A model generated the notes under the pieces. It searched no databases. It had not been told where the DNA came from and worked only from the letters and a program-made list of their open reading frames with translations. The position numbers and the translations under genes were made by a program. A DNA stretch of 64,000 nucleotides from Sphingomonas alpina (GTDB lineage Bacteria; Pseudomonadota; Alphaproteobacteria; Sphingomonadales; Sphingomonadaceae), in assembly GCF_014490665.1 (NCBI RefSeq), contig NZ_CP061038.1:62001-126000 (forward strand). Direction: 5' to 3'. Shown here piece by piece: positions 1 through 64,000 of this stretch (position 1 is its first letter; each line of letters starts with the position of its first letter).

Positions 1-314
1 TTGAAGCGATTGCCCGCCGGCTCGTCGATCCGTCCGATCACCGTAGCGATCGAGACATGCAGCGTCGGCTCGTCGACAGCGAGTCGCACGAAACCCGGAT
101 CGCCACAGCCGACCAGTCCGCCCTGCGCATCCAGGCCAAGCGCGGTGAGCCGGAAGCCAAGCGGTTGAACGTCATTCGCGCCGCTGATCACATCGTGGCG
201 GTGCAGCGCGCGGCCTTTGATATCGACCCACCAGATCAGGTGGCGCGAGGCATCCCATAACGGCCCCTCGCCAAGGATGGCTCGCACATCGGCAACGCAG
301 TCGACCCTTGTCAT
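1..314 (-). CDS. SMP-30/gluconolactonase family sugar lactonase, N-terminal part (cut by window edge)
   Basis: The gene reads leftward from an ATG at 314, and only its first 104 residues are inside the window. The family's N-terminal signature is visible: LGEGPLWD at about residue 14, WWVDI at about 28, and NRF at the very edge, where the family motif continues as NDG. Members are six-bladed beta-propeller, metal-dependent lactonases. Next to a sugar 1-dehydrogenase and AraD1 it probably opens L-arabinono- or D-galactono-lactone; this substrate is inferred from context. It is divergent from the aldehyde dehydrogenase at 409 and shares a 94-base intergenic region holding a GTATAC palindrome, so both genes are probably controlled together. 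Confidence 0.85.
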   Translation of the reverse strand, partial: MTRVDCVADVRAILGEGPLWDASRHLIWWVDIKGRALHRHDVISGANDVQPLGFRLTALGLDAQGGLVGCGDPGFVRLAVDEPTLHVSIATVIGRIDEPAGNRF

Positions 315-370
315 TCAATCACCTATCGCTTGATTTATGCCGTCGCATCCGGCAAACGCCCGGGCATGGC

Positions 371-389
371 AATATAGTATACTGTCAGA
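371..389. promoter_or_regulatory. GTATAC-centred palindromic operator, copy 1
   Basis: The sequence ATAGTATACTGT lies 20-38 bases before the aldehyde dehydrogenase start. Its centre GTATAC (377-382) and flanks match the operators at 3985 and 16785, with consensus AT(C/A)GTATAC(G/T)GT. This copy is the most divergent of the three. A GTATAC core fits FCD-type GntR regulators. It probably serves both the 409 gene and the divergent lactonase. Confidence 0.5.
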
Positions 390-408
390 CTTAAGGACGG
401 AAGAGTTT

Positions 409-1986
409 ATGGATATCACCGGCGCGATTCTCATCGGTTCGGGCGAGCGGACCGCGAGCGAAACCTTCGACGGTGTCGATCCGGCGACGGGCGCGACTCT
501 CGCGCCGCCCATCTCGCAAGCGGGACTGGATGATGTCGCCGCGGCGTGCACCCTCGCAGAAGCAGCGTTTCCCGTCTTCAGCGAACTCGCGCTTGAGCAA
601 CGCGCCGCCTTTCTTGAAACGATCGCCGACCGTATCGCAGCGATCGGCGACGATTTGATCGTGCGTGCAATGGCCGAGAGCGGCTTGCCGCGTGCCCGGC
701 TCGAAGGCGAGCGCGGCCGCACCATCGGGCAGCTCAAGCTGTTCGCCGGTGTCGTCCGCCAGGGTGACTGGCTGGATGTGACGATCGACCCGGCACTGCC
801 CGATCGCGCACCGCTGCCGCGGCCTGATCTGCGGCGGCGCAATGTCGCGCTCGGCCCGGTTGCGGTGTTCGGCGCCTCGAACTTCCCGCTGGCCTTTTCG
901 GTTGCCGGTGGCGACACCGCGTCCGCGCTTGCCGCAGGGTGCCCGGTCGTGGTCAAGGGCCATCCAGCGCATCCCGGCACTGGCGAACTGGTCGCGCGCG
1001 CGGTGCGTGAAGCGGTCACTGCCTGTGGTCTGCCCGAGGGCGTCTTCTCCTATCTGCCGGGCACGAGCAACGATCTGGGCGGCGCGCTCGTCGCCGATCC
1101 GCGGATCAAGGCGGTCGGTTTCACCGGGTCGCGCGGCGGTGGTCTGGCGCTGGTGCGCATTGCCGCCGGCCGTGACGAGCCGATCCCGGTCTATGCCGAA
1201 ATGTCGAGCATCAACCCGGTGGTCCTGTTTCCCGGCGCGGCGAAATCGCGCGGCGCGGCACTGGGCACGGCATTCGTTCAGTCGCTGACCATGGGTGCGG
1301 GGCAATTCTGCACCAATCCCGGTCTGGTCATCGCAGTCGACGGGCCGGGACTGGACGCGTTCGTCGAGGCCGCCAAGGCTGCGCTCTCGACCAGTCCCGC
1401 GCATCTGATGCTGACACCCGGTATCCATACGAGCTTCGAACAGGGCGTCGAGGCGCTTGCCGCGCACGCGTCGGTCGAAACGCTGGCGCGCGGGCTGGTC
1501 GGCGAGGGCGTCAATCAGGCGCAGGGCGCATTCTTTTCGACCACCGCGGAGAAGTTCCTGGCCGACAAGGCGCTTGGCCATGAAGTATTCGGATCGTCGT
1601 CGATCCTGATCCGCGCCAAGGACATGGCGGAGGTCGCCAAGCTGGTGCGCGGTCTCGAAGGTCAGCTGACCGCGACCTTGTTGTTCGACGCCGAAGACGA
1701 GGCCGCGGTTGCGCCGCTGGTGCCGTTGCTCGCCGCGCGCGCGGGTCGCATCCTGGCCAATGGCTGGCCGACCGGTGTCGAAGTCAGTCATGCGATGGTT
1801 CATGGCGGCCCCTATCCGGCGACCAGCGACAGCCGCACCACATCGGTCGGTAGCCTGGCGATCGAGCGCTTCCTGCGCCCGGTCTGCTATCAGGGTCTGC
1901 CCGATGCCTTGCTGCCCGACGCGCTGCGTTCGGCAAATCCGTGGCAGGTGGCGCGGCGGGTCGACGGTATCGTCGAGCGCGGCTGA
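409..1986 (+). CDS. Aldehyde dehydrogenase, probably alpha-ketoglutaric semialdehyde dehydrogenase
   Basis: This 525-residue NAD(P)-dependent aldehyde dehydrogenase matches the length and the N-terminal pattern ([10 protein letters not shown], then FDGVDPATG) of alpha-ketoglutaric semialdehyde dehydrogenases. It shows the catalytic Cys301 in GQFCTNPG, the general base Glu264 in YAEMSS, and GSRGGG for cofactor binding. The expected reaction is alpha-ketoglutarate semialdehyde to alpha-ketoglutarate, the last step of both oxidative L-arabinose breakdown and 4-hydroxyproline breakdown, and both routes have genes in this locus. I chose the ATG at 409 because AGGACGGAAG lies before it and residue 1 then begins the conserved region; an upstream ATG at 337 would run through the operator. 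Cytoplasmic, no signal peptide. The exact substrate is inferred. Confidence 0.88.
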
Positions 1987-2038
1987 GCCTCGTTCAGAGA
2001 AAAAATGCGCCCGATCAACAAGGGCGGAGAGGGATAGA

Positions 2039-3040
2039 ATGGCGAAATCACTGATCCAGTTCCGCGACGCCGACGGCACGCGCGGCGTGGCGCTGCTTGA
2101 TGATGATAGTGTCGCGCGCGTCGTGCCGGGCGTCGCGACGACGCTCGACCTGGCATTGCGGGCGCTGGCGGCTGGCCAGTCGCTTGCCGCTGCCGCGAGC
2201 CAGGCGCTCGCTGACGCCGCTGGGCACGCAGGCGAAGCGATCGATCTCGCTTCGGTCACATTGCTCGCGCCGATCGATCATCCCGATACTGCGCATCTGC
2301 TGCTTACCGGCACCGGGTTGACGCATCTCGGTTCGGCCGAGGGCCGTGACAAGATGCACCGTGCGATCAACGATGCGGCGCAACAGACCGATTCGATGAA
2401 GATGTTCCTGATGGGGGTCGAAGGCGGCAAGCCGACCGATGGCCAGGTCGGTGCACAGCCTGAATGGTTCTATAAGGGCGATGGCATGTCGCTGATCGCC
2501 CCCGGCGCGCCATTGCCGTCACCCGATTTCGCGCTCGACGCAGGCGAGGAGCCGGAATTGGCCGGCATCTATCTGATCGATCAAGACGGTACGCCGGTTC
2601 GGCTGGGCTATGCGCTGGCCAATGAATTTTCCGATCATGTGACGGAACGCGGCAATTATCTCTGGCTCGCCCATTCGAAACTGCGCCCGGCCGCACTCGG
2701 GCCGGAATTGTTGCTCGGCGACCTGCCGGAGCATGTCGAGGGCACCAGCCGCATCGTTCGCGATGGCGAGACGATGTGGGAAAAGCCGTTCCTGTCGGGC
2801 GCGGCGAACATGTCGCACAGCTTCGCCAATCTCGAACATCATCACTTCAAATATGCCGGCTTTCGTCGTCCCGGCGACGTGCATGTCCATTTCTTCGGCA
2901 CGGCCACCCTGTCGTTCAGCGATGAGGTCCGCACGCGTCAGGGCGATGTGTTCGAGATCGAGGCCGCGCCATTCCGCTTGCCGGTGCGCAACCCGATCGG
3001 CGCCGCGCCCGCGCTTACCGCAACGGTGCGGGCGCTCTGA
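2039..3040 (+). CDS. araD1: AraD1/GguC-family fumarylacetoacetate hydrolase-fold protein
   Basis: A 333-residue cytoplasmic protein of the fumarylacetoacetate-hydrolase fold. It resembles the AraD1/GguC subgroup found in sugar-acid clusters, predicted to dehydrate L-2-keto-3-deoxyarabonate to alpha-ketoglutarate semialdehyde. Visible marks are LLTGTGLTHLG at about residue 86, a YKGDG segment mid-protein, and a His-rich stretch (LEHHHFKYAG) followed by GDVHVHFFG. A GGGCGGAGAGGG ribosome site precedes the ATG at 2039. It lies 52 bases after the aldehyde dehydrogenase that would take its product and one base before the sugar dehydrogenase. The family call is firm; the precise reaction is known only by analogy. 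Confidence 0.78.
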   Translation: MAKSLIQFRDADGTRGVALLDDDSVARVVPGVATTLDLALRALAAGQSLAAAASQALADAAGHAGEAIDLASVTLLAPIDHPDTAHLLLTGTGLTHLGSAEGRDKMHRAINDAAQQTDSMKMFLMGVEGGKPTDGQVGAQPEWFYKGDGMSLIAPGAPLPSPDFALDAGEEPELAGIYLIDQDGTPVRLGYALANEFSDHVTERGNYLWLAHSKLRPAALGPELLLGDLPEHVEGTSRIVRDGETMWEKPFLSGAANMSHSFANLEHHHFKYAGFRRPGDVHVHFFGTATLSFSDEVRTRQGDVFEIEAAPFRLPVRNPIGAAPALTATVRAL

Positions 3041-3041
3041 G

Positions 3042-3965
3042 ATGGCAATTCGGATTGCCGTAGTCGGTCTGGGTAAGATCGCGCACGACCAGCATTTGCC
3101 GGCGATCGCCGCGTCGCGCGATTTCGAACTGGTCGCGGCGGCGAGCCTCGAAGGCACCACGCCCGGCGTGCCGGTGTTCCGCACGATCGACGAGTTGCTC
3201 GCCTCCGGCATCGCGATCGATGCGGTGGCGATGTGCCAGCCGCCCCAGGCGCGCTACGAAGCGGCGCTGAAGGCGATCCGCGCGGGCAAGCATGTGCTGC
3301 TGGAAAAGCCGCCGGGCGCGACGCTGGCCGAATGTGAGGGGCTGGTCCGCCTTGCCGAGGACACGGGCACGACATTGTTCGCCGCCTGGCACTCGCGTTA
3401 CGCGCCCGGTGTCGCGCAGGCCAAGGCATGGCTTGCCGAGCGCAAGATCGTGTCGGCGGAGATCGTGTGGAAAGAAGATGTCCGGCGCTGGCATCCCGGC
3501 CAGCAATGGATCTGGCAGCCCGGCGGGCTTGGCGTGTTCGATCCCGGGATCAACGCGCTGTCGATCGCGACCGCAATCATCCCGCAGCATATCGTCCTGC
3601 TCGACGGAGAGCTGGAAATGCCGGCCAATCGCGCCGCGCCGATCGCCGCGCGGCTCCAACTGGTCGACATGGACGGCGCGCCGATTTCCGCGGTGTTCGA
3701 CTGGCGCCAGACCGGGCCGCAAAGCTGGGATATCTTCGTCGATACGGCGGACGGCCGGCTCGAACTGACTCAGGGCGGCAGTAAACTCCGAATCGCGGGC
3801 GAGGAGCGGGCGCTCGCGCCCGAGGCGGAATATGGCGATATGTATGCCCATTTCGCGGATTTGGTGCGCGCCGGCGAAAGCGATACCGACCGCAGTCCCT
3901 TGCGCCTGGTAGCCGATGCCTTCTTACGTTCCAGACAACACCAGACTGATGCCTTCATCGATTGA
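3042..3965 (+). CDS. Gfo/Idh/MocA-family sugar 1-dehydrogenase (L-arabinose/D-galactose type)
   Basis: A 307-residue NAD(P)-dependent oxidoreductase. The N-terminal Rossmann motif is VVGLGKIAHDQHLPAI, the family EKP motif appears as LLEKPPG at about residue 85, and GGLGVFDPGINALS at about 160 resembles bacterial L-arabinose and D-galactose 1-dehydrogenases. It would oxidise the sugar to its 1,4-lactone, the substrate of the lactonase at 1-314. It follows araD1 by one base and so is probably cotranscribed. Other Gfo/Idh sugar dehydrogenases remain possible; the pentose/galactose assignment rests on sequence resemblance plus the surrounding arabinosidases. Confidence 0.8.
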   Translation: MAIRIAVVGLGKIAHDQHLPAIAASRDFELVAAASLEGTTPGVPVFRTIDELLASGIAIDAVAMCQPPQARYEAALKAIRAGKHVLLEKPPGATLAECEGLVRLAEDTGTTLFAAWHSRYAPGVAQAKAWLAERKIVSAEIVWKEDVRRWHPGQQWIWQPGGLGVFDPGINALSIATAIIPQHIVLLDGELEMPANRAAPIAARLQLVDMDGAPISAVFDWRQTGPQSWDIFVDTADGRLELTQGGSKLRIAGEERALAPEAEYGDMYAHFADLVRAGESDTDRSPLRLVADAFLRSRQHQTDAFID

Positions 3966-3984
3966 CGTCCGATTGTATCGGCGT

Positions 3985-4001
3985 TAATCGTATACGGTAT
4001 T
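3985..4001. promoter_or_regulatory. GTATAC-centred palindromic operator, copy 2
   Basis: The 14 bases ATCGTATACGGTAT are identical to the operator at 16785. It lies 17-33 bases before the GH127 start and between the araBC-like genes and the exported enzymes, where it probably starts a new transcription unit. This exact identity across 12.8 kb is the strongest evidence for one regulon. Confidence 0.65.
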
Positions 4002-4017
4002 TTGTAGGAGTTGAACA

Positions 4018-6393
4018 ATGGTGCGCACCAGCCGTCGCGAATTGATGTTCGGTGTTGCGGCTCTCGCCCTGACAGCAGCGCCGGGTCGTTTGTTCGCCGC
4101 GACGTCGACGATCCTGCCGAAAACCGCCAAGCCCCTGCCGCTGTCCGCGGTGCGGTTGCGGCCATCCGATTTCGCCACCGCGGTGGAGGCCAATCGCGTC
4201 TATCTGCTGCGGCTCAGCGCCGACCGGCTGCTGCACAATTTCCGCAAATATGCCGGGCTGGAACCCAAAGCGCCGATCTATGGCGGCTGGGAAAGCGACA
4301 CGATCGCCGGACATTCGCTTGGCCATTACATGACCGCGCTGGTCCTGACCCATGAACAGACCGGCGATGCCGAGATGCGCCGGCGCGCCGACTATATCGT
4401 CGATGAACTGGCCGAGGTGCAGGCGAAGCGCGGCACCGGTTATGTCGGCGCGCTCGGACGCAAGCGCAAGGACGGCACGATCGTCGATGGGGAGGAGATA
4501 TTCCCCGAAGTGATGAAGGGCGAGATCAAATCCGGTGGGTTCGATCTCAACGGTTCCTGGTCGCCACTCTATACCGTGCACAAGATCTTCGCCGGCCTGC
4601 TCGACGTGCACCGCTCATGGGGCAATCCGAAGGCACTGACCGTGCTCAAGGGACTTGGCGGCTATTTCGAACGCGTCTTCGCCGCGCTTGACGACAAGCA
4701 GATGCAGGAATTGCTGAGCTGCGAATATGGCGGCCTGAACGAAAGCTATGCCGAGCTTTACGCGCGGACCAACGACAAAAGCTGGCTGGTCGTGGCTGAA
4801 CGCATCTATGACAATCGTGTGCTCGATCCGCTCGTCGCGCAACAGGACAAGCTGGCCAATTTCCACGCCAATACTCAGGTGCCCAAGCTGATCGGCCTCG
4901 CGCGCCTGCACGAGCTGACCGGAAAGCCGTCGCAGGCGACCGCCGCGCGTTATTTCTGGGACCGGGTGACGCAGCATCACAGCTATGTGATCGGCGGCAA
5001 TGCCGACCGTGAATATTTCTCCGAACCGGACTCGATCGCCGCGCACATCACCGAACAGACCTGCGAGCATTGCAATACCTACAACATGCTCAAGCTGACG
5101 CAGAAACTGTACAGCTGGCAGCCGGACGGCGCGTTTTTCGACTATTATGAGCGTGCGCACCTCAATCATGTGATGGCGGCGCAGAACCCGAAGACCGCCG
5201 GCTTCACTTATATGACGCCGCTGATGACCGGGTCCGAGCGAGGCTATTCGACCAAGGATGACGACGCCTTTTGGTGCTGTGTCGGGTCGGGCATGGAAAG
5301 CCATGCCAAGCATGGCGAAGCGGTGTTGTGGGAAGGCGAGGGCGCGTTGCTCGTCAACCTCTACATCCCGGTCGAGGCGACATGGAAAGCGCGCGGCGCG
5401 CAGCTTACGCTTGACACGCGCTATCCGTTCGAGCCGGAATCGCGGCTGACGATCACCAGGCTGGCGCGTCCGGGCAGCTTCCCGATCGCGTTGCGTATTC
5501 CCGGCTGGGCAGCCGGAAAGGCGGTGGTCACGGTCAATGGCGCAATGGTGAAACCGGTCGTCGAGGGCGGTTATGCGATCGTCAAGCGCCGCTGGAAAGC
5601 GGGCGACAGCGTCGCGGTCACGCTGCCGCTCGATCTGCGCATCGAAGCGACGCCGGGCAATGCCGATGTCGTGGCGATCCTGCGCGGTCCGCTGGTGCTC
5701 GCCGCCGATCTCGGCCCGACCGCCACGCCATGGAGCGAGGCCGATCCTGCGCTGGTCGGTGCGGACCTGCTCGCTGGCTTCACCGCAAAGGCGCCGGTTG
5801 ACGCGGTCTATGCGACCAACGGCATCGTCCGCCCCGGCAATCTCGATTTCGTGCCATTTTATCGTCAGTATGAACGGCGCAGCGCAGTCTATTTCAAGCG
5901 TTTCAGCGAAGGCGCATGGAAGGTCGAGGAAGCGGCGTTCCTTGCCGACCAGGCACGACTGAAGGACATCGCCGCGCGCTCCGTGGATACGATGTTCCTC
6001 GGCGAGATGCAGCCCGAACGCGACCATAACCTGGTTTCCGAGCAATCCTATCCGGTCAGCTATCGCGGTCGTAACGGCCGCGACGCGCGGTCCGGCGGGT
6101 TCTTCGAATTCACCTTGAAGACCAAGCCCGGGCCATTGATCCTGCAGGCGACCTATTGGGGCGACGAGCGCAAGCGCGATTTCGATATCCTGATCGACAA
6201 TGTGAAAGTCGCGACGCAGCATCTCGAAAATGATCGTCCGGGCAAGTTCATGGACGTCGAATATCCGCTGGCCGAGGCGTTGACCGCGAAGAAGGACAAG
6301 GTGCGTGTCCGGTTCGTGCCGCATGACCGCAGCACCGCCGGCCCGGTCTTCGGCGTGCGACTCTATACCGCCAAGCCCGCGCCAAAGGCGTGA
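4018..6393 (+). CDS. GH127 beta-L-arabinofuranosidase, Tat-exported
   Basis: A 791-residue exported enzyme. The N-terminus has a twin-arginine signal (SRRELMFG then a hydrophobic stretch ending LFAATS). The catalytic (alpha/alpha)6 domain carries all four zinc/catalytic residues known from the bifidobacterial enzyme HypBA1, at nearly the same numbers: Glu350 and Cys352 in CEHCNTYNM, Cys420-Cys421 in WCCVGSGMESH. A beta-rich C-terminal domain follows from about residue 650. GH127 removes beta-1,2-linked L-arabinofuranose, the sugar attached to hydroxyproline in extensins. An AGGAG ribosome site (4006-4010) precedes the ATG, and the GTATAC operator sits just upstream. It begins a run of tightly spaced genes ending at 13537. 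Confidence 0.92.
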   Translation: MVRTSRRELMFGVAALALTAAPGRLFAATSTILPKTAKPLPLSAVRLRPSDFATAVEANRVYLLRLSADRLLHNFRKYAGLEPKAPIYGGWESDTIAGHSLGHYMTALVLTHEQTGDAEMRRRADYIVDELAEVQAKRGTGYVGALGRKRKDGTIVDGEEIFPEVMKGEIKSGGFDLNGSWSPLYTVHKIFAGLLDVHRSWGNPKALTVLKGLGGYFERVFAALDDKQMQELLSCEYGGLNESYAELYARTNDKSWLVVAERIYDNRVLDPLVAQQDKLANFHANTQVPKLIGLARLHELTGKPSQATAARYFWDRVTQHHSYVIGGNADREYFSEPDSIAAHITEQTCEHCNTYNMLKLTQKLYSWQPDGAFFDYYERAHLNHVMAAQNPKTAGFTYMTPLMTGSERGYSTKDDDAFWCCVGSGMESHAKHGEAVLWEGEGALLVNLYIPVEATWKARGAQLTLDTRYPFEPESRLTITRLARPGSFPIALRIPGWAAGKAVVTVNGAMVKPVVEGGYAIVKRRWKAGDSVAVTLPLDLRIEATPGNADVVAILRGPLVLAADLGPTATPWSEADPALVGADLLAGFTAKAPVDAVYATNGIVRPGNLDFVPFYRQYERRSAVYFKRFSEGAWKVEEAAFLADQARLKDIAARSVDTMFLGEMQPERDHNLVSEQSYPVSYRGRNGRDARSGGFFEFTLKTKPGPLILQATYWGDERKRDFDILIDNVKVATQHLENDRPGKFMDVEYPLAEALTAKKDKVRVRFVPHDRSTAGPVFGVRLYTAKPAPKA

Positions 6394-6431
6394 ACGCCAC
6401 GAGCCAGGACGCTGCATCGGCGGGAGTCGTG

Positions 6432-7442
6432 ATGACGCTCGCCGAAGTCCGCGCGCTTGCGCGGCGGGTGTTGCGTGGCGTCGGTCTGGATCGCATGCAT
6501 GCCGAGGTGGTCGCGGAGACGATGGTTGCCGGCGAACGCGACGGCTGCGCCTCGCACGGCATCTATCGTCTGCTGGTCGCGGCGCGCAGCGTCGCGGCGA
6601 AGATCGTCGTGCCGGATGCGGTGCCCGACGTGAAGGAGCCGGCCGCGGCGCTGGTGGCGGTCGATGGCGGCGGCGGCTTTGCGCAGCTCGCCTTCGAAAT
6701 GGGTAAGCCGCTGCTGATCGAGAAGGCGCGGCGCTTCGGCATCGCGGCAATGGCGGTCAACAATGTCGTCCATTTCGCGGCGCTCTGGCCGGAGGTCGAG
6801 GCGTTGGCGGAGCAGGGGCTGGCGGCGATCGCTGTCACGCCCAGCCACGCCTGGGTCGCGCCGGCCGGCGGGACCAGGCCGGTGTTCGGGACCAACCCGA
6901 TCGCTTTCGGCTGGCCGCGACCGGGCCACGAACCATTCGTGTTCGATTTTGCCACCAGCGCGGTGGCGCGGGGTGAGATCGAACTGCACCGCCGCGCGGG
7001 CCGGGCGGTGCCGGAGGATTGGGGTTATGATCGCACAGGGCAGCCGACGACCGATGCCGCTGCGGTACTTGACGGCGCGATGCGCACCTTTGGCGGGCAC
7101 AAGGGATCGGCGCTTGCCGCGATGGTCGAGCTGCTCGCCGGTCCGCTGATCGGCGACCTGACCAGCGCTGAATCACTCGCGCGTGATGCCGGGCGCGGCG
7201 GATCGCCGATCGGTGGCGAGCTGATCATCGCGATCGATCCGGCGGGCTTTCTCGGTGCCGGTGTCGCCGCCAGCTTGGCGCGCGCCGAAGCGCTGTTCGA
7301 GGCGATCGAAGGGCAGGGCGCTCGCCTGCCGTCGCAGCGGCGTTATGCCGCACGGGCGCGCAGCCTGAGCGAGGGTGTCGTCGTTCCGACGGCGCTGCAT
7401 GCTGAGATCATGGACCTGGTCGGCGGGAGCGAGCGGATATGA
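6432..7442 (+). CDS. Ldh/malate dehydrogenase-family oxidoreductase, possibly delta1-pyrroline-2-carboxylate reductase
   Basis: A 336-residue member of the malate/L-lactate dehydrogenase (DpkA/YbiC-like) NAD(P)-dependent family. Family marks include CASHGIYRLL at about residue 40, VNNVVHF with the active-site region near 105, GTNPIAFGWP near 155, and FGGHKGSALA near 225. Relatives in proline/hydroxyproline clusters reduce cyclic imino acids such as delta1-pyrroline-2-carboxylate, which suits the racemase and deaminase genes nearby; malate or lactate is not excluded. I prefer the ATG at 6432 (GGGAG 6 bases upstream); a GTG at 6390 overlapping the GH127 stop is the alternative. The end overlaps the next gene by 4 bases (ATGA). 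Confidence 0.8.
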   Translation: MTLAEVRALARRVLRGVGLDRMHAEVVAETMVAGERDGCASHGIYRLLVAARSVAAKIVVPDAVPDVKEPAAALVAVDGGGGFAQLAFEMGKPLLIEKARRFGIAAMAVNNVVHFAALWPEVEALAEQGLAAIAVTPSHAWVAPAGGTRPVFGTNPIAFGWPRPGHEPFVFDFATSAVARGEIELHRRAGRAVPEDWGYDRTGQPTTDAAAVLDGAMRTFGGHKGSALAAMVELLAGPLIGDLTSAESLARDAGRGGSPIGGELIIAIDPAGFLGAGVAASLARAEALFEAIEGQGARLPSQRRYAARARSLSEGVVVPTALHAEIMDLVGGSERI

Positions 7443-9220
7443 AACACTGGCTGCGATTGCTTGCGGGAATGATCGTGAGCGCATCGGTGATGGCCGTGCC
7501 GACGCATGGCGCGCCGCGTCGCGCCAGTCCTGCTGCGCAATCCTCCGATGCGCGGTTCAAGACGATCTACACGGCGGAATATGCATGGCGTCAGCGCCTG
7601 CAAGGCCCCGGCGAGGACGCGCCCAAGGATGCGGCGTTGCGCCTGCCGGATGTCGGACCGGCGACGCAGGCGGCGAAGCTCGCGCGCTGGACCGAGGTGT
7701 CGAAGCGGCTGGCGGCAATCCGCCCCGAGACGCTCTCGCGCCGCGCGCGGGTCGATTATGCCGTCTATAAGGGGCAGATCGATGCGCTGCTCGCCGAGCA
7801 ACGCTATCGCGAATACGAAAAGCCGCTCAATTCGGACACCAGCTTCTGGGGCGAAGTGCTCGAATGGTCGCGCGGCAATTTCCGCACCGAACAGGATTAT
7901 CGCAACTATATCGGCATGATGCGCGACGTGCCGCGCTATTTCGATCAGCAGATCGGCAATATGCGCAGCGGCCTGAAACGAGGGTTCACGCCAGCCAAAG
8001 TGACGCTGACCGGTCGCGATATCGGCGTGGCGCAAGTCGCCGAGGCCGCCTCGCCAGAGGCGTCGCCTTTCTATGCGCCGTTCAAATCCATGCCGTCGGT
8101 GATCCCGGCCGCGACTCAGGCGACGCTGCGCGCCGAAGCGCAGGCGGCGATCCGCGACGCGATCGTGCCGGCGCATGCCAGGCTGCTCGGATTCCTGCGC
8201 GACGAGTATATCCCCGGCGCACGCACCACGCTCGCGGCGTACGACCTGCCCGACGGCAAGGCCTATTACCGGTCCAAGATTCGCGAATTCGTCACGCTCG
8301 ATATGGCGCCGGAGGAAATCCACCAGATCGGCCTTGCCGAAGTCGCCAAGATTCGCGCGCGCATGCTGGACGTGATGAAGCAGCTCGGCTTCAAGGGCGA
8401 TCTTGCCGCATTCCTGAAATTCCTGCGCACCGATCCGCAATTCTACGCGAAGAAGCCGCAGGACCTGCTCGATCGTGCCGCCTGGCTGGCAAAGACGTTC
8501 GACGGCAAGGCGTCGCAATGGTTCGGCCGCCTGCCGCGCAGCCGTTTCGCGATCAAGCCGGTGCCGGACGATCTCGCGCCCTTCTACACCGGCGGGCGTG
8601 GCGGGCCGGGCATCTATTTGGTCAACACCTATAATTTGCCGGCCCGGCCGCTCTATTCGCTCGCCGCGCTGACCCTGCACGAAAGCGCGCCGGGCCATGC
8701 GCTGCAGATGCCGCTTGCGGCGGAAAATACCGGGCTGCCGCAGTTTCGCCGCGACGCTTATCTCTCCGCTTATGGCGAGGGCTGGGCGCTGTATTGCGAG
8801 GCGCTGGGCGAGGAAATGGGCATGTACGACACGCCCTATGACGTGTTCGGCATGCTCAGTTACCAGATGTGGCGCGCCTCGCGGCTGGTGGTCGATACCG
8901 GCATCCACAGCCAGGGCTGGAGCCGCGAGCGCGCACAGCAATTCCTTCACGACAATACAGCGCTGGCCGATCATGAGATCACCACCGAAGTGGATCGCTA
9001 CATCGCATGGCCGGGCCAGGCGCTGAGCTATTATATGGGTCAGCTCGCGATCCAGAAGGCGCGGACGCGCGCCGAAAAGGCGCTGGGGCCGAAATTCAAT
9101 ATCCGCGCTTTCCACGACGCGGTGCTCGAACTCGGTTCGGTGCCACTCCCGGTGATCGACCAGCGCGTCGATCAGCTGATCGCGGCCGGTGGCAAGGGGC
9201 CTTATCCCGATGAGGAATGA
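7439..9220 (+). CDS. DUF885-family exported metallopeptidase
   Basis: A 593-residue protein with a Sec-type signal (hydrophobic residues about 5-25). The DUF885 zinc motif is clear: TLHESAPGHALQ (HE-x4-H type) near residue 415, with the downstream glutamate in YGEGWALYCEALG. The family is related to M32/M3-like gluzincins and is thought to hydrolyse peptides, but natural substrates are rarely known. It is translationally coupled to the preceding Ldh gene (4-base overlap) and one base separates it from the GH43 start, so it belongs to the GH127 unit. In this setting it would trim the peptide part of the glycoprotein; that role is inference. Confidence 0.82.
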   Translation: MKHWLRLLAGMIVSASVMAVPTHGAPRRASPAAQSSDARFKTIYTAEYAWRQRLQGPGEDAPKDAALRLPDVGPATQAAKLARWTEVSKRLAAIRPETLSRRARVDYAVYKGQIDALLAEQRYREYEKPLNSDTSFWGEVLEWSRGNFRTEQDYRNYIGMMRDVPRYFDQQIGNMRSGLKRGFTPAKVTLTGRDIGVAQVAEAASPEASPFYAPFKSMPSVIPAATQATLRAEAQAAIRDAIVPAHARLLGFLRDEYIPGARTTLAAYDLPDGKAYYRSKIREFVTLDMAPEEIHQIGLAEVAKIRARMLDVMKQLGFKGDLAAFLKFLRTDPQFYAKKPQDLLDRAAWLAKTFDGKASQWFGRLPRSRFAIKPVPDDLAPFYTGGRGGPGIYLVNTYNLPARPLYSLAALTLHESAPGHALQMPLAAENTGLPQFRRDAYLSAYGEGWALYCEALGEEMGMYDTPYDVFGMLSYQMWRASRLVVDTGIHSQGWSRERAQQFLHDNTALADHEITTEVDRYIAWPGQALSYYMGQLAIQKARTRAEKALGPKFNIRAFHDAVLELGSVPLPVIDQRVDQLIAAGGKGPYPDEE

Positions 9221-9221
9221 C

Positions 9222-10781
9222 ATGATGCGTGTCCTGAACGCCGGGGTGGCGTGCGCGCTGGTCCTGTCGACCGCGGCGGCGGCGCAGCAGTCCGAACCGA
9301 TCGTCAGCCGGGGCAACCCGATCCTGGCCGATGGCCGCTATTATTCGACCGACCCGGCGCCGCTGGTCGATGGCGACACATTGTGGATTCTTGCCGGGCG
9401 CGACGAGGCGCCAGCCGACGTCAACGACTTCATCATGAACGAATGGCAGCTGTTGTCGACCAGCGACCCGGCATCGGGCAACTGGACGCATTATCCCGCG
9501 ATCGCCCGGCCCGAGACGGTATTCAAATGGGCGGAAAGCGGACGCGCCTATGCTGGTCAGATCGTCAAGGGGCCGGACGGAAAATTCTATTTCTACGCCC
9601 CGGTGCTGCAGCGCGACGGCGATGCGAAGGACCGCTTCGCGATCGGCGTCGCGGTCGCCGATACGCCAGTCGGGCCGTGGCGCGACGCGCATCCCGCCGG
9701 GCCGATCATCAGCCAGAAGGTACCGATCGCCAACACCATCCAGAATATCGACCCGACCGTGATCGTCGACGATGACGGCCGCGTGTTCATCTATTGGGGC
9801 ACGTTCGGGCAGTTGCGCGGGATGGAATTGCAGCGCGACATGATCACGCCAAAGGGTGATGAGAAACGCATCGAGGGCCTGACCGGCTTTTTCGAGGCGC
9901 CGTGGCTGATGAAGCGCAAGGGCGTTTATTACATGCTCTATGCCGGCAACAATGCCGGGCCGGACTCGGCCTGCACGCCGGCCGTCTATCATGCCTGTAT
10001 CGGCTATGGCACGGCGACCTCGCCGCTCGGCCCCTGGACCTATCGCGGCGTGATGCTGAAGCCGGTGTCCTCTACTACGTCGCATCCCGGCGCGGTCGAG
10101 TTCAAGGGCAATTGGTATCTTGCCTATCACACCGCCGATGCGGTCGGTGGCGGGCATTTCCGCCGCTCGGTCGCACTCGACCGGATCGAATGGGACGACA
10201 GCGTGTCGCCGGCGCGCATCCGCACCGTGGTGCCGACACGGCTGCCCCAGGTCGCGCCGGCACCGACGCGCAACATTGCCGGCGCGGCCTATGCCGCGGC
10301 CTCGAACGAGCCGATCCCGCTGCAATATTGGATCAGGGCGCTCAATGACGGGATCACCAAGGCATCGCCGCTGCCGCCCGACATGTGGGGCAGCTGGACC
10401 GGCAACAATCCGAAGCGGCAATGGATCGAATATCGCTGGCGCAAGCCGGTGACAGTCAACGGGTCGCGCATCTGGTTCTGGGGCGACCAGCCCGCCGGAT
10501 CGGGGATCGGGGTCGCCCCGCCGGCCAGTTGGGCAATCGACTATTGGGACAAGGGCTGGAAGCCGGTGCCCAGCGCCTCGGGCTATGGCGCCGCCCCCGG
10601 CGCCTATCAGGACACGGATTTCGCGCCGGTCACCACGCGCTGCCTGCGTGCGACCTTCACCGCGTCGAGCGCGCAGGGCACCAATGCCGGCGTCGCGGTG
10701 CAGGAATGGCAAGTCCTGTCGTCCAAGGCTGGTGTTCCGACCCCACCGAGCCGCGACCGCAAGATCGAAGGGTGCGACTGA
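9222..10781 (+). CDS. GH43-family glycoside hydrolase with C-terminal carbohydrate-binding-like region, exported
   Basis: A 519-residue protein with a Sec signal ending at STAAAAQQ. The five-bladed propeller catalytic residues of GH43 can be placed: Asp in STDPAPL (residue about 40), the pKa-modulating Asp in NIDPTVIVDDDG (about 175), and the general acid Glu in FFEAPWLM (about 222). Substrates in the family are alpha-L-arabinofuranosides, beta-xylosides and beta-galactans. After about residue 360 a separate beta-type domain follows, perhaps discoidin-like. I chose the ATG at 9222 because GAGGA lies 5 bases upstream; an ATG at 9210 overlaps the preceding gene. It fits removal of arabinose or galactose side chains from plant wall polymers. 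Confidence 0.85.
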   Translation: MMRVLNAGVACALVLSTAAAAQQSEPIVSRGNPILADGRYYSTDPAPLVDGDTLWILAGRDEAPADVNDFIMNEWQLLSTSDPASGNWTHYPAIARPETVFKWAESGRAYAGQIVKGPDGKFYFYAPVLQRDGDAKDRFAIGVAVADTPVGPWRDAHPAGPIISQKVPIANTIQNIDPTVIVDDDGRVFIYWGTFGQLRGMELQRDMITPKGDEKRIEGLTGFFEAPWLMKRKGVYYMLYAGNNAGPDSACTPAVYHACIGYGTATSPLGPWTYRGVMLKPVSSTTSHPGAVEFKGNWYLAYHTADAVGGGHFRRSVALDRIEWDDSVSPARIRTVVPTRLPQVAPAPTRNIAGAAYAAASNEPIPLQYWIRALNDGITKASPLPPDMWGSWTGNNPKRQWIEYRWRKPVTVNGSRIWFWGDQPAGSGIGVAPPASWAIDYWDKGWKPVPSASGYGAAPGAYQDTDFAPVTTRCLRATFTASSAQGTNAGVAVQEWQVLSSKAGVPTPPSRDRKIEGCD

Positions 10782-10783
10782 GC

Positions 10784-13537
10784 ATGACGGCGCGCCGCAT
10801 CAGCCGGCGAGCGTTGCTTTCGACGCCGGTGATCGCCGGCGCCGGGCTCGCGGCGATGGGCTTTGCCGATCCGGCGGCGCCGCCGCGACGGGGCGGACGT
10901 GCGCTTGGGCCGGCGTTATCTCCGTTTCTCGCCTTGTGCGGTGAGGACGGCGCACTGACCAGCCTGCGCCGCGCCGGCGACGCGTTCGACACCGACTATA
11001 TCGAGGCGAAGGAGCAGATCGGCCATATCACCATCGCTTATCGCCGCGCGGGCGAGGGGTGGCGCAATTACGATACCGCCAGCGGCACATCGTCGACCGA
11101 GGCGGCGCCGGGCAAAAGCGTGCTGCGCTACCGGATCGACGACGACCAGGGACCGGCGCTCGGCATCGAGATCATATTACGGGCGATCGGCGAGCATCTC
11201 GACTGGGCAATCGTGCTTGATAACCGCTCCGGTCAGCCGATCGAGATCGGCGATGTGAAGCTGCCCCTGCCGATGAACTGGCAGTTCAAGGCCAAGCAAC
11301 CCGTCACCGCATCGGTGCTGAAACACAGCTTCGTGTCCGGCCACGGATCGTGGATGTTCTGGATGCGCGCCAACAGCGTCGGTCCGTATCTGACGATGAC
11401 GCCCGATCCCTCGACTCATCTGGAATATTGGGACCAGAGCTCGGCCGGCCGGGATCGCGGCAGTTGCTTCTGCGTCTATATCCACGCCGCCGCGGCCGGT
11501 GCGGTGACGCGCAAGGCGGGCAGCACATGGCGCCAGCCGCTGACCAGCCTGATGCTCGCGGTAAGCGGCGCGCAGTCGCGGCGGCGCTACGGCATGCGCT
11601 TTTCGTGGAGCAAGGACTACGCCGCGGTGCGCGATACGATCGTCGCGCGCGGGCTGATCGATGTCGACGTCGTTCCCGGCATGACCGTCCCGACCGATCT
11701 GTCGGCAACGATTGCGCTACGCAGCAACGAGCGGATCGCCGGTGTGGATGCCGAACATCCCGGCGCCACGCGGATCGAACGTCTCGGCCGGCGCGCCGGC
11801 CGGACGCTGTACCGCGTGCACTTCGCGCGGCTCGGCGAGAACCGGCTGACCATTCGCCATGGCAAGGGTCGCACCACACACCTTGAATTCTTCGTCACCG
11901 AACCGGTCGAAACGCTGATCGCCAAGCGCGCGGCGTTCATCGTCCGGCGCCAGCATCGCGACGCGAGCAAATGGTATGACGGGCTGTTCGGCGAATGGAA
12001 CATGGCGAGCGGGACGCTGCTCGGCCCCGATAATTACGATCGCATCAAGGGCTGGCGCATCTATGAGGTGACTTGCGACGATCCGGGCCTGAGCAAACCG
12101 GCGTTCCTCGCGTCCAAGAATGCCGAGTTCGCGGTACAGGCGGAAATCGATGCGCTGGAATTATATGTCGATCGCTTCGTGTGGGGCGGTCTGCAGCGCA
12201 CTACCGAGGAAAGCCGATCCTATGGGATTTACGGCATTCCCGACTGGAAACAGAATCGCGAAAGTGCCGATCCGGGCAATGGCGGCCGCATGCATATCTG
12301 GAGGCCCTATGATTACCCGCACATCTTCACTTTGTATCTCGGCCTGTATCGGGCCGCGCGGCGCAATCCGCAGATTCGCACCAGGACGCCGGCGAAAACC
12401 TATCTCGAACGTGCCTATGGCACGGCGCTGGCGATGTTCACGATCCCGCTCGAGGTGACCGGCTGGTCGGCCTATCAGACCGGCTTCTACAACGAACTCG
12501 TGCTGCCCGACCTGATCGACGAACTCGCGGCGGCCGGCATGATGGGAGAGGCTGGCCGCCTGCGCGCGCACTGGACGCGCAAGATCCGCTACTTCGTGCA
12601 GGAGGATGCCGATCTGTTCGGATCGGAATATCCATTCGATTCAACCGGCTTCGAATCCACCCAGGCGCTGGCGCGCTATGCGCTCGACGATCCGGCGCGC
12701 TCGGGCGTGACGCCGGCGGAAGCGAAGGCATTTGGCGCGCGGCAGATGGCGGCGAACCTGTTCTGCCGTGGCTGGCTGGAGCCGGCCTATTATCATCTCG
12801 GCAGCGATTATCGCGCACAGGGCGGCGATAGCTATACGCTGAGTTATATGGCGCAAATGGGCGGCTGGGCGGTGCTCGACCATGCGCTGTACGATGCAAC
12901 CGATCCGCACCCGCTGCTCCGCCTCGGCTATGCCTCCTTTCTCAGCGCCTGGGCATTGATGAACACTGGCACGGCCGAATCGAACTACGGCTATTGGTAT
13001 CCGGGGGAGGGCAATGACGGCGGCGCGGGCGGCGGTTTCGAACCGGCGCCGACCGGCACGACCTGGCTCGATCAACCGCACACGCGCGGATCATGGTATT
13101 ATTCCTGCGAGATCGATCTGGGTTTCTGCGGCGGCTTGCGCGGCGCGGCGACGGTGCTGGCGGACGATCCGATCTTCGGGCGGATCTGTTACGGCGGGAT
13201 ATGGAGTGCGGTGCCGGGCGGTGTCGCAATGACCCCGCGCGACGGGATCAGGCGGCGCGTCCATTTGCGGCTGGATACTGCGACGCTCGACCTCGAACTG
13301 GTCGGCGGCCGCTTCGCCGCGGAACGCCGCATCGTATTTCGCGCCGATGGCCGAGACATCCGCTTCAGGGTCGAGCGGGTGGCTCCGAGCGCACCGATCG
13401 AACTGCGGGTGGCCGGTTTACCCGACGGCATTTACCGGCTGTCGGCCGGCGACAGCGTCGCGACGGTGACGATCGTTGCGGGCCGGGGCGTATTTGCGAT
13501 TCCGCCGGGCGGTGACGAGATGCGCTTGTCCGGTTAA
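10784..13537 (+). CDS. DUF5695-like Tat-exported protein, probable polysaccharide-active enzyme
   Basis: A 917-residue protein with a twin-arginine signal (RRISRRALLS then an Ala/Gly-rich hydrophobic stretch). I recognise it as resembling the DUF5695 group of large exported proteins near glycosidases; the function is unknown. The first 350 residues look like beta-sandwich material (LDWAIVLDNRSG), the middle and C-terminal thirds have an alpha-helical pattern with many Trp and Tyr, as in (alpha/alpha)6 glycosidases, and a short beta domain ends the protein. It starts 2 bases after the GH43 stop. Its stop TAA overlaps the stop of the convergent gene inside a shared TTAA at 13534-13537. The hydrolase idea is inference from fold pattern and context. 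Confidence 0.6.
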   Translation: MTARRISRRALLSTPVIAGAGLAAMGFADPAAPPRRGGRALGPALSPFLALCGEDGALTSLRRAGDAFDTDYIEAKEQIGHITIAYRRAGEGWRNYDTASGTSSTEAAPGKSVLRYRIDDDQGPALGIEIILRAIGEHLDWAIVLDNRSGQPIEIGDVKLPLPMNWQFKAKQPVTASVLKHSFVSGHGSWMFWMRANSVGPYLTMTPDPSTHLEYWDQSSAGRDRGSCFCVYIHAAAAGAVTRKAGSTWRQPLTSLMLAVSGAQSRRRYGMRFSWSKDYAAVRDTIVARGLIDVDVVPGMTVPTDLSATIALRSNERIAGVDAEHPGATRIERLGRRAGRTLYRVHFARLGENRLTIRHGKGRTTHLEFFVTEPVETLIAKRAAFIVRRQHRDASKWYDGLFGEWNMASGTLLGPDNYDRIKGWRIYEVTCDDPGLSKPAFLASKNAEFAVQAEIDALELYVDRFVWGGLQRTTEESRSYGIYGIPDWKQNRESADPGNGGRMHIWRPYDYPHIFTLYLGLYRAARRNPQIRTRTPAKTYLERAYGTALAMFTIPLEVTGWSAYQTGFYNELVLPDLIDELAAAGMMGEAGRLRAHWTRKIRYFVQEDADLFGSEYPFDSTGFESTQALARYALDDPARSGVTPAEAKAFGARQMAANLFCRGWLEPAYYHLGSDYRAQGGDSYTLSYMAQMGGWAVLDHALYDATDPHPLLRLGYASFLSAWALMNTGTAESNYGYWYPGEGNDGGAGGGFEPAPTGTTWLDQPHTRGSWYYSCEIDLGFCGGLRGAATVLADDPIFGRICYGGIWSAVPGGVAMTPRDGIRRRVHLRLDTATLDLELVGGRFAAERRIVFRADGRDIRFRVERVAPSAPIELRVAGLPDGIYRLSAGDSVATVTIVAGRGVFAIPPGGDEMRLSG

Positions 13538-14277
13538 GGCGCTGGCGCATCCTCGACGGTCACTCGTCCTACCTTGGTGTCGATCACCACCTCGAACGTG
13601 CCGCGATTATAGGCGAAGCTCTCGGCGTTCAGCCCAAGCGCAATCGCTACGGCGCCCTCGGGAACCTGCGCGACGGCATAGTCGCCGATCGGGAAGGGCT
13701 GGCCGATCACCGTGCCATCGGCATCGACAAATGCGCCGATCAGCGCATTGATACGGACAGGATAATCTTTGGGTCGAATATAATAGCTCGGAAAAACACT
13801 GCCGAACGCGCCGCGATAGGCGTTGGCGGGCTGATAGGGCTGCCCGGCCGGGCCCCAGGCGCCGAACTGAGCGACCGGGCCGAAGCCATTGGGTTGGCCC
13901 ATCGACTTCATCGCATCACCAATGTCGGGAAAGCCCGGCTGAACCAGCCCGACCGGCCCGGTGTCATCGGCCGCGGTACGCACGCGCGATTGTGATACGG
14001 GCGGGCGTGGCCCGCCATGCACGACATTGACCAGTCCGGTGGCGATGAGGGTGATCCGGTCATTGGCGGTCAGCTCGAGCCCCCAGACATAGACCGGACG
14101 CTTCCCGTCGCTCTGGCCGAACGGCAGCTTGGCATTGACGCCCGGATCCCAGGGCATGGTCCGGCCATCGACCTTCACCACAACCTTGCGCGCCGCTGCG
14201 GGCGATGCGTGGACGACCGTAGCCAGCGCCAGGATCGACAACAGCCTGCATGCCGTTGCGGCGTGAAACATGGTCAC
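13534..14277 (-). CDS. Exported protein with PA-IL (LecA)-like C-terminal domain, function unknown
   Basis: A 247-residue secreted protein: hydrophobic signal to about residue 25 (ASPAAA), then a beta-rich body. The last 80 residues follow the PA-IL/LecA galactophilic-lectin pattern: a NALIGAFVD strand, a PFPIG turn, then LGLNAESFAYNRGTFEV, which aligns with the lectin's ND...DN.G calcium loop. The calcium-ligating Asp residues of that loop are replaced here (LN and YN), so sugar binding cannot be assumed. The start is a GTG at 14277 with AGGAG 8 bases upstream; ATGs at 14271 and 14301 are alternatives. It is convergent with the DUF5695 gene and downstream of the M24 gene on the same strand. 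Confidence 0.6.
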   Translation of the reverse strand: MTMFHAATACRLLSILALATVVHASPAAARKVVVKVDGRTMPWDPGVNAKLPFGQSDGKRPVYVWGLELTANDRITLIATGLVNVVHGGPRPPVSQSRVRTAADDTGPVGLVQPGFPDIGDAMKSMGQPNGFGPVAQFGAWGPAGQPYQPANAYRGAFGSVFPSYYIRPKDYPVRINALIGAFVDADGTVIGQPFPIGDYAVAQVPEGAVAIALGLNAESFAYNRGTFEVVIDTKVGRVTVEDAPAP

Positions 14278-14332
14278 CGGTCGATCTCCTAATTTGGGCA
14301 TCCTCGCATGCCGAGACCGCGCATCATCTGCT

Positions 14333-15517
14333 TCATCCGCCGAACGGATCGTCGATCGACCATTGCGGCTCGGTGAACCAGGCCGCGCCGGTTTCGGTGA
14401 CGTGGAAATGATCCTCCAGCCGGACGCCGAACCGGTCGGGCAGGACGATCATCGGCTCGTTGGAAAAACACATGCCGGGCGCGAGAATGGTGCGGTCGCC
14501 GCGCACCAGATAGGCGGGCTCATGGATCGACAGGCCGATGCCGTGACCGGTGCGGTGCGGCAGGCCGGGCAGGCGGTAATCGGGGCCGAGGCCGGCGGCT
14601 TCCAACACGCGCCGTGCAGCGTGATCGACCGACTCGCAGGTCGCGCCGGGGCGCACCGCGGCAAAGGCCGCGGCCTGCGCTTCTTTCTCCAGCGACCAGA
14701 TCGCCCGCTCCTCGTCGCCGACCGCGCCAAAGGCATAGGTCCGCGTGATATCGGAATGATATCCTTCGACCAGGCAACCGGTATCGATCAACACCAGGTC
14801 GCCCTCGGCGAGATATTGCTCGCCCGGCAGACCATGGGGAAAGGCGGTCGCGCGACCGAACTGGACGATGCAGAAGGTCGAGCCAGCGGCGCCGATCGCG
14901 CGGTGCGCGGCATCGATGAAACGCACGACCTCGCTTGCGGCGATGCCGGGCGTCAGGATTCGCGCGGCGCGGCGATGCACTTCGAGCGTCATCGCCTTGG
15001 TCTGGCCGAGCAAAGCGAGTTCGGCGGGCGATTTGATCAGGCGGCAACCATCAATCGCTGGCGCGCCATCGACCAGCGTCAGGCCGGCGCCGCGCAGCTT
15101 TTCGCCCCAGGCAAAGGGCAGCAGCGGATCGACGGCAAGCGTCCCGCCCGCGCCGATCGCATCGGCGACGCGTGCGACCGGGCTCTCATCCTCTTCCCAC
15201 AGCAGAAGGTCGGCGTCGATCGCGAGGTCGGCTTCCAGCGTGCCGCGTTCGAACGCCGGGCAGACCAGCATCGGCTCGCCCGACACCGGCAACAACAGCG
15301 CGACCATGCGCTCGCTTGGCCCCCAGGGAATGCCGGTGAAATAACGCAGGCTCGCCCCCGCATTGACCAGCAGCGCCTGCGCGCCCGCCGCCTCGGTCGC
15401 GGCGCGTGCGCGGTCCAGCCGGGCGATCCGTTCGGCGCGGGAAATCGGCAACGCGCGCTCGGCCCAGGCAGGGAGAGTTGCGAGTTCCGCCGCCGCGGTC
15501 GATCCACCGATACTCAT
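14333..15517 (-). CDS. M24-family aminopeptidase (Xaa-Pro dipeptidase type)
   Basis: A 394-residue cytoplasmic pita-bread metallopeptidase. The N-terminal creatinase-like domain spans about residues 25-155. The catalytic domain keeps all five metal ligands in order: Asp in VLIDTG, Asp in HSDITRT, His in RTGHGIGL, Glu in FSNEPMI and Glu in LEDHFHV. Enzymes of this kind cleave Xaa-Pro (or Xaa-Hyp) dipeptides. The start overlaps the stop of the D-amino-acid dehydrogenase gene by 4 bases (ATGA at 15517-15514), so the two are translationally coupled. That links release of imino acids to their oxidation. Creatinase-like amidinohydrolase activity is a less likely alternative. Confidence 0.85.
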   Translation of the reverse strand: MSIGGSTAAAELATLPAWAERALPISRAERIARLDRARAATEAAGAQALLVNAGASLRYFTGIPWGPSERMVALLLPVSGEPMLVCPAFERGTLEADLAIDADLLLWEEDESPVARVADAIGAGGTLAVDPLLPFAWGEKLRGAGLTLVDGAPAIDGCRLIKSPAELALLGQTKAMTLEVHRRAARILTPGIAASEVVRFIDAAHRAIGAAGSTFCIVQFGRATAFPHGLPGEQYLAEGDLVLIDTGCLVEGYHSDITRTYAFGAVGDEERAIWSLEKEAQAAAFAAVRPGATCESVDHAARRVLEAAGLGPDYRLPGLPHRTGHGIGLSIHEPAYLVRGDRTILAPGMCFSNEPMIVLPDRFGVRLEDHFHVTETGAAWFTEPQWSIDDPFGG

Positions 15518-16752
15518 GATGTCATCCTATTGGCGCCGAACCGGCCGATGTCGAAGGGGGAAATATCCATCGCCGGGGCTTCGTCCCGCGCCAGCGCGCC
15601 GACGATCGCCGCTGTTACTGGCGCTAGCGTCAGGCCGAGATGCTGATGGCCGAACGCATAGATCAGGTTGCGCGCATGGCGCGAACGGCCGATCGCGGGC
15701 AGGTAATCGGGCAATGTGGGCCGGGCGCCGATCCAGCGCTCGAACGGTCCCGCGATCGGCAGGCCGAGCGCCGCGACATGTGCTTCCAGCCGGTCCCATT
15801 TGCGTGGATCGGGCGGCGCGTCGAACCGGTTGAGCTCGACAAAGCCCGCCGCCTGTACGCAATCGGCATAGCGGGTGACAATCATCGATCGATCCTCGAA
15901 CGCGATCGGCGGCAGGTCGGCCGGCCAATGGTCTGCCCGCGCACGGATATGATAACCACGCTCGGCGATCAGCGGCACGCGATAGCCCATGGCACGCATC
16001 AGCGCGCCCGATTGCGCACCGGCGGCGATAATCAGCAGATCGGGGGCCTCGCCGTCGATCGTCGCTTTGTCGCCGTCAAGCGCAATGGTCGCGCGCCGTC
16101 GCTTGATCGTGTCGCCGTGCGCGATCAGCGTCGCTTCGAGTGCATCGGCCAGCGCGTTCAGGTCAGTGATCTGGCCGCTGCCGGTGAAGCGGATCGCGTC
16201 GACCACCGACGGTGCAATCGTTCTGCGAAGACGGTTGAGATCATCCGGCGTCGCCGACGCGAATTGCGTGGTGCCGGTGTCTGCCTCGCCCCAACTGGCC
16301 CGGCCCGACCTGGCCGTCGCGTCGCTCTCCCAGGCAACGAAATGGCCATCGCGCCGCAACAGGTCGGCAGCGCCGATCAATTCGGTCAGGTCCTTCCAGG
16401 CCGGCAGCGAAGGCGCCAGGATCGAAGCTAATGCCCTGCTTCCTGCGGCAAAGCGCGCCGGCCTCGACGCGGCGATCATCCGGACCGCGAACGGCGCCCA
16501 TGCGCGAATGCCCGACAGCGGCAGGTCCAGCGCACCGCCGGCCGAGAAGCGTCGGCGCGGTGCAGAGCGGATTGACGCGAACGATGCGAGCGGCGCGACT
16601 TGTTCGGTGGCGATATGCCCGGCATTTCCCCATGACGCGGCGGTGCGGTCGCCATGTTCTTCGATCACGGTGACGGCATAGCCGCTGCGAGCTAGTTCGA
16701 GGCCGGCGCACAACCCAATAATTCCGCCGCCGATCACGATTGCTCGCCGCAT
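15514..16752 (-). CDS. FAD-dependent D-amino acid dehydrogenase, probable D-hydroxyproline dehydrogenase
   Basis: A 412-residue DAO-family flavoenzyme. The N-terminal dinucleotide motif is VIGGGIIGLCAGLELARSG, followed by a signature for the DadA group (ASWGNAGHIA at about residue 48) and a C-terminal FAD-contact stretch (YAFGHQHLGLTLAP). D-hydroxyproline dehydrogenases of the single-subunit type belong here and convert cis-4-hydroxy-D-proline to 1-pyrroline-4-hydroxy-2-carboxylate. The divergent DapA-family deaminase and the epimerase beyond it supply the steps on either side, which favours that substrate over D-alanine. The ATG at 16752 has AGGAG 8 bases upstream; the ATG at 16785 would run through the operator. 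Confidence 0.82.
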   Translation of the reverse strand: MRRAIVIGGGIIGLCAGLELARSGYAVTVIEEHGDRTAASWGNAGHIATEQVAPLASFASIRSAPRRRFSAGGALDLPLSGIRAWAPFAVRMIAASRPARFAAGSRALASILAPSLPAWKDLTELIGAADLLRRDGHFVAWESDATARSGRASWGEADTGTTQFASATPDDLNRLRRTIAPSVVDAIRFTGSGQITDLNALADALEATLIAHGDTIKRRRATIALDGDKATIDGEAPDLLIIAAGAQSGALMRAMGYRVPLIAERGYHIRARADHWPADLPPIAFEDRSMIVTRYADCVQAAGFVELNRFDAPPDPRKWDRLEAHVAALGLPIAGPFERWIGARPTLPDYLPAIGRSRHARNLIYAFGHQHLGLTLAPVTAAIVGALARDEAPAMDISPFDIGRFGANRMTS

Positions 16753-16784
16753 TGGTTGTTTCTCCTGTTGCACTGCACACTTCA

Positions 16785-16801
16785 TTATCGTATACGGTAT
16801 A
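16785..16801. promoter_or_regulatory. GTATAC-centred palindromic operator, copy 3
   Basis: ATCGTATACGGTAT here is identical over 14 bases to copy 2. It sits between the divergent D-Hyp dehydrogenase/M24 pair (start 16752) and the deaminase gene (start 16830), so a single regulator could switch both directions. Confidence 0.65.
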
Positions 16802-16829
16802 TGAACTCAAGGGTACGGGACGAGACGCG

Positions 16830-17744
16830 ATGACGATTGGCTGGAAAGGTGTTTTTCCTGCGGTTACCACACAGTTGCGAGAGGATCTGTCGATCGATCT
16901 CGCCGACACGCAGCGCGTGGTCGATGATCTGGTCAATGATGGCGTCACCGGAGTGATCGCATTGGGCACGGTCGGGGAGAATAACTCGCTCGACTTCGAT
17001 GAAAAGAAAACCGTGCTTCAGGCGATCGTAGAGGTCGTTGCCGGCCGTGTGCCGGTGATCACCGGCGTGTCGGAATACGACACGCGCCGCGCGGTGCGCT
17101 ACGCACAGGCGGCGGAGGCGATCGGCGCCGATGGACTGATGCTGCTGCCGCCGATGGTTTATGTGCCCAAGACTCATGAGCTGGTCGCGCATTTCAAGGG
17201 TGTCGCGGAACAGACCGGCCTGCCGATCATGCTCTACAACAACCCGCCGGCCTATCGCACGGTGATCGACAAGGACGTTCTGAGTGCGCTGGTCGATGTC
17301 GCGAACATCGTCGCGGTCAAGGAATCCGCGCCGGATACGCGCCGCTTCACCGATTTTCGCAACGAATTCGGCGATCGTTTCGTGCTGTTCGCCGGACTCG
17401 ACGATGTCGCGCTTGAAGGGCTGTATCTCGGCGCACAAGGCTGGGTGTCGGGGCTGACCAACGCCTTCCCCAAGGAATCAGTCGAGCTGGTCGCCGCTTT
17501 CGAGCGCGGCGATCATGCCAAGGCGATGGAGATTTATCGCTGGTTCATGCCGCTGCTTCATCTCGATGCGGAGCATGACCTGGTGCAGTCGATCAAGCTT
17601 GCCGAGCAGGTCATGGGGCGCGGTTCGGAACGCGTCCTGCCGCCGCGCATGGTGCTTGAGGGCGCGCGCCGCGCCGAAGTGATCGCGATGGTCGAAAAGG
17701 CCGCCGCGACGCGTCCGACTCTCGCACATGCCCAGGCAGCCTGA
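16830..17744 (+). CDS. DapA-family protein, probable 1-pyrroline-4-hydroxy-2-carboxylate deaminase
   Basis: A 304-residue TIM-barrel protein of the dihydrodipicolinate synthase/N-acetylneuraminate lyase family. The Schiff-base lysine is Lys164 in VAVKES and the catalytic tyrosine is Tyr136 in LYNNPPAYR; GTVGENNSL near residue 47 is the substrate carboxylate-binding loop. In hydroxyproline degradation a DapA homologue deaminates 1-pyrroline-4-hydroxy-2-carboxylate to alpha-ketoglutarate semialdehyde. The flanking epimerase and D-Hyp dehydrogenase strongly support that. A keto-deoxy-sugar-acid aldolase or dehydratase is the alternative, which would also fit the arabinose branch. It lies 29 bases after operator copy 3 and 13 bases before the epimerase. 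Confidence 0.82.
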   Translation: MTIGWKGVFPAVTTQLREDLSIDLADTQRVVDDLVNDGVTGVIALGTVGENNSLDFDEKKTVLQAIVEVVAGRVPVITGVSEYDTRRAVRYAQAAEAIGADGLMLLPPMVYVPKTHELVAHFKGVAEQTGLPIMLYNNPPAYRTVIDKDVLSALVDVANIVAVKESAPDTRRFTDFRNEFGDRFVLFAGLDDVALEGLYLGAQGWVSGLTNAFPKESVELVAAFERGDHAKAMEIYRWFMPLLHLDAEHDLVQSIKLAEQVMGRGSERVLPPRMVLEGARRAEVIAMVEKAAATRPTLAHAQAA

Positions 17745-17757
17745 TAGCATCGCCGAT

Positions 17758-18756
17758 ATGCGTCACACCTTTTTCTGCATCGACGGCCATACGGCGGGCA
17801 ATCCGGTCCGCCTGGTCGTCGGCGGCGCGCCGCTGCTGAAGGGCGCCTCGATGTCCGAGCGACGGCAGGACTTCATGGCCCGGTTCGACTGGATCCGCAC
17901 CGGCCTGTGTTTCGAACCGCGCGGGCACGACATGATGTCGGGTGGTTTTCTCTATCCGCCGACGCGTGATGATGCCGATATCGGCATCCTGTTTATCGAG
18001 ACATCCGGCTGCCTGCCGATGTGCGGCCATGGCACGATCGGCATGATCACTTTCGGGCTCGAACATGGGCTGATCGAGCCGGCCAAGCCCGGCAGATTGC
18101 GCGTCGAGGTCCCCGCGGGCGTGATCGACATCGCCTATACGCAAGACGGAGCAAAGGTCGTCGCGGTCAAGATCACCAACGTGCCCGCTTATGTCGCAGC
18201 GCGCGGAATCGAAATCGATGTCGAGGGTATCGGCCCCTTGTCGGTCGATGTGTCCTATGGCGGCAATTATTATGCGATCATCGAGCCACAGGGCGCCTAT
18301 ACCTCGCTCGACGATCTCGGCGCGGCACGACTGGTCGATCTGAGCGGCCGCATCCGTGACGCGGTGCGGGAGGAGTTCGAGCCCGTTCATCCGCTCGACC
18401 CGACGATCCGCGGCGTCAGCCACATATTGTGGGCGGATAAACCGCGCGGCGATGGCGCGGATGGGCGTAACGCGGTTTTTTATGGCGACAAGGCGATCGA
18501 CCGCAGCCCGTGCGGCACCGGCACCTCCGCGCGGCTCGCGCATCTCGCCGCATCGGGCCGGCTCGCGGTCGGCGAACGCTTCGTGCACGAAAGCTATATC
18601 GGCAGCCGCTTCATCGGCCGGGTGGAATCCGCGACATCGATCGGCGACCAGGCCGCGATCATCCCGTCGATCGAGGGATCCGCCGTCGCGACCGGTTTCA
18701 ACACCATCTGGATTGATCGCGCCGATCCTTTCTGGGAGGGTTTCCAGGTCAAATGA
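17758..18756 (+). CDS. Proline racemase-family 4-hydroxyproline 2-epimerase
   Basis: A 332-residue cytoplasmic, cofactor-free epimerase. Both catalytic cysteines are present: Cys89 in LPMCGHGTIG and Cys252 in RSPCGTGTSA. Two cysteines mean racemase or epimerase, since the related trans-3-hydroxyproline dehydratases have Thr at one site. The N-terminus (FFCIDGHTAGNPVR) is typical. It would convert trans-4-hydroxy-L-proline to cis-4-hydroxy-D-proline for the dehydrogenase at 15514. Proline racemase is an alternative, but the DapA-type neighbour is not needed for proline. I chose the ATG at 17758; the upstream ATG at 17728 lies inside the preceding gene. Confidence 0.88.
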   Translation: MRHTFFCIDGHTAGNPVRLVVGGAPLLKGASMSERRQDFMARFDWIRTGLCFEPRGHDMMSGGFLYPPTRDDADIGILFIETSGCLPMCGHGTIGMITFGLEHGLIEPAKPGRLRVEVPAGVIDIAYTQDGAKVVAVKITNVPAYVAARGIEIDVEGIGPLSVDVSYGGNYYAIIEPQGAYTSLDDLGAARLVDLSGRIRDAVREEFEPVHPLDPTIRGVSHILWADKPRGDGADGRNAVFYGDKAIDRSPCGTGTSARLAHLAASGRLAVGERFVHESYIGSRFIGRVESATSIGDQAAIIPSIEGSAVATGFNTIWIDRADPFWEGFQVK

Positions 18757-18779
18757 TCAACCTTTATTCATCGATTGCA

Positions 18780-18798
18780 GTGCGCCGTTCCGGCGCAC
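18780..18798 (+). terminator. Perfect 8-bp hairpin between the epimerase and the GntR gene
   Basis: GTGCGCCG, loop TTC, CGGCGCAC. It begins 24 bases after the epimerase stop. There is no T-run, so it may be a partial terminator or an mRNA-stabilising hairpin rather than a strong stop. Confidence 0.45.
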
Positions 18799-18817
18799 AC
18801 CGGGGAGTGAGCTTTTC

Positions 18818-19472
18818 ATGAGCATCGTTATCCGCACCTTGTCCGAGCGCGTCTTCGAGATCGTTCGTGAGCAGATCGTCACGGGCCAATTGCCTGAGGA
18901 TGTGCCGATCCGCCAGGACGCGCTGGCCAGCGATTTGGGCGTCAGCAAGATCCCGTTGCGCGAAGCGCGTTGCGCGGCTGGAACAGGAAGGTCTGCTGAC
19001 CAGCCAGGCCAATCGCGGTTATTTCGTGCGTGCCATGTCGACCGGCGAAGTCGATGAGATCTATGCGTTGCGCTTGTGCATTGAGCCCGCCGCCGCTGCC
19101 TATGCGTGCGGCGTGGCGTCCGAGCAGGACCGCGAAAAGGCGCTCGCCGCGTTCGAGGCGCTCGATCGCGCGGCCAATGACAGTCTTGGCGATGTCGCGG
19201 TGCGCAACCGCGATTTCCACACTGCGCTGGTGCGTCCCGGCGGGCGTCTGCTGACCACGCAGATGGTCGAACGTCTCTCGATCCTGTCCGAGCGTTATGT
19301 CGTTGCGCATCTCAAACCGGCCGGTCGCAATGCGCGCGCGCATGTCGAACACAAGAAGCTGATCGATTCATGGATGGCGCGCGACGCGCGGCAGCTCGAA
19401 ACGCTGCTGAAAGAGCATATCGAGGGCACGCTGTACGATCTGCGCGCTCAGTTCGCCGCGACCGCGGGCTGA
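18818..19472 (+). pseudogene. GntR-family (FCD) regulator interrupted by a +1 frameshift
   Basis: The first 50 codons from the ATG at 18818 encode a GntR winged-helix (LSERVFEIVREQIVTG, then SDLGVSKIPLREA). The reading then shifts. Removing one G at about 18969 restores REALARLEQEGLL and continues without a break through an FCD ligand domain (FHTALV, AHVEHKKLIDSW, LLKEHIEG) to the stop at 19472. As written, the first frame runs out at 19057 with nonsense residues. The gene sits between the hydroxyproline genes and their probable permease, so it is the natural candidate for the regulator of the GTATAC operators. Either the strain has lost it or the extra G is a sequencing error. Confidence 0.82.
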
Positions 19473-19498
19473 TAAAAAACACAATAAGGGGGGCATCG

Positions 19499-20917
19499 AT
19501 GTTCGGACCGCGCAAGTCGCTTGATACCATCACGACGCATCTGGCCGGTCAGAGCCTCGCCAAGACGCTCAGCTGGCCGCATCTGATCGCGCTCGGCGTC
19601 GGCGCGATCGTCGGGACCGGCATCTATACGCTGACCGGCGTCGGCGCTGAGCGGGCCGGACCGGCGGTGATCCTCGCCTTCGCCATCGCCGGAGCGGTGT
19701 GCGCCTGCGCGGCGCTCGCTTATGCCGAACTGGCCACCATGCTTCCGGCTGCGGGCAGCGCCTATACCTTCAGCTACACCGCGCTTGGCGAGACGATCGC
19801 CTGGATCGTCGGCTGGAGCCTGATCCTCGAATATTCGCTTGCCTGTTCGACCGTCGCGGTCGGCTGGTCGGGTTATCTGGTCGGCTGGGTCCAGGCAGCG
19901 GGCGTCCATTTGCCACCGGCATTGCTGGTCGGGCCACATGGCGGCGGGATCATCAACCTGCCCGCCGTTGTCGTCGCGCTGAGCGTGATGGGTATGCTGA
20001 TCGCCGGCACGCGTGAGAGCGCGACGCTGAATATCGTACTGGTGATCATCAAGCTCGTCGCGCTGGGCATCTTCATCGCCTTCGCGCTGCCCGCCTTTCA
20101 AGGCAACAACCTCGAACCCTTCATGCCTTATGGGTTCGCGAGCACGGAGATCGGCGGGGAGAAGCGCGGCGTGATGGCTGCCGCGGCGATCGTGTTCTTC
20201 GCCTTTTATGGCTTCGATGCGGTCGCGACCTCGGCCGAAGAAGCGAAGAATCCGGGCCGAGATCTGACCATCGGCATTATCGGGTCGATGCTCGTCTGCA
20301 CGATCATCTATATGCTCGTCGCGGTCGCGGCAGTCGGCGCGCTGCCCTTCCAGCAGCTCGCCAATTCGCCGGAGCCGCTTGCGCTCGTGCTGCGCTCGCT
20401 CGGCGAACCGAAAGCGGCCTATCTGATCGCGCTCGCCGCGGTGATTGCGCTGCCCTCGGTCATCCTGGTGATGATGTACGGACAAAGCCGCATCTTCTTC
20501 GTCATGGCGCGCGATGGCCTGTTGCCGCGCGGCCTGGCCAAGGTCAGCCCACGGACCGGCGCGCCGACCCTGATCACGCTGATCACCGGTATTTCGATTG
20601 CGGCTGTCGCCGGTTTCTTCCGGCTCGACGAAATCGCCGAGCTGGCCAATGCCGGCACGCTGGTCGCGTTCATCTCGGTCGGCGCCAGCCTGATGGTGCT
20701 GCGCAAGCGTGCGCCGGACATGAAGCGGCTCTTCAAATGCCCGGCTCCCTATGTCGTGGGCACGCTCGCGATCCTCGGCTGCCTCTATCTGCTGTTCAGC
20801 CTGCCGTCCTCGACCATCATCCGCTTCTGTCTGTGGAACGTCATCGGGCTGGCAATCTATATCGCGTATAGTCGCCGCCGCAGCGACCTGCATGTGCCGG
20901 CGCCCGACCGGGTCTGA
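19499..20917 (+). CDS. APC-superfamily amino acid permease
   Basis: A 472-residue inner-membrane protein with about 12 hydrophobic segments. The first helix motif GVGAIVGTGIYTLTGVGA and YGQSRIFFVMARDGLLP in the second half are typical of the cationic amino acid transporter (CAT-like) branch of APC. The ATG at 19499 follows AAGGGGGGC, 26 bases after the regulator. Given the upstream genes, import of hydroxyproline, proline or a derived amino acid is likely, but the sequence does not fix the substrate. A close paralogue lies at 33694. Confidence 0.88.
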   Translation: MFGPRKSLDTITTHLAGQSLAKTLSWPHLIALGVGAIVGTGIYTLTGVGAERAGPAVILAFAIAGAVCACAALAYAELATMLPAAGSAYTFSYTALGETIAWIVGWSLILEYSLACSTVAVGWSGYLVGWVQAAGVHLPPALLVGPHGGGIINLPAVVVALSVMGMLIAGTRESATLNIVLVIIKLVALGIFIAFALPAFQGNNLEPFMPYGFASTEIGGEKRGVMAAAAIVFFAFYGFDAVATSAEEAKNPGRDLTIGIIGSMLVCTIIYMLVAVAAVGALPFQQLANSPEPLALVLRSLGEPKAAYLIALAAVIALPSVILVMMYGQSRIFFVMARDGLLPRGLAKVSPRTGAPTLITLITGISIAAVAGFFRLDEIAELANAGTLVAFISVGASLMVLRKRAPDMKRLFKCPAPYVVGTLAILGCLYLLFSLPSSTIIRFCLWNVIGLAIYIAYSRRRSDLHVPAPDRV

Positions 20918-20959
20918 ATTGCTTCGATCATTGCTGAATCCATCCGGGAGTATGCCGAC

Positions 20960-22504
20960 GTGCGCCTGACCTATGCCCTCGCTCTGCTTGCCGCCGCTGT
21001 TACCGCCGGTCAGCCGGTCGCCGCCCAAACCAGCGCCACCCCGGCCGCCCCGTCATTCGTTGCCGGCATGCGTGTCATCTTCGACGATCCCGCGCCCAAC
21101 CCCGGCGTGCGCCTGTTCGAAGTGTCGCGTGGGGGCGACGGCGGCTTTACCGGCAAACTGACCTCCGACTGGTACGGCGCGATGCCGATGAGCAACATCA
21201 CGCTTGCCGGCAAAATGCTCAGCTTCGACATCCGCAACATCAACACGCGCGGCGTGCCCACGCGGCGCTGGACCGCGACGCTGACCGACCAGGGCCTCCT
21301 GCTCGAAGGCGGCATCTGGGAATCGACCGTCAAACAGACCGGACGCCCCGCCAGCGCCGCTGAATTCGCCGCGCTCACCTATCGCGACGTGCCCTTGCCG
21401 CCGCTCGCGACGATCGCCCCCGATGGCCTTGCCGCGACACCGCCGATGGGCTGGAGCAGCTGGAACAAGTTCGCCGAGCATATCGACGACAGGACGATTC
21501 GCGCGATGGCCGACGCGATGGTCTCATCGGGCCTGCGCGATGCCGGTTATGTCTATGTCAACATCGATGACGGCTGGCAGGGGACGCGCGGCCCCGACGG
21601 CGAACTCCGTCCGAACGACAAATTTCCGGACATGAAAGCACTCGCCGATTACATCCATGGCAAGGGGCTGAAGCTCGGCATCTACAGCTCACCGGGGCTC
21701 AAGACCTGTGCCGGTTATACCGGCAGCTATGGCCATGTCGAACAGGATGCGAAGACCTTCGCACGCTGGGGCGTCGACTATCTCAAATACGATCTCTGCT
21801 CGGGTGAATGGCAATATGCCGATGCCGACACGGTCATGCGCACCTATTATCAGATGGGCGCCGCGTTAAAGGCGACCGGGCGGCCGATCATCTATTCATT
21901 GTGCCAATATGGCCGCTTCGACGTCGCATCATGGGGGCGCTCGGTCGGCGGTCATCTCTGGCGCACGACCGGCGACATCACCGACGATTACAAGAAAATG
22001 AGTGAGATCGGCTTCGACCGGAACCCGAAATTCGCCCATGCCGGCCCCGGCGGCTGGAACGACCCCGACATGCTGGAAGTCGGCAATGGTGGCATGTCGC
22101 ACGACGAATATACCACGCACATGACGCTATGGGCGATGTCGGCGGCGCCGCTGCTGATGGGCCACGACCTGCGCACGACCACGCCCGACGCACTCAAATT
22201 GCTGGAGAATAAGGAGGTCATCGCCGTCGATCAGGATCGCCTTGGCGTGCAGGGCGCGCTCGTCCGGCGCGACGGCGCGGTGGAAATCTGGTCGAAGCCG
22301 CTGGCCGACGGCTCGGTCGCGATCGCCCTGTTCAACCGGGGAGAAATCGACGCGCGGGTCGCCTTCCTGCCGGCGGATGCGAAGCTTTCGCGGATCACGC
22401 GGGTGCGTGATCTGTGGCGCGGAAAGTCGACCGGCTCCGGCCCCGTCAAATACAGCGTGCCGGGGCATGGTGCCGTGATGTTACGGGTCGCAGGAAAGCG
22501 TTAG
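20960..22504 (+). CDS. GH27 alpha-galactosidase, secreted
   Basis: A 514-residue exported enzyme with a Sec signal (residues 1-22, ending VAAQ). An N-terminal beta domain of about 130 residues precedes a GH27 (alpha/beta)8 barrel: TPPMGWSSWNKF at about 157, nucleophile Asp278 in YLKYDLC, acid/base Asp339 in WRTTGDI, and WNDPDMLEVGNGG later. A C-terminal beta-sandwich follows. It releases alpha-linked galactose; in extensins Ser carries a single alpha-galactose, and galactomannans or raffinose are other options. The start is a GTG with GGGAG 9 bases upstream; the nearby ATG at 20953 is out of frame. Freed galactose could enter the sugar dehydrogenase at 3042. Confidence 0.92.
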   Translation: MRLTYALALLAAAVTAGQPVAAQTSATPAAPSFVAGMRVIFDDPAPNPGVRLFEVSRGGDGGFTGKLTSDWYGAMPMSNITLAGKMLSFDIRNINTRGVPTRRWTATLTDQGLLLEGGIWESTVKQTGRPASAAEFAALTYRDVPLPPLATIAPDGLAATPPMGWSSWNKFAEHIDDRTIRAMADAMVSSGLRDAGYVYVNIDDGWQGTRGPDGELRPNDKFPDMKALADYIHGKGLKLGIYSSPGLKTCAGYTGSYGHVEQDAKTFARWGVDYLKYDLCSGEWQYADADTVMRTYYQMGAALKATGRPIIYSLCQYGRFDVASWGRSVGGHLWRTTGDITDDYKKMSEIGFDRNPKFAHAGPGGWNDPDMLEVGNGGMSHDEYTTHMTLWAMSAAPLLMGHDLRTTTPDALKLLENKEVIAVDQDRLGVQGALVRRDGAVEIWSKPLADGSVAIALFNRGEIDARVAFLPADAKLSRITRVRDLWRGKSTGSGPVKYSVPGHGAVMLRVAGKR

Positions 22505-22834
22505 GTCAAGCGTCGTCGGTAACGCGGTTCCAATCGGCGATAAGCACAGCGAATTCGAGGCCGCGCATGATGCTGTGCGGAGCCTTGTCGTCAGCGCCGG
22601 GAACGGCCGTATCGTTGCGCTCGGCACGATCAGCGACCGCTCCTATACCCGGCCCCCTTTTTCCTGAGTTCAAGCACCATAGCCTTCGTGAGCGCATCGG
22701 CGCCTGATCGGCTCCTATGGTCATGAACGGCTCGACTATGGTGCGGTACGACCATCGACGGCGTTTCCGCAAATGCATTGGTTGCGCCGCTGGGGTCGAA
22801 AGGCGTATGTTGCGCTGCAGCGAGGAGCGCGTGG
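22505..22834. other. 330-base intergenic region before the nitrate genes
   Basis: No recognisable gene fills this gap. The half next to the GH27 gene holds a minus-strand open stretch (22506 to at most 22778) whose last 40 codons have clean high-GC third positions (DDKAPHSIMRGLEFAVLI and onward), which suggests a small gene or a gene remnant; I do not recognise the protein. The nasT promoter must lie in the right half, but I see no convincing -35/-10 pair. Confidence 0.35.
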
Positions 22835-23413
22835 TTGCGGATAGCCATTGTCGATGAAAGTCCCGCGCGTGCGGCAGTGATCGAGGAAGGCCTGCGTGAT
22901 GCGGGCTTGACCGACGTCGCCGTCTTTACCGACCGCAAGGGCATTGCCGCACGGCTGGAGGCATTTGCGCCTGATGTGGTGTTGATCAATCTGGCCAATC
23001 CGCATCGTGACGAGCTGGAAGAATTGTTCGCGCTGTCGCGGGCGATGGCGCGGCCGGTCGCGATGTTCGTCGACCAGAGCGATACTGCGGGGATCGAGGC
23101 CGCGATCGATGCCGGCGTCTCGGCGTATGTGGTCGACGGGCTGAGGAAGGAGCGGATCAAGCCGGTGCTCGAACTCGCGATCCGGCGTTTCCGCGCCTAT
23201 TCGCGGCTACGTGCCGAGCTGGACGAGGCGCGCGGTGCGCTGGCCGAGCGCAAGGCGATCGACCAGGCCAAGGCACTGCTGATGAAGAAGCGCGCGATCG
23301 ACGAGCCCGCCGCCTACGCTGCGTTGCGCAAGGCGGCGATGGATAGTGGCCGGCGGATTGGCGATGTTGCCGACGCGATTGTTACTGCCGACCGGCTGAT
23401 GGGGGACCTATGA
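22835..23413 (+). CDS. nasT: NasT-type response regulator with ANTAR RNA-binding domain
   Basis: A 192-residue protein: a receiver-like domain (RIAIVDES at the start, DVVLINL near 50) and a C-terminal ANTAR domain (IDQAKALLMKKRAIDEPAAY at about residue 145), which binds paired RNA hairpins to prevent termination. This is the NasT/AmiR architecture that switches on nitrate assimilation when released by NasS. The start is a TTG at 22835 with GGAG 7 bases upstream; it puts the conserved RIAIVDES at the very N-terminus, and no ATG fits. It overlaps nasS by 4 bases. Its probable RNA target is the leader at 24644-24781. Confidence 0.88.
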   Translation: MRIAIVDESPARAAVIEEGLRDAGLTDVAVFTDRKGIAARLEAFAPDVVLINLANPHRDELEELFALSRAMARPVAMFVDQSDTAGIEAAIDAGVSAYVVDGLRKERIKPVLELAIRRFRAYSRLRAELDEARGALAERKAIDQAKALLMKKRAIDEPAAYAALRKAAMDSGRRIGDVADAIVTADRLMGDL

Positions 23414-24618
23414 GCAATACCCCGTTCCGCATCGGCTTCCTCCCCTTGGTCGACGCTGCCCTGCCCATCCTGGCACGCGAGCTTGGTTTTGCGGAGGAGG
23501 AGCGGATTGATCTGATTCCCGTGCGCGACATGAGCTGGGCGACGGTTAATGACCGGCTACTTTATGGCCATAGTGATGCCGCCCATCTGCTGGCGCCGCT
23601 GGCCATCGCGACGACGCTTGGCCTGGGCCGGCCGGCGACGCCGCTGTCGGTTCCTTTCGTCCTGGGGCTAAACGGTAACGCGATCACACTGCGCCCCGAC
23701 CTGGCCGAGCGGGTGACGGTGATCGGTCAGCCGGGCGATATTGCGGCGATCGGCGCCAAGCTAGCGTCGATCGTGCATGAGGGGGGTGAACGGCTGCGCT
23801 TCGGCGTGGTGCATCGTTATTCGAGCCATAATTACATGTTGCGCTACTGGCTGGTCGGCAGCGGCATCGACCCCGACCGCGATGTCGAAATCGTCACGGT
23901 CGCGCCACCCTTCGCCGCAGATGCACTGGCGAGCGGCGAGGTCGATGGCATCTGCGTGGGCGAGCCGTGGAATAGCGTCGCGGTCGATCGCGGTGCCGGG
24001 GTGATCGTCGCGGTCACCTCTCAGGTCTGGCTGCGCGGCGTGGAGAAGGTGCTCGCCATGCGTACCGCCCGGATGGAGGAGGATCCTCATCTGACCAACC
24101 GTTTGATCCGGGCGCTGTACCGGGCGGGCGTGGCGTTTGTCGATCCGAAGCGCCTTGATGAGATCGCCGCAATCCTCGCGCGGCCCGATTATCTCGATGG
24201 ATCAGCGGCGCTGATCCGCCGTGCCATTTCCGATCAGATATTATTCGCGCGCGGCTTTCCTGCGATCCATGTTCCCGATTTCATGTTTCAGCACCGCGAG
24301 GCGGCAAATTTCCCCTGGGTCAGCCAGGCCGCCTGGCTCTATGCCCAGATGTGCCTGGCGGGGCATACCGAAGTCAACGAGGCGAATTACCATGCAGCGC
24401 AACATGTTTTTCGGCCCGATATCTATCGCGCCGCGCTTCGGCCGTTCGGAGTGCCGCTACCGGGTGCAAGCTCAAAGTTGGAGGGTGGGATCGTCGATTC
24501 TTTAGGTGTGGGAACAACCCAGGGACGCCTGATTCTTGGCGCCGACCGGTTCTTTGATGCACGTAGTTTTGATCCCGATGCGCTCGACGCTTACCTGACA
24601 GGGACGAATCGGCCCTGA
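23410..24618 (+). CDS. nasS: NasS, cytoplasmic nitrate/nitrite sensor (NrtA-like binding protein)
   Basis: A 402-residue protein of the NrtA/CmpA nitrate-binding family (FRIGFLPLVDAALPILARE at the N-terminus, HRYSSHNYMLRYWL near 140, GEPWNSVAVDRG near 185). It has no signal peptide or lipobox, unlike the transport proteins. That fits NasS, which holds NasT inactive until nitrate or nitrite binds. It overlaps nasT by 4 bases, so the pair is made together, and it is followed by an attenuator-like leader rather than ABC permease genes. Confidence 0.88.
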   Translation: MSNTPFRIGFLPLVDAALPILARELGFAEEERIDLIPVRDMSWATVNDRLLYGHSDAAHLLAPLAIATTLGLGRPATPLSVPFVLGLNGNAITLRPDLAERVTVIGQPGDIAAIGAKLASIVHEGGERLRFGVVHRYSSHNYMLRYWLVGSGIDPDRDVEIVTVAPPFAADALASGEVDGICVGEPWNSVAVDRGAGVIVAVTSQVWLRGVEKVLAMRTARMEEDPHLTNRLIRALYRAGVAFVDPKRLDEIAAILARPDYLDGSAALIRRAISDQILFARGFPAIHVPDFMFQHREAANFPWVSQAAWLYAQMCLAGHTEVNEANYHAAQHVFRPDIYRAALRPFGVPLPGASSKLEGGIVDSLGVGTTQGRLILGADRFFDARSFDPDALDAYLTGTNRP

Positions 24619-24643
24619 TTTTCGCTGCGATGCAAAAAATGGC

Positions 24644-24697
24644 TTGCATCGAATCATAATCCGGGTCAGCTTTCGATCGACCGCCGGATCGCTGCAA
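24644..24697 (+). ncRNA. Leader RNA hairpin, candidate NasT (ANTAR) target
   Basis: Nested inverted repeats are seen: TTGCA (24644-24648) with TGCAA (24693-24697), and inside it ATCCGG (24659-24664) with CCGGAT (24684-24689). It sits 26 bases after nasS and 38 bases before a terminator hairpin. ANTAR targets are usually two adjacent hairpins with six-base loops; I can place the stems but not the exact loops. Confidence 0.5.
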
Positions 24698-24734
24698 CGA
24701 AGTAGCACCCGGCACCACCGAAAATTTGAGGCAA

Positions 24735-24781
24735 AGTCGCCGTCCGGCACCGTTTTATACGGGCGTCGCGGCGGCTTTTTT
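24735..24781 (+). terminator. Intrinsic terminator in the nitrate-operon leader (attenuator)
   Basis: AGTCGCCG (24735-24742) pairs with CGGCGGCT (24769-24776) and is followed by six T's. It lies between nasS and the transporter start, 28 bases before the ATG. A terminator inside a leader next to nasT is the expected antitermination switch. Confidence 0.75.
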
Positions 24782-24808
24782 GCGTTTGCTCGAAGGAGAT
24801 CGAGGCAA

Positions 24809-26092
24809 ATGACGCAAGCACAGGTGCTGCAGGACCGGCCCGTCGCCGGATCGCGGCCATCCATCACGAATATCGCCACCGGCAAGACGGAGGGCTTCTG
24901 GCAAGTGGGGCACCGCCCCACTCTGATCGCCGCCTTTCTCTATTTCGATCTCGCCTTCATGGTATGGGTGTTGCTCGGCCCGCTCGCACCGATCATCGCC
25001 GCTGATCTTGCCCTGACACCAGCGCAAAAGGGCCTGATGGTGGCGGTGCCGACCCTGGCCGGCGCGGTACTGCGCCTGGTCAACGGGGTGCTGGTCGATC
25101 GGATCGGCCCGAAGCTGACCGGAGCGATCGGCCAGATCATCGTCATCGTCGGGCTGCTGACGGCATGGGCGTTCGGTATTCACAGCTTCGCCGGCACGCT
25201 CGCATTGGGTCTGGTGCTTGGTTTTGCCGGGGCCAGCTTCGCGGTCGCGCTGCCACTCGCCTCGCGGTGGTACCCAGCCGAGCATCAGGGCAAGGCGATG
25301 GGAATCGCCGGCATGGGCAATTCGGGTACAGTGCTCGCCTCGCTGTTCGCGCCGCTCCTCGCCAAGGCATTCGGTTGGAACGCTGTGTTCGGCCTTGCTG
25401 CAATCCCGCTCGTCATCGTCTTCGTCATCTATATGGCGATGGCCAAAGACGCGCCCGACCGACCAGCGCCGAAGAAGGTCGCTGCCTATCTGGACGTGCT
25501 GAAGCAGGCCGATGCCTGGTGGTTCATGCTGTTCTACGGTGTGACCTTCGGCGGGTTCGTCGGTCTTGCCGCCAGCTTGTCGATCTATTTTACCGACCGG
25601 TTCGCGCTCACCCCGGTAATGGCGGGCTATTGCACTGCGGCCTGCGTATTCATCGGATCTTTGGTTCGCCCGTTCGGTGGCGCGACGGCCGATCGGATCG
25701 GCGGCGTCAGGACGCTCAGCATCGTTTACGCTCTCGCCGCGGCAACGCTGGTTGCGATCAGCGCCACGCCGGGATCGCTGGTCGGCACGATGGCGCTATT
25801 TCTGCTGGTGATGGCTACCCTGGGCTTCGGAAATGGCGCGGTGTTCCAGCTCGTGCCGCAACGTTTTCGCCATGAGATCGGCGTGATGACCGGGCTTGTC
25901 GGGTTCGGCGGCGGCGTGGGCGGTTTCTACCTCGCCTCTTCGCTCGGCTTCGCAAAGCAACTCACCGGCACCACTGCGGCAGGGTTCCTGATTTTCGCTG
26001 GCCTCGCGCTCGTGGCGCTGGCCGGGCTGACCATGGTCAAGGCGCGCTGGCGGGCGAGCTGGGGTGCGACCGCTAACGGCGTGCGGATCTGA
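24809..26092 (+). CDS. NarK/NasA-type MFS nitrate/nitrite transporter
   Basis: A 427-residue inner-membrane protein with about 12 hydrophobic segments. Nitrate-porter features include the LGLVLGFAGASFAVALPLAS helix with GASFA, MGIAGMGNSGTVL near residue 170, and LVGFGGGVGGFYLASSLG near 370. These Gly-rich signatures are the NNP-family nitrate signatures. The first 45 residues are a hydrophilic extension. The ATG at 24809 has AAGGAG 12 bases upstream, beyond the attenuator. It is the first structural gene of the nitrate operon and its stop overlaps the porin start by one base (TGATG). Confidence 0.9.
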   Translation: MTQAQVLQDRPVAGSRPSITNIATGKTEGFWQVGHRPTLIAAFLYFDLAFMVWVLLGPLAPIIAADLALTPAQKGLMVAVPTLAGAVLRLVNGVLVDRIGPKLTGAIGQIIVIVGLLTAWAFGIHSFAGTLALGLVLGFAGASFAVALPLASRWYPAEHQGKAMGIAGMGNSGTVLASLFAPLLAKAFGWNAVFGLAAIPLVIVFVIYMAMAKDAPDRPAPKKVAAYLDVLKQADAWWFMLFYGVTFGGFVGLAASLSIYFTDRFALTPVMAGYCTAACVFIGSLVRPFGGATADRIGGVRTLSIVYALAAATLVAISATPGSLVGTMALFLLVMATLGFGNGAVFQLVPQRFRHEIGVMTGLVGFGGGVGGFYLASSLGFAKQLTGTTAAGFLIFAGLALVALAGLTMVKARWRASWGATANGVRI

Positions 26093-27303
26093 TGCGCGCT
26101 TTCCCCATTCTACTCGGGGGGCTGGTGTCGGCACCGGCCCTGGCCGGGCCAGTGGCGCTGAAGCCGCTGGTCGATGCTCGACTGCGTTACGAGCATGTCG
26201 ACCAGGCGCCGCTGGCCGGCGACGCCGATGCAGTGACAATACGCATCCGCAGCGGCGTGGAGGCCAAGGCGGGCGATTTCTCGCTGCTTGCCGAAAGCGA
26301 GGCGACGTTGGCGATCTCGGAACATTATAATAGCGGGCTCAACGGCAAGACTGCCTTCCCGCTCGTGCCCGATGCGCAGAATATAGAACTGAACCGGCTC
26401 CAGCTTCAGTATCGCGGCCTGACCAAAACGGTCGTGACGGTCGGCCGGCAGCGGATCAACCTGGACGATCAGCGTTTCGTCGGTTCAGTCGCGTGGCGCG
26501 ACAATGAACAGACCTTTGACGCAGTGCGGATCGAATGGTCTGGTATCGAGCATCTCAAGGCAGATGTCACCTATGCCTGGTCGGACCGCACAATTTGGGG
26601 GGTCGACGGCGGCAACCGCTATGGTCCGGCACGTTACCAGGCGGTCGGCGGCGACAATGTATTCGCGACGCTCGGTTATACGACCCCGCTCGGAACGCTG
26701 ACCGGCTTTGCTTATCTGGTCGATCAGGACGAAGCGCTGGTGTTGCGCAACAACAGCCAGACGTATGGCGCGCGCTTTGCAGGCGGCCGGGCGATCGGGC
26801 CCAAGGCCAAGCTTACCTATCTGGCCAGCTATGCGCGGCAAAGCGACCATGGCCGCAATCCGAACCGCTACGCCGCGAGCTACTATGCCGGCGAGCTCGT
26901 GTTCGAGCTTGCCGCATTCAGGATCGGCGGCGGTTATGAAGTGCTCGGCGCTGACAACGGGATCGCGCTGACCAGCTTCCAGACACCGCTCGCGACGTTG
27001 CATAGGTTCAACGGCTGGGCCGACAAGTTCCTCGTCACCCCTCCCGACGGCCTGCGCGATGCCTATGTCTCGACCGGCTATGGCTGGAAGAAAGTCGGGC
27101 CCTTCGCCTCGATTGACCTGACCGCATCCTATCACCGTTTCGAGAGCGATCGGCTTGCCCAGCATTATGGCGACGAGATCGACCTGCAGGCGAGCGTCAA
27201 GCATGGCCGATACACAGCGCTGGCCAAATATGCGTCCTACGACGCCGATCGGTTCGGGACCGACACAAGTAAATTCTGGTTGTCTCTGGAGTGGGCGATA
27301 TGA
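26092..27303 (+). CDS. Outer-membrane beta-barrel porin (alginate-export-like), nitrate operon
   Basis: A 403-residue protein with a Sec signal (to about residue 18, ALAGPV) and alternating hydrophobic/aromatic strands to the end, finishing FWLSLEWAI with a C-terminal barrel-type strand. VTVGRQRINLDDQRFVG near 120 is typical of the alginate-export/porin-like family seen in proteobacterial nitrate clusters. It likely passes nitrate or nitrite across the outer membrane; specificity is inferred only from position. It overlaps its neighbours at both ends (TGATG and ATGA). Confidence 0.8.
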   Translation: MRAFPILLGGLVSAPALAGPVALKPLVDARLRYEHVDQAPLAGDADAVTIRIRSGVEAKAGDFSLLAESEATLAISEHYNSGLNGKTAFPLVPDAQNIELNRLQLQYRGLTKTVVTVGRQRINLDDQRFVGSVAWRDNEQTFDAVRIEWSGIEHLKADVTYAWSDRTIWGVDGGNRYGPARYQAVGGDNVFATLGYTTPLGTLTGFAYLVDQDEALVLRNNSQTYGARFAGGRAIGPKAKLTYLASYARQSDHGRNPNRYAASYYAGELVFELAAFRIGGGYEVLGADNGIALTSFQTPLATLHRFNGWADKFLVTPPDGLRDAYVSTGYGWKKVGPFASIDLTASYHRFESDRLAQHYGDEIDLQASVKHGRYTALAKYASYDADRFGTDTSKFWLSLEWAI

Positions 27304-29795
27304 CCGACAAACCGCATTTGCCCCTTCCTCATCTGGTGGTCGTCGGCAACGGCATGGCCGGCTGCCGCGCGGTCGAGGAGATCCTCGCGCGCGATCCCGC
27401 GAAATTCCGCATTACCATCTTCGGTGCCGAGCCAAGGGTGAATTACAACCGCATCATGCTTTCACCGCTGCTCGCGGGGGACAAATCGTTCGAGGACATC
27501 GTGATCAACGATCACGCCTGGTACACCGACAATGCGATCGATCTGGTCGCGGGCGATCCAATCGTTGCGATCGACCGTGCCCGGCGTACCGTCACCGCGC
27601 GGTCGGGCCGTGTCGAGACATACGACAAGCTGCTGCTTGCGACTGGATCCGATCCCTTTATCATCCCGGTTCCCGGGCACGACCTGCACGGTGTCGTGAC
27701 ATTCCGTGATATGGATGATGTCGGTGCGATGCTGCGCGCGGCCTCGGCGGGTGGCGATGCGGTGGTGATCGGCGGCGGGTTGCTCGGGCTGGAAGCGGCG
27801 CATGGCCTGTGTCTGCGCGGCATGAGGGTGACGGTGCTGCACCTGATGCCAACCCTGATGGAACGTCAGCTCGACGAGGCGGCTGGCTGGCTGCTCAAGG
27901 AAGAACTCGAGCGGCGTGGCCAGGCAATCCTGACCGGAGCCGACACCGCCGAAATCTACGGTCAGGGCAGAGTCGAAGGCGTGCGGCTAAAGGACGGTCG
28001 CGAGATTCCGGCGAGTCTGATCGTCATGGCGGTCGGCATTCGGCCCAATGTGAAGCTCGCGCGCGATGCGGGACTGGCGATCGGACGTGGCATTCATGTC
28101 GACGACCATCTCGTAACCTCGGATGCAGACATCCTCGCGGTCGGTGAGTGCGTCGAGCATCAAGGGCAGGTTTATGGCTTGGTCGCGCCGCTGTGGGAGA
28201 TGTGCCGCAGCCTCGCCGATGGGCTGGTCGCGATACCCAATGGGTATAGCGGCTCGGTCACCTCGACCAAGCTCAAGGTCTCCGGCATCGATGTCTTCTC
28301 GGCTGGCGATTTCAGCGGGGGGGAAGGTTGCGAGGACATTGTCATGCGCGATGCGTCGCGCGGCATCTACAAGCGCGTGGTTGTCAAGGACGACAGGTTG
28401 ATCGGTGCGGTACTCTATGGGGATACGCAGGATGGCAACTGGTATTTCGACCTTCTCAGAAAGCAGGAAGATGTTGCCTCGATCCGCGACGCGCTGATCT
28501 TCGGCCAGGCCTTCGCTTCGGGAGGAGGGGCATCGGCAAACCCTAATGGCGCCGTCGCGGCGATGGCCGACGACGGCGAGATCTGCGGTTGCAACGGCAT
28601 CAGCAAGGGGAAGGTTGTTGCAGCGATCCAGGGCGGCGCCTGCACGCTCGACGCGGTACGCGCCTGCACCAAAGCATCGGCATCGTGCGGGTCATGCACC
28701 GGGCTGGTCGAGGGGTTGCTCGCGATCACCATGGGTGAGGATTATACCGGTGAGCGTGCGGCGCCGACGGCGTGCAAATGCACCAGCTTTACCCATGAGG
28801 ATGTCCGCCGCCTGATCATCGAGAAGTCGCTCAAGGCGATTCCGCAGGTGATGCAGGAATTGCACTGGACCACACCCGATGGCTGCGCCTCGTGTCGGCC
28901 TGCACTCAATTACTATCTGCTGTGTGCCTGGCCGGGCGAGTTCGTCGACGACAATCAGTCGCGGTTCGTCAACGAACGGATGCACGCCAACATCCAGAAG
29001 GATGGCACCTATTCGGTCGTGCCGCGCATGTGGGGCGGTGTGACCAATCCGAAGGAGCTGCGCGCGATTGCTGACGTTGCCGAGAAGTATCAGGCGCGCA
29101 TGGTAAAGGTGACGGGCGGTCAGCGGCTCGACATCTTCGGGATCAAAAAGGAGGATCTGCCCTCTGTCTGGGCCGATCTGAACGCAGCCGGGATGGTCAG
29201 TGGCCATGCCTATGCCAAGGCGCTGCGCACGGTGAAGACCTGCGTCGGCTCCGAATGGTGCCGCTTCGGTACGCAGGATTCGACTGGCCTCGGTATCCGG
29301 ATCGAACAGATGACATGGGGCAGCTTCATGCCGCACAAGTTCAAGATCGCGGTATCGGGATGCCCGCGCAATTGCGCCGAGGCGACGATCAAGGATATCG
29401 GTGTCATCTGCGTCGACAGCGGCTATGAGCTGTCGATCGGCGGCAATGGCGGCATCAAGCTGCGCGGCACCGACTTCCTCTGCAAGGTCGCGACTGAGCA
29501 GGACGCGCTCGATTATTGCGCCGCCTTCATCCAGCTCTACCGCGAGGAAGCGCGCTATCTCGATCGCACTGCGCCTTGGGTCGAGCGGGTCGGGATTGAC
29601 TATATCAGGCAGCGCATCGTCGAGGATGCGGCGGGTCGCGAGTTGCTCCGCGCACGCTTCCACTATTCGCAAAGCTTCATGCAGAACGATCCCTGGGCGA
29701 AGCGGGCGGCGGGCGAGGACTGGAAGCTTCACCAGCACCTCGCCGAGATTCGCCCTGCGGCCGCGCTCATCGCCCGCACGCTGGAGGTCGCGTGA
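27300..29795 (+). CDS. nirB: Assimilatory NAD(P)H-nitrite reductase, large subunit
   Basis: An 831-residue NirB. Domain order: FAD/NAD(P) pyridine-nucleotide reductase (VVVGNGMAGCRAVEEI at the start; IGGGLLGLEAAHGL near 155), BFD-like [2Fe-2S] domain (CGCNGISKGKVV near 430, then SASCGSCTGL), and the siroheme/[4Fe-4S] domain with ligands in CVGSEWCRFG and SGCPRNCAEA (about 650-690). It reduces nitrite to ammonia with NirD. The ATG at 27300 has GGAG 9 bases upstream and overlaps the porin stop (ATGA); a GTG at 27291 is possible. Siroheme would come from the cobA product downstream. Confidence 0.95.
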   Translation: MTDKPHLPLPHLVVVGNGMAGCRAVEEILARDPAKFRITIFGAEPRVNYNRIMLSPLLAGDKSFEDIVINDHAWYTDNAIDLVAGDPIVAIDRARRTVTARSGRVETYDKLLLATGSDPFIIPVPGHDLHGVVTFRDMDDVGAMLRAASAGGDAVVIGGGLLGLEAAHGLCLRGMRVTVLHLMPTLMERQLDEAAGWLLKEELERRGQAILTGADTAEIYGQGRVEGVRLKDGREIPASLIVMAVGIRPNVKLARDAGLAIGRGIHVDDHLVTSDADILAVGECVEHQGQVYGLVAPLWEMCRSLADGLVAIPNGYSGSVTSTKLKVSGIDVFSAGDFSGGEGCEDIVMRDASRGIYKRVVVKDDRLIGAVLYGDTQDGNWYFDLLRKQEDVASIRDALIFGQAFASGGGASANPNGAVAAMADDGEICGCNGISKGKVVAAIQGGACTLDAVRACTKASASCGSCTGLVEGLLAITMGEDYTGERAAPTACKCTSFTHEDVRRLIIEKSLKAIPQVMQELHWTTPDGCASCRPALNYYLLCAWPGEFVDDNQSRFVNERMHANIQKDGTYSVVPRMWGGVTNPKELRAIADVAEKYQARMVKVTGGQRLDIFGIKKEDLPSVWADLNAAGMVSGHAYAKALRTVKTCVGSEWCRFGTQDSTGLGIRIEQMTWGSFMPHKFKIAVSGCPRNCAEATIKDIGVICVDSGYELSIGGNGGIKLRGTDFLCKVATEQDALDYCAAFIQLYREEARYLDRTAPWVERVGIDYIRQRIVEDAAGRELLRARFHYSQSFMQNDPWAKRAAGEDWKLHQHLAEIRPAAALIARTLEVA

Positions 29796-30133
29796 TGGAA
29801 CCCGAATGGCTCGATATCGGCCCCGTCGATCAACTCCCCGCGCTAGGCGCACGCACCCTGCCGGTTCAGGGCGGGCGCGAGATCGCGATCTTCCACACCG
29901 CGAATGGCGGGATCTACGCGCTCGCCAATCAATGCCCGCACAAGGCCGGACCACTCAGCCAGGGCATCGTTCACGACACCACGGTCACCTGCCCGCTGCA
30001 TAACTGGCGTATCTCGCTCGTGACCGGCGAGGCGCTCGGCGAAGACAAAGGCTGCGTGCCGGTGATCCCGGTCAAGGTCGATGGCGGGCGCATCCTGATC
30101 AGCCGCGCAGCCGCGCTCGCGGGGGTGGCTTGA
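29795..30133 (+). CDS. nirD: Nitrite reductase small subunit
   Basis: A 112-residue NirD with a Rieske-like fold. The [2Fe-2S] pattern CPHKAG and CPLHNWRI keeps both Cys-x-His pairs, which many NirD proteins have lost, so this one may bind a cluster. It overlaps nirB by one base (TGATG) and the nitrate reductase start by 4 bases. Confidence 0.93.
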   Translation: MEPEWLDIGPVDQLPALGARTLPVQGGREIAIFHTANGGIYALANQCPHKAGPLSQGIVHDTTVTCPLHNWRISLVTGEALGEDKGCVPVIPVKVDGGRILISRAAALAGVA

Positions 30134-32712
30134 CTGCGGTCAGGACAACCTGCGCCTATTGCGGCGTCGGCTGCGGCGTGATCGCGACGCCGACCGGGAA
30201 TCGCACCGCGACGATCGCCGGCGATCCGGATCACCCCGCCAATTTCGGCAAGCTTTGTTCCAAGGGGACGCACCTTGGCGAAACGATCGGGCTCGAGGGA
30301 CGATTATTGTATCCCATGATCGGTTCGGAGAGGGCCGGCTGGCACGAGGCGCTCGATCTCGTCGCCAGCCGCTTCGCTGCGACGATTGCGGAATATGGCC
30401 CCGAAAGCGTAGCCTTCTATGCCTCGGGCCAGATGCTCACGGAGGATTATTATGTCGCCAACAAGCTGATGAAGGGTTTTATCGGCACCGCCAATATCGA
30501 CACCAATTCGCGGCTCTGCATGGCGAGCGCCGTGGCGGCACATGTCCGCGCTTTTGGCGAGGATGTCGTGCCGTGCAGCTATAATGATCTCGATGCGGCC
30601 GACCTGATCGTCCTGGTCGGGTCGAACACAGCGTGGTGCCACCCGATCGTCTGGCAGCGAATCGAAGCGGCGCGCGTCGCGCGTGGTACGAAGCTGGTGG
30701 TGATCGATCCGCGCCGTACCGAAACCGCCGCCGGGGCCGATCTCCATCTCGCCATCGCTCCTGATAGCGATGTTGCGCTGTTCGCGGGGCTGCTGTCGGA
30801 GATGCGCTCGATCTGGCGCCTCGATGGCCGCTATCTCGCCGACCATGTTACTGTGCCGGAGGGGTTTTGGAAGGGTCTGCCCGCCACCGATGTCGCCAGG
30901 ATCTGCGATATCGAGACCACCGATCTTCAGACTTTTTACGATCTCTTCGCCGATCATCCGCGCACCGTCACCTTGTTCAGCCAGGGCGTAAATCAGTCGA
31001 TCAGTGGTACCGACAAGGCGAACGCGATCATCAACCTCCACCTTGCCACTGGACGGATCGGCAAGCCCGGTGCGGGCCCGTTCAGCATCACCGGACAGCC
31101 CAACGCGATGGGTGGGCGCGAGGTCGGCGGGCTCGCCTCCATGCTCGCTGTGCATATGGGTTTCAGCGATGCCGAGCGTGATCGCGCGCAGCGCTTCTGG
31201 CAATCGCCGACAATCTGTACCGGGCCGGGCCTCAAGGCGGTCGACATGTTCGACGCAATGGCCAGGGGCCGGATCAAGGCGGTGTGGATCATGGCGACCA
31301 ATCCCGCCGTCTCGATGCCAGATGCGCGCATGGCGCGGGTCGCGCTCGCCAATTGCCCGTTCGTGGTCGTCTCTGACTGCGTCGCCGAGACCGACACCGG
31401 CCGCTACGCGCAGGTCAAGCTGCCCGCACTCGCCTGGGGTGAGAAGGAAGGCACGGTGACGAATTCCGAGCGCTGCATTTCGCGCCAGCGCGGTTTCATG
31501 GCGCCGCCGGGTGATGCGCGTGCCGACTGGTGGGCGATCGCGGAGGTCGCGAAGCGGATGGGATTTACGGGTTTTGATTATCCCGATGCGGCGAGCATTT
31601 TCCGCGAGTTCGCGGCCCAGACCGGTTTCGAGAATGATGGCGCGCGGGTTCTGGATATCTCCGGCAAAGTCGCGATCGGCGACGCCGAGTATGCCTCGAT
31701 GGCCCCGTTCCAATGGGGGGGCACCTCGCCTTTTGCAAATGGCTACGCCACGCCGGACGGCAAGGCGCGGCTGGTTTCTGTCGATCATGTATCTCGCGTC
31801 GATGGCAGCCGTGCCTTTCCGCTGCGCCTCAACACCGGCCGCTACCGCGATCAGTGGCACAGCATGACGCGTACCGGCTTGTCGCCGAAGCTCTCGCAGC
31901 ATCGGCGCGAACCGCTTGTCGAGATCCACCCCGAGACTATCCAGCGGTTGAGACTCTCCGACGGCGGGCTGGCGCGGGTCGAGACCGCGCAAGGATCAAG
32001 CATCTTTCGCGTCGCCGGCATGGTAGAGCAACGTCGACGCGAGCTGTTCATACCGATTCACTGGACTGACCAGACCAGCGCCGGCGGCCGCGCGGGGTTG
32101 CTCCCGGGTCAGGACCGGGATCCTGTTTCGGGCCAGCCGGGCTTCAAGAACACGCCGGCGACGGTCAGCGCCTACAAGCCGTCCTGGAACGGCTTCCTGC
32201 TGACACGCGATCACCCAGCCCGGCCCGATTGCACCTACTGGACTCGCATCCGGACTGCCGGGGGGTGGCTGATGGAACTCGCCGGCGATGGCGACATCAC
32301 CGCGCTCTCGGGCCTTCTTCCCGAGGGCGAACGTGTCGAGATGGCCGATACCAAGCGCGGCGTGATCCGGTCCGCGGTGATGAAGGATGGCGTATTGCAA
32401 GCGGCGCTGTTCGTCTCGCGCAGTGCTGAATTGCCGCCGCGCGACTGGCTGGTCGCGCAGCTTGGCAAAGCGGGAGCCGCGCCTTTCGAATTGCTCGCCG
32501 GGCGGCCGGCGACTCCCGCGCCTGATCGTGGGCGGATCATCTGCGTCTGCTTCGATGTCGGACTCAACGTCATCCTGTCCGCGATCGCAGAGCAGAAGTT
32601 GGTCAGCATCGAGGCAATCGGTGCTGCGCTCGGCGCCGGTACCAATTGTGGCTCGTGCCGCCCCGCAATTGCTGCACTTCTCGAACCGGGAAAGGATATC
32701 CACCATGGATGA
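30130..32712 (+). CDS. nasA: Assimilatory nitrate reductase catalytic subunit (molybdopterin, C-terminal BFD domain)
   Basis: An 860-residue molybdopterin oxidoreductase. The [4Fe-4S] site is CAYCGVGCGV plus LCSKG at residues 8-45. The Moco domains follow, with NTNSRLCMASAVAAH carrying the presumed Mo-ligand Cys near 135. A C-terminal BFD-like [2Fe-2S] domain (CVCFDVGLN and TNCGSCRPAI) occupies about residues 800-850, as in NADH-linked assimilatory enzymes. Cytoplasmic, without a Tat signal. The start is a TTG that overlaps the nirD stop (TTGA); starting here puts the cluster motif at the usual distance from the N-terminus. Confidence 0.93.
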   Translation: MTAVRTTCAYCGVGCGVIATPTGNRTATIAGDPDHPANFGKLCSKGTHLGETIGLEGRLLYPMIGSERAGWHEALDLVASRFAATIAEYGPESVAFYASGQMLTEDYYVANKLMKGFIGTANIDTNSRLCMASAVAAHVRAFGEDVVPCSYNDLDAADLIVLVGSNTAWCHPIVWQRIEAARVARGTKLVVIDPRRTETAAGADLHLAIAPDSDVALFAGLLSEMRSIWRLDGRYLADHVTVPEGFWKGLPATDVARICDIETTDLQTFYDLFADHPRTVTLFSQGVNQSISGTDKANAIINLHLATGRIGKPGAGPFSITGQPNAMGGREVGGLASMLAVHMGFSDAERDRAQRFWQSPTICTGPGLKAVDMFDAMARGRIKAVWIMATNPAVSMPDARMARVALANCPFVVVSDCVAETDTGRYAQVKLPALAWGEKEGTVTNSERCISRQRGFMAPPGDARADWWAIAEVAKRMGFTGFDYPDAASIFREFAAQTGFENDGARVLDISGKVAIGDAEYASMAPFQWGGTSPFANGYATPDGKARLVSVDHVSRVDGSRAFPLRLNTGRYRDQWHSMTRTGLSPKLSQHRREPLVEIHPETIQRLRLSDGGLARVETAQGSSIFRVAGMVEQRRRELFIPIHWTDQTSAGGRAGLLPGQDRDPVSGQPGFKNTPATVSAYKPSWNGFLLTRDHPARPDCTYWTRIRTAGGWLMELAGDGDITALSGLLPEGERVEMADTKRGVIRSAVMKDGVLQAALFVSRSAELPPRDWLVAQLGKAGAAPFELLAGRPATPAPDRGRIICVCFDVGLNVILSAIAEQKLVSIEAIGAALGAGTNCGSCRPAIAALLEPGKDIHHG

Positions 32713-33484
32713 CCTGATTGCGCCGGGCGACGTCTGGCTGGTGGGCGCGGGACCCGGTGACCCCGATCTGCTGACGCGCAAGGCAGAACGACTGATCGCG
32801 GCAGCCAGCATTGTTTTCCATGATGCACTTGTGGGGGCGGGCGTGCTGGCGTTGATCCCCGCACACGTCGTGCGCGTGCCGGTTGGCAAGCGGGCCGGGC
32901 GGCATTCGCGGACTCAGCCGGCAATCGACGCCCTGCTGGTCAGGGCTGCGCTTGCCGGGGAGCGCGTTGTCCGGTTGAAAGGTGGGGATCCATCGATATT
33001 CGGTCGCTCGGCCGAGGAAGTCGATGCGCTGTCGCAGCACGGTATCCGGGTTATGATTTGTCCCGGAATCACCGCTGCAAGCGCTGCGGTCGCGAGCGCC
33101 GGCGTTTCGCTGACCTTACGCGGCTCTGCCCGGCAACTTCGCTTGGTGACTGCCCATGCCCGCGCTGGTGAGACACACGATCTCGACTGGGCAGGCTTGG
33201 CCGATCCCGATGTGACGCTGGCATTCTATATGGGACGCGGCGCTGCACCTGAAATCTGCCGACAATTGACCTTGCATGGACTCGATCCGGCGACGCCTGT
33301 GTTGGTTGCCAGCGACATCAGCCTGCCTGGTGAATGCCTGATCCATACACGGCTTGATCTCCTCCCATTGGCAATCGACCGGACTTCCGATGCCGGCCCG
33401 GCTGTGATTCTGGTCGGCGAGGCGGTTAGGGGGCGCCCGGCGGTGGTTGCCGCTGTGCTCGACAGGGTCGCCCGGCAGGGCTGA
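32705..33484 (+). CDS. cobA: Uroporphyrinogen-III C-methyltransferase
   Basis: A 259-residue SUMT that methylates uroporphyrinogen III to precorrin-2, the first step to siroheme. Motifs: VGAGPGDPDLLT at residue 13, VRLKGGDPSIFGR near 88, GITAASAAVASAGVSLT near 122. It has no CysG dehydrogenase/ferrochelatase domain, so other enzymes must finish siroheme. The ATG at 32705 overlaps the nitrate reductase end by 8 bases, and GGGAAAGGA lies upstream. It supplies cofactor for NirB. Confidence 0.92.
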   Translation: MDDLIAPGDVWLVGAGPGDPDLLTRKAERLIAAASIVFHDALVGAGVLALIPAHVVRVPVGKRAGRHSRTQPAIDALLVRAALAGERVVRLKGGDPSIFGRSAEEVDALSQHGIRVMICPGITAASAAVASAGVSLTLRGSARQLRLVTAHARAGETHDLDWAGLADPDVTLAFYMGRGAAPEICRQLTLHGLDPATPVLVASDISLPGECLIHTRLDLLPLAIDRTSDAGPAVILVGEAVRGRPAVVAAVLDRVARQG

Positions 33485-33693
33485 CCTCGCATCCACTCAG
33501 GCCGGGGCTTCGAATGTCGAGCCCATCGTCAGCCCAGTCGACGACACGCCGGTGAGCGAATCGCGGATGACCGAAAACAGCGACGATGAGCGGTGCGAGA
33601 TCGTTCGATTCGTAATTCGGCGTTCCTTGCGTCATCGTGCCATGCGACGTGCCGTCGTAACGGGATGGGCGGCGATTCCTTTGGAGAATAGAG

Positions 33694-35115
33694 TTGAACA
33701 GCTGGACACGACGCAAGCCGATTGCACCGGCGGGGGAACGTCACCCGGACGCGCTGCCGCCCACATTGTCCTGGCCGCACCTGGTCGCGCTGGGCGTCGG
33801 CGCGATCGTCGGCACCGGTATCCTGACACTGATCGGTGTCGGCGCGGATCGGGCAGGGCCCGCGGTATTGTTGTCCTTTGCCATTGCGGGCGCGGTATGT
33901 GCCTGCGCGGCACTCGCTTATGCCGAACTTGCCGCGATGATGCCGGCCGCGGGCAGCGCCTATAGCTATTCCTATGCGGTGCTGGGCGAAACCATCGCCT
34001 GGGTGGTGGGGTGGAGCCTGATCCTCGAATATTCGCTGGTGGTGTCGACCGTGGCGGTTGGCTGGTCGGGCTATGCCTCCCCGTTGCTCGCCGGCATCGG
34101 GTTTCCGGCCGCGTTGACGCAGGGACCGGAGCTGGGCGGGATCATCAATCTGCCGGCGGTCTTCATCATTGCGGTGGTCACCGGGCTGTTGTTGCTCGGC
34201 ACGCGCGAAAGCGCGCGGGTCAATACCGTGCTGGTCCTGGTGAAGATCGCGACACTGTCGCTGTTCGTCGCCTATGCGTTGCCGCATTTCGACGCGGCCA
34301 ATCTCCATCCATTCATGCCCTATGGCTTCGCGGCCAGCGATGGCGGCGATGGCGTGCATCGCGGCGTCATGGCGGCCGCGGCGATCATCTTCTTCGCCTT
34401 TTACGGCTTCGACGCCATTTCGACTGCGGCGGAGGAAACCAAGCGGCCCGAACGTGATCTGGCGATCGGCATCATCGGCTCGATGGTCGCGTGCACGCTG
34501 ATCTATCTGCTGGTGGCCGCTGCCGCGGTAGGCGCGGTGTCCTTTTCCCGCTTTGCCGACAGCCCGGAGCCGCTGGCGCTGATCCTGCGCTCACTCAATC
34601 AGGCCGGCGTGGCGCGCATCGTGGCAACCGCTGCGGTCATTGCATTGCCGACGGTGCTGCTCGCCTTTCTCTATGGCCAGAGCCGCATCTTTCTCGCCAT
34701 GGCCCGCGACGGCTTTCTGCCACAGGGACTGGCGCGTATTTCGCGGCGAGGCACGCCGACGCGGATCACGCTGGTGACGGCGGTGCTCGTGGCGATCCTG
34801 GCCGGCCTTCTGCCGATCGGGAAGATTGCAGCGCTCGCCAATGCCGGCACGCTGATCGCGTTCATCGCGGTTGGCCTGTGCCTGCTTATCCTGCGCCGCC
34901 GCTCGCCCGAACTTCCGCGCCCTTTCCGCGTCCCCGCCGCCACGCTGGTCGGGCTGGGAGCGATCGGCGGCTGTCTCTATTTGTTTCTCAGCCTGCCCAC
35001 GCAGACGCTGATATGGTGCCTGATCTGGAATGCGATCGGCGTCGCGATCTATGCGCTGTACGGTCGGCGGAAGAGCATACTCGGTCAGACCCCGCTGCCG
35101 GTCGAGCGCGATTGA
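33694..35115 (+). CDS. APC-superfamily amino acid permease (paralogue of 19499)
   Basis: A 473-residue inner-membrane permease with about 12 hydrophobic segments. It is very similar to the protein at 19499: SWPHLVALGVGAIVGTGI at the N-terminus, YGQSRIFLAMARDGFLP, and AAIIFFAFYGFDA. The start is a TTG with GGAG 7 bases upstream; the N-terminus MNSWTRRKP has no better alternative. The 209 bases before it hold only weak promoter-like sequence, so it is probably transcribed separately from the nitrate operon. The substrate cannot be read from sequence. Confidence 0.86.
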   Translation: MNSWTRRKPIAPAGERHPDALPPTLSWPHLVALGVGAIVGTGILTLIGVGADRAGPAVLLSFAIAGAVCACAALAYAELAAMMPAAGSAYSYSYAVLGETIAWVVGWSLILEYSLVVSTVAVGWSGYASPLLAGIGFPAALTQGPELGGIINLPAVFIIAVVTGLLLLGTRESARVNTVLVLVKIATLSLFVAYALPHFDAANLHPFMPYGFAASDGGDGVHRGVMAAAAIIFFAFYGFDAISTAAEETKRPERDLAIGIIGSMVACTLIYLLVAAAAVGAVSFSRFADSPEPLALILRSLNQAGVARIVATAAVIALPTVLLAFLYGQSRIFLAMARDGFLPQGLARISRRGTPTRITLVTAVLVAILAGLLPIGKIAALANAGTLIAFIAVGLCLLILRRRSPELPRPFRVPAATLVGLGAIGGCLYLFLSLPTQTLIWCLIWNAIGVAIYALYGRRKSILGQTPLPVERD

Positions 35116-35134
35116 TCGCGCCTTTGCGGCAGGA

Positions 35135-35162
35135 GGTGGCGGCCATATTACCGGCCGCCATC
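35135..35162. terminator. Hairpin between convergent permease and GH2 genes
   Basis: GGTGGCGGCC and GGCCGCCATC form a 10-base-pair stem (one G-U) around an 8-base loop containing the GH2 stop codon. It could end transcription from both sides. No long T-run is present. Confidence 0.45.
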
Positions 35163-37034
35163 CTCTTTCCCGCGATAGAAACCGGTCAGGACGTCGAAGG
35201 CGAGCTTGTGCTGCCCGGTCTCGGACATGAGTCCCTTGCGGTTCCAGCCTTGCTGAAACGCGTTCTGGCGGCGCGGTGACCGGAAATCCTTGAGGATCCA
35301 AGGCGACAGGCCGCGCAGATTCGGTATCTTCGCCGCCATCGCCAGGGTCTGCCGGTAATAGTCGGCCTGATACTCCTCCGAGAATTTCTGCGGCATCGCG
35401 CGCGCGTCGTGGAAGCCGGCCTTGGCGTCAGCGCCCAACTCCGAGAAGATCAGCGGCTTGTCGGCCGGTACGCGCCATTCGATCGCCGGCACGTCCGCCA
35501 GCCGGTCGTCGCCATACCAGCCATTATAGGTGTTGATGCCCATCACATCGAGCTGCGCGGCAAGCGGGTCGGTCATCGTCATGACGGGATGGCCATTCGC
35601 GGTCGATCGCTCGGTCAGCAGCGCGGCGCTGACCAGCCTTGTGTCATCCAGCCGCCTGACATCCGCCGCCAAGGTGGTCAGGAAGCCATTGCGAGCATCG
35701 GTGATCGGCGTTTCGTTGGCGATGCTCCAGATCGCGATCGACGCACGATTGCGGTCGCGCAGGATATTCTCGGCGATCATCCGGCGCGCGGTCGCCAGCG
35801 TATCGGGATTGCCCCACGAAATCCGCCAATAGACCGGCACCTCGCTCCACACCAACAGGCCCAGCGCGTCGGCGGCGCGGACCATGGTTTCGTCATGCGG
35901 ATAATGCGCCAGCCGGACGAAATTGGCGTGCAGTTCGTGCTTCGCTTCGGTCAGCAGCGCGCGGGCGGCGGCCGGGGTGATGACCCGGGCAGGCGACACG
36001 CCAAGCTCCTCTTCATGCAGGCTGATGCCGCGCAGGAAGATCGGCCGGCCATTGAGCAGTATCTCGGAACCCCTGGTTTCGATGGTGCGAAACCCGATTT
36101 GGTCGCGCCACCGGTCGTCGCCCGCTTCGATCGCAACGTCGTAGAGTCTGGGCCGCTCGGGCGACCAGCGTTCCAGGGCGCGCGGCGCCGCAATGGTTGT
36201 GCGCCAATTGCCATTGGCGTCGGTCGTTCCGGCCCGGCTGAGGCCGAGCGCGGGAATGAAGAAGCGGATCGACCGCCCGGCGGCCCGCGGTCCGTCCAGA
36301 TGCGCATCGATCGCCAGCGCCCCGTTGCGTGTCAGCCGCACCCAGGCATCGTCGACATAGGTATCCGCTGTTTCGATCAGTCGGATCGAGCGAGTGATGC
36401 CGCCATAATTCTCCCAGTCGGTGACCGGCGGCGGTACGCTGGTATCGGTGACTGCCGAATCCACGCCGATGGTGATCTGGTTGTCGCCGTTGCGCAGCAA
36501 TTTGGTGACCTCGAAGGCGAAAGGCGTGAACCCGCCTTCATGCTCGCCGACGGGCGTGCCGTTCAGATAGATGCGGGTCTTGTAATTGGCCGCGCCGAGC
36601 CGGAGAAAGACGCGCTTGCCGTTCTGGAGCGCTGCCTGGAAATGGCGCTGATACCAGACCAGCCCCTGATAATAGCGCATCTCCGCGGCATGGGTCAGCC
36701 AGCTCGCCGGCAAGGTGGTGATCGGGGCCGAATCCATATCGAATTCGAACATCGCGCCGTCGCCCTTGCGCATGGTGGCGCCGACATCGATGTCCGCCCA
36801 ACGACGCTCGCTGGCATTGGGCTCCCCGCCATGAAAGCCTGCCAAGCCGGCCCGATAGGGATCGACCGAATAATGCCAGGGACCGGAAAGGTCGGTGCCG
36901 GGCCGCAGATCCGCAGCAACGAGCAATGGCGTGGGGGCGGGGGGTGCCGCGCCGGACTGGGCCTTTCCCACTGCGCCAAGTGACAGGCCGACGGAGGAGA
37001 GAATTGCGATGATCGATAAATGCCACCTGGCCAT
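35148..37034 (-). CDS. GH2 family glycosidase, beta-glucuronidase-like, exported
   Basis: A 628-residue enzyme with a Sec signal (hydrophobic to about residue 25). The GH2 layout is complete: sugar-binding domain (YQGLVWYQRHF near 124), immunoglobulin-like domain, and TIM barrel with acid/base Glu in IWSIANET and nucleophile Glu in IFSELGADAKAGFH. The latter matches beta-glucuronidases closely. Near the end, Asn598-Arg-Lys600 (WNRKGL) corresponds to the N-x-K pair that reads the uronate carboxylate in GusA-type enzymes. The ATG at 37034 has GGGAGG 5 bases upstream. Plausible sources of glucuronate are arabinogalactan side chains. Beta-galactosidase is the alternative. Confidence 0.82.
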   Translation of the reverse strand: MARWHLSIIAILSSVGLSLGAVGKAQSGAAPPAPTPLLVAADLRPGTDLSGPWHYSVDPYRAGLAGFHGGEPNASERRWADIDVGATMRKGDGAMFEFDMDSAPITTLPASWLTHAAEMRYYQGLVWYQRHFQAALQNGKRVFLRLGAANYKTRIYLNGTPVGEHEGGFTPFAFEVTKLLRNGDNQITIGVDSAVTDTSVPPPVTDWENYGGITRSIRLIETADTYVDDAWVRLTRNGALAIDAHLDGPRAAGRSIRFFIPALGLSRAGTTDANGNWRTTIAAPRALERWSPERPRLYDVAIEAGDDRWRDQIGFRTIETRGSEILLNGRPIFLRGISLHEEELGVSPARVITPAAARALLTEAKHELHANFVRLAHYPHDETMVRAADALGLLVWSEVPVYWRISWGNPDTLATARRMIAENILRDRNRASIAIWSIANETPITDARNGFLTTLAADVRRLDDTRLVSAALLTERSTANGHPVMTMTDPLAAQLDVMGINTYNGWYGDDRLADVPAIEWRVPADKPLIFSELGADAKAGFHDARAMPQKFSEEYQADYYRQTLAMAAKIPNLRGLSPWILKDFRSPRRQNAFQQGWNRKGLMSETGQHKLAFDVLTGFYRGKEDGGR

Positions 37035-37099
37035 TTCAGCCTCCCCATATCCGTGCGGGCATGGCGTGCCCGGCCATATTCTGCCTATTCCGTTTAACT

Positions 37100-37114
37100 A
37101 TTGGCTTGACCAAT
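37100..37114. promoter_or_regulatory. FadR/LldR-type operator ATTGG-N5-CCAAT
   Basis: A perfect inverted repeat, ATTGG CTTGA CCAAT, lies in the 157-base region between the divergent GH2 and GntR genes. Operators of FadR-subfamily GntR proteins share the TGG-N5-CCA pattern. The regulator at 37192 is the likely ligand. Confidence 0.6.
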
Positions 37115-37191
37115 CACAAGATATTCTCGAGCTTTGGTAAGGCCGGTTTGGATTGCTTGTCGGACAATGCCGCTGCGGATAAGAACTTGTC

Positions 37192-37941
37192 ATGGCGAGA
37201 GGCGACAGCAACCGGCTTTATGAGCGTGTCTCGACCGACCTGGCGGCCAGGATCACCGACGGCTCGTATGAGATCGGTCAACGGCTGCCGCCGGAGCGGC
37301 TACTTGCGCAGACCTATTCGGTGTCGCGTCCCACCATCCGGGAAGCCATCATCGCCCTTGAGGTCGATGGCCTGGTCGAAGTGCGCATGGGGTCGGGCGT
37401 CTATGTCACTGCCAGAGTCCCGCGCGGCGGGGCGCCGGTCGAGACCGATATGGGGCCGTTCGAATTGCTCGAGGCAAGGCGTGCGATCGAGGGCGAGGCC
37501 TGTGCACTGGCCGCGGCACAGATAAGCGACGAGTTGCTCGCCGGGCTCGAAGCGCTGGTCGACGAAATGAGCCGCAGCGCGGGCGACATCATGGCGTCCG
37601 AAGATGCCGACCGGCGGTTTCACCTCGCCATTGCCCAAGCCACCGGCAACAGCGCCATGTATATGGCGGTGGAGATGCTGTGGGACGCGCGCGCTCGCTC
37701 GCCGCAATATCGCCTGCTCAGCGACAAGGCTCATCTCGCGGGAGTGACGCCGGTGATCGAGGAGCATCGGCGGATCATCGAGGCGCTACGCTCCCGCGAT
37801 CCGGGCCGCGCGCGAAAGGCGATGATTTCACATTTGTCGCGAGTGCTCGAATCGCTTTTGCAAGCGACCGAAGTCCATGAGCTCGAACAGGCGAAAGTCC
37901 GCCTGGATGCGCAGCGCCAGCGGTACATGACCGCCGGCTAG
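37192..37941 (+). CDS. GntR-family (FadR subfamily) transcriptional regulator
   Basis: A 249-residue regulator: N-terminal winged helix (QRLPPERLLAQTYSVSRPTI at about residue 27, then VEVRMGSGVYV) and C-terminal all-helical FCD domain from about 88 (EARRAIEGEACALAA, DRRFHLAIAQATGN, EEHRRIIEALRSRD). FCD domains bind organic acids such as uronates, gluconate or lactate. It is divergent from the GH2 gene with one palindrome in between, so it most likely represses that gene and itself until a sugar acid appears. The ribosome site before the ATG is weak. Confidence 0.87.
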   Translation: MARGDSNRLYERVSTDLAARITDGSYEIGQRLPPERLLAQTYSVSRPTIREAIIALEVDGLVEVRMGSGVYVTARVPRGGAPVETDMGPFELLEARRAIEGEACALAAAQISDELLAGLEALVDEMSRSAGDIMASEDADRRFHLAIAQATGNSAMYMAVEMLWDARARSPQYRLLSDKAHLAGVTPVIEEHRRIIEALRSRDPGRARKAMISHLSRVLESLLQATEVHELEQAKVRLDAQRQRYMTAG

Positions 37942-37980
37942 AGCGGTTTCGATCCCGACCGATCGGCCATGCCGTCGACT

Positions 37981-38275
37981 GCTCGCCCCTGTTACCCCCT
38001 GTTTTCGGGAGTAAATTTCTCGCCCCTGTTATTGTTGGATTTGACTGGCGGATTACGTGTTTGTTTTCAGCAGCTTGGCTGGATCGGCCCCTGTTATGGA
38101 AACAGGCGATAACAGGGGCAATAACAGGGGCCGTTTCGATCGAAACAGGGGCGATGGCCGCCCGGTGCTTCGTGGCCATGTGAAAGAGCGGGGCAAGAGC
38201 GCCGGTCCGACGTCTCGTTCGACCCCCGCCATGCGCTATCCCGATGCGCGATTGAATCGCGTTGGATGAATCCGC
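37981..38275. repeat. Dispersed intergenic repeat, copy A (CCCCTGTTA units)
   Basis: This copy fills most of the 424-base gap between the GntR and sigma genes. The unit CCCCTGTT(A/T) occurs forward at 37986, 37996, 38023 and 38088 and inverted near 38110, 38122 and 38144. GCCCCTGTTAT (38087-38097) and ATAACAGGGGC (38109-38119) form a perfect 11-bp hairpin. The right half, 38104-38275, aligns with the reverse complement of 57500-57664, including a shared GGCCATG-GAAAGAGCGGG block. I see no gene in it. Confidence 0.75.
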
Positions 38276-38365
38276 TCAACTTGAAAATGCGATGCCGGCG
38301 GCTCCATGACACCGATTTGTCGACGGAAATGCTGCTCTCGCCCATCTCATGCACTAGGAGGGTGA

Positions 38366-38956
38366 ATGGCGCGCGTCGATCTGGTCACTTGGGTGGCGCG
38401 GAATATTCTTCCGCACGAGCCTGCGTTGCGGCGTTGGTTGCGTCGCAGCGTGGCGCGCCAGGATATCGAGGACGTCATCCAGGAGGCATATTGCAGCATC
38501 GCCGCCATGGACGACGTGACCCATATCGTCGAGCCCAGGCGCTATTTATTCCAGGTCGCGCGCAACATCGTACTGGCCGATCTGCGGCGCGCGCGGGTGG
38601 TGCAGATCGAAGCGATCGGTGGCGCCGCCGAAATGGAGCAGGCCATTACCGGTCATAGCGACGAGCTCTCGCCAGAGCGCATCGCGATCGACCGCGACTG
38701 GCTTGCGCGGGTTGGGGCGCTGCTCGCGGCCCTGCCTGAACGGCGGCGTATTGTTTTCCGGTTGCGCAAGCTCGAAGGGCTCTCGCAGCGCGAGGCCGCG
38801 GAGCGGTTGGGGGTGACCGAGATGGTCGTCGAAAATGACCTGACCCGGGGATTGCGCAGCATTCTGGCGGGGCTGAGCGATGAGGAGCGCTCCGACCTGT
38901 CCCTGTTCACGAAGAGGCAAGATCATGCACGTCCGCGACTCCGCCGACGCCATTAA
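38366..38956 (+). CDS. ECF (FecI-like) RNA polymerase sigma factor
   Basis: A 196-residue ECF sigma factor. Region 2 is seen in DIEDVIQEAYCSIAAM at about residue 32 and ARNIVLADLRRAR near 68; region 4 in LPERRRIVFRLRKLEGLSQ and EAAERLGVTEMVVEND near 125-155. An AGGAGG 5 bases before the ATG at 38366 sets the start. The last 32 bases overlap the FecR gene, giving coupled expression with its anti-sigma factor. With the STN-containing receptor at 39948 it forms a cell-surface signalling cassette that probably controls the operon downstream. Confidence 0.9.
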   Translation: MARVDLVTWVARNILPHEPALRRWLRRSVARQDIEDVIQEAYCSIAAMDDVTHIVEPRRYLFQVARNIVLADLRRARVVQIEAIGGAAEMEQAITGHSDELSPERIAIDRDWLARVGALLAALPERRRIVFRLRKLEGLSQREAAERLGVTEMVVENDLTRGLRSILAGLSDEERSDLSLFTKRQDHARPRLRRRH

Positions 38957-39860
38957 CCGCGATGCCGCGGCATGGGTGGTAAGGATCGATCGCGTGCGCG
39001 ACGATCCGACGACCGCGGCCGAGCTTGCCGCGTGGCTGGCTGGCGATACCCGTCGTCAGGGCGCCTATCTTCGCGCCCAGGCGATGTGGCAGCAGCTTGA
39101 AGATGTCGATGAAAGCGCTGCCAGGATCCGTCGGGAGATGCCGCGCCGCCGGTTCATGGCGTTGGGCGGCGCCGGCATCGTTGCCGCGGCGATGGCGGGC
39201 CTTTTCTGGCTCGGCGGGGATGGGAGCCGCGCTTACACCACTGGGCTCGGGGAGCGAACCCGCACCGAACTGACCGACGGTTCGGTGATGGTGTTGAACA
39301 CGGCCAGCCTGTCGCATGTCCGCATGACCCCGTCGCGCCGCCTGGTCGAGATGGAGCGCGGCGAGGCCTGGTTCCATGTCGCCAAGGATCGATCGCGACC
39401 CTTTATCGTCTCGGCGGGCCCGATCCGGGTCGAGGCAGTGGGGACGGCGTTCGCGGTGCGACGCCGCAATGGCGCCACCGACGTCACCGTCACCTCGGGC
39501 ACGGTGCGCGCCTGGTCCGAGACCACGCCCACGCGGTTCATCAGCCTCAAGGCGGGGCACCGCGTTCGCCTTCAGGATGCGACCGGAGCCAGCAACGCCG
39601 CAGTCAGGAATGGCGGCGTGGAGCAGGCGCTCGCCTGGTCGCGCGGGGAGATCGTGCTCGACGGCATGACGCTGGCCGAGGCGGCGGCCGAATTCAATCG
39701 CTACAACCGCCATCAAGTGACAGTCGAGGAAAGCCTGGCGAACCGAAAGGTGGTAGGCTGGTTCCAGGCCGGCGACCCGGAAAGTTTCGCGCGGTCGGCG
39801 GCGACGATGGTGGGCGGTCATGTCGAACAGGATGAGACGACAACACGCATTGTGAGATAA
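38925..39860 (+). CDS. FecR-type anti-sigma/sigma regulator
   Basis: A 311-residue inner-membrane protein. The N-terminal DUF4880-like cytoplasmic domain (RDAAAWVVRIDRVRDDP, AAWLAGDTRRQGAYLRAQ) would hold the sigma factor. One membrane segment lies at about residues 78-99 (MALGGAGIVAAAMAGLF). The periplasmic FecR domain follows (MERGEAWFHVAKD, VEAVGTAFAVRR), and a DUF4974-like end (AAAEFNRYNRHQV) touches the receptor's signalling domain. The ATG at 38925 lies inside the sigma gene. Confidence 0.9.
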   Translation: MHVRDSADAINRDAAAWVVRIDRVRDDPTTAAELAAWLAGDTRRQGAYLRAQAMWQQLEDVDESAARIRREMPRRRFMALGGAGIVAAAMAGLFWLGGDGSRAYTTGLGERTRTELTDGSVMVLNTASLSHVRMTPSRRLVEMERGEAWFHVAKDRSRPFIVSAGPIRVEAVGTAFAVRRRNGATDVTVTSGTVRAWSETTPTRFISLKAGHRVRLQDATGASNAAVRNGGVEQALAWSRGEIVLDGMTLAEAAAEFNRYNRHQVTVEESLANRKVVGWFQAGDPESFARSAATMVGGHVEQDETTTRIVR

Positions 39861-39947
39861 TCGCGGCGCCGGTGACGGAAGAGTGCGGGCCACCCATCCT
39901 GTTTCATAGACGCGCTCGAGACGCGTAAACCAGGAGGGGAGGGGACT

Positions 39948-42719
39948 TTGCGTACAGCCGTCTATTTTGGAATGATATCGATTACATCGATCGCCGCTAT
40001 GGCGCCCGGTGTCGCACATGCACAGGCACGCGACTTCGATCTTGCGGTGCAGCCCGCGGCGCGGGGGATCAAGGCATTCGCTCGCCAGGCCGGCATTCAG
40101 ATCATCGCGCCGGATGAAGCGACGCGCGGCAAGCAGACGGCGGCAATCAAGGGGCACATGACGATCGTCGATGCGCTGACCCGGCTGATCGCGCCATCGC
40201 ATCTGCGCATTGCCTCGTTTGACGGGCGAACCGCCGTGCTGACCGCGGCGCCCGTTCGGGTCGCAGCGAGGGTAGAGGTCGTTCCCGCGACGGTCGCCGC
40301 TCCGGCAGTGCCCGGCGACCAGCAGAGCGGACGGCCGGCGGAGCAACCGGACGGGCTGGAGGATATCGTCGTCACCGCGCGCCGGTCGGCGGAGTTCAGC
40401 CAGAAGGTGCCGGTCGCGGTGACTGCCTTCACGCAGAATGCATTGCGCGAAAAGGGTATCGCCAACGGTACCGACCTGCAGAATTTCACGCCTTCGCTGT
40501 CGGTGCTGGGCGATGTCGCCCGGAACCAGGAAACCTATACGATCCGCGGCATGGGCGGGACCGGCGGCGCCGGCACCGGCAGCGGCCCGGGCGTGGTCGG
40601 TTATTTCGCCGAAGTGCCTTCGACCGTCAGCGGGCCGGGGAATTTCTACGACCTGGCCTCGCTCCAAGTGCTCAAGGGGCCGCAAGGGACGCTGTTCGGG
40701 CGCAACACCACCGGTGGCGCGGTGTTGCTCGAACCGGCGCGGCCCAAGATGAACAAGGTCGAAGGATATATCGACGGCACGCTCGGAAATTTCCAGCGCA
40801 CCAGCGTGCAGGGTGCGCTCAACGTGCCGATCGTCAGCGACATTCTCGCGATCCGCGTCGCGGGACAGTTCGACAAGCGTGATGGCTATGTTCGCGACGT
40901 GGTGACGGGGCGCGACTATCTCAATCGCAACAATTATTCGCTCCGCCTCGGCGTCCAGCTCAATCCGACCGACACGATCAGCAACTATACTGCGGTCAGT
41001 TATGTCGATGTGAACGAGCATGGCGGCGGCAGCATATTGATGTCGGTCAACCCCGGCCGGCCCTATGCCGCGTTGCTTCTTCCCTATCTTCAGGCGCAGC
41101 AGGCGCGCGGCATACGCCGTACCGCGCTGAGCGTGCCGACCCGGGAGGTGTCCAAGAATCTGCTCGTGCTCAACAACACCGAGTGGCGGGCAAGCGATAC
41201 GCTGACCTTCAAGAACATCGTCAGCTACAGCCGGAGCCGCTCGACCAGCGCGACCGACCGGGATTCGACCCCATTGCCGATCGCCGACCTGCTCGGCGCG
41301 TATCCGGGCAGCTACAACAACAATCTGCGCACCATTACGGAGGAAGTGCAGGCGCGCTATGATGACGGAACGCTGCGCGTGCAGGCAGGCGGCTTCTACC
41401 TCGACCAGAAGACCATGGCGCCGCTGACCTTCCAGACGGTGAATCCGTTGCAGCTGGGGGGTATATTGGGTGGCGGCCCGATCATCCTGCCGCCTGCGGT
41501 ACAGGCATTGATCGGTGCCAACGGGCCCTTGCTGCCCGCGCTTTCGCTGCAGCCCAGCGCCGAGGTCCATGGCCGGAGCAAGGCTGTCTATGCCCAGGTA
41601 CAGTATAAACTGGCACCGACCCTGACCGCGACGGCCGGCTTCCGCTGGACCTGGGATACCTATGGCGGCCACATCCAGAGCTATCAGTCGCCCGACAGCT
41701 ATCAGGTGTTCAACAAGCTGGCAGCGATCGGGCTGATCACCCCGGCCCAGGCGGCGCAGGTGATCGGACTCAATGCCAATCTGTGCGTCTATGACGCGTT
41801 CAAGGCGGTTGCCGCCGGTGGCTTTCCCACGCTGAAATACCCCAATTGCACCTCGCCGGCATTCGACGGACGGAGCAACGGACCCACCTGGCAACTCGGG
41901 CTCGACTGGCAGGCAGACCCGCAGACCTTGCTCTATGCGGTGTCGCGTCGCGGCTATAAATCGGGCGCGAACAATCCGATCGTCTCGCTGTTCCTCGGCG
42001 AGCAGCATCCGTTGTTCGGAGTGCTGCCCGAGAAAGTGACCGACGCCGAAGTCGGGCTGAAGCGCGACTGGACCCTGGGCACGGTGCGCGCGCGCACCAA
42101 CATCGCCGCTTTCTATACCTGGTTCAGCGATATCCAGGTGATCCAGCGCGCGGCGATTGCCGGCTCGGACATCCTGACCAATGCCCAGAAGGCACGCGTT
42201 CTGGGGCTCGAATTCGAAGGCATGCTGATCCCGTTCAAGGCGCTGACATTGAGCGGCACCTATTCGTTCAACTCGGCGCGATACCTGGAATATAATTCGC
42301 TTGCGATCCCGGCGATCCCGCAGGCGCTGACCGCCGCGCAACCCAGCCGCGATCTCGCCGGGACGCCCTTCTCGTTCGTGCCCAAGCACAAATATAGTCT
42401 CGACGCGCGTCTCGCATTGCCGATCCCGGCACGCGAAGGTGACATGGCGATACGGGCAACCTGGTCATGGCAATCGAGCCTGCGGGTCACGCCGGAGATC
42501 CAGCCGTTCGACACGATCCCGTCCTATGGCCTGCTCAACCTGCGGCTGGAATGGAACGACGTGCGTGGCGCGCCGCTCGACCTGGCCCTGTACGGCACCA
42601 ACGTCCTCGACAAGCAATATCGAGTGACATCCAATCCGGGGTACAACAATTCGGGCTTCAACAATTCGATCTATGGCGAGCCGGCGCAATATGGCGTCCA
42701 GCTTCGCTATCGCTTCTGA
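39948..42719 (+). CDS. TonB-dependent receptor with STN signalling domain
   Basis: A 923-residue outer-membrane receptor. After a signal peptide (to about residue 26, AHAQA) comes an STN domain (FDLAVQPAARGIKAFARQAG, residues about 30-105) of the kind that signals to FecR. The TonB box/plug follows (DIVVTARRSAEFSQKVPV near 140; LKGPQGTLFGRNTTGGAV near 245) and then a 22-strand-type barrel ending YGVQLRYRF. The start is a TTG preceded by AGGAGGGGAGG; no ATG fits. It heads a run of hydrolase genes with almost no gaps, so the ligand is probably their substrate, perhaps a glycosylated or esterified aromatic compound. That is inference. Confidence 0.9.
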   Translation: MRTAVYFGMISITSIAAMAPGVAHAQARDFDLAVQPAARGIKAFARQAGIQIIAPDEATRGKQTAAIKGHMTIVDALTRLIAPSHLRIASFDGRTAVLTAAPVRVAARVEVVPATVAAPAVPGDQQSGRPAEQPDGLEDIVVTARRSAEFSQKVPVAVTAFTQNALREKGIANGTDLQNFTPSLSVLGDVARNQETYTIRGMGGTGGAGTGSGPGVVGYFAEVPSTVSGPGNFYDLASLQVLKGPQGTLFGRNTTGGAVLLEPARPKMNKVEGYIDGTLGNFQRTSVQGALNVPIVSDILAIRVAGQFDKRDGYVRDVVTGRDYLNRNNYSLRLGVQLNPTDTISNYTAVSYVDVNEHGGGSILMSVNPGRPYAALLLPYLQAQQARGIRRTALSVPTREVSKNLLVLNNTEWRASDTLTFKNIVSYSRSRSTSATDRDSTPLPIADLLGAYPGSYNNNLRTITEEVQARYDDGTLRVQAGGFYLDQKTMAPLTFQTVNPLQLGGILGGGPIILPPAVQALIGANGPLLPALSLQPSAEVHGRSKAVYAQVQYKLAPTLTATAGFRWTWDTYGGHIQSYQSPDSYQVFNKLAAIGLITPAQAAQVIGLNANLCVYDAFKAVAAGGFPTLKYPNCTSPAFDGRSNGPTWQLGLDWQADPQTLLYAVSRRGYKSGANNPIVSLFLGEQHPLFGVLPEKVTDAEVGLKRDWTLGTVRARTNIAAFYTWFSDIQVIQRAAIAGSDILTNAQKARVLGLEFEGMLIPFKALTLSGTYSFNSARYLEYNSLAIPAIPQALTAAQPSRDLAGTPFSFVPKHKYSLDARLALPIPAREGDMAIRATWSWQSSLRVTPEIQPFDTIPSYGLLNLRLEWNDVRGAPLDLALYGTNVLDKQYRVTSNPGYNNSGFNNSIYGEPAQYGVQLRYRF

Positions 42720-42729
42720 AAGGGCGGTC

Positions 42730-44118
42730 ATGAAGCGAATGTTGTTTGGCGCGATGCCCGTCGCACTGCTCGCCGGGGCACCTGTCCCGGCGCAGCAGAC
42801 CCCGGCCGCGCCGGTATCGCCTACCATAGCGTCCGGTGTCGCGGTCTTCTCGCCGACCGCCGAACAAGTCGCGCTGATCGAGCAGGCGAAACGTGTCGGC
42901 GCAACCGACGTGACGACGGCATCGGGTCCCGATGGCGGCATGATCCTGGGCGGCAAGCTCGACGGGCGTCGCTTCTCGCTCGGCGTGCCGCGGGGCTGGA
43001 ACCGGCAATTGCTGCTGTTCGCGGGCGGCTATGCCACGCCCGGCGCCCAGCCGACCTTGCCGGACGATCCGATCGTCAAGGATCCGGCCGCCGGGATGCT
43101 GCGCGACGCTTATGGGCAGGGATTCGCGGCTGGCGTCACCATTTACGACAAGAACGGGATCGGGACGGAGACGGCGACGCGCAACCTGCTGGCGTTGCGT
43201 GCGTTCGCCGGTCGGCTGGGGGCTTCGCGCGCCTATCTCGCGGGCGGTTCGATGGGCGGCAATATCGTCCTGTCGCTGATCGAGCAGCATCCACGCGCCT
43301 TTGTCGGCGCGACGGCATTGTGCGGCGTGACGCATGGCTGGCTGAGCGAGATCGGCGCGCTTGCCGATATGCGCGCCGCCTATACCGTACTGACCGCCGG
43401 TACCCCCTATGCGTTGCCGGGTGGGCAGGACGTGACCCGGTCGGGATTGCCGGTGACGCCGCCGGCGGGCGACACGACCGATGGCGATGCCTTTCGTGCC
43501 GCGCAGAAGCTGAAACTGGCGGCACCCGTGCTGGCCCTGTTCACCGCGGCCAGAACGCATCCGGATGGGCCGGAGGCCCGGATCATCCGCCAGGTCGCCG
43601 CGATCGGCGGGTTCGCGCCCGATGTCGTGGCGGTGGCGACCCCGCTTTACGTCGCCGCGCTCGGCATGGACGATATCGTCGCCACCATGGGCGGACTGCC
43701 GGTCGGCAATGTCGGCAAACTGTATCGCCCGGTCGAAATGGCAGCCGCAGAGACGGCGGCGTTCAACGCGAAGATCCAGCGCTTCCAGGCCGATCCGCGC
43801 GCGACTGCCTATGCCCGGAAATGGCATGAGGCGACCGGCCGCTTTTCCATCCCGCTGGTCACCGTCCATCAGACGATCGACTCGCTGGTGCCGTTCAGCC
43901 AGTCCGAGGCGCTCGGACGGATCGTCGCCAGGGCCGGGAACGGGCGGAACCTCATCCAATATGCAGTGCCACCGACCCGGATGAAGCTGCCCATTCCGGG
44001 CGATTTCGAGGGTTATACCCATTGCGGCTTCACTTCGGAGCAGGGCGCGGGCGCATTCCGGGTTCTGCGGTCATGGGTCGAAACCGGCAAGCGCCCGGCC
44101 CCGGACGCGATCAAATGA
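42730..44118 (+). CDS. Exported alpha/beta hydrolase, paralogue 1
   Basis: A 462-residue protein with a Sec signal (to about residue 20, PVPAQQ). The nucleophile elbow is GGSMGGNIVLSLIEQ near residue 175; a candidate acid/His pair lies toward the end (HQTIDSLVPF and GYTHCGFTSEQ). The C-terminal WVETGKRPAPDA resembles tannase/feruloyl-esterase and 3-hydroxybutyrate-oligomer hydrolase tails. I cannot name the substrate. It starts 10 bases after the receptor and overlaps the GH1 gene by 4 bases. The gene at 47450 encodes a clear paralogue. Confidence 0.75.
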   Translation: MKRMLFGAMPVALLAGAPVPAQQTPAAPVSPTIASGVAVFSPTAEQVALIEQAKRVGATDVTTASGPDGGMILGGKLDGRRFSLGVPRGWNRQLLLFAGGYATPGAQPTLPDDPIVKDPAAGMLRDAYGQGFAAGVTIYDKNGIGTETATRNLLALRAFAGRLGASRAYLAGGSMGGNIVLSLIEQHPRAFVGATALCGVTHGWLSEIGALADMRAAYTVLTAGTPYALPGGQDVTRSGLPVTPPAGDTTDGDAFRAAQKLKLAAPVLALFTAARTHPDGPEARIIRQVAAIGGFAPDVVAVATPLYVAALGMDDIVATMGGLPVGNVGKLYRPVEMAAAETAAFNAKIQRFQADPRATAYARKWHEATGRFSIPLVTVHQTIDSLVPFSQSEALGRIVARAGNGRNLIQYAVPPTRMKLPIPGDFEGYTHCGFTSEQGAGAFRVLRSWVETGKRPAPDAIK

Positions 44119-45422
44119 GCGACACAATGCACGGGCTGAGCCGGCGCGATGCGCTTGGCCTGGCCGCCGCCGCATCGCTGACGGCATCGGCGCCGGCGAT
44201 GGCGCGGGGCAAATCCGATTTCCTGTGGGGGGCGGCGACTGCCGGGCACCAGGTCGAGGGCAACAATGTCAATGCCGACATCTGGCTGCTCGAACAGGTC
44301 AGGCCGAGCGTTTTCGCCGAGCCCTCCGGCGATGCCTGCGACAGCCTGAACCGCTGGCGCGAGGATGTGGCGATCGTCAGGACGCTCGGGCTCAACTGTT
44401 ATCGCTTCTCGGTCGAATGGTCGCGGATCGAGCCTGCGCAGGGCCAGTTCAGCCAGGCCTATCTCGATCATTATCGCCGCATCGTCGATCACTGCCGTGA
44501 ACAGGGGCTGGCGCCGGTCGTCACCTTCAACCATTTCACCACACCGCGCTGGTTCGCCGCCGCCGGCGGCTGGGAGAACCCCCAGGCGCCTGACTGGTTC
44601 GCGCGCTACTGCGACCGGGTGGCGCGGGCGATGGCCGGGGGGATCAGTCATGCATTGACCTTCAACGAGCCCAATCTGGCGCTTGGCGGACGCTGGTCGG
44701 CACATCCGCCCGATGCGAAATTTCAGGCGCTGATCGCGGCCTCGGTCGCGGCGGCGGCCAGGGCAAGCGGATCGGATCGTTTCTCGCTGCTCAATGCCGG
44801 TGAACCGCATCCCATGATCCCCGGCGTGGTTGCTGCGCATGTCAAAGCGCGCGCGGCGATCAAGGCAGTGCGCGGTGACCTTCCCGTCGGCATGAGTCTC
44901 GCCATTCCCGACGAGGTGGCGATCGGCGCGAACAGTGCGATCGAGCGCAAGCGCGCCGATGTCTATGGCCCGTTCTTCGCGGTGATGGACAAGGACGATT
45001 TCGTCGGCATCCAGACCTATGGCCGCGACTATATCGGGCCGGACCGCGCGCTGGATCTGCCCGCCGATGCGCCACGCCGGCCCAATGGCAAGGAATGGTA
45101 TCCCGCCGCGGTCGGCAATGTCGCGCGCTATGCCCACCGCATGACGGGCAAGCCGATCCTCGTCACCGAAAATGGCATCGATGCCGTCGACGACGCCGAA
45201 CGGGCGCGCTTCATTCCCGAAGCGATCGCCTCGGTCGATGCCGCGCGACGGGACGGTGTGCCGGTGATCGGCTATATCCACTGGTCGCTGCTCGACAATT
45301 TCGAATGGTTCTCGGGCTATGGCCCCAGATTCGGCCTGGTTGCGGTCGATCGCACGACGTTCAAACGCACCGTCAAGCCAAGCGCCAGGCTTTATGCCGC
45401 ACTCGTAAAGGCCCGCCGATGA
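44115..45422 (+). CDS. GH1 family beta-glucosidase, Tat-exported
   Basis: A 435-residue GH1 enzyme. LSRRDALGLAAAASLT at the N-terminus is a twin-arginine signal. Family motifs: FLWGAATAGHQVEG near 36, acid/base Glu185 in TFNEPNL, nucleophile Glu352 in VTENGID, and the aglycone-side Trp pair in WSLLDNFEWFSGY. The length is typical. Substrates are beta-glucosides or related beta-glycosides. It is coupled by ATGA overlaps to genes on both sides, which suggests glycoside cleavage coordinated with ester hydrolysis in the periplasm. Confidence 0.92.
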   Translation: MSDTMHGLSRRDALGLAAAASLTASAPAMARGKSDFLWGAATAGHQVEGNNVNADIWLLEQVRPSVFAEPSGDACDSLNRWREDVAIVRTLGLNCYRFSVEWSRIEPAQGQFSQAYLDHYRRIVDHCREQGLAPVVTFNHFTTPRWFAAAGGWENPQAPDWFARYCDRVARAMAGGISHALTFNEPNLALGGRWSAHPPDAKFQALIAASVAAAARASGSDRFSLLNAGEPHPMIPGVVAAHVKARAAIKAVRGDLPVGMSLAIPDEVAIGANSAIERKRADVYGPFFAVMDKDDFVGIQTYGRDYIGPDRALDLPADAPRRPNGKEWYPAAVGNVARYAHRMTGKPILVTENGIDAVDDAERARFIPEAIASVDAARRDGVPVIGYIHWSLLDNFEWFSGYGPRFGLVAVDRTTFKRTVKPSARLYAALVKARR

Positions 45423-46387
45423 TGTTGCGCAACGCCATGATCCTTTCATTCGGCCTGGCACTCGCCACAGCGGCGACGGCGCAGCAGGTCCTGCCGCCGC
45501 CGACCAACCTCAGCACCGAAGCACGGTCGGCGCTTGCCGCAGACGCAGCGCGCCCCAACGCCGCGAAGACGATGGCCGAACGCCGCGCCCGGTCGGACGC
45601 GATCCAGCACGAGATCGGCGACCGGATGCGCGATCGCTACAAGGTGGCGGTGGAGGACGGGGCGATCGAGGGCGTTCCGGTCCGCATCTTCACGCCGAAG
45701 GGCTGGCGGAAGGGAAGACCCCTGTTGATGAACCTCCATGGCGGCGGCTTCATGGTCGATTCCGGATCGCTGACCGAGAATATTCCGATTGCCGCGTTGA
45801 CCGGATACCGCGTGGTCGCGGTGCTGTACCGCCTGTCGCCCGAACATCGTTTCCCCGCAGCCGTGGAGGATGGGCTGGCAGTCTATCGCGCCCTGCTGAA
45901 ACAGGCGCCGGCGCGGCGGATCGGACTCTATGGCACGTCGGCGGGTGCGATCCTCGGTCCTGAACTGATCGCGCGCCTGAAGGCGGCGACGCTGCCTCTG
46001 CCCGGTGCGCTCGGCATGTTCTCGGGGAGCGCCGACCTGACCGGTTTCGGCGATTCGGTGACGCTGTTCGGCGATCCCGGCATGACCGGGCTGGCACGCG
46101 TCTATGCCGGTTCGGTGGATCTGGCCGATCCCTTGCTGTCGCCGGCGCGCGGTGACCTGTCAGGATGGCCGCCGACCTTGTGCCTGACCAGCAGCCGCGA
46201 CGTGCTGCTGAGCGCCACCGCCGATTTCTGCCGCAGGCTCGATGCGGCGGGCGGCGTTGCGCAACTGGTGATGTTCGACGGGCTGCCGCACGCCTTCTGG
46301 GCCTATGTCGAGGCGCCGGAGAGCGACGCCGCCTTCGCCACGATGGCGCGTTTCCTGACGGCAAAACTTGGGGCATCCGGCAAATGA
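45419..46387 (+). CDS. HSL-family (family IV) esterase, exported, copy 1
   Basis: A 322-residue alpha/beta hydrolase with a Sec signal (to about residue 21, TATAQQ). The oxyanion motif LHGGGF near 100, YRLSPEHRFPAA near 140 and the nucleophile elbow GTSAGA near 172 are typical of hormone-sensitive-lipase-like esterases; the Asp and His lie in SSRDVLL and DGLPHAFW near the end. It probably removes short acyl or aryl-acyl groups. It overlaps both GH1 and the next esterase gene by 4 bases. Confidence 0.87.
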   Translation: MMLRNAMILSFGLALATAATAQQVLPPPTNLSTEARSALAADAARPNAAKTMAERRARSDAIQHEIGDRMRDRYKVAVEDGAIEGVPVRIFTPKGWRKGRPLLMNLHGGGFMVDSGSLTENIPIAALTGYRVVAVLYRLSPEHRFPAAVEDGLAVYRALLKQAPARRIGLYGTSAGAILGPELIARLKAATLPLPGALGMFSGSADLTGFGDSVTLFGDPGMTGLARVYAGSVDLADPLLSPARGDLSGWPPTLCLTSSRDVLLSATADFCRRLDAAGGVAQLVMFDGLPHAFWAYVEAPESDAAFATMARFLTAKLGASGK

Positions 46388-47424
46388 AATGGATCATGGC
46401 GATCGCGGCGCTGTGCTGTACCGCGCCCACCCTGGCGCAGCACCCTGCAGTGCTCCAGGTGCCGTCCTTCGCCTTGCCCACCTCGAACCAGCTCAGTCCG
46501 GAGGCGAGGCGCGTCCTGGAGCGGATGGCGGCGGCAAAAGCACCGGATCTGAAGGGCGACATCGCGCGCTCGCGTGCCTTTTACGGCAAGTATAATGACG
46601 ACCGGCTCGCCGAGATGCGGCGGAACTTCCGGACGCTGGAACGGCATGAGACGATCGCCGGGGTCGGTGTGGACATCGTCACGCCGGCAAAGGGGATCGC
46701 GCCGCGCCATCAGCGCCGGGTGCTGATCAACGTCCATGGCGGCGCGTTCATCTGGGGTGCCGGTAGCGGCGCCCTGGTGGAAGCGATCCCGATCGCCGCC
46801 ACGATGGGGGTCGAGGTGGTGACGGTCGATTATCGCCTTGCCCCCGAGCATCACTATCCGGCGGCATCCGAAGATGTGACGGCAGTCTATCGCGCCTTGC
46901 TGAAGCGGTATCGCCCGGAGAATATCGGCATCTATGGCTGTTCCGCGGGCGGGATCATCGCCGCCCAGTCGATCGCCTGGATCCGGAAGCAGGGGCTGCC
47001 GCGTCCCGGGGCGGTCGGGACCTTTTGCGGCACCGCCGCACCGTATTCCGGCGACAGTCCCTATATTTCCGGTCCTGTAACCGGTGGTCCGGCGCTTGCG
47101 GTTGCAACACTGCCGTCGACCCTGCCGACCCCCTATCTTGCCGAGGTGCCGGTGAGCGACGCGATCGCTTATCCGCTGGCGTCCGATGCCGAAATAAAGG
47201 CCTTTCCGCCGACCTTGTTGCTTGCCGGCGGGCGCGATTTCGCGGTCAGTGGGCTGACATTGGCGCATCGCCGCTTGAGAGCGGCGGGTGTTCCGGCCGA
47301 ACTCTATCTGTTCGACGGATTGCCGCATGCCTTTTTTGTCTGGCCGGACATGCCCGAATCCACCGAAACCTATCAGATCATCGGCCGGTTCTTCGACCGA
47401 TACCTCGGTACGCGCCCGCGCTGA
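46384..47424 (+). CDS. HSL-family (family IV) esterase, exported, copy 2
   Basis: A 346-residue relative of the preceding protein (VNVHGGAFIWGAGSG near 115, YRLAPEHHYPAASED near 155, elbow GCSAGGI near 188, DFAVSG and DGLPHAFF near the end). Sec signal to about residue 19 (TLAQH). The tandem pair probably arose by duplication and may divide acyl substrates between them. It overlaps the previous gene by 4 bases and is followed after 25 bases by the second large alpha/beta hydrolase. Confidence 0.87.
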   Translation: MKWIMAIAALCCTAPTLAQHPAVLQVPSFALPTSNQLSPEARRVLERMAAAKAPDLKGDIARSRAFYGKYNDDRLAEMRRNFRTLERHETIAGVGVDIVTPAKGIAPRHQRRVLINVHGGAFIWGAGSGALVEAIPIAATMGVEVVTVDYRLAPEHHYPAASEDVTAVYRALLKRYRPENIGIYGCSAGGIIAAQSIAWIRKQGLPRPGAVGTFCGTAAPYSGDSPYISGPVTGGPALAVATLPSTLPTPYLAEVPVSDAIAYPLASDAEIKAFPPTLLLAGGRDFAVSGLTLAHRRLRAAGVPAELYLFDGLPHAFFVWPDMPESTETYQIIGRFFDRYLGTRPR

Positions 47425-47449
47425 TCCGCACATCAGGAAAGGAATCGCT

Positions 47450-48817
47450 ATGAGGACCTCGCATGCCGCCGGATCCGCACGGACCAGATGGGCGGCCGTC
47501 ATGCTGCTCGCTTCTGCCGCCCCGGTTGTCGCCGCGGATGCTCCCGCACCCGCGCTCACCGCAGCACAGGCGGGGATCGTCGCGCGGGCAAAGGCGCTGG
47601 GCGCTACCGGGATCGCGACCAAGGCGGCGCCGGGCGGCGGCCTGATCCTCGACGGCAAGCTTGACGGCGACCAGTTCGCAATGGCCTTTCCGGCGACCTG
47701 GAACCATGATGCCCTGCTTTTCGCCCATGGCTATTCGACGCCTGGGACGCCGGTCGCGGTAGCCGAAGACCCGCTGGGCAAAACAGGGAGCGGCGGAGCG
47801 CTGGCCGCAGCCTATGCCGAGGGCTTCGCGGTCGGGCATAGCGCTTATGACAAAGCCGGGATGGGCGTTCAGACCGGCACCGAGAACACACTGCGCCTGC
47901 GCGATTTCATGGTGAAGCTGGGCACGAAGCGAGTGTATGTCAGCGGCGCATCGATGGGCGGCAATATCGTCCTCTCGTTGATCGAGCAGCATCCCGCGGC
48001 GTTTGCTGGCGCGCTCTCCGCCTGCGGCGTAACCGATGGCTGGGAAAGCCTGTTCGGCCAGCTGATCGACATGCGTGCCGCCTATAATTTCCTCACCGCC
48101 GGCACGCCCTATGCGTTGCCGGGCGAGCAGGACCTGGCCCGTTCCGCGCTGCCTACCGTGCCGCCGGCTGGGGATTCCACCAATGGCGAAGCGTTTAGAT
48201 GGGCGCAGATCGCGAAGGTCGCGACCCCGGTATTGGCATTGTCCAAAGCGGCGACCGCCAACCCGGATGGGCGCGAAGCGAAGATCGTTCGGCAAGTGGC
48301 TGCGATCGGCGGCTTCGAGCCGGAACCTGCCTCGCTTGCCTATCCATTGGTGACCATCACCCTGGGCGCCGACGATCTGAAGGAGACGCTGGGCGGTCAG
48401 ATCTATGGCAATATCGGCAAATCCTACGCCCCGCCCGACATGACCCCGCAGGAAGCGGAGGCGTTCAACACGGGCGTGCAGCGCATTGCTGCCGATCCGG
48501 CGGCGGTGGCTGCCGCACGCCAATGGCACCAGGCGATCGGCCGGTTCCGCACGCCGTTGATCACGATCCACAACAGGATCGATTCCTTGGTCCCTTATGC
48601 ACAGACCGAAGCGCTCGGGCGGATCGTCGCGGCGGCGGGCAATCGGGGCAAGCTGGTCCAGTACACGGTGCCGGCGGTCAAAGCGCCGCTGCCGATCGGC
48701 GGAGTGGAGGGCTATACCCATTGCGGCTTCAGTGCGGAACAGACCGGCGCGGCCTGGAAGGCGCTGAGATCCTGGGTCGAGACGGGCAAGCGGCCGGCGT
48801 CCGGCGCGGTACGATGA
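47450..48817 (+). CDS. Exported alpha/beta hydrolase, paralogue 2
   Basis: A 455-residue protein with an N-terminal signal (AAVMLLASAAPVVAAD) and the same layout as the 42730 product: elbow GASMGGNIVLSLIEQ, LTAGTPYALPG, QVAAIGGFEPE, GYTHCGFSAEQTG and a WVETGKRP end. The ribosome site AGGAAAGGA precedes the ATG. It closes the receptor operon and is convergent with the dipeptidase at 48826, with only 8 bases between. Substrate unknown. Confidence 0.75.
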   Translation: MRTSHAAGSARTRWAAVMLLASAAPVVAADAPAPALTAAQAGIVARAKALGATGIATKAAPGGGLILDGKLDGDQFAMAFPATWNHDALLFAHGYSTPGTPVAVAEDPLGKTGSGGALAAAYAEGFAVGHSAYDKAGMGVQTGTENTLRLRDFMVKLGTKRVYVSGASMGGNIVLSLIEQHPAAFAGALSACGVTDGWESLFGQLIDMRAAYNFLTAGTPYALPGEQDLARSALPTVPPAGDSTNGEAFRWAQIAKVATPVLALSKAATANPDGREAKIVRQVAAIGGFEPEPASLAYPLVTITLGADDLKETLGGQIYGNIGKSYAPPDMTPQEAEAFNTGVQRIAADPAAVAAARQWHQAIGRFRTPLITIHNRIDSLVPYAQTEALGRIVAAAGNRGKLVQYTVPAVKAPLPIGGVEGYTHCGFSAEQTGAAWKALRSWVETGKRPASGAVR

Positions 48818-48825
48818 TGCGGCGA

Positions 48826-50022
48826 TCAGCCTGACTTGCGCCGATAGGCCGGATCGCGCGCATCGATCGCGGCCTGCCAGACCCGAAGGACATTGCCGCC
48901 CCACAGCTTCTCGATCTGCGCGGGGCTATAACCGTGGCGCGCCAATGCTGCCGTGACATTGGCGGTCTCGCCGACGTCGGACCAGCCGGTGACGCCGCCG
49001 CCATGGTTGAAGTCCGACGACAGCGCGACATGGTCGATGCCGATCCGCTTCACCGCATGGTCGACCGCGTCGATCAGATTGTCGATGCTCGCTTTGGGCT
49101 CCTTGCCGACAATGTCGTGGTAGCGATGGTCATACTCCACCTGCTTCTCGGCGGAGAGCGTCACGCCGCTGGTCGGCGACAGGCCATATTCCGTCTGCAA
49201 TGCCGCGACGGCTTTCAAGGTTTCCGGGCTGCGCGCGCGCAGATAGGCGCTGAACGCATTGATCGCGATGACGCCGCCCCGGGCCTTCAGCTTGTCGAGT
49301 TGCGCGTCGGTCAGGTTGCGCGGGCTGTCGATCAGCGCGCGAACGTCGGAATGGCTCGCGATCACCGGCGCGCGGCTGAGTGTGATCACTTGATCAAAGG
49401 CTGCGTCCGACAATTGCGAGACATCGATCAATATGCCGAGATCATTGAGGCGCTTTACCGCCTCGCGCCCGAGCGGCGACAGCCCATTATGCTCGGTGAC
49501 CCGGTCGCCCAGCTGAAGCGCCGGGCGGGAGGAATCGGCGAACTGATTATGCCCGGCATGGACAAAGCCCAGGATGCTTACGCCGCGCGCCTGCCAGTGG
49601 TCGAACGCATCGAGGTCGTCGCCCAGTGGCCAGGCGTTGAGCAGGCTTTCGACCACGGCAAACCTGCCGCTCGCGACGATCCGGCGAACCTCGGCGGGAG
49701 ATCGGGCAAATGCCGCAAGCGCGGGGTTGCGGTCGGCGATCGCATGGATCGCCGCATCATGGGCGACGGCTTCGCGCCGGGCGGCGGTCAGTGACGCTGG
49801 ATCGCGTGGGCCCTGCGGCACGAACAGCGCGATGGCGGCGGTCGTCAACCCGCCTTTCTTCGCGCGTTCCAGGTCGAACTGCGATGCGGGGTCGGCAAGA
49901 CCGGCCCAATCGGCTGCCGTCGCCGATTTCGGCAGATCGAGATGCGGGTCGAAGACGATCGTCTGCGCGGCGAGCGGTGTCGTCGCAAGCAGCGCGCTGA
50001 GGAATATCGTGATGGATCGCAT
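48826..50022 (-). CDS. M19 membrane dipeptidase family protein, exported
   Basis: A 398-residue protein with a Sec signal (to about residue 19, TPLAAQ). M19 features: the N-terminal HxD zinc pair in FDPHLDLP, the bridging Glu in VVESLLNA, the second conserved His in VIASHSDVRAL, and Asp in ALSSDFNHGG. At the position of the first barrel zinc histidine (usually DxSH) it has DVSQLSD, a Gln. This may mark a subfamily with an altered metal site. Family members cleave dipeptides, including those with D-residues. It begins 21 bases after the PhnD-like gene on the same strand. Confidence 0.83.
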   Translation of the reverse strand: MRSITIFLSALLATTPLAAQTIVFDPHLDLPKSATAADWAGLADPASQFDLERAKKGGLTTAAIALFVPQGPRDPASLTAARREAVAHDAAIHAIADRNPALAAFARSPAEVRRIVASGRFAVVESLLNAWPLGDDLDAFDHWQARGVSILGFVHAGHNQFADSSRPALQLGDRVTEHNGLSPLGREAVKRLNDLGILIDVSQLSDAAFDQVITLSRAPVIASHSDVRALIDSPRNLTDAQLDKLKARGGVIAINAFSAYLRARSPETLKAVAALQTEYGLSPTSGVTLSAEKQVEYDHRYHDIVGKEPKASIDNLIDAVDHAVKRIGIDHVALSSDFNHGGGVTGWSDVGETANVTAALARHGYSPAQIEKLWGGNVLRVWQAAIDARDPAYRRKSG

Positions 50023-50043
50023 GGGGACGCCCTTTCAGATTGA

Positions 50044-50853
50044 TCAGCGTAAATCGGGGTAGCCGGCAGCGGCGGCATCACGCTCGATCGCGCGCAGCGG
50101 CGCGTATCGCTCGGGGCTGCCGGGCACGATGTCGCGCAGGAACAGGGTTGTGCGGGTCTCGGCCAGTCCGGGATCGGCGACGATATCGGCCAGCGCCATG
50201 CGCAAGGCCGCGACCGTTTCGATACTGGTGTTGCGCGAGGTCACGAACGGCGGCGTCGCCGACTCCGCGGTCGTGCCGAGGATGCGCAGCGTCGTCGCCA
50301 GCTCGGGTTCGGCGCGCAGCACAGCGGCATAGGTGACCGCGTCGATCGCGGCGATGTCGGCCTCGCCCATCACGATCGCGCTGATGCTCTGGCGGTGCGC
50401 GCCGGTCTCTCGCACCTCGCTGAAAAATGCTTCGCCGCCCGCCAGGTCCGCGATCAGGGCGCGGAACAAATTGGTGCCGGTATTGGAGTGCCGGTCGTTG
50501 ATCGCTGCCACCCGGCCGCGATAGTCGGCGATCGAGCTCACTTCTTCCCGCCGGGTGATCAGGAAGCTGCGATGCAGGCCCTCGCTGCAGCCGGGCGCGT
50601 CGTAGACCGGCACGCCAAGCACCCGCAGCGACAGCGATGGATCGCTCACCAATGGATAGCCGCAGATCTGGCCGAACAGCAGATCCGGGGCGTGCCACAG
50701 ATCCTGCACCGATCGGCGGCGCTCGAGCCGGTCGGGTACACCGGCTATGCCGCGCGCACGCAGGATGCGGGCAAGCTCCGCCCACAGCCGGTCGTTCGCT
50801 GCCTGTTGCGGCCCATGGTCGTACATGCCGAGCGAGGCGAGTCCCGGCGTCAT
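50044..50853 (-). CDS. PhnD/SsuA-like periplasmic-binding-fold protein without signal peptide
   Basis: A 269-residue protein of the phosphate/phosphonate-binding (PhnD, Pfam 12974-type) fold: ASLGMYDHG at the start, HAPDLLFGQICGYPL near 53, SFLITRREEVSSIADYRGR near 95, and INDRHSNTGTNLFRALIAD near 118. No signal peptide or lipobox is visible and no ABC permease or ATPase lies nearby, so it is not an ordinary transporter component. The ATG overlaps the desaturase stop by 4 bases, so the two are translationally coupled. Function unknown. Confidence 0.75.
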   Translation of the reverse strand: MTPGLASLGMYDHGPQQAANDRLWAELARILRARGIAGVPDRLERRRSVQDLWHAPDLLFGQICGYPLVSDPSLSLRVLGVPVYDAPGCSEGLHRSFLITRREEVSSIADYRGRVAAINDRHSNTGTNLFRALIADLAGGEAFFSEVRETGAHRQSISAIVMGEADIAAIDAVTYAAVLRAEPELATTLRILGTTAESATPPFVTSRNTSIETVAALRMALADIVADPGLAETRTTLFLRDIVPGSPERYAPLRAIERDAAAAGYPDLR

Positions 50854-51752
50854 TCGACCGGCCGTTCGAAGGCGGGGTGCAGCGGTGAGTCATGCGAGCG
50901 GAGTGCGAAGCGCCGGACGATCTCGCCATAGCCGGCATACAGCACCGCGCCTTCGCGGATCAGCCGCGCACGATGATGGCGGTGATAGGCAGGCAGCTTG
51001 TGCCACGACAGCCCCGGCCGCTCATGATGCGCGGCATGGAGGTTGTTGTTGAGGAACAGCAGCCCGAACAGCCCGCCGCGCTCGACCGATGCCGCTCGGC
51101 CCGGCGTGTCGATCCGGGCGCGATGTTCGGCAAAGGACCGCAGCATGGTGAGCGCCATGCCGGGATAGACGAAGGTCAGGATATAGCGGCCCAAGCTCAA
51201 CCCGACATGATCGAGCCAGACCAGCAGCACGGCGACTGCGGCCAGATGCGGCAGCCAGTCGCGGATGACCTGTACCGGCTCGGAAAATGCACGACGGATC
51301 TCGCTATTGAGGAACCGGGCCAGCACGATCGGCGGACCCGCGAGCATATGCCCGGGCAGGGTCGACTGGATCCGTGCGGCCAGCCATGCGGCACCGCCGC
51401 GGCGCGCGACATAGCGGGATTCGGGATCCTCATGGGGATTGGTGATCTCGGCACTGCCGTGATGCGCAATATGGCTGCGGTAATAGAGCGAATAGGGCAG
51501 CCAGAGCGACAGCGGCACGAAGCCGATCGCGCGATCGATCGCGGCGATATGCGTCGGATGGCCGTGGATTGTCTCGTGCTGCAGCGATCCGTGCCACGCG
51601 ATGAGCCAGGCGCCGATCAGGACCAGCAGCGGCGTGGGGATCACGGCATGCCATGTGGTCGCGGCAAGCCAGCCGCCATAGATCAGGGTGGCGATGGCCA
51701 GAGTCCCCCGATCGATAGAGCTGCGCTGTGGCGATCGATGCGGTTTGGCCAT
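50850..51752 (-). CDS. Membrane fatty-acid desaturase-type protein
   Basis: A 300-residue di-iron membrane protein. Its histidine boxes are HETIHGH near 59, HIAHH near 93 and NLHAAHH near 240, with hydrophobic membrane-spanning pairs between them (LLVLIGAWLIAW, VAVLLVWLDHVGLSLG). Such enzymes insert double bonds or hydroxyl groups into acyl chains or carotenoids at the membrane. The third box is of the NxHxxHH form of acyl-lipid desaturases. The coupled PhnD-like gene downstream is an unusual partner. Confidence 0.83.
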   Translation of the reverse strand: MAKPHRSPQRSSIDRGTLAIATLIYGGWLAATTWHAVIPTPLLVLIGAWLIAWHGSLQHETIHGHPTHIAAIDRAIGFVPLSLWLPYSLYYRSHIAHHGSAEITNPHEDPESRYVARRGGAAWLAARIQSTLPGHMLAGPPIVLARFLNSEIRRAFSEPVQVIRDWLPHLAAVAVLLVWLDHVGLSLGRYILTFVYPGMALTMLRSFAEHRARIDTPGRAASVERGGLFGLLFLNNNLHAAHHERPGLSWHKLPAYHRHHRARLIREGAVLYAGYGEIVRRFALRSHDSPLHPAFERPVE

Positions 51753-52010
51753 GGAGATTCGGCACTCGTGATTGAACGGATATCAAATCTCTATCAATTT
51801 GATGGGATATTCAATGTGGAGCAAGTTTGACGCGATGAAGATTTGCTTCGCGTGCGGGTCGGAGCCGACATGTCGAGTGAAAGCCGGGCGATACGGACGA
51901 CGATGCCGATTCAATCCTGGCGCGGAGCATGGCAGCGTGGCGGCGGACGGGATGCCAGCCGGTATGTCGTCACGCTCTTTGACATGACTGGAGACTATTG
52001 CGCGGTTCTG
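51753..52010. other. Intergenic segment between desaturase gene and repeat copy B
   Basis: The gap between the desaturase and the TonB receptor is 496 bases, and its left half shows no convincing gene. The desaturase promoter should lie near 51760-51830, which is locally AT-richer. A short open stretch with codons for CFACGSEP at about 51840 has no family resemblance and I do not call it. Confidence 0.4.
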
Positions 52011-52153
52011 GACCGCTGTTCCGGCGGGAACAGCGGTCGCTCACCCCTGTTCCTGCGTGGCTCGACCCCTGTTATCGAAAACCGCGGAACAGGGCACAAG
52101 CTACTGGGACCAGGGCGAAAATCGACGTTTTCGATCCAACTTAACAGGGGTCG
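52011..52153. repeat. Dispersed intergenic repeat, copy B, with strong hairpins
   Basis: It opens with a perfect 12-bp hairpin, GACCGCTGTTCC / GGAACAGCGGTC with loop GGCG (52011-52038). CGACCCCTGTTA (52063-52074) is matched by TAACAGGGGTCG (52142-52153), a perfect 12-base inverted repeat followed by CTTTTTTTA. Read on the minus strand, the CCCCTGTTA, GTTGGAT and CAGTAGCTTG order resembles copy A. It lies between the desaturase promoter and the end of the TonB-receptor gene and may also act as that gene's terminator. Confidence 0.65.
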
Positions 52154-52248
52154 CTTTTTTTATCCGAGCCGAACAGCGGAAATCGGGTCCGATGAGGGTC
52201 GCGACTCGCATCCGGCAGCCGCCCAGCTTTCGGCCGGGCGGCCTCGCA

Positions 52249-54759
52249 TCACCAGGTGACGCCGACCCGGGCGTACAGATAGCGGCCGTTGAACCCGAAC
52301 GGCGAATAATAGGGGAAGCCGACCAGGCCGGTGCTGTTGAGCTGCGTGCCGCGCGACGACAGGACCTTCACATAGTCGGGATAGGTGTCGAACAGATTGT
52401 TCGCCCCCACCGCCAGGTTCACGTTCCGGATCACCTGATAGCGCGCTTCGAGATCGAAGATGGTGTGGCGACCGGTATGGATATCGTCCTCGGCAAAGCC
52501 GGTGCTGCCTGGCTGCGTGACATCGCCATAATAGGATGCCCGCCCGGTCACGCCGAGATCGCCCAGCGACCAGTCGATCGTGCCGACCAGCTTGGTACGC
52601 GGCGTGCCCTGTTCGAACGAGATGATCCGCTGCCGGCTGAAGATCGGCAGGGTGGCGCTGGCGGGTGTGCCGGGCGGGGAGTTGGGCGGCGCGATGATCG
52701 TTGCGGGGGCCGGCGCGCGGGTCACCTCGATGTCGTTGAAATTGCCGGCCACGGTCAGGTCGAAAATGCCGATAGTGTCGGTCTTGGTGCGATAATGCGC
52801 CACCACGTCGATGCCCTTGGTGGTCGAGCGGATACCGTTGAGGAAGAAACGCCCCGCAGTCACATTGTTGGTATCCGGGTTGGCCGCAAGCAATGCCGCG
52901 ACCACCGTGCCGCCGAGATTTTCCGACAAGGCGATCTGGTCGCGGATCTTGATGTGATAGGCATCGACCGACAGGTCGAACCCGCCCGCCTTCAGCACCA
53001 CGCCGGCCGACAGGTTGCGCGCCTTTTCCGCCCGCAACGGCTTGCCGCCCAGCGCGACGCCGACCGGGCTGATCGACGGGAACAGGCCAGTCTCGACAAT
53101 CGCGCCGCCGGTCAGGACCGATGCGGTCGAGGTGAAATATTGCTGCTGCAACGATGGAGCGCGGAACCCGGTGGAGGCAGTGCCGCGCACCGCGAGCCAC
53201 GGCGCGAATTCGTAACGGGCGGACAATTTGCCGGTCGCGGTCTCGCCGAAATCGGAATAGCTTTCGCCACGCACCGCAACGCCCAGGGTCAGCCGGTCAT
53301 TGGGCTTCGCCTCGATATCGAGATAGCCGGACACATTGTCACGGTGCACATTGACCCGGTTCGACGGCAGGAATCCGGGAAAGCCCTGGGCCCCCGAGCC
53401 GAGCGCGGTATTGGCGCTGAGCGGGCCACGATCATAGGAGGCATGCTCGCCGGCGCCGATCTTGAAACCTTCGCGGCGATATTCCGCGCCCCAGGCGATG
53501 TTGATCGTGCCTTCGCCCAGCGGCTGCTCGCGCGACACATCGATGCCGCCGACGATCTGATCATAGGTCAGCTTGCCGTCGTAGAAATTCCGCTGCGAGT
53601 TCGCGCCATAGGTGGCGTTGCCCGAATTCAGCGTGTTGATGGTCAGCTGGTTGCGCCCGTAGGAAAGGTTGAGATCAACCTTCCAGCCGGACAATTCGCC
53701 GCGCAGGCCGCCCGCGACGGTGAAATCCTCGGACTTGACGTTGATCAGCGGGGTGAACCCGTCGGGATAAAGGCTGGCCAGGGCGTCGGCGCTGGCATTG
53801 ACGGGATTGCCGCCGGCGACGCGCGGTGTGGCGGCACTGGTGCTGTCGCGGTGCTGATAGCCGCCGAACCCGTATAATTCCCAGCCATTGTCGCCGACCG
53901 GCGCGCCGGCATTGGCGTAGAAGCTGTACTGCTCCACATCGGGGTCGCCGAAGCGTGAGCGCACCCGGATCGGCGTCTTGCGCGGATCGAAATCGCCGCG
54001 GCTGGTCGGGTTGCGATTGAGATATTCGCCGGACAGAGTGAGGAAGCCGTCCTGGCCGAGCGCGATGCCCTGCCAGCCCGATGCGGTGACGGTCTCGCCG
54101 TCATGTTCGTTGCGCGAGCCGCGCGCCGTGTCGACGTCAGTGATATACTGCCCATAGGTCACGGTCGCGCCGCCGCCGCTGCGCGCCTCGCGCAGGCGCA
54201 GATTGACCACGCCGGCGATCGCGTCCGATCCATATTGCGCCGCCGCGCCATCGCGCAGCACTTCGATCCGGTCGAGCGCGACCGACGGAATGGTGTTGAG
54301 ATCGACCGCCGCCGAGCCGCGCCCGACCGAGCCGTTGGTGTTGAGCAGCGCCGACGTGTGCGCGCGAACGCCGTTGATCAGGACCAGTGTCTGGTCCGGC
54401 GACAGGCCACGCAGCGTGGCCGGGCGGATCGAATCGGTGCCGTCCACCGCCGATGAGCGCGGGAAATCGATCGACGGCACCACTGCTGCGAGTGAGGCGC
54501 CAAGCTCGGTGGTGCCCTGGCGCTGCAGGGTAGCGGCGCTCAGCACATCAACCGGCGATGTGCTGTCGAGCCGCGAGCGCCCTGCGGTGCGGGTCCCGGT
54601 GACGACGATGTCGCCCTGATCGTCGCCCTGATCATTGGGCGTCCCGGACGCTGTGGCGTCCTGCGTGTCGGTTGGGGCGGCCTGGGCGCTGGCGGCGCCA
54701 GCATAAGTGAGTGCCAGCGTCGATGCGGCGATGGCGAGAAGCGGCCGGAAGTTCGTCAC
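52249..54759 (-). CDS. TonB-dependent receptor
   Basis: An 836-residue outer-membrane receptor with a signal peptide (to about residue 27, ASAQA), a TonB-box-like DIVVTGTRT near 49, a plug domain (LRGLSPDQTLVLINGVR near 115; LRDGAAAQYGSDAIAGV near 158) and a long barrel ending RYLYARVGVTW. There is no STN domain, so it is a plain transporter. The start is a GTG with GGGA 9 bases upstream. No glycosidase, SusD or metal genes adjoin it, so the ligand is unknown. It lies 107 bases downstream of the peroxiredoxin gene on the same strand. Confidence 0.9.
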   Translation of the reverse strand: MTNFRPLLAIAASTLALTYAGAASAQAAPTDTQDATASGTPNDQGDDQGDIVVTGTRTAGRSRLDSTSPVDVLSAATLQRQGTTELGASLAAVVPSIDFPRSSAVDGTDSIRPATLRGLSPDQTLVLINGVRAHTSALLNTNGSVGRGSAAVDLNTIPSVALDRIEVLRDGAAAQYGSDAIAGVVNLRLREARSGGGATVTYGQYITDVDTARGSRNEHDGETVTASGWQGIALGQDGFLTLSGEYLNRNPTSRGDFDPRKTPIRVRSRFGDPDVEQYSFYANAGAPVGDNGWELYGFGGYQHRDSTSAATPRVAGGNPVNASADALASLYPDGFTPLINVKSEDFTVAGGLRGELSGWKVDLNLSYGRNQLTINTLNSGNATYGANSQRNFYDGKLTYDQIVGGIDVSREQPLGEGTINIAWGAEYRREGFKIGAGEHASYDRGPLSANTALGSGAQGFPGFLPSNRVNVHRDNVSGYLDIEAKPNDRLTLGVAVRGESYSDFGETATGKLSARYEFAPWLAVRGTASTGFRAPSLQQQYFTSTASVLTGGAIVETGLFPSISPVGVALGGKPLRAEKARNLSAGVVLKAGGFDLSVDAYHIKIRDQIALSENLGGTVVAALLAANPDTNNVTAGRFFLNGIRSTTKGIDVVAHYRTKTDTIGIFDLTVAGNFNDIEVTRAPAPATIIAPPNSPPGTPASATLPIFSRQRIISFEQGTPRTKLVGTIDWSLGDLGVTGRASYYGDVTQPGSTGFAEDDIHTGRHTIFDLEARYQVIRNVNLAVGANNLFDTYPDYVKVLSSRGTQLNSTGLVGFPYYSPFGFNGRYLYARVGVTW

Positions 54760-54866
54760 GATAATTGTCCCTTTGTTCGATTCGAGATTGTTTTTATGAA
54801 GTGCGGCCAGCCCTCCAGGCCGGCTTCGCTATGTTCCGGAAAGCCGCGGCTATTCGGCGTCCGGCG

Positions 54867-55514
54867 TTACGATGGGTCCACCTTTGCTGGCTGGGCGACG
54901 GTGCGCAGATAGGATCGATGCGTGGTCCAGCCGCCGGGGAACAGGGTGCTTGCCTCGCCGTCCGAGACCGACGGCAGGATGATGACGTCGTCGCCCTGCT
55001 GCCAGTCCGCTGGCGTTGCGACCTTGTGCCGGTCGGTCAGCTGCAGGCTGTCGATGGTGCGCAGGATTTCATGGAAGTTGCGGCCGGTCGATGCCGGGTA
55101 GGTCAGCGTCAGGCGCACCCGCTTGGCGCCGTCGATGACGAACACGCTGCGCACCGTCGCGGTGTCCGATGCGTTGGGATGGATCAGGCCGAGCAGGGTC
55201 GAGATGCGGTGATCGCTGTCGGCGATCAGCGGGAAATTGACTTCGGTCCCTTGCGTGGCGGCGATATCGATCGCCCATTCATGATGTCGGTCGACCGGAT
55301 CGACCGACAGGCCGACGACCTTGACCCCGCGGCGGTCGAACTCCGGCTTCAATCGCGCGACGGTGCCGAGTTCGGTGGTGCACACCGGCGTGAAGTCGCG
55401 CGGATGCGAAAACAGCACGACCCAGTCGCTGCCCGCCCAGGCGTAGAAGGACAGCGGCCCAATGGTGGAGTCCTGCGTGAAGTCGGGGACGATATCGAAC
55501 AGATTGAGTGACAT
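54867..55514 (-). CDS. 1-Cys peroxiredoxin (Prx6 type)
   Basis: A 215-residue thiol peroxidase. The peroxidatic Cys45 sits in FTPVCTTELG, and PDFTQDS and the C-terminal PSVSDGEASTLFPGGW follow Prx6-type 1-Cys enzymes; there is no resolving Cys in the usual place. It reduces peroxides in the cytoplasm. It is divergent from the SnoaL-like gene, with 207 AT-richer bases between, and may be cotranscribed with the TonB receptor. Confidence 0.93.
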   Translation of the reverse strand: MSLNLFDIVPDFTQDSTIGPLSFYAWAGSDWVVLFSHPRDFTPVCTTELGTVARLKPEFDRRGVKVVGLSVDPVDRHHEWAIDIAATQGTEVNFPLIADSDHRISTLLGLIHPNASDTATVRSVFVIDGAKRVRLTLTYPASTGRNFHEILRTIDSLQLTDRHKVATPADWQQGDDVIILPSVSDGEASTLFPGGWTTHRSYLRTVAQPAKVDPS

Positions 55515-55721
55515 GGATCACCTCGGCGTTGGGAGGCTGATAATTTCCACTTTTTTAATGGGAATTGATGCGAAGAAATTTTATCAGCCGCAATAGCCCG
55601 ATATGTCGGGAGTTCTTGCCGCGATTTGACCGCAAGGCCCGGGGTTCGCGCCTCGGCCGCCCGACCTAATCGGGGCTTGCAGATCCGCTCCGTCGATCTG
55701 GCAAACCAAGGACTCCATGAC

Positions 55722-56171
55722 ATGTCGAAGGAAGAAGATAACAAGGCCATTGTCGGCCGCTGGTTCACCTCATTCTGGGGAGAGACCTGCGACCTGGGTA
55801 TCGTCGATGAACTCGCCGCGCCGGATATGCTGCTGCACTATTCGCTGCACGAACCCCGTCGCGGCCATGATGATATCAAGGCATTCATGACCGATTTCCG
55901 TGCGGCCTTTCCCAATCTCGCATTCGGGGGCGCAGCGGATCTGATTGCGGAGGGCGACCATGTGGTCGGTCGCTGGATCGGCGGCGGCACGCATAGCGGT
56001 CCTGCATTCAGTGACTTCCTGGCCGGCTCGCTCCCGGCCGCGTCCGGCCGCACGATGCGCTTCACCGGCACGACCGTCCTGCGGATCGAGAATGGCAGGA
56101 TCGCCGAGGAAGTCGGCCTGGACGATGGCGTCACCGCGTTGCAGCAGCTCGGTCTTCTCCGCGCTGCCTGA
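55722..56171 (+). CDS. SnoaL-like ester cyclase-family protein
   Basis: A 149-residue NTF2-like/SnoaL-fold protein (KAIVGRWFTSFWGE, HDDIKAFMTDFRAAFPNL, GDHVVGRWIGGGTHSG). Members are polyketide cyclases or binding proteins of unknown role. No polyketide genes lie nearby, so a housekeeping or stress role is more likely. The ATG at 55722 has AAGGA 10 bases upstream. It is followed by a strong hairpin. Confidence 0.78.
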   Translation: MSKEEDNKAIVGRWFTSFWGETCDLGIVDELAAPDMLLHYSLHEPRRGHDDIKAFMTDFRAAFPNLAFGGAADLIAEGDHVVGRWIGGGTHSGPAFSDFLAGSLPAASGRTMRFTGTTVLRIENGRIAEEVGLDDGVTALQQLGLLRAA

Positions 56172-56179
56172 ACCGTGAG

Positions 56180-56215
56180 CCGGGGTGGCCACCAGTGTTT
56201 CGGTGGCCACCCCGG
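56180..56215 (+). terminator. Perfect 14-bp GC-rich hairpin
   Basis: CCGGGGTGGCCACC, 8-base loop, GGTGGCCACCCCGG. It begins 8 bases after the SnoaL-like gene stop. There is no T-run behind it, but its stability suggests a transcription end or mRNA 3' protection. Confidence 0.65.
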
Positions 56216-56287
56216 TGCAGCGGATTCCCGGCGCAACTCCTGTGGCGTTCGGGGGTTGTCAGGGCGCTAGGCAATGAAGGTAGGAAG

Positions 56288-56914
56288 ATGCTCGAACATG
56301 TACCCGGTTGGCTGGGAAGCCTGTTGCACAATGTCCGTGCCGGTCATGCCAAATTGATCTGCGTCTCGCCCGAGATTGGCGATGTCGGGGCGGAGATCGA
56401 TCTGTCGAGCCCTGCCTTTGCCGGTGGCGGGCGCCTGCCCGAGCGCTTCACCGCTGATGGCGTCGGCGTCTCGCCGCCGCTCGTCTGGGGTGCGGCGCCA
56501 GCCGGCACAGCCTGTTTCGTCCTGATCGTCGAGGATCCCGACGCGCCGGCGTTGAACCCGGTGGTCCATGCGATCGTCTCGGGTATCGCGGCGGATGAGC
56601 GCAGGCTGGCCGAAGGTGAAATCGCGGCCGACGGCACCGGCGATGGGCGCGGGCGCGATGTCGGGCGCAACAGCTATCTGGTCGAAGGCTGGTTGCCGCC
56701 CGATCCACCGACCGGGCACGGCGCGCACGACTATGTCTTTCAGCTGTTCGCTCTGTCCGAAGCGCCTGTGCTCGACGCGAACCCCGGCCGGTCGGCGATC
56801 CTTGACGCGCTAAAGGACCGGGTGCTGGGCACCGGCCTGCTGACCGGCACCTATTCGCGTGGCGAGAAAGCCGTGGCGGGCGAACGGGATTCGGGCGTGG
56901 CTGTCCCGACCTAG
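56288..56914 (+). CDS. YbhB/YbcL-family (PEBP) Raf-kinase-inhibitor-like protein
   Basis: A 208-residue protein of the phosphatidylethanolamine-binding fold. Marks: LPERFTADGVGVSPPLVWG near 68, LIVEDPDAPALNPVVHAIV near 99, and GHGAHDYVFQLFALSE near 152. Bacterial members have no settled function. The ATG at 56288 follows GGTAGGAAG. An extra 30 residues precede the usual family start (EHVPGWLGSLLHNV), a feature of one bacterial subgroup. It is 5 bases from alkB. Confidence 0.88.
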   Translation: MLEHVPGWLGSLLHNVRAGHAKLICVSPEIGDVGAEIDLSSPAFAGGGRLPERFTADGVGVSPPLVWGAAPAGTACFVLIVEDPDAPALNPVVHAIVSGIAADERRLAEGEIAADGTGDGRGRDVGRNSYLVEGWLPPDPPTGHGAHDYVFQLFALSEAPVLDANPGRSAILDALKDRVLGTGLLTGTYSRGEKAVAGERDSGVAVPT

Positions 56915-56919
56915 CGGGC

Positions 56920-57498
56920 ATGCAAGGCAATCTTTTCGGCGTGCCGCTATGCGCTACGCTGCCACCCGGCCTGGCCTATGCCGATGAAGTGATGACGGCG
57001 ACGGAGGAAGCGGCGCTGATCGCGCAATTGGAAGGCGTTGCGGTCATCCCGTTTCGCTTCCAGGGCTGGCTGGGCAAACGGCAGACCGCATCCTTCGGCT
57101 GGCGCTATGATTTCGAGGATGCGAGCTTTGCGCAGACCGAACCGATCCCGGGCTGCCTCTTGCCGCTACGGGAACGCGCAGCAGACTTTGCCGGCCTCGC
57201 GACGGACGCTCTCGTCCAGGCGCTGGTCACGCGCTACGATCCGGGGGCGGGAATCGGCTGGCACCGCGACCGCCCGGTGTTCGACCATGTCGTCGGCATC
57301 TCGCTCGAAGCGCCCGCGACCTTGAGACTGCGCCGGCGTGCCGGAACGAAGTTCGAACGGGCGGCGCTGCCACTTGCGCGGCGCTCGATCTATCATCTCC
57401 ACGGCGCGGCGCGGCATGAGTGGGAACACAGCATCGTCGCGATGGACCGGCGCCGCTGGTCGGTGACCTTTCGGAGCCTGTCGCCGACGGCGCGCTGA
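56920..57498 (+). CDS. alkB: AlkB-type 2-oxoglutarate/Fe(II) dioxygenase
   Basis: A 192-residue AlkB homologue. Fe(II) ligands are His and Asp in GWHRDRP and the distal His in WEHSI; 2-oxoglutarate is held by the Arg pair in RRRWSVTFRSL. Such enzymes repair N-alkylated DNA or RNA bases by oxidative demethylation; this one is shorter than E. coli AlkB and closer to the ALKBH2-like bacterial group. It follows the PEBP gene by 5 bases and is probably cotranscribed. Confidence 0.88.
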   Translation: MQGNLFGVPLCATLPPGLAYADEVMTATEEAALIAQLEGVAVIPFRFQGWLGKRQTASFGWRYDFEDASFAQTEPIPGCLLPLRERAADFAGLATDALVQALVTRYDPGAGIGWHRDRPVFDHVVGISLEAPATLRLRRRAGTKFERAALPLARRSIYHLHGAARHEWEHSIVAMDRRRWSVTFRSLSPTAR

Positions 57499-57499
57499 C

Positions 57500-57664
57500 G
57501 ATCCTGACGCGATTCAACAGAATCCGGGGGTGCCGCATGGTGAGGCCGGACGAGACACCAGCCGGGCGCTTTCGTCCCGCTCTTTCTCATGGCCGCGAAG
57601 CATCGGGTGCAAACGCCTGTGTCGATCAAAACGGCTCCTGTTATGGCTCCTGTTCCGTCCTGTT
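57500..57664. repeat. Dispersed intergenic repeat, copy C (inverted relative to copy A)
   Basis: The reverse complement aligns with 38104-38275: the order AACAGG-AGCCATAACAGGAG-CCGTTTTGATCG, GATGCTTCGCGGCCATG, GAAAGAGCGGG, CTCGT and TTGAATCGCGT is kept with scattered changes and almost no gaps. It fills the space between alkB and the XRE-cupin gene. No gene is visible in it. Confidence 0.7.
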
Positions 57665-57712
57665 TTTCAGTAACGAGAGCGATATCGACCCTGCAGTGAT
57701 CGGGTTTGACCC

Positions 57713-58363
57713 TTAGCCGACCACCTCTGCGGATGACGATATCTCGCCCTCGTGCAGCGTCAGGAGCGATTCCATCAGCCCCTCGTCGGCGCTCGAACAT
57801 ACGCCCAGCACCACGGCCTGGTCGAAACCTTCCGCCGTCAGATAGGCATGGCCCATATTGGAATCGATATAGATGGATTCGCCCTTCTGCAGCGTGACCG
57901 GATCGTAGAATTCGGTGCGAACCTCGATCCCGCCCTCCAGCACATAGATATATTCCTCGCCCGAATGATGGACGAGTTCGCCGAATTCGGCGACGCTCCT
58001 GGCGCGGATCGTGGTGAGGACCGGGATCATGCGCTTCCGGCGCAATTCGGTACAGAGATAATGATAATCATAGTTCGGCGTCTCGACCCGCACCGCACGT
58101 GACAGGTCGCCGATACTGCGCCGCGCAGTGACCGGCTGTTCGCCCGAACTGGTCGATTCCGAGAACAGCTCCGACATGCGCAAGCCGAGCCGCTGGCTGA
58201 GCTGGAGCAATTTGTCATAGGTCAGGGTCAAGCGGTCATGCTCGATCTTGGACAGCGTCGATACGGGAATGCCGCTTCTCGCGCTCATCTCCTTCAGCGT
58301 CCAGCCTTCGCGGTTGCGCAAGCCCCGGAGCAATGCGCCGAGCGTTGGATTGGTCGATGCCAT
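57713..58363 (-). CDS. XRE-family regulator with C-terminal cupin domain
   Basis: A 216-residue regulator: helix-turn-helix at residues 8-62 (GALLRGLRNREGWTLKEMSA, GIPVSTLSKIEHDRLT) and a cupin sensor at about 130-200 (VHHSGEEYIYVLEGGIEV, LQKGESIYIDSNMGH). XRE-cupin proteins commonly regulate neighbouring amino-acid or peptide catabolic genes. It is divergent from the S12 hydrolase gene. The repeated block at 58389 and 62822 is a likely target because it heads the two parts of the adjacent dipeptide island. Confidence 0.88.
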   Translation of the reverse strand: MASTNPTLGALLRGLRNREGWTLKEMSARSGIPVSTLSKIEHDRLTLTYDKLLQLSQRLGLRMSELFSESTSSGEQPVTARRSIGDLSRAVRVETPNYDYHYLCTELRRKRMIPVLTTIRARSVAEFGELVHHSGEEYIYVLEGGIEVRTEFYDPVTLQKGESIYIDSNMGHAYLTAEGFDQAVVLGVCSSADEGLMESLLTLHEGEISSSAEVVG

Positions 58364-58388
58364 GCGGTGCCAATCTCTCCCGGGGTCA

Positions 58389-58428
58389 TTGACAATTCTC
58401 TGATTAGGATCATCATGTCTTAATCAGA
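58389..58428 (+). promoter_or_regulatory. Conserved promoter block, copy 1
   Basis: TTGACAATTCTCTGAT is shared exactly with the block at 62822, and matching positions continue downstream (AGGA, then TGTC). TTGACA could be a -35 box, with the -10 region 17 bases later. Here CTGATTA and TAATCAG also form an inverted repeat around the presumed -10. Confidence 0.65.
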
Positions 58429-58507
58429 ACATTTGTGTCAGGGTAATGGCTCAACCGCAGCGAAGCAATCCCGACTGCGGGCAAGGCCGATAATGAGGGG
58501 ATCCCAA

Positions 58508-60520
58508 ATGCGATCTATCAAACTCTTCGCTGCCGCCGCGCTGGCGCTGATCGGCGGCACCACCGTCGCGCAGCAATCCGCCACGCTCGCGCCCACCTTG
58601 GCGCCGGCCTCAACCGTCCAGCCGGCCGGCAAGCCACTCGCCGCCGTGACGCCGCCCCAGCCGCTGATCGAAGGCCAGATGCCGCTGACCAAGCAGGATC
58701 TGGACAGCTGGCTCGACGGCTATATGCCGTACGCGCTCAAGACCGGTGACATTGCCGGCGCAGTGGTGGTCGTGGTCAAGGACGGCCAGATCGTGACCAA
58801 GCGCGGCTTCGGTTATGCCGATATCGCGAAGCGCAAACCGGTCGATCCCGATCTCACCCTGTTCCGGCCCGGCTCGGTGTCGAAGCTGTTCACCTGGACT
58901 GCGGTCATGCAGCAGGTCGAGGCAGGCAAGATCGATCTCGACGCGGATGTGAATAAATATATCGATTTCAAGATACCGCTGAAGGACGGCAAGCCCGTCA
59001 CGATGCGTGAGATCATGCAGCACACCAGCGGGTTCGAGGAACATGGCAAGGAGATCATGTTCTTCGATCCGAAGAATCTGACCTCGCTCGGCACCTATGT
59101 GAAGCAAGGGCTTCCCAACCGCATCTACACGCCAGGCACGACGCCCTCCTATTCGAACTACGCCACCGCACTGGCTGGCTACATCGTCGAGCGCGTGAGC
59201 GGCCAGTCGTTCGACGATTATGTCGATCAGCACATCTTCAAGCCGCTCGGCATGTCGCACTCGACCTTCCGCCAGCCCTTGCCGGCGCAACTCGTGCCGC
59301 TGATGGCGACAGGCTATCCGCAGGCCTCGGCCGACCCGGTCAAATATGAGATTGTCGGGCCCGCACCTGCCGGCAGCCTGGCTTCGCCGGGCACCGACAT
59401 GGCGCGTTTCATGGTTGCGCATCTCAATCAGGGCGCCGGGCTGATGAAGCCGGAAACCGCACGCCTGATGCACGATTCGCCGCTGAGCGTCCTGCCGCCG
59501 CTCAACCGCATGGAGCTCGGCTTCTTCGAAACCAACGTCAACGGACGGCAGGTCATCGCCCATCTTGGCGACACCACCGTTTTCCACACCTCGCTGCACT
59601 TGTTCATGAAAGAAAATATCGGCTTCTACGTCTCATTCAACAGCGCCGGAAAGAACGGTGCGGTCGGCGGGCTGCGCGGTGCGATGTTCGAGGATTTCGC
59701 TGACCGCTATCTCCCTTCGATCGCGCCGGCCGACGGCAAGGTCGATGCAAAGACGTCTGCCGAGCACGCCAAGCTGATGGTCGGCAACTGGCTCAACAGC
59801 CGCCGTCAGGAAACCAGCTTCATGGCGATCACCAATCTCATCGGCCAGGTTGCTATCAGCATCGACGGAAGGGGCAATCTGGTGGTGCCGATGGTGCATG
59901 ACCTGAACGGCGTGCCGTCGAAATGGATCGAGATCGCCCCGTTCGTATGGCGTCAGGTCGGCGGGCATGAGCGTCTGGCGGCCAAGGTCGTGGACGGCAA
60001 GGTCGTGCGCTGGAGCTTCGATGGGGTGTCGCCCTTCATGGTCTTCGATCGTGCGCCCGCCTCGCAATCCGCCACCTGGATCATGCCGTTGCTCTATGCC
60101 AGCCTCGGCGTGCTCGCGCTGACCCTGCTGCAATGGCCGATCGCCGCGCTGATCCGTCGCCGTTACAAGGCGCCGCTCGTCCTCGAAGGGCGCGCGCGCC
60201 AGGCCTATCGCGGCGTCCGCATCGGCGCCGGGCTGGTTCTGGCCGCGCTGATCGGCTGGATGGTCGGCATGACCAAGCTGATGGGGGATATTTCCAACCT
60301 CAGCTCGTCCTCCGATGGCATGTTGTGGCTGCTCCAGATCTTCGGCGCGATCGCCTTTGTTGGCGGCGTGTTGCTGGCGGGCTGGAACCTGTGGATCAAC
60401 TGGCAGGGCAAACGCGGCTGGTTCAGCAAGCTCTGGTCGGTGCTGCTGCTGATCGCGACGCTCACTGTGTTCTACGTCGCCTGGGTCTTCGGCCTGATCG
60501 CGATGACGGTGAACTTCTGA
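58508..60520 (+). CDS. S12-family serine hydrolase (beta-lactamase fold) with C-terminal membrane domain
   Basis: A 670-residue protein: Sec signal (to about residue 21, TVAQQ), then a penicillin-binding/beta-lactamase class C fold with SxxK at Ser123 (PGSVSKLFTW), YxN in PSYSNYAT and HxG in IAHLGDTTV. From about residue 520 four hydrophobic segments follow (MPLLYASLGVLALTLLQ onward), anchoring it in the membrane. It may be a D-aminopeptidase, esterase or muropeptide hydrolase facing the periplasm. The ATG at 58508 follows GAGGGGATCC. It overlaps the epimerase start by one base (TGATG). Confidence 0.86.
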   Translation: MRSIKLFAAAALALIGGTTVAQQSATLAPTLAPASTVQPAGKPLAAVTPPQPLIEGQMPLTKQDLDSWLDGYMPYALKTGDIAGAVVVVVKDGQIVTKRGFGYADIAKRKPVDPDLTLFRPGSVSKLFTWTAVMQQVEAGKIDLDADVNKYIDFKIPLKDGKPVTMREIMQHTSGFEEHGKEIMFFDPKNLTSLGTYVKQGLPNRIYTPGTTPSYSNYATALAGYIVERVSGQSFDDYVDQHIFKPLGMSHSTFRQPLPAQLVPLMATGYPQASADPVKYEIVGPAPAGSLASPGTDMARFMVAHLNQGAGLMKPETARLMHDSPLSVLPPLNRMELGFFETNVNGRQVIAHLGDTTVFHTSLHLFMKENIGFYVSFNSAGKNGAVGGLRGAMFEDFADRYLPSIAPADGKVDAKTSAEHAKLMVGNWLNSRRQETSFMAITNLIGQVAISIDGRGNLVVPMVHDLNGVPSKWIEIAPFVWRQVGGHERLAAKVVDGKVVRWSFDGVSPFMVFDRAPASQSATWIMPLLYASLGVLALTLLQWPIAALIRRRYKAPLVLEGRARQAYRGVRIGAGLVLAALIGWMVGMTKLMGDISNLSSSSDGMLWLLQIFGAIAFVGGVLLAGWNLWINWQGKRGWFSKLWSVLLLIATLTVFYVAWVFGLIAMTVNF

Positions 60521-61530
60521 TGGCCAGGCTTCGACTCTCGGTCGTCAATGAAACGCTCCGGCTTGCCGCCCCTTTCCGCATCTCGGGCTATGTGTTCGAT
60601 ACGGCGGACGTGATCGTCGTCACTCTGGACGACGGCGATCATCAGGGACGGGGCGAGGCTTCGGGCGTTTATTATCTCGGCGACGACGTGCCGGCGATGC
60701 GCGCCGCGATCGAAGGCGCGCGAGCGGCGATTGAAGCGGGGGTGTCGCGCGACGAGTTGCGCGGCATCCTCCCTGCCGGCGGAGCGCGCAACGCACTCGA
60801 TGCAGCGTTGTGGGAACTTGAGTCGAAGCAGACGGACAAGCCCGTCTGGGCGTTGGCCGGACTCGATGCACCGCGGCCGCTGGTCACTACCTTCACCCTC
60901 GGCGCCGACGATCCGGCAAAGATGGCAGAGGGCGCCCGGGCGTTCGATCACGCCCGCTCGATCAAGATCAAGCTGACCGGCGAACTCGATCTCGACATTG
61001 CGCGGGTCACGGCGATCCGCGCGGCCCGGCCCGATGTATGGCTCGGTGTCGACGGCAATCAGGGCTTCAGGATCGGCGATCTCGATGCACTGGTCGCAGC
61101 GATGGTTGCCGCCAATGTGTCGCTGATCGAACAGCCGCTCGCGCGCGGCCGCGAAGCCGATCTTGACGGCTATCGCTCGCCGATCCCGATCGCGGCGGAC
61201 GAAAGCGCGCTGACGCTCGCAGATGTCGCCGGGCTGGTCGGTCGTTTCGATGTGTTCAACATCAAGCTCGACAAGTGTGGCGGCCTGACCGAGGGGCTGC
61301 TGATTGCCGCCGCCGCACGCGAGGCGGGGCTCGGCGTGATGGTCGGGAACATGGTCTGCACGAGCCTGGGTATGGCGCCCGGCTTCGTGCTCGGCCAGGT
61401 CTGCGACCTCAATGATCTCGACGGGCCGATCTTCCTGAAGCAGGATCGTTCCCCGGGCATGGTCTATCGCGACGGAACCGCTTGGTGTCCGGCCGCTGTA
61501 TGGGGCGCTGAAGCGGTCGTCACGGCGTGA
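60520..61530 (+). CDS. Dipeptide epimerase (enolase superfamily, L-Ala-D/L-Glu epimerase type)
   Basis: A 336-residue muconate-lactonising-subgroup enolase protein. Catalytic Lys in SIKIKLTG (KxK), metal ligands Asp in GVDGNQGF, Glu in LIEQPLA and Asp in IAADES, second catalytic Lys in FNIKLDKCGG. These match L-Ala-D/L-Glu and related dipeptide epimerases, which convert murein-derived D-dipeptides. It is coupled to the S12 gene (TGATG) and to the peptide transporter (GTGA overlap), which supports a peptide substrate. Confidence 0.88.
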   Translation: MARLRLSVVNETLRLAAPFRISGYVFDTADVIVVTLDDGDHQGRGEASGVYYLGDDVPAMRAAIEGARAAIEAGVSRDELRGILPAGGARNALDAALWELESKQTDKPVWALAGLDAPRPLVTTFTLGADDPAKMAEGARAFDHARSIKIKLTGELDLDIARVTAIRAARPDVWLGVDGNQGFRIGDLDALVAAMVAANVSLIEQPLARGREADLDGYRSPIPIAADESALTLADVAGLVGRFDVFNIKLDKCGGLTEGLLIAAAAREAGLGVMVGNMVCTSLGMAPGFVLGQVCDLNDLDGPIFLKQDRSPGMVYRDGTAWCPAAVWGAEAVVTA

Positions 61531-62819
61531 CAGATACAGGGCCCGCAACGGGAGCGGAGCCAAGCTGGTTCGGTCAGCCGCGCGGACTGACCGTGCTGTT
61601 CCTGACCAATATGTGGGAACAATTCTCCTATTACGGCATGCGCGCGCTGCTGGTCTATTACATGACCAAGCAGCTGCTGCTGGGGCAGGGGCATTCCTCC
61701 TTCGTCTATGGCGCCTATACCGCCTGCGCCTATTTCACGCCGATCATCGGCGGGGTGATCGCCGACCGCCTGCTCGGCAAGCGCCGCGCGGTGATCATCG
61801 GCGCCAGCATCATGGCGGCCGGCCATTTCATGATGGCGTTCGAACCGCTTTTCTATGTCGCGCTGGCCACGATCGCGCTGGGCAACGGCCTGTTCCTGCC
61901 GAGCCTGCCGAGCCAGATCAACGATCTGTACAAGGCGGGCGATCCGCGCCGCAGCTGGGCCTATAATGTCTATTATGTCGGCGTGAACATCGGCGGATTC
62001 CTGGCGCCTTTGATCTGCGGCACGCTCGGCGAAGTCTATGGCTGGCATTATGGTTTCGGCGCGGCCGGGATCGGCATGCTGCTCGGCCTGATCATCTATG
62101 TGAAGGGGCAGCGCTACCTTCCGCCCGAAGCGCCGCGCGTGCCGACCCAGGATCTGCCGGCGACGCGCTGGGCCGAGCACAAGCGTACTTTTCTGGTGCT
62201 GCTCGCCATCGCCTTGTCGGTGACCGTGTTCCGTGGCGCCTATGAACAGGTCGGCAATACCGTTTCGCTCTGGGCCGATACCGGTGTCGATCGATCTCTG
62301 GGCAGTGTCTCGATCCCGATGACCTGGTTCCAGTCGCTCAACCCGTTGATGGTGATGCTGATGACCCCACCCTTGCTCGCTTATTGGCGCCGCCGTGCCG
62401 ATGCCGGGCGCGACACCGCGCCAGCGCGGCGCATGGCGCTCGGCGCGATGATCGTTGCGGGCGCCTATCTGCTGCTCGCGCTGGTCGAATGGAGCGGCGG
62501 CGGCGCGCGCGCAGACTGGCTGTGGTTCGTGCTGTTCTTCGCGATCTTCACGCTTGGCGAATTGTTCATCCTGCCGACCGGGCTCGGACTGTTCGCACGG
62601 CTTGCCCCGCCACGGCTCGGTGCGACCACCGTTGCGGCCTGGTATCTTGCGATCTTCAGCGGGAGCCTGTCCGCTGGCCTGGTCGGCATGTTGTGGAGCC
62701 GAACCGGTCACGCTTCCTTCTTCGCCTTGCTCGCGGCGATTGCGGTCGCTGCGGCGGTGCTGTTGCGGCTGCTCGATCAGCCGGTGCGCAGTGTCGATCC
62801 GACATGGACAGGCAAATAA
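61527..62819 (+). CDS. POT/PTR2-family proton-dependent peptide transporter
   Basis: A 430-residue inner-membrane symporter with about 12-14 hydrophobic segments. The POT N-terminal signature is present as MWEQFSYYGMRALLVYYM, and the second family signature region lies near 130 (YNVYYVGVNIGGFLAPL). It imports di- and tripeptides with protons. The start is a GTG overlapping the epimerase stop (GTGA); the next in-frame Met lies after the first conserved helix begins. Confidence 0.9.
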   Translation: MTDTGPATGAEPSWFGQPRGLTVLFLTNMWEQFSYYGMRALLVYYMTKQLLLGQGHSSFVYGAYTACAYFTPIIGGVIADRLLGKRRAVIIGASIMAAGHFMMAFEPLFYVALATIALGNGLFLPSLPSQINDLYKAGDPRRSWAYNVYYVGVNIGGFLAPLICGTLGEVYGWHYGFGAAGIGMLLGLIIYVKGQRYLPPEAPRVPTQDLPATRWAEHKRTFLVLLAIALSVTVFRGAYEQVGNTVSLWADTGVDRSLGSVSIPMTWFQSLNPLMVMLMTPPLLAYWRRRADAGRDTAPARRMALGAMIVAGAYLLLALVEWSGGGARADWLWFVLFFAIFTLGELFILPTGLGLFARLAPPRLGATTVAAWYLAIFSGSLSAGLVGMLWSRTGHASFFALLAAIAVAAAVLLRLLDQPVRSVDPTWTGK

Positions 62820-62821
62820 CG

Positions 62822-62861
62822 TTGACAATTCTCTGATCAGGACAATAGTGTCCCAGATCGG
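62822..62861 (+). promoter_or_regulatory. Conserved promoter block, copy 2
   Basis: TTGACAATTCTCTGAT here matches the 58389 block exactly, and GGACA / TGTCC forms a short inverted repeat just downstream. It begins 3 bases after the transporter stop, giving the M19 gene its own promoter under the same control. Confidence 0.65.
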
Positions 62862-62887
62862 ATAAATATAATGAAGAGGGGATCCGA

Positions 62888-64000
62888 ATGACCGACCTGC
62901 CCACGCCAAATCGTCGCACGGTTTTGCGCAGCGCGATCACTGGCGCGGTCGCGGGGACCGCGCTCGGCTTCCCGATGATCAATGCCGGCAGCTTTGCCGC
63001 CGCACCGGGCTCGGCGAAACGCTATTCGAAGCGCACGCTCGACATCATCGAAAAGACTCTGGTCGTAGACATGCTGGCGGTGCCCAAGATCGATTTCGCG
63101 CCCGACGTCTTTTCGCGCCCGCTGACCGCGCAGCAGGTCGCCGATTTCCGCAGTTGCGGTATCACCGGTTTCCATAATGCCATCGGGATCGGCGGTCCGC
63201 AGGCACGCGAGGAAGCGCTGACCTTCCTCGCCTCGTGGCAGGGGTTCGCCGGGCGCAACAGCGATCTCTTCTCGCTGGTCGGCAGTATCAAGGATCTCGA
63301 GCGCGCCAAGAAGGAGCGCAAGATCGGCATGATCATGGGCCTCCAGAATGCCGAGCAATTCGGCGCGCCGGAGGATGTACTGCTCTTCTACCGCCTGGGG
63401 CTGCGCTGCGCTCAGCTCACCTACAACACGCAGAATTTGATCGGATCGGGCAGCACCGACCGGGTCGATGGCGGGATCAGCGATTTTGGCGAAGCGATCA
63501 TCACGGCGATGAACTCGGCCGGCATGCTGGTCGATGTCTCGCACAGCGGCGACCGCACCACGCTCGACGCGATCAAATTGTCGAAGCAGCCGATCGCGAT
63601 CACCCATTCGAACTGCCGCGCCTTGTGCAATCACCCGCGCGCCAAGACCGACGAAGCGATCCTCGCGCTCGGCAAGACCGATGGCGTGATGGGGATCAGC
63701 GGCGTGCGCATGTTCGTCAAGGCAACGGATCCGACGACGCTGTCCGACATGGTCGACCATATCGACCATGTCGTGAAGCTGATCGGCATCGATCATGTCG
63801 GCATCGGGTCGGACGCCGATCTCAACGGCTATGACGACATGCCGCCGGATCAATATGCCGCGCTCAAGGCGAGCTACAAGGCAAGCTACGCCTTTCGCGA
63901 GAAGATCGACATCGAAGGGTTCGACCACCCGATGAAGATGTTCGACCTGACCGAGGAGCTGATCCGGCGCGGCTGGTCCGACGCCAATATCGCGCAGCTG
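62888..64000 (+). CDS. M19 membrane dipeptidase family protein, Tat-exported, C-terminus beyond window
   Basis: The first 371 residues are in the window. NRRTVLRSAITGAVAG is a twin-arginine signal. M19 features: the Glu in GLQNAEQFG, barrel His in VDVSHSGD and ITHSNCRAL, and Asp in GIGSDAD. The usual N-terminal HxD zinc pair is missing: the strand reads VVDMLAVPKID with no histidine. The start follows GAGGGGATCC, the same leader as the S12 gene. In context it should act on D-residue or mixed dipeptides, but the altered metal site makes ordinary M19 chemistry uncertain. Confidence 0.85.
   Translation, partial: MTDLPTPNRRTVLRSAITGAVAGTALGFPMINAGSFAAAPGSAKRYSKRTLDIIEKTLVVDMLAVPKIDFAPDVFSRPLTAQQVADFRSCGITGFHNAIGIGGPQAREEALTFLASWQGFAGRNSDLFSLVGSIKDLERAKKERKIGMIMGLQNAEQFGAPEDVLLFYRLGLRCAQLTYNTQNLIGSGSTDRVDGGISDFGEAIITAMNSAGMLVDVSHSGDRTTLDAIKLSKQPIAITHSNCRALCNHPRAKTDEAILALGKTDGVMGISGVRMFVKATDPTTLSDMVDHIDHVVKLIGIDHVGIGSDADLNGYDDMPPDQYAALKASYKASYAFREKIDIEGFDHPMKMFDLTEELIRRGWSDANIAQL

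Follow-up and report, generated by a model that had tools for sequence, protein, structure and literature searches.

About 25 genes of Sphingomonas alpina, comprising arabinose-stripping candidates, peptidases and a hydroxyproline (Hyp) catabolism pathway, make up a locus that takes in the first part of the window (the whole stretch of DNA analysed, 64,000 nucleotides). The initial annotation had the locus start at base 1, but it extends as far as 17.5 kb before the window start, with genes for a TonB receptor, DUF6055, DUF5695, an S9/DPPIV peptidase, a GntR-FCD regulator, an IlvD/EDD-family dehydratase, an aldose epimerase, an MFS permease and a lactonase. On the other side, nitrate-assimilation genes occupy 22778-33484 (Pfam/NCBIfam). 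Within the window the features are as follows.

1-314, minus strand: SMP-30/gluconolactonase-family lactonase, L-arabinolactonase candidate, start at 314, cut by the window edge with the rest upstream (PF08450, 229 bits)
377-382: operator-like palindrome core GTATAC, in the gap that separates the lactonase and KGSADH genes
409-1986, plus strand: aldehyde dehydrogenase, alpha-ketoglutarate semialdehyde dehydrogenase (KGSADH) candidate (PF00171; no NCBIfam cut-off passed)
2039-3040, plus strand: AraD1-family, L-2-keto-3-deoxyarabonate dehydratase candidate (NF040903, 506.6 bits, cut-off 340)
3042-3965, plus strand: Gfo/Idh/MocA oxidoreductase, L-arabinose/galactose 1-dehydrogenase candidate (PF01408)
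3990-3995: operator-like palindrome core, in front of the GH146 operon
4018-6393, plus strand: GH146-like beta-L-arabinofuranosidase (PF07944, 398 bits; PF20736; PF20620)
6390-7442, plus strand: Ldh_2-family, delta1-pyrroline-2-carboxylate reductase candidate (PF02615)
7439-9220, plus strand: DUF885, putative exported peptidase (PF05960, 529 bits; best solved relative 3o0y)
9210-10781, plus strand: GH43 with C-terminal galactose-binding-like region, alpha-L-arabinofuranosidase candidate (PF04616; best solved relatives 3qed, 4nov)
10784-13537, plus strand: DUF5695 protein, divergent b type (PF18951, 172.6 bits)
13534-14301, minus strand: hypothetical protein (no Pfam/NCBIfam match)
14333-15517, minus strand: M24 Xaa-Pro dipeptidase, prolidase (PF00557; the solved proline dipeptidase 5cik/4r60 is matched at 495 bits)
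15514-16785, minus strand: FAD-dependent D-amino-acid (D-hydroxyproline) dehydrogenase candidate, DAO (PF01266, 136.8 bits)
16790-16795: operator-like palindrome core, at the point where the DAO and DapA genes diverge
16830-17744, plus strand: DapA-family, pyrroline-4-hydroxy-2-carboxylate deaminase candidate (PF00701)
17728-18756, plus strand: 4-hydroxyproline 2-epimerase, HypE (NF010578, 539 bits, cut-off 376)
18818-19472, plus strand: GntR-FCD regulator, HypR-like, frame change near 18968 (PF00392 and PF07729 in two frames)
19499-20917, plus strand: APC-family amino-acid permease (PF13520, 188 bits)
20960-22504, plus strand: GH27 alpha-galactosidase (PF16499, 244.5 bits; best solved relatives 6f4c, 1uas)

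The genes that the initial annotation had named in the window are borne out by the Pfam and NCBIfam profiles. The Ldh_2 gene, the DUF5695 gene at 10784-13537 and the GntR frame change are missing from it.

Glycosidase and hydroxyproline enzymes

The product of 4018-6393 had been taken for a GH127 enzyme. It does match the GH127-family profile PF07944, but its best solved relative is BT0349 (BtGH146, 5opj; 450.7 bits) and GH127 matches are far weaker (4qjy, 93.1 bits; HypBA1, 3wkw/3wkx, 56.7 bits), so that, with 451 against 57 bits, the label of GH127 sensu stricto (HypBA1 type) was dropped for GH146-like. The solved relatives rank 5opj/6yqh/8qf8 first and 8k7x/8k7y, which we take to be bifidobacterial GH146, second. 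Identification of 5OPJ as BtGH146 follows PMC10728902. All four proposed zinc/catalytic residues are indeed present, E350, C352, C420 and C421 being invariant across 11 aligned sequences, the window's included, and aligning also with 5opj; the C-terminal region is alignable to BT0349, and the RR leader is Tat-like by eye. A GH146 tree drew on 37 of 81 sequences, hand-picked for genus coverage. As described in PMC10850190, two published GH146 enzymes cleave Araf-Hyp, and GH146 enzymes are active on arabinogalactan proteins (AGPs) and arabinan as well.

HypE is of the epimerase rather than the dehydratase type, since it exceeds the NF010578 cut-off and dehydratase models stay below theirs (265 versus 540, 207 versus 550). 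Its motifs MCGHG and SPCGTG, presumably containing the active-site Cys, are both present and align with 7pb3. DAO, DapA and KGSADH fall in the right superfamilies by Pfam, with no equivalog model reaching cut-off (188 versus 206 bits for dapA on the DapA-family gene), and their roles are candidate ones assigned by context. There is no second close copy of KGSADH in the genome, the next own-genome match having 32% identity. For Ldh_2 the best solved relative is delta1-piperideine-2-carboxylate reductase (1wtj/2cwf/2cwh; 250 bits, the next having 128).

Linkage and a shared palindrome in relatives

The initial annotation had named gene groups unlinked in relatives as what would refute its proposal; relatives proved to keep them linked. 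Among 298 same-family genomes, own included, HypE is present in all 25 that have a GH146 homologue of at least 50% identity, and the two genes are no more than 15 kb apart in 21 of the 25 (shared ancestry uncorrected), being far apart or on different contigs in the other four. All four possible relative arrangements occur among the 21 linked genomes. For these counts HypE matches had to reach 69% identity, which removed 4 of 44 genomes, and G052 was scored by its second GH copy, 54% identical, because its 68% copy is the unlinked one. GH146, Ldh_2, DUF885, M24, DAO, DapA, HypE, GntR and APC are the recurring neighbours. Named loci were taken as the best 80 of 446, a choice that biases them to close relatives, with flanks of up to 10 kb that miss more distant genes; in 55 of the 80 the flanks hold one or more close Hyp genes, and in 25 they hold no close Hyp homologue.

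The gene combination also recurs in a second phylum. In the Granulicella family a GH127/146 gene lies within 25 kb of a distant HypE in 12 of 14 same-contig pairs (35 of 36 HypE genomes kept, G434, at 31%, being left out), and 9 of the 10 additional genomes examined have a full HypE-DAO-Pyr_redox-DapA run. A similar combination is found at L202.

The oxidative arabinose branch fares differently. Its genes are present as had been claimed, with L-arabinose/galactose as the putative sugar specificity of the Gfo/Idh/MocA oxidoreductase. Membership of the conserved system did not stand: in the flanks of the best 80 of 446 loci AraD1 and Gfo/Idh are each found in 4, IlvD and GalM each in 3 and the lactonase in 1. 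The branch was accordingly rejected as core of the system and looks like a local addition.

The hexamer GTATAC occurs in the window only at 377, 3990 and 16790, each time in a promoter of the locus. With 3 occurrences in 64 kb versus the 5 to 7 expected from relatives' densities, there is no window-wide enrichment of the bare hexamer. Across the best 80 of 446 loci it lies upstream of GH146 in 74 of 80, of dapA in 51 of 51, of DAO in 25 of 26 and of the TonB receptor gene in 17 of 22, and upstream of none of the genes inside operons (Ldh_2, 0/61; DUF885, 0/68; GH43, 0/40; M24, 0/26). Both GH146 and dapA promoters carry it in 49 of 51 of these loci, and the next palindromic hexamer reaches only 27/80 for GH146 and 21/51 for dapA. 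The consensus is TATCGTATACGRTAT. In the family regions, where the motif is less complete, the counts are 18/27 for GH146, 25/31 for DapA and 23/29 for DAO. A motif common to the two operons in Pseudomonadota is shown by these data, and the palindrome looks, from sequence, like a putative common operator of the GH146 and Hyp operons.

The pattern WTNGTATACNRT, picked after the own sites had been seen, occurs at 6 places in the own genome, 4 of them in the locus, versus 1 for a reversed control pattern. Of the two remaining sites one is inside an ORF and the other, by eye, upstream of a TonB-receptor-like ORF.

A GntR-FCD gene adjoins the hyp genes in 30 genomes, own included. The window's copy reads as frame-shifted near 18968; 31 ORFs of relatives are intact (214-294 aa). 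Just upstream of the GntR gene the motif was found in only 2 of 31 cases among the best 80 of 446 loci, and HypR regulons are described as mostly autoregulated (PMC5343134). The GntR gene often follows dapA-hypE and could be read from the dapA-hypE promoter.

That an arabinan/pectin side-chain locus merely adjoins a separate free-hydroxyproline locus would suit the 15 genomes with HypE and no GH homologue of at least 50% identity, the more distant GH homologue of G227, which sits in an arabinose locus with no Hyp genes in the 20 kb covered, and the origin of BT0349 in a rhamnogalacturonan-I locus (PMC10850190). The 25/25 co-occurrence and 21/25 linkage largely refute it, and the operator-like site common to both operons, the repeated arrangement in the Granulicella family and the rarity of HypE (1 of 7) among genomes with a best GH that falls short of 50% identity tell against it too, making it very improbable. 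Chance proximity is ruled out, since relatives keep both parts together with a shared switch-like DNA motif; linkage of the glycan and Hyp parts is more than chance.

Substrate, proposed pathway and known systems

Plants and green algae have extensins and AGPs as major proteins of their walls. To our knowledge little has been described of how bacteria use these proteins whole, for carbon and nitrogen alike. We consider it likely that the locus is one regulon for plant (or green-algal) hydroxyproline-rich glycoproteins, in which sugar and protein are used together; the substrate, localisation, enzyme activities and regulator-motif pairing are those that we infer. The TonB receptor encoded upstream of the window would take up the glycopeptide, and GH146, GH43, GH27 and DUF5695, taken as exported, would remove the glycan. 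DPPIV-type S9 and DUF885 peptidases would cleave the Pro/Hyp-rich peptide, with the products imported by the APC permease and Hyp and Pro released by the M24 prolidase. HypE, DAO and DapA would convert trans-4-Hyp to alpha-ketoglutarate semialdehyde and KGSADH this to alpha-ketoglutarate, with Ldh_2 perhaps recycling the ketimine formed from D-proline by DAO. In the S. alpina genome L-arabinose may be oxidised by Gfo/Idh, lactonase, IlvD and AraD1 to the same semialdehyde, so that one KGSADH would finish both halves of Araf-Hyp. A HypR-type GntR-FCD regulator is predicted to bind TATCGTATACGRTAT, switching the operons together.

The initial annotation had proposed glycoproteins of the extensin type, of which the glycan-Hyp linkage holds and the type is not established, because GH146 also acts on AGPs and arabinan, DUF5695 has the fold of an AGP lyase, an NCBIfam scan of 16 window ORFs revealed no GH121 arabinobiosidase, and GH27, the enzyme assigned to the Ser-linked galactose, is in the flanks of just 11 of the best 80 of 446 loci. 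The fold in question, an N-terminal beta-sandwich plus an (alpha/alpha)6 barrel, is that of PL27 arabinogalactan-protein lyase. Searches of the DUF5695 sequence against solved structures gave no convincing match (best E 0.75); its relatives in A2 have 60%, 54% and 23-25% identity, and no relevant paper on DUF5695 or DUF6055 was found, judged by title. The same kind of regulon directed at AGPs or AGP-extensin hybrids instead of extensin, with a DUF5695 lyase removing Rha-GlcA caps, GH146 terminal beta-1,3-Araf, GH43 alpha-Araf and GH27 alpha-Gal before Hyp is eaten, is possible, though less likely than not: structural alignment of DUF5695 with PL27 has only 15% identity, and the window yielded no galactanase, a weak point with the GH43 typed to family level.

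The L-arabinose of CLAVATA3/CLE and PSY peptides is beta-linked to Hyp. Its occurrence on peptides of these types (PMC5897480), together with the seeming fit of DPPIV, prolidase and an exo-acting GH146 to small glycopeptides, would allow scavenging of small arabinosylated Hyp-containing signals, which may alter plant signalling; none of the observations tells small peptides apart from polymers, a bulk source of carbon and nitrogen is the simpler account, and this reading is very improbable.

For the glycoprotein regulon the closest known kind appears to be the HypR regulons with collagenases, of which the S. alpina locus would be a variant with glycosidases. HypR regulons (Alteromonadales, Aeromonas; Streptomyces coelicolor), as described in PMC5343134 and PMC6608401, likewise have a GntR-family regulator, a hypE/O/D/H core and upstream protein-degrading enzymes, some with proline peptidases and a TonB receptor. 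The Hyp source proposed there is collagen, whereas the S. alpina locus has GH146, GH43, GH27 and DUF5695, with GH146 also sharing the operator-like site. The S. alpina motif differs from CTNTGC(A/C)ATGTCAC of S. coelicolor HypR, the one HypR motif compared. HypBA1/HypBA2/HypAA of Bifidobacterium and Xanthomonas similarly pair a GH127/GH146 beta-L-arabinofuranosidase with GH43 on Hyp-linked arabinosides, but the available text of PMC6085000 and PMC10850190 describes arabinose release and use with no mention of Hyp catabolism, and no GH121 turned up in the 16 scanned window ORFs. The GH43 C-terminus matches the end of the HypBA2 model, weakly. BtGH146 is alike in bit score, catalytic Cys pair and C-terminal region, and unlike in its rhamnogalacturonan-I setting. 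Proline racemase superfamily neighbourhoods have DAAO, DHDPS, aldehyde dehydrogenase and MLD2 (Ldh_2, pyrroline-2-carboxylate reductase) beside HypE and relatives (PMC4113996), yet that paper's main text contains neither 'glycos' nor 'arabin'. In the available part of a Latescibacteria paper, GH127 use of hydroxyproline-rich glycoproteins (HRGPs) is predicted with no mention of Hyp catabolism, and literature searches found no paper joining Sphingomonas with a hydroxyproline utilization gene cluster.

More tentatively, this may be an undescribed class of whole-glycoprotein regulon, assembled at least twice (Alphaproteobacteria, Acidobacteriota), that couples Hyp-glycan removal to Hyp catabolism; DUF5695 would be a new HRGP-glycan lyase/glycosidase family and alpha-ketoglutarate semialdehyde the common sugar/amino-acid end point. 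The locus, which would be the plant analogue of the collagen-Hyp regulons, offers named genes, a testable motif and a candidate enzyme family, DUF5695, and predicts which bacteria can use hydroxyproline-rich glycoproteins. The hypothetical protein at 13534-14301 is 36% identical to the product of upstream L003:5082-5774, and has relatives at 31-35% in 5 of the best 80 of 446 loci.

Gene content, enzyme family and substrate

The genome that holds the window (C1:62001-126000) is a single contig of 5.2 Mb, and the genes that the initial annotation had named in window 1..22504 are borne out by Pfam and NCBIfam scans. The locus extends 5′ of window base 1, into the fetched stretch L003, and is followed by a nitrate block.

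Features flanking the named genes
Start at about window -17400, in L003: TonB receptor
L003:6439-8343: DUF6055 protein (PF19527, 307 bits), adjoining DUF5695a
Upstream of the window, in L003, one line each:
second DUF5695 protein
DPPIV-type S9 peptidase
GntR-FCD regulator
IlvD/EDD dehydratase, arabonate dehydratase candidate
aldose 1-epimerase
MFS permease
lactonase
Window 22778-33484: nitrate-assimilation block (ANTAR regulator, NMT1-like binding protein, MFS, nitrite reductase, molybdopterin oxidoreductase, tetrapyrrole methylase)
Window 35148-37034, minus strand: GH2-family protein, another carbohydrate enzyme, beyond the nitrate block

Two proteins that match no family lie near opposite ends of the locus (window 13534-14301 and L003:5082-5774) and are 36% identical over 214 columns; among the best 80 of 446 relatives' loci the former has relatives at 31-35% in five, and the DUF6055 protein is present in 12.

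The beta-L-arabinofuranosidase had been labelled GH127. Its zinc and catalytic residues stand, being unchanged across 11 aligned sequences, but the label does not, as the top solved relative is 5opj, at 450.7 bits, versus 56.7 for HypBA1 (3wkw/3wkx). Second is 8k7x (168.5 bits), presumably a bifidobacterial GH146, and GH127 4qjy gives 93.1 bits. In the accessible text of PMC10728902, 5opj is named as BtGH146, i.e. BT0349. The change from GH127 to GH146 leaves the link to 4-hydroxyproline (Hyp) intact and the polymer undecided. In a GH146 tree of 37 sequences the window enzyme and that of Sphingomonas sp. Leaf412 (79% identical) fall together, so the genome is probably that of a sphingomonad; acidobacterial GH146 sits among Sphingomonas and Caulobacter sequences in the same tree.

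On the Hyp side, HypE clears its equivalog cut-off (539 versus 376 bits) with both Cys motifs retained, and DAO, DapA and KGSADH, whose names are given by context, fall in superfamilies of the known pathway. KGSADH of this kind is single copy in the genome, the second best of 7 matches being 32% identical. Since AraD1 and DapA would each yield alpha-ketoglutarate semialdehyde, the arabinose and Hyp routes would converge at KGSADH. M24 is predicted to be a prolidase by its 495 bits to 5cik/4r60. The top solved relative of Ldh_2 is delta1-piperideine-2-carboxylate reductase (250 bits, the next 128), and the Ldh_2 superfamily (MLD2) is described in the part of PMC4113996 available as a pyrroline-2-carboxylate reductase near HypE and HypE relatives.

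Linkage among relatives

The initial annotation had suggested searching relatives for conserved co-occurrence of the glycosidase (GH) with the Hyp genes, and it is there. The comparison took in 298 genomes of the same family, counting the window's own; a GH match (E<=1e-30) is present in 32 and a HypE match in 44. HypE at at least 69% identity is present in all 25 of the 32 whose GH is at least 50% identical and in 15 of the 273 other genomes, 40 in all (Fisher p = 2.5e-26, ancestry ignored); where the best GH is below 50% (7 genomes) HypE occurs in one. The two lie 3.1-13.7 kb apart in 21 of the 25; in G294 the distance is 1.6 Mb, in G083 and G297 they are on separate contigs, and in G182 HypE sits on a 3.4-kb contig. 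For the window's own genus, six genomes are listed, two with GH and also HypE, the other four lacking HypE at that identity. Among the 21 linked genomes the placement of GH146 and HypE relative to each other is same strand upstream in 7, opposite strand upstream in 9, opposite strand downstream in 2 and same strand downstream in 3; with all four arrangements present, the linkage has therefore outlasted rearrangement. The recurring set is GH146, Ldh_2, DUF885, M24, DAO, DapA, HypE, GntR and APC, joined in some loci by TonB receptors, amidohydrolase, alpha/beta hydrolase, S10, gamma-glutamyltranspeptidase or a second M24.

A scan of genome contigs gave 446 loci, of which the best 80, each taken with no more than 10 kb of flanking DNA per side, belong to Sphingomonas, Caulobacter, Sphingobium, Novosphingobium, Sphingopyxis, Stakelama, Croceibacterium, Granulicella, Terriglobus and less exactly named MAGs. 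In these 80, the flanks hold at least one close Hyp gene in 55, at least two in 40 and all three in 21 (DapA 52, HypE 36, DAO 28), together with DUF885 (69), Ldh_2 (63), DUF5695a (60), GH43 (42) and M24 (26); GH27 (11), AraD1 (4) and IlvD (3) are rarer. For the 25 loci whose flanks lack a close Hyp gene, a HypE-family match (E<=1e-20) is still present in 21 genomes (17 at 71-87% identity, one 86% fragment, three at 36-38%) and in none of the remaining four, all MAGs.

An operator-like palindrome and the reading of the locus

The palindrome GTATAC stands out 5′ of dapA and GH146. In same-family regions it occurs at -300..+150 of GH146 in 18/27, DapA in 25/31 and DAO in 23/29, with a density there of 1.6-1.8 per kb versus 0.085 overall. 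In the best 80 of 446 loci (consensus TATCGTATACGRTAT) it is found at -200..+60 of GH146 in 74/80, DapA 51/51, DAO 25/26, TonB 17/22, DUF5695a 27/57 and S9 8/28, with a chance per stretch of 2.9%; it is rare at HypE (2/36), APC (1/24) and GntR2 (2/31), and absent from Ldh_2 (0/61), DUF885 (0/68), GH43 (0/40), M24 (0/26), GH27 (0/9), DUF6055 (0/11) and GntR1 (0/22). The next palindromic hexamers reach 27/80 and 21/51. The DAO and DapA sites are one divergent promoter in many loci, and both GH146 and dapA promoters carry the motif in 49 of the 51 loci with both testable. At GH146 it is missing from L161, L169 and L207; of the four acidobacterial loci, L198, L202 and L211 also lack it there and Terriglobus L224 has it.

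Because loci without the GH also carry the motif 5′ of dapA (10/13, and 15/18 with the GH), it looks like an old Hyp operator, later common to the GH146 operon. The window has three sites in all (377, 3990 and 16790) and the fourth of the locus is upstream of the TonB receptor, outside the window; WTNGTATACNRT, a pattern chosen once these sites were known, occurs at six places genome-wide, four being those of the locus. The GntR-FCD regulator beside the Hyp genes would be the natural candidate for binding it.

In the window copy of that gene (18818-19472) the reading frame changes near 18968, through either mutation or sequencing error; the ORFs of 31 relatives (214-294 aa) are whole.

The central idea, deglycosylation and Hyp use in one locus, is upheld by the comparative evidence; 'extensin' is too narrow, and the substrate may be better read as hydroxyproline-rich glycoprotein, extensin or arabinogalactan protein. 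Among the matches listed from the open literature, with subscription papers mostly outside, no title or abstract opening joins a beta-L-arabinofuranosidase to Hyp catabolism in one locus. The nearest known systems are the HypR regulons, which in the available parts of PMC5343134 and PMC6608401 include collagenases and proline peptidases, and the arabinosidases of Xanthomonas and Bifidobacterium for such glycoproteins. As far as could be seen, a Hyp regulon with a plant-glycoprotein-degrading set as its upstream part is new.

A second phylum

In Granulicella paludicola (L202), 21 kb hold HypE (34% to that of the window; NF010577 411 bits, below the cut-off of 442), DAO, a Pyr_redox protein, DapA (41%), KGSADH (49%), GH146 (71%), a second GH127-family protein, GH43 (63%), a distant DUF885 (167 bits), APC permease, GntR-FCD and DPPIV. 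With midpoint rooting of the 37-sequence tree, the four acidobacterial GH146 cluster together (100/99) and share a fork (95/91) with two Sphingomonas rows among Pseudomonadota. Most simply, GH146 would have been transferred between phyla, as is likely, and come to lie beside a distant Hyp operon, itself perhaps native.

Across 120 genomes of the Granulicella family, a GH127/146 match (E<=1e-60) is present in 31, a HypE above 50% identity in 35 and both in 23 (Fisher p = 8.6e-10, ancestry ignored). Fourteen pairs share a contig, 12 within 25 kb and the others 207 kb and 2.3 Mb apart; in nine of the 12 the GH is merely 37-39% identical to that of L202. Ten further genomes (11 stretches) have the HypE-DAO-Pyr_redox-DapA run complete in nine, the stretch of the tenth (L252) ending inside it, with KGSADH in seven, a DUF5695a relative (49-52%) and DPPIV (58-60%) in four each, and GH43 (63-70%) in two.
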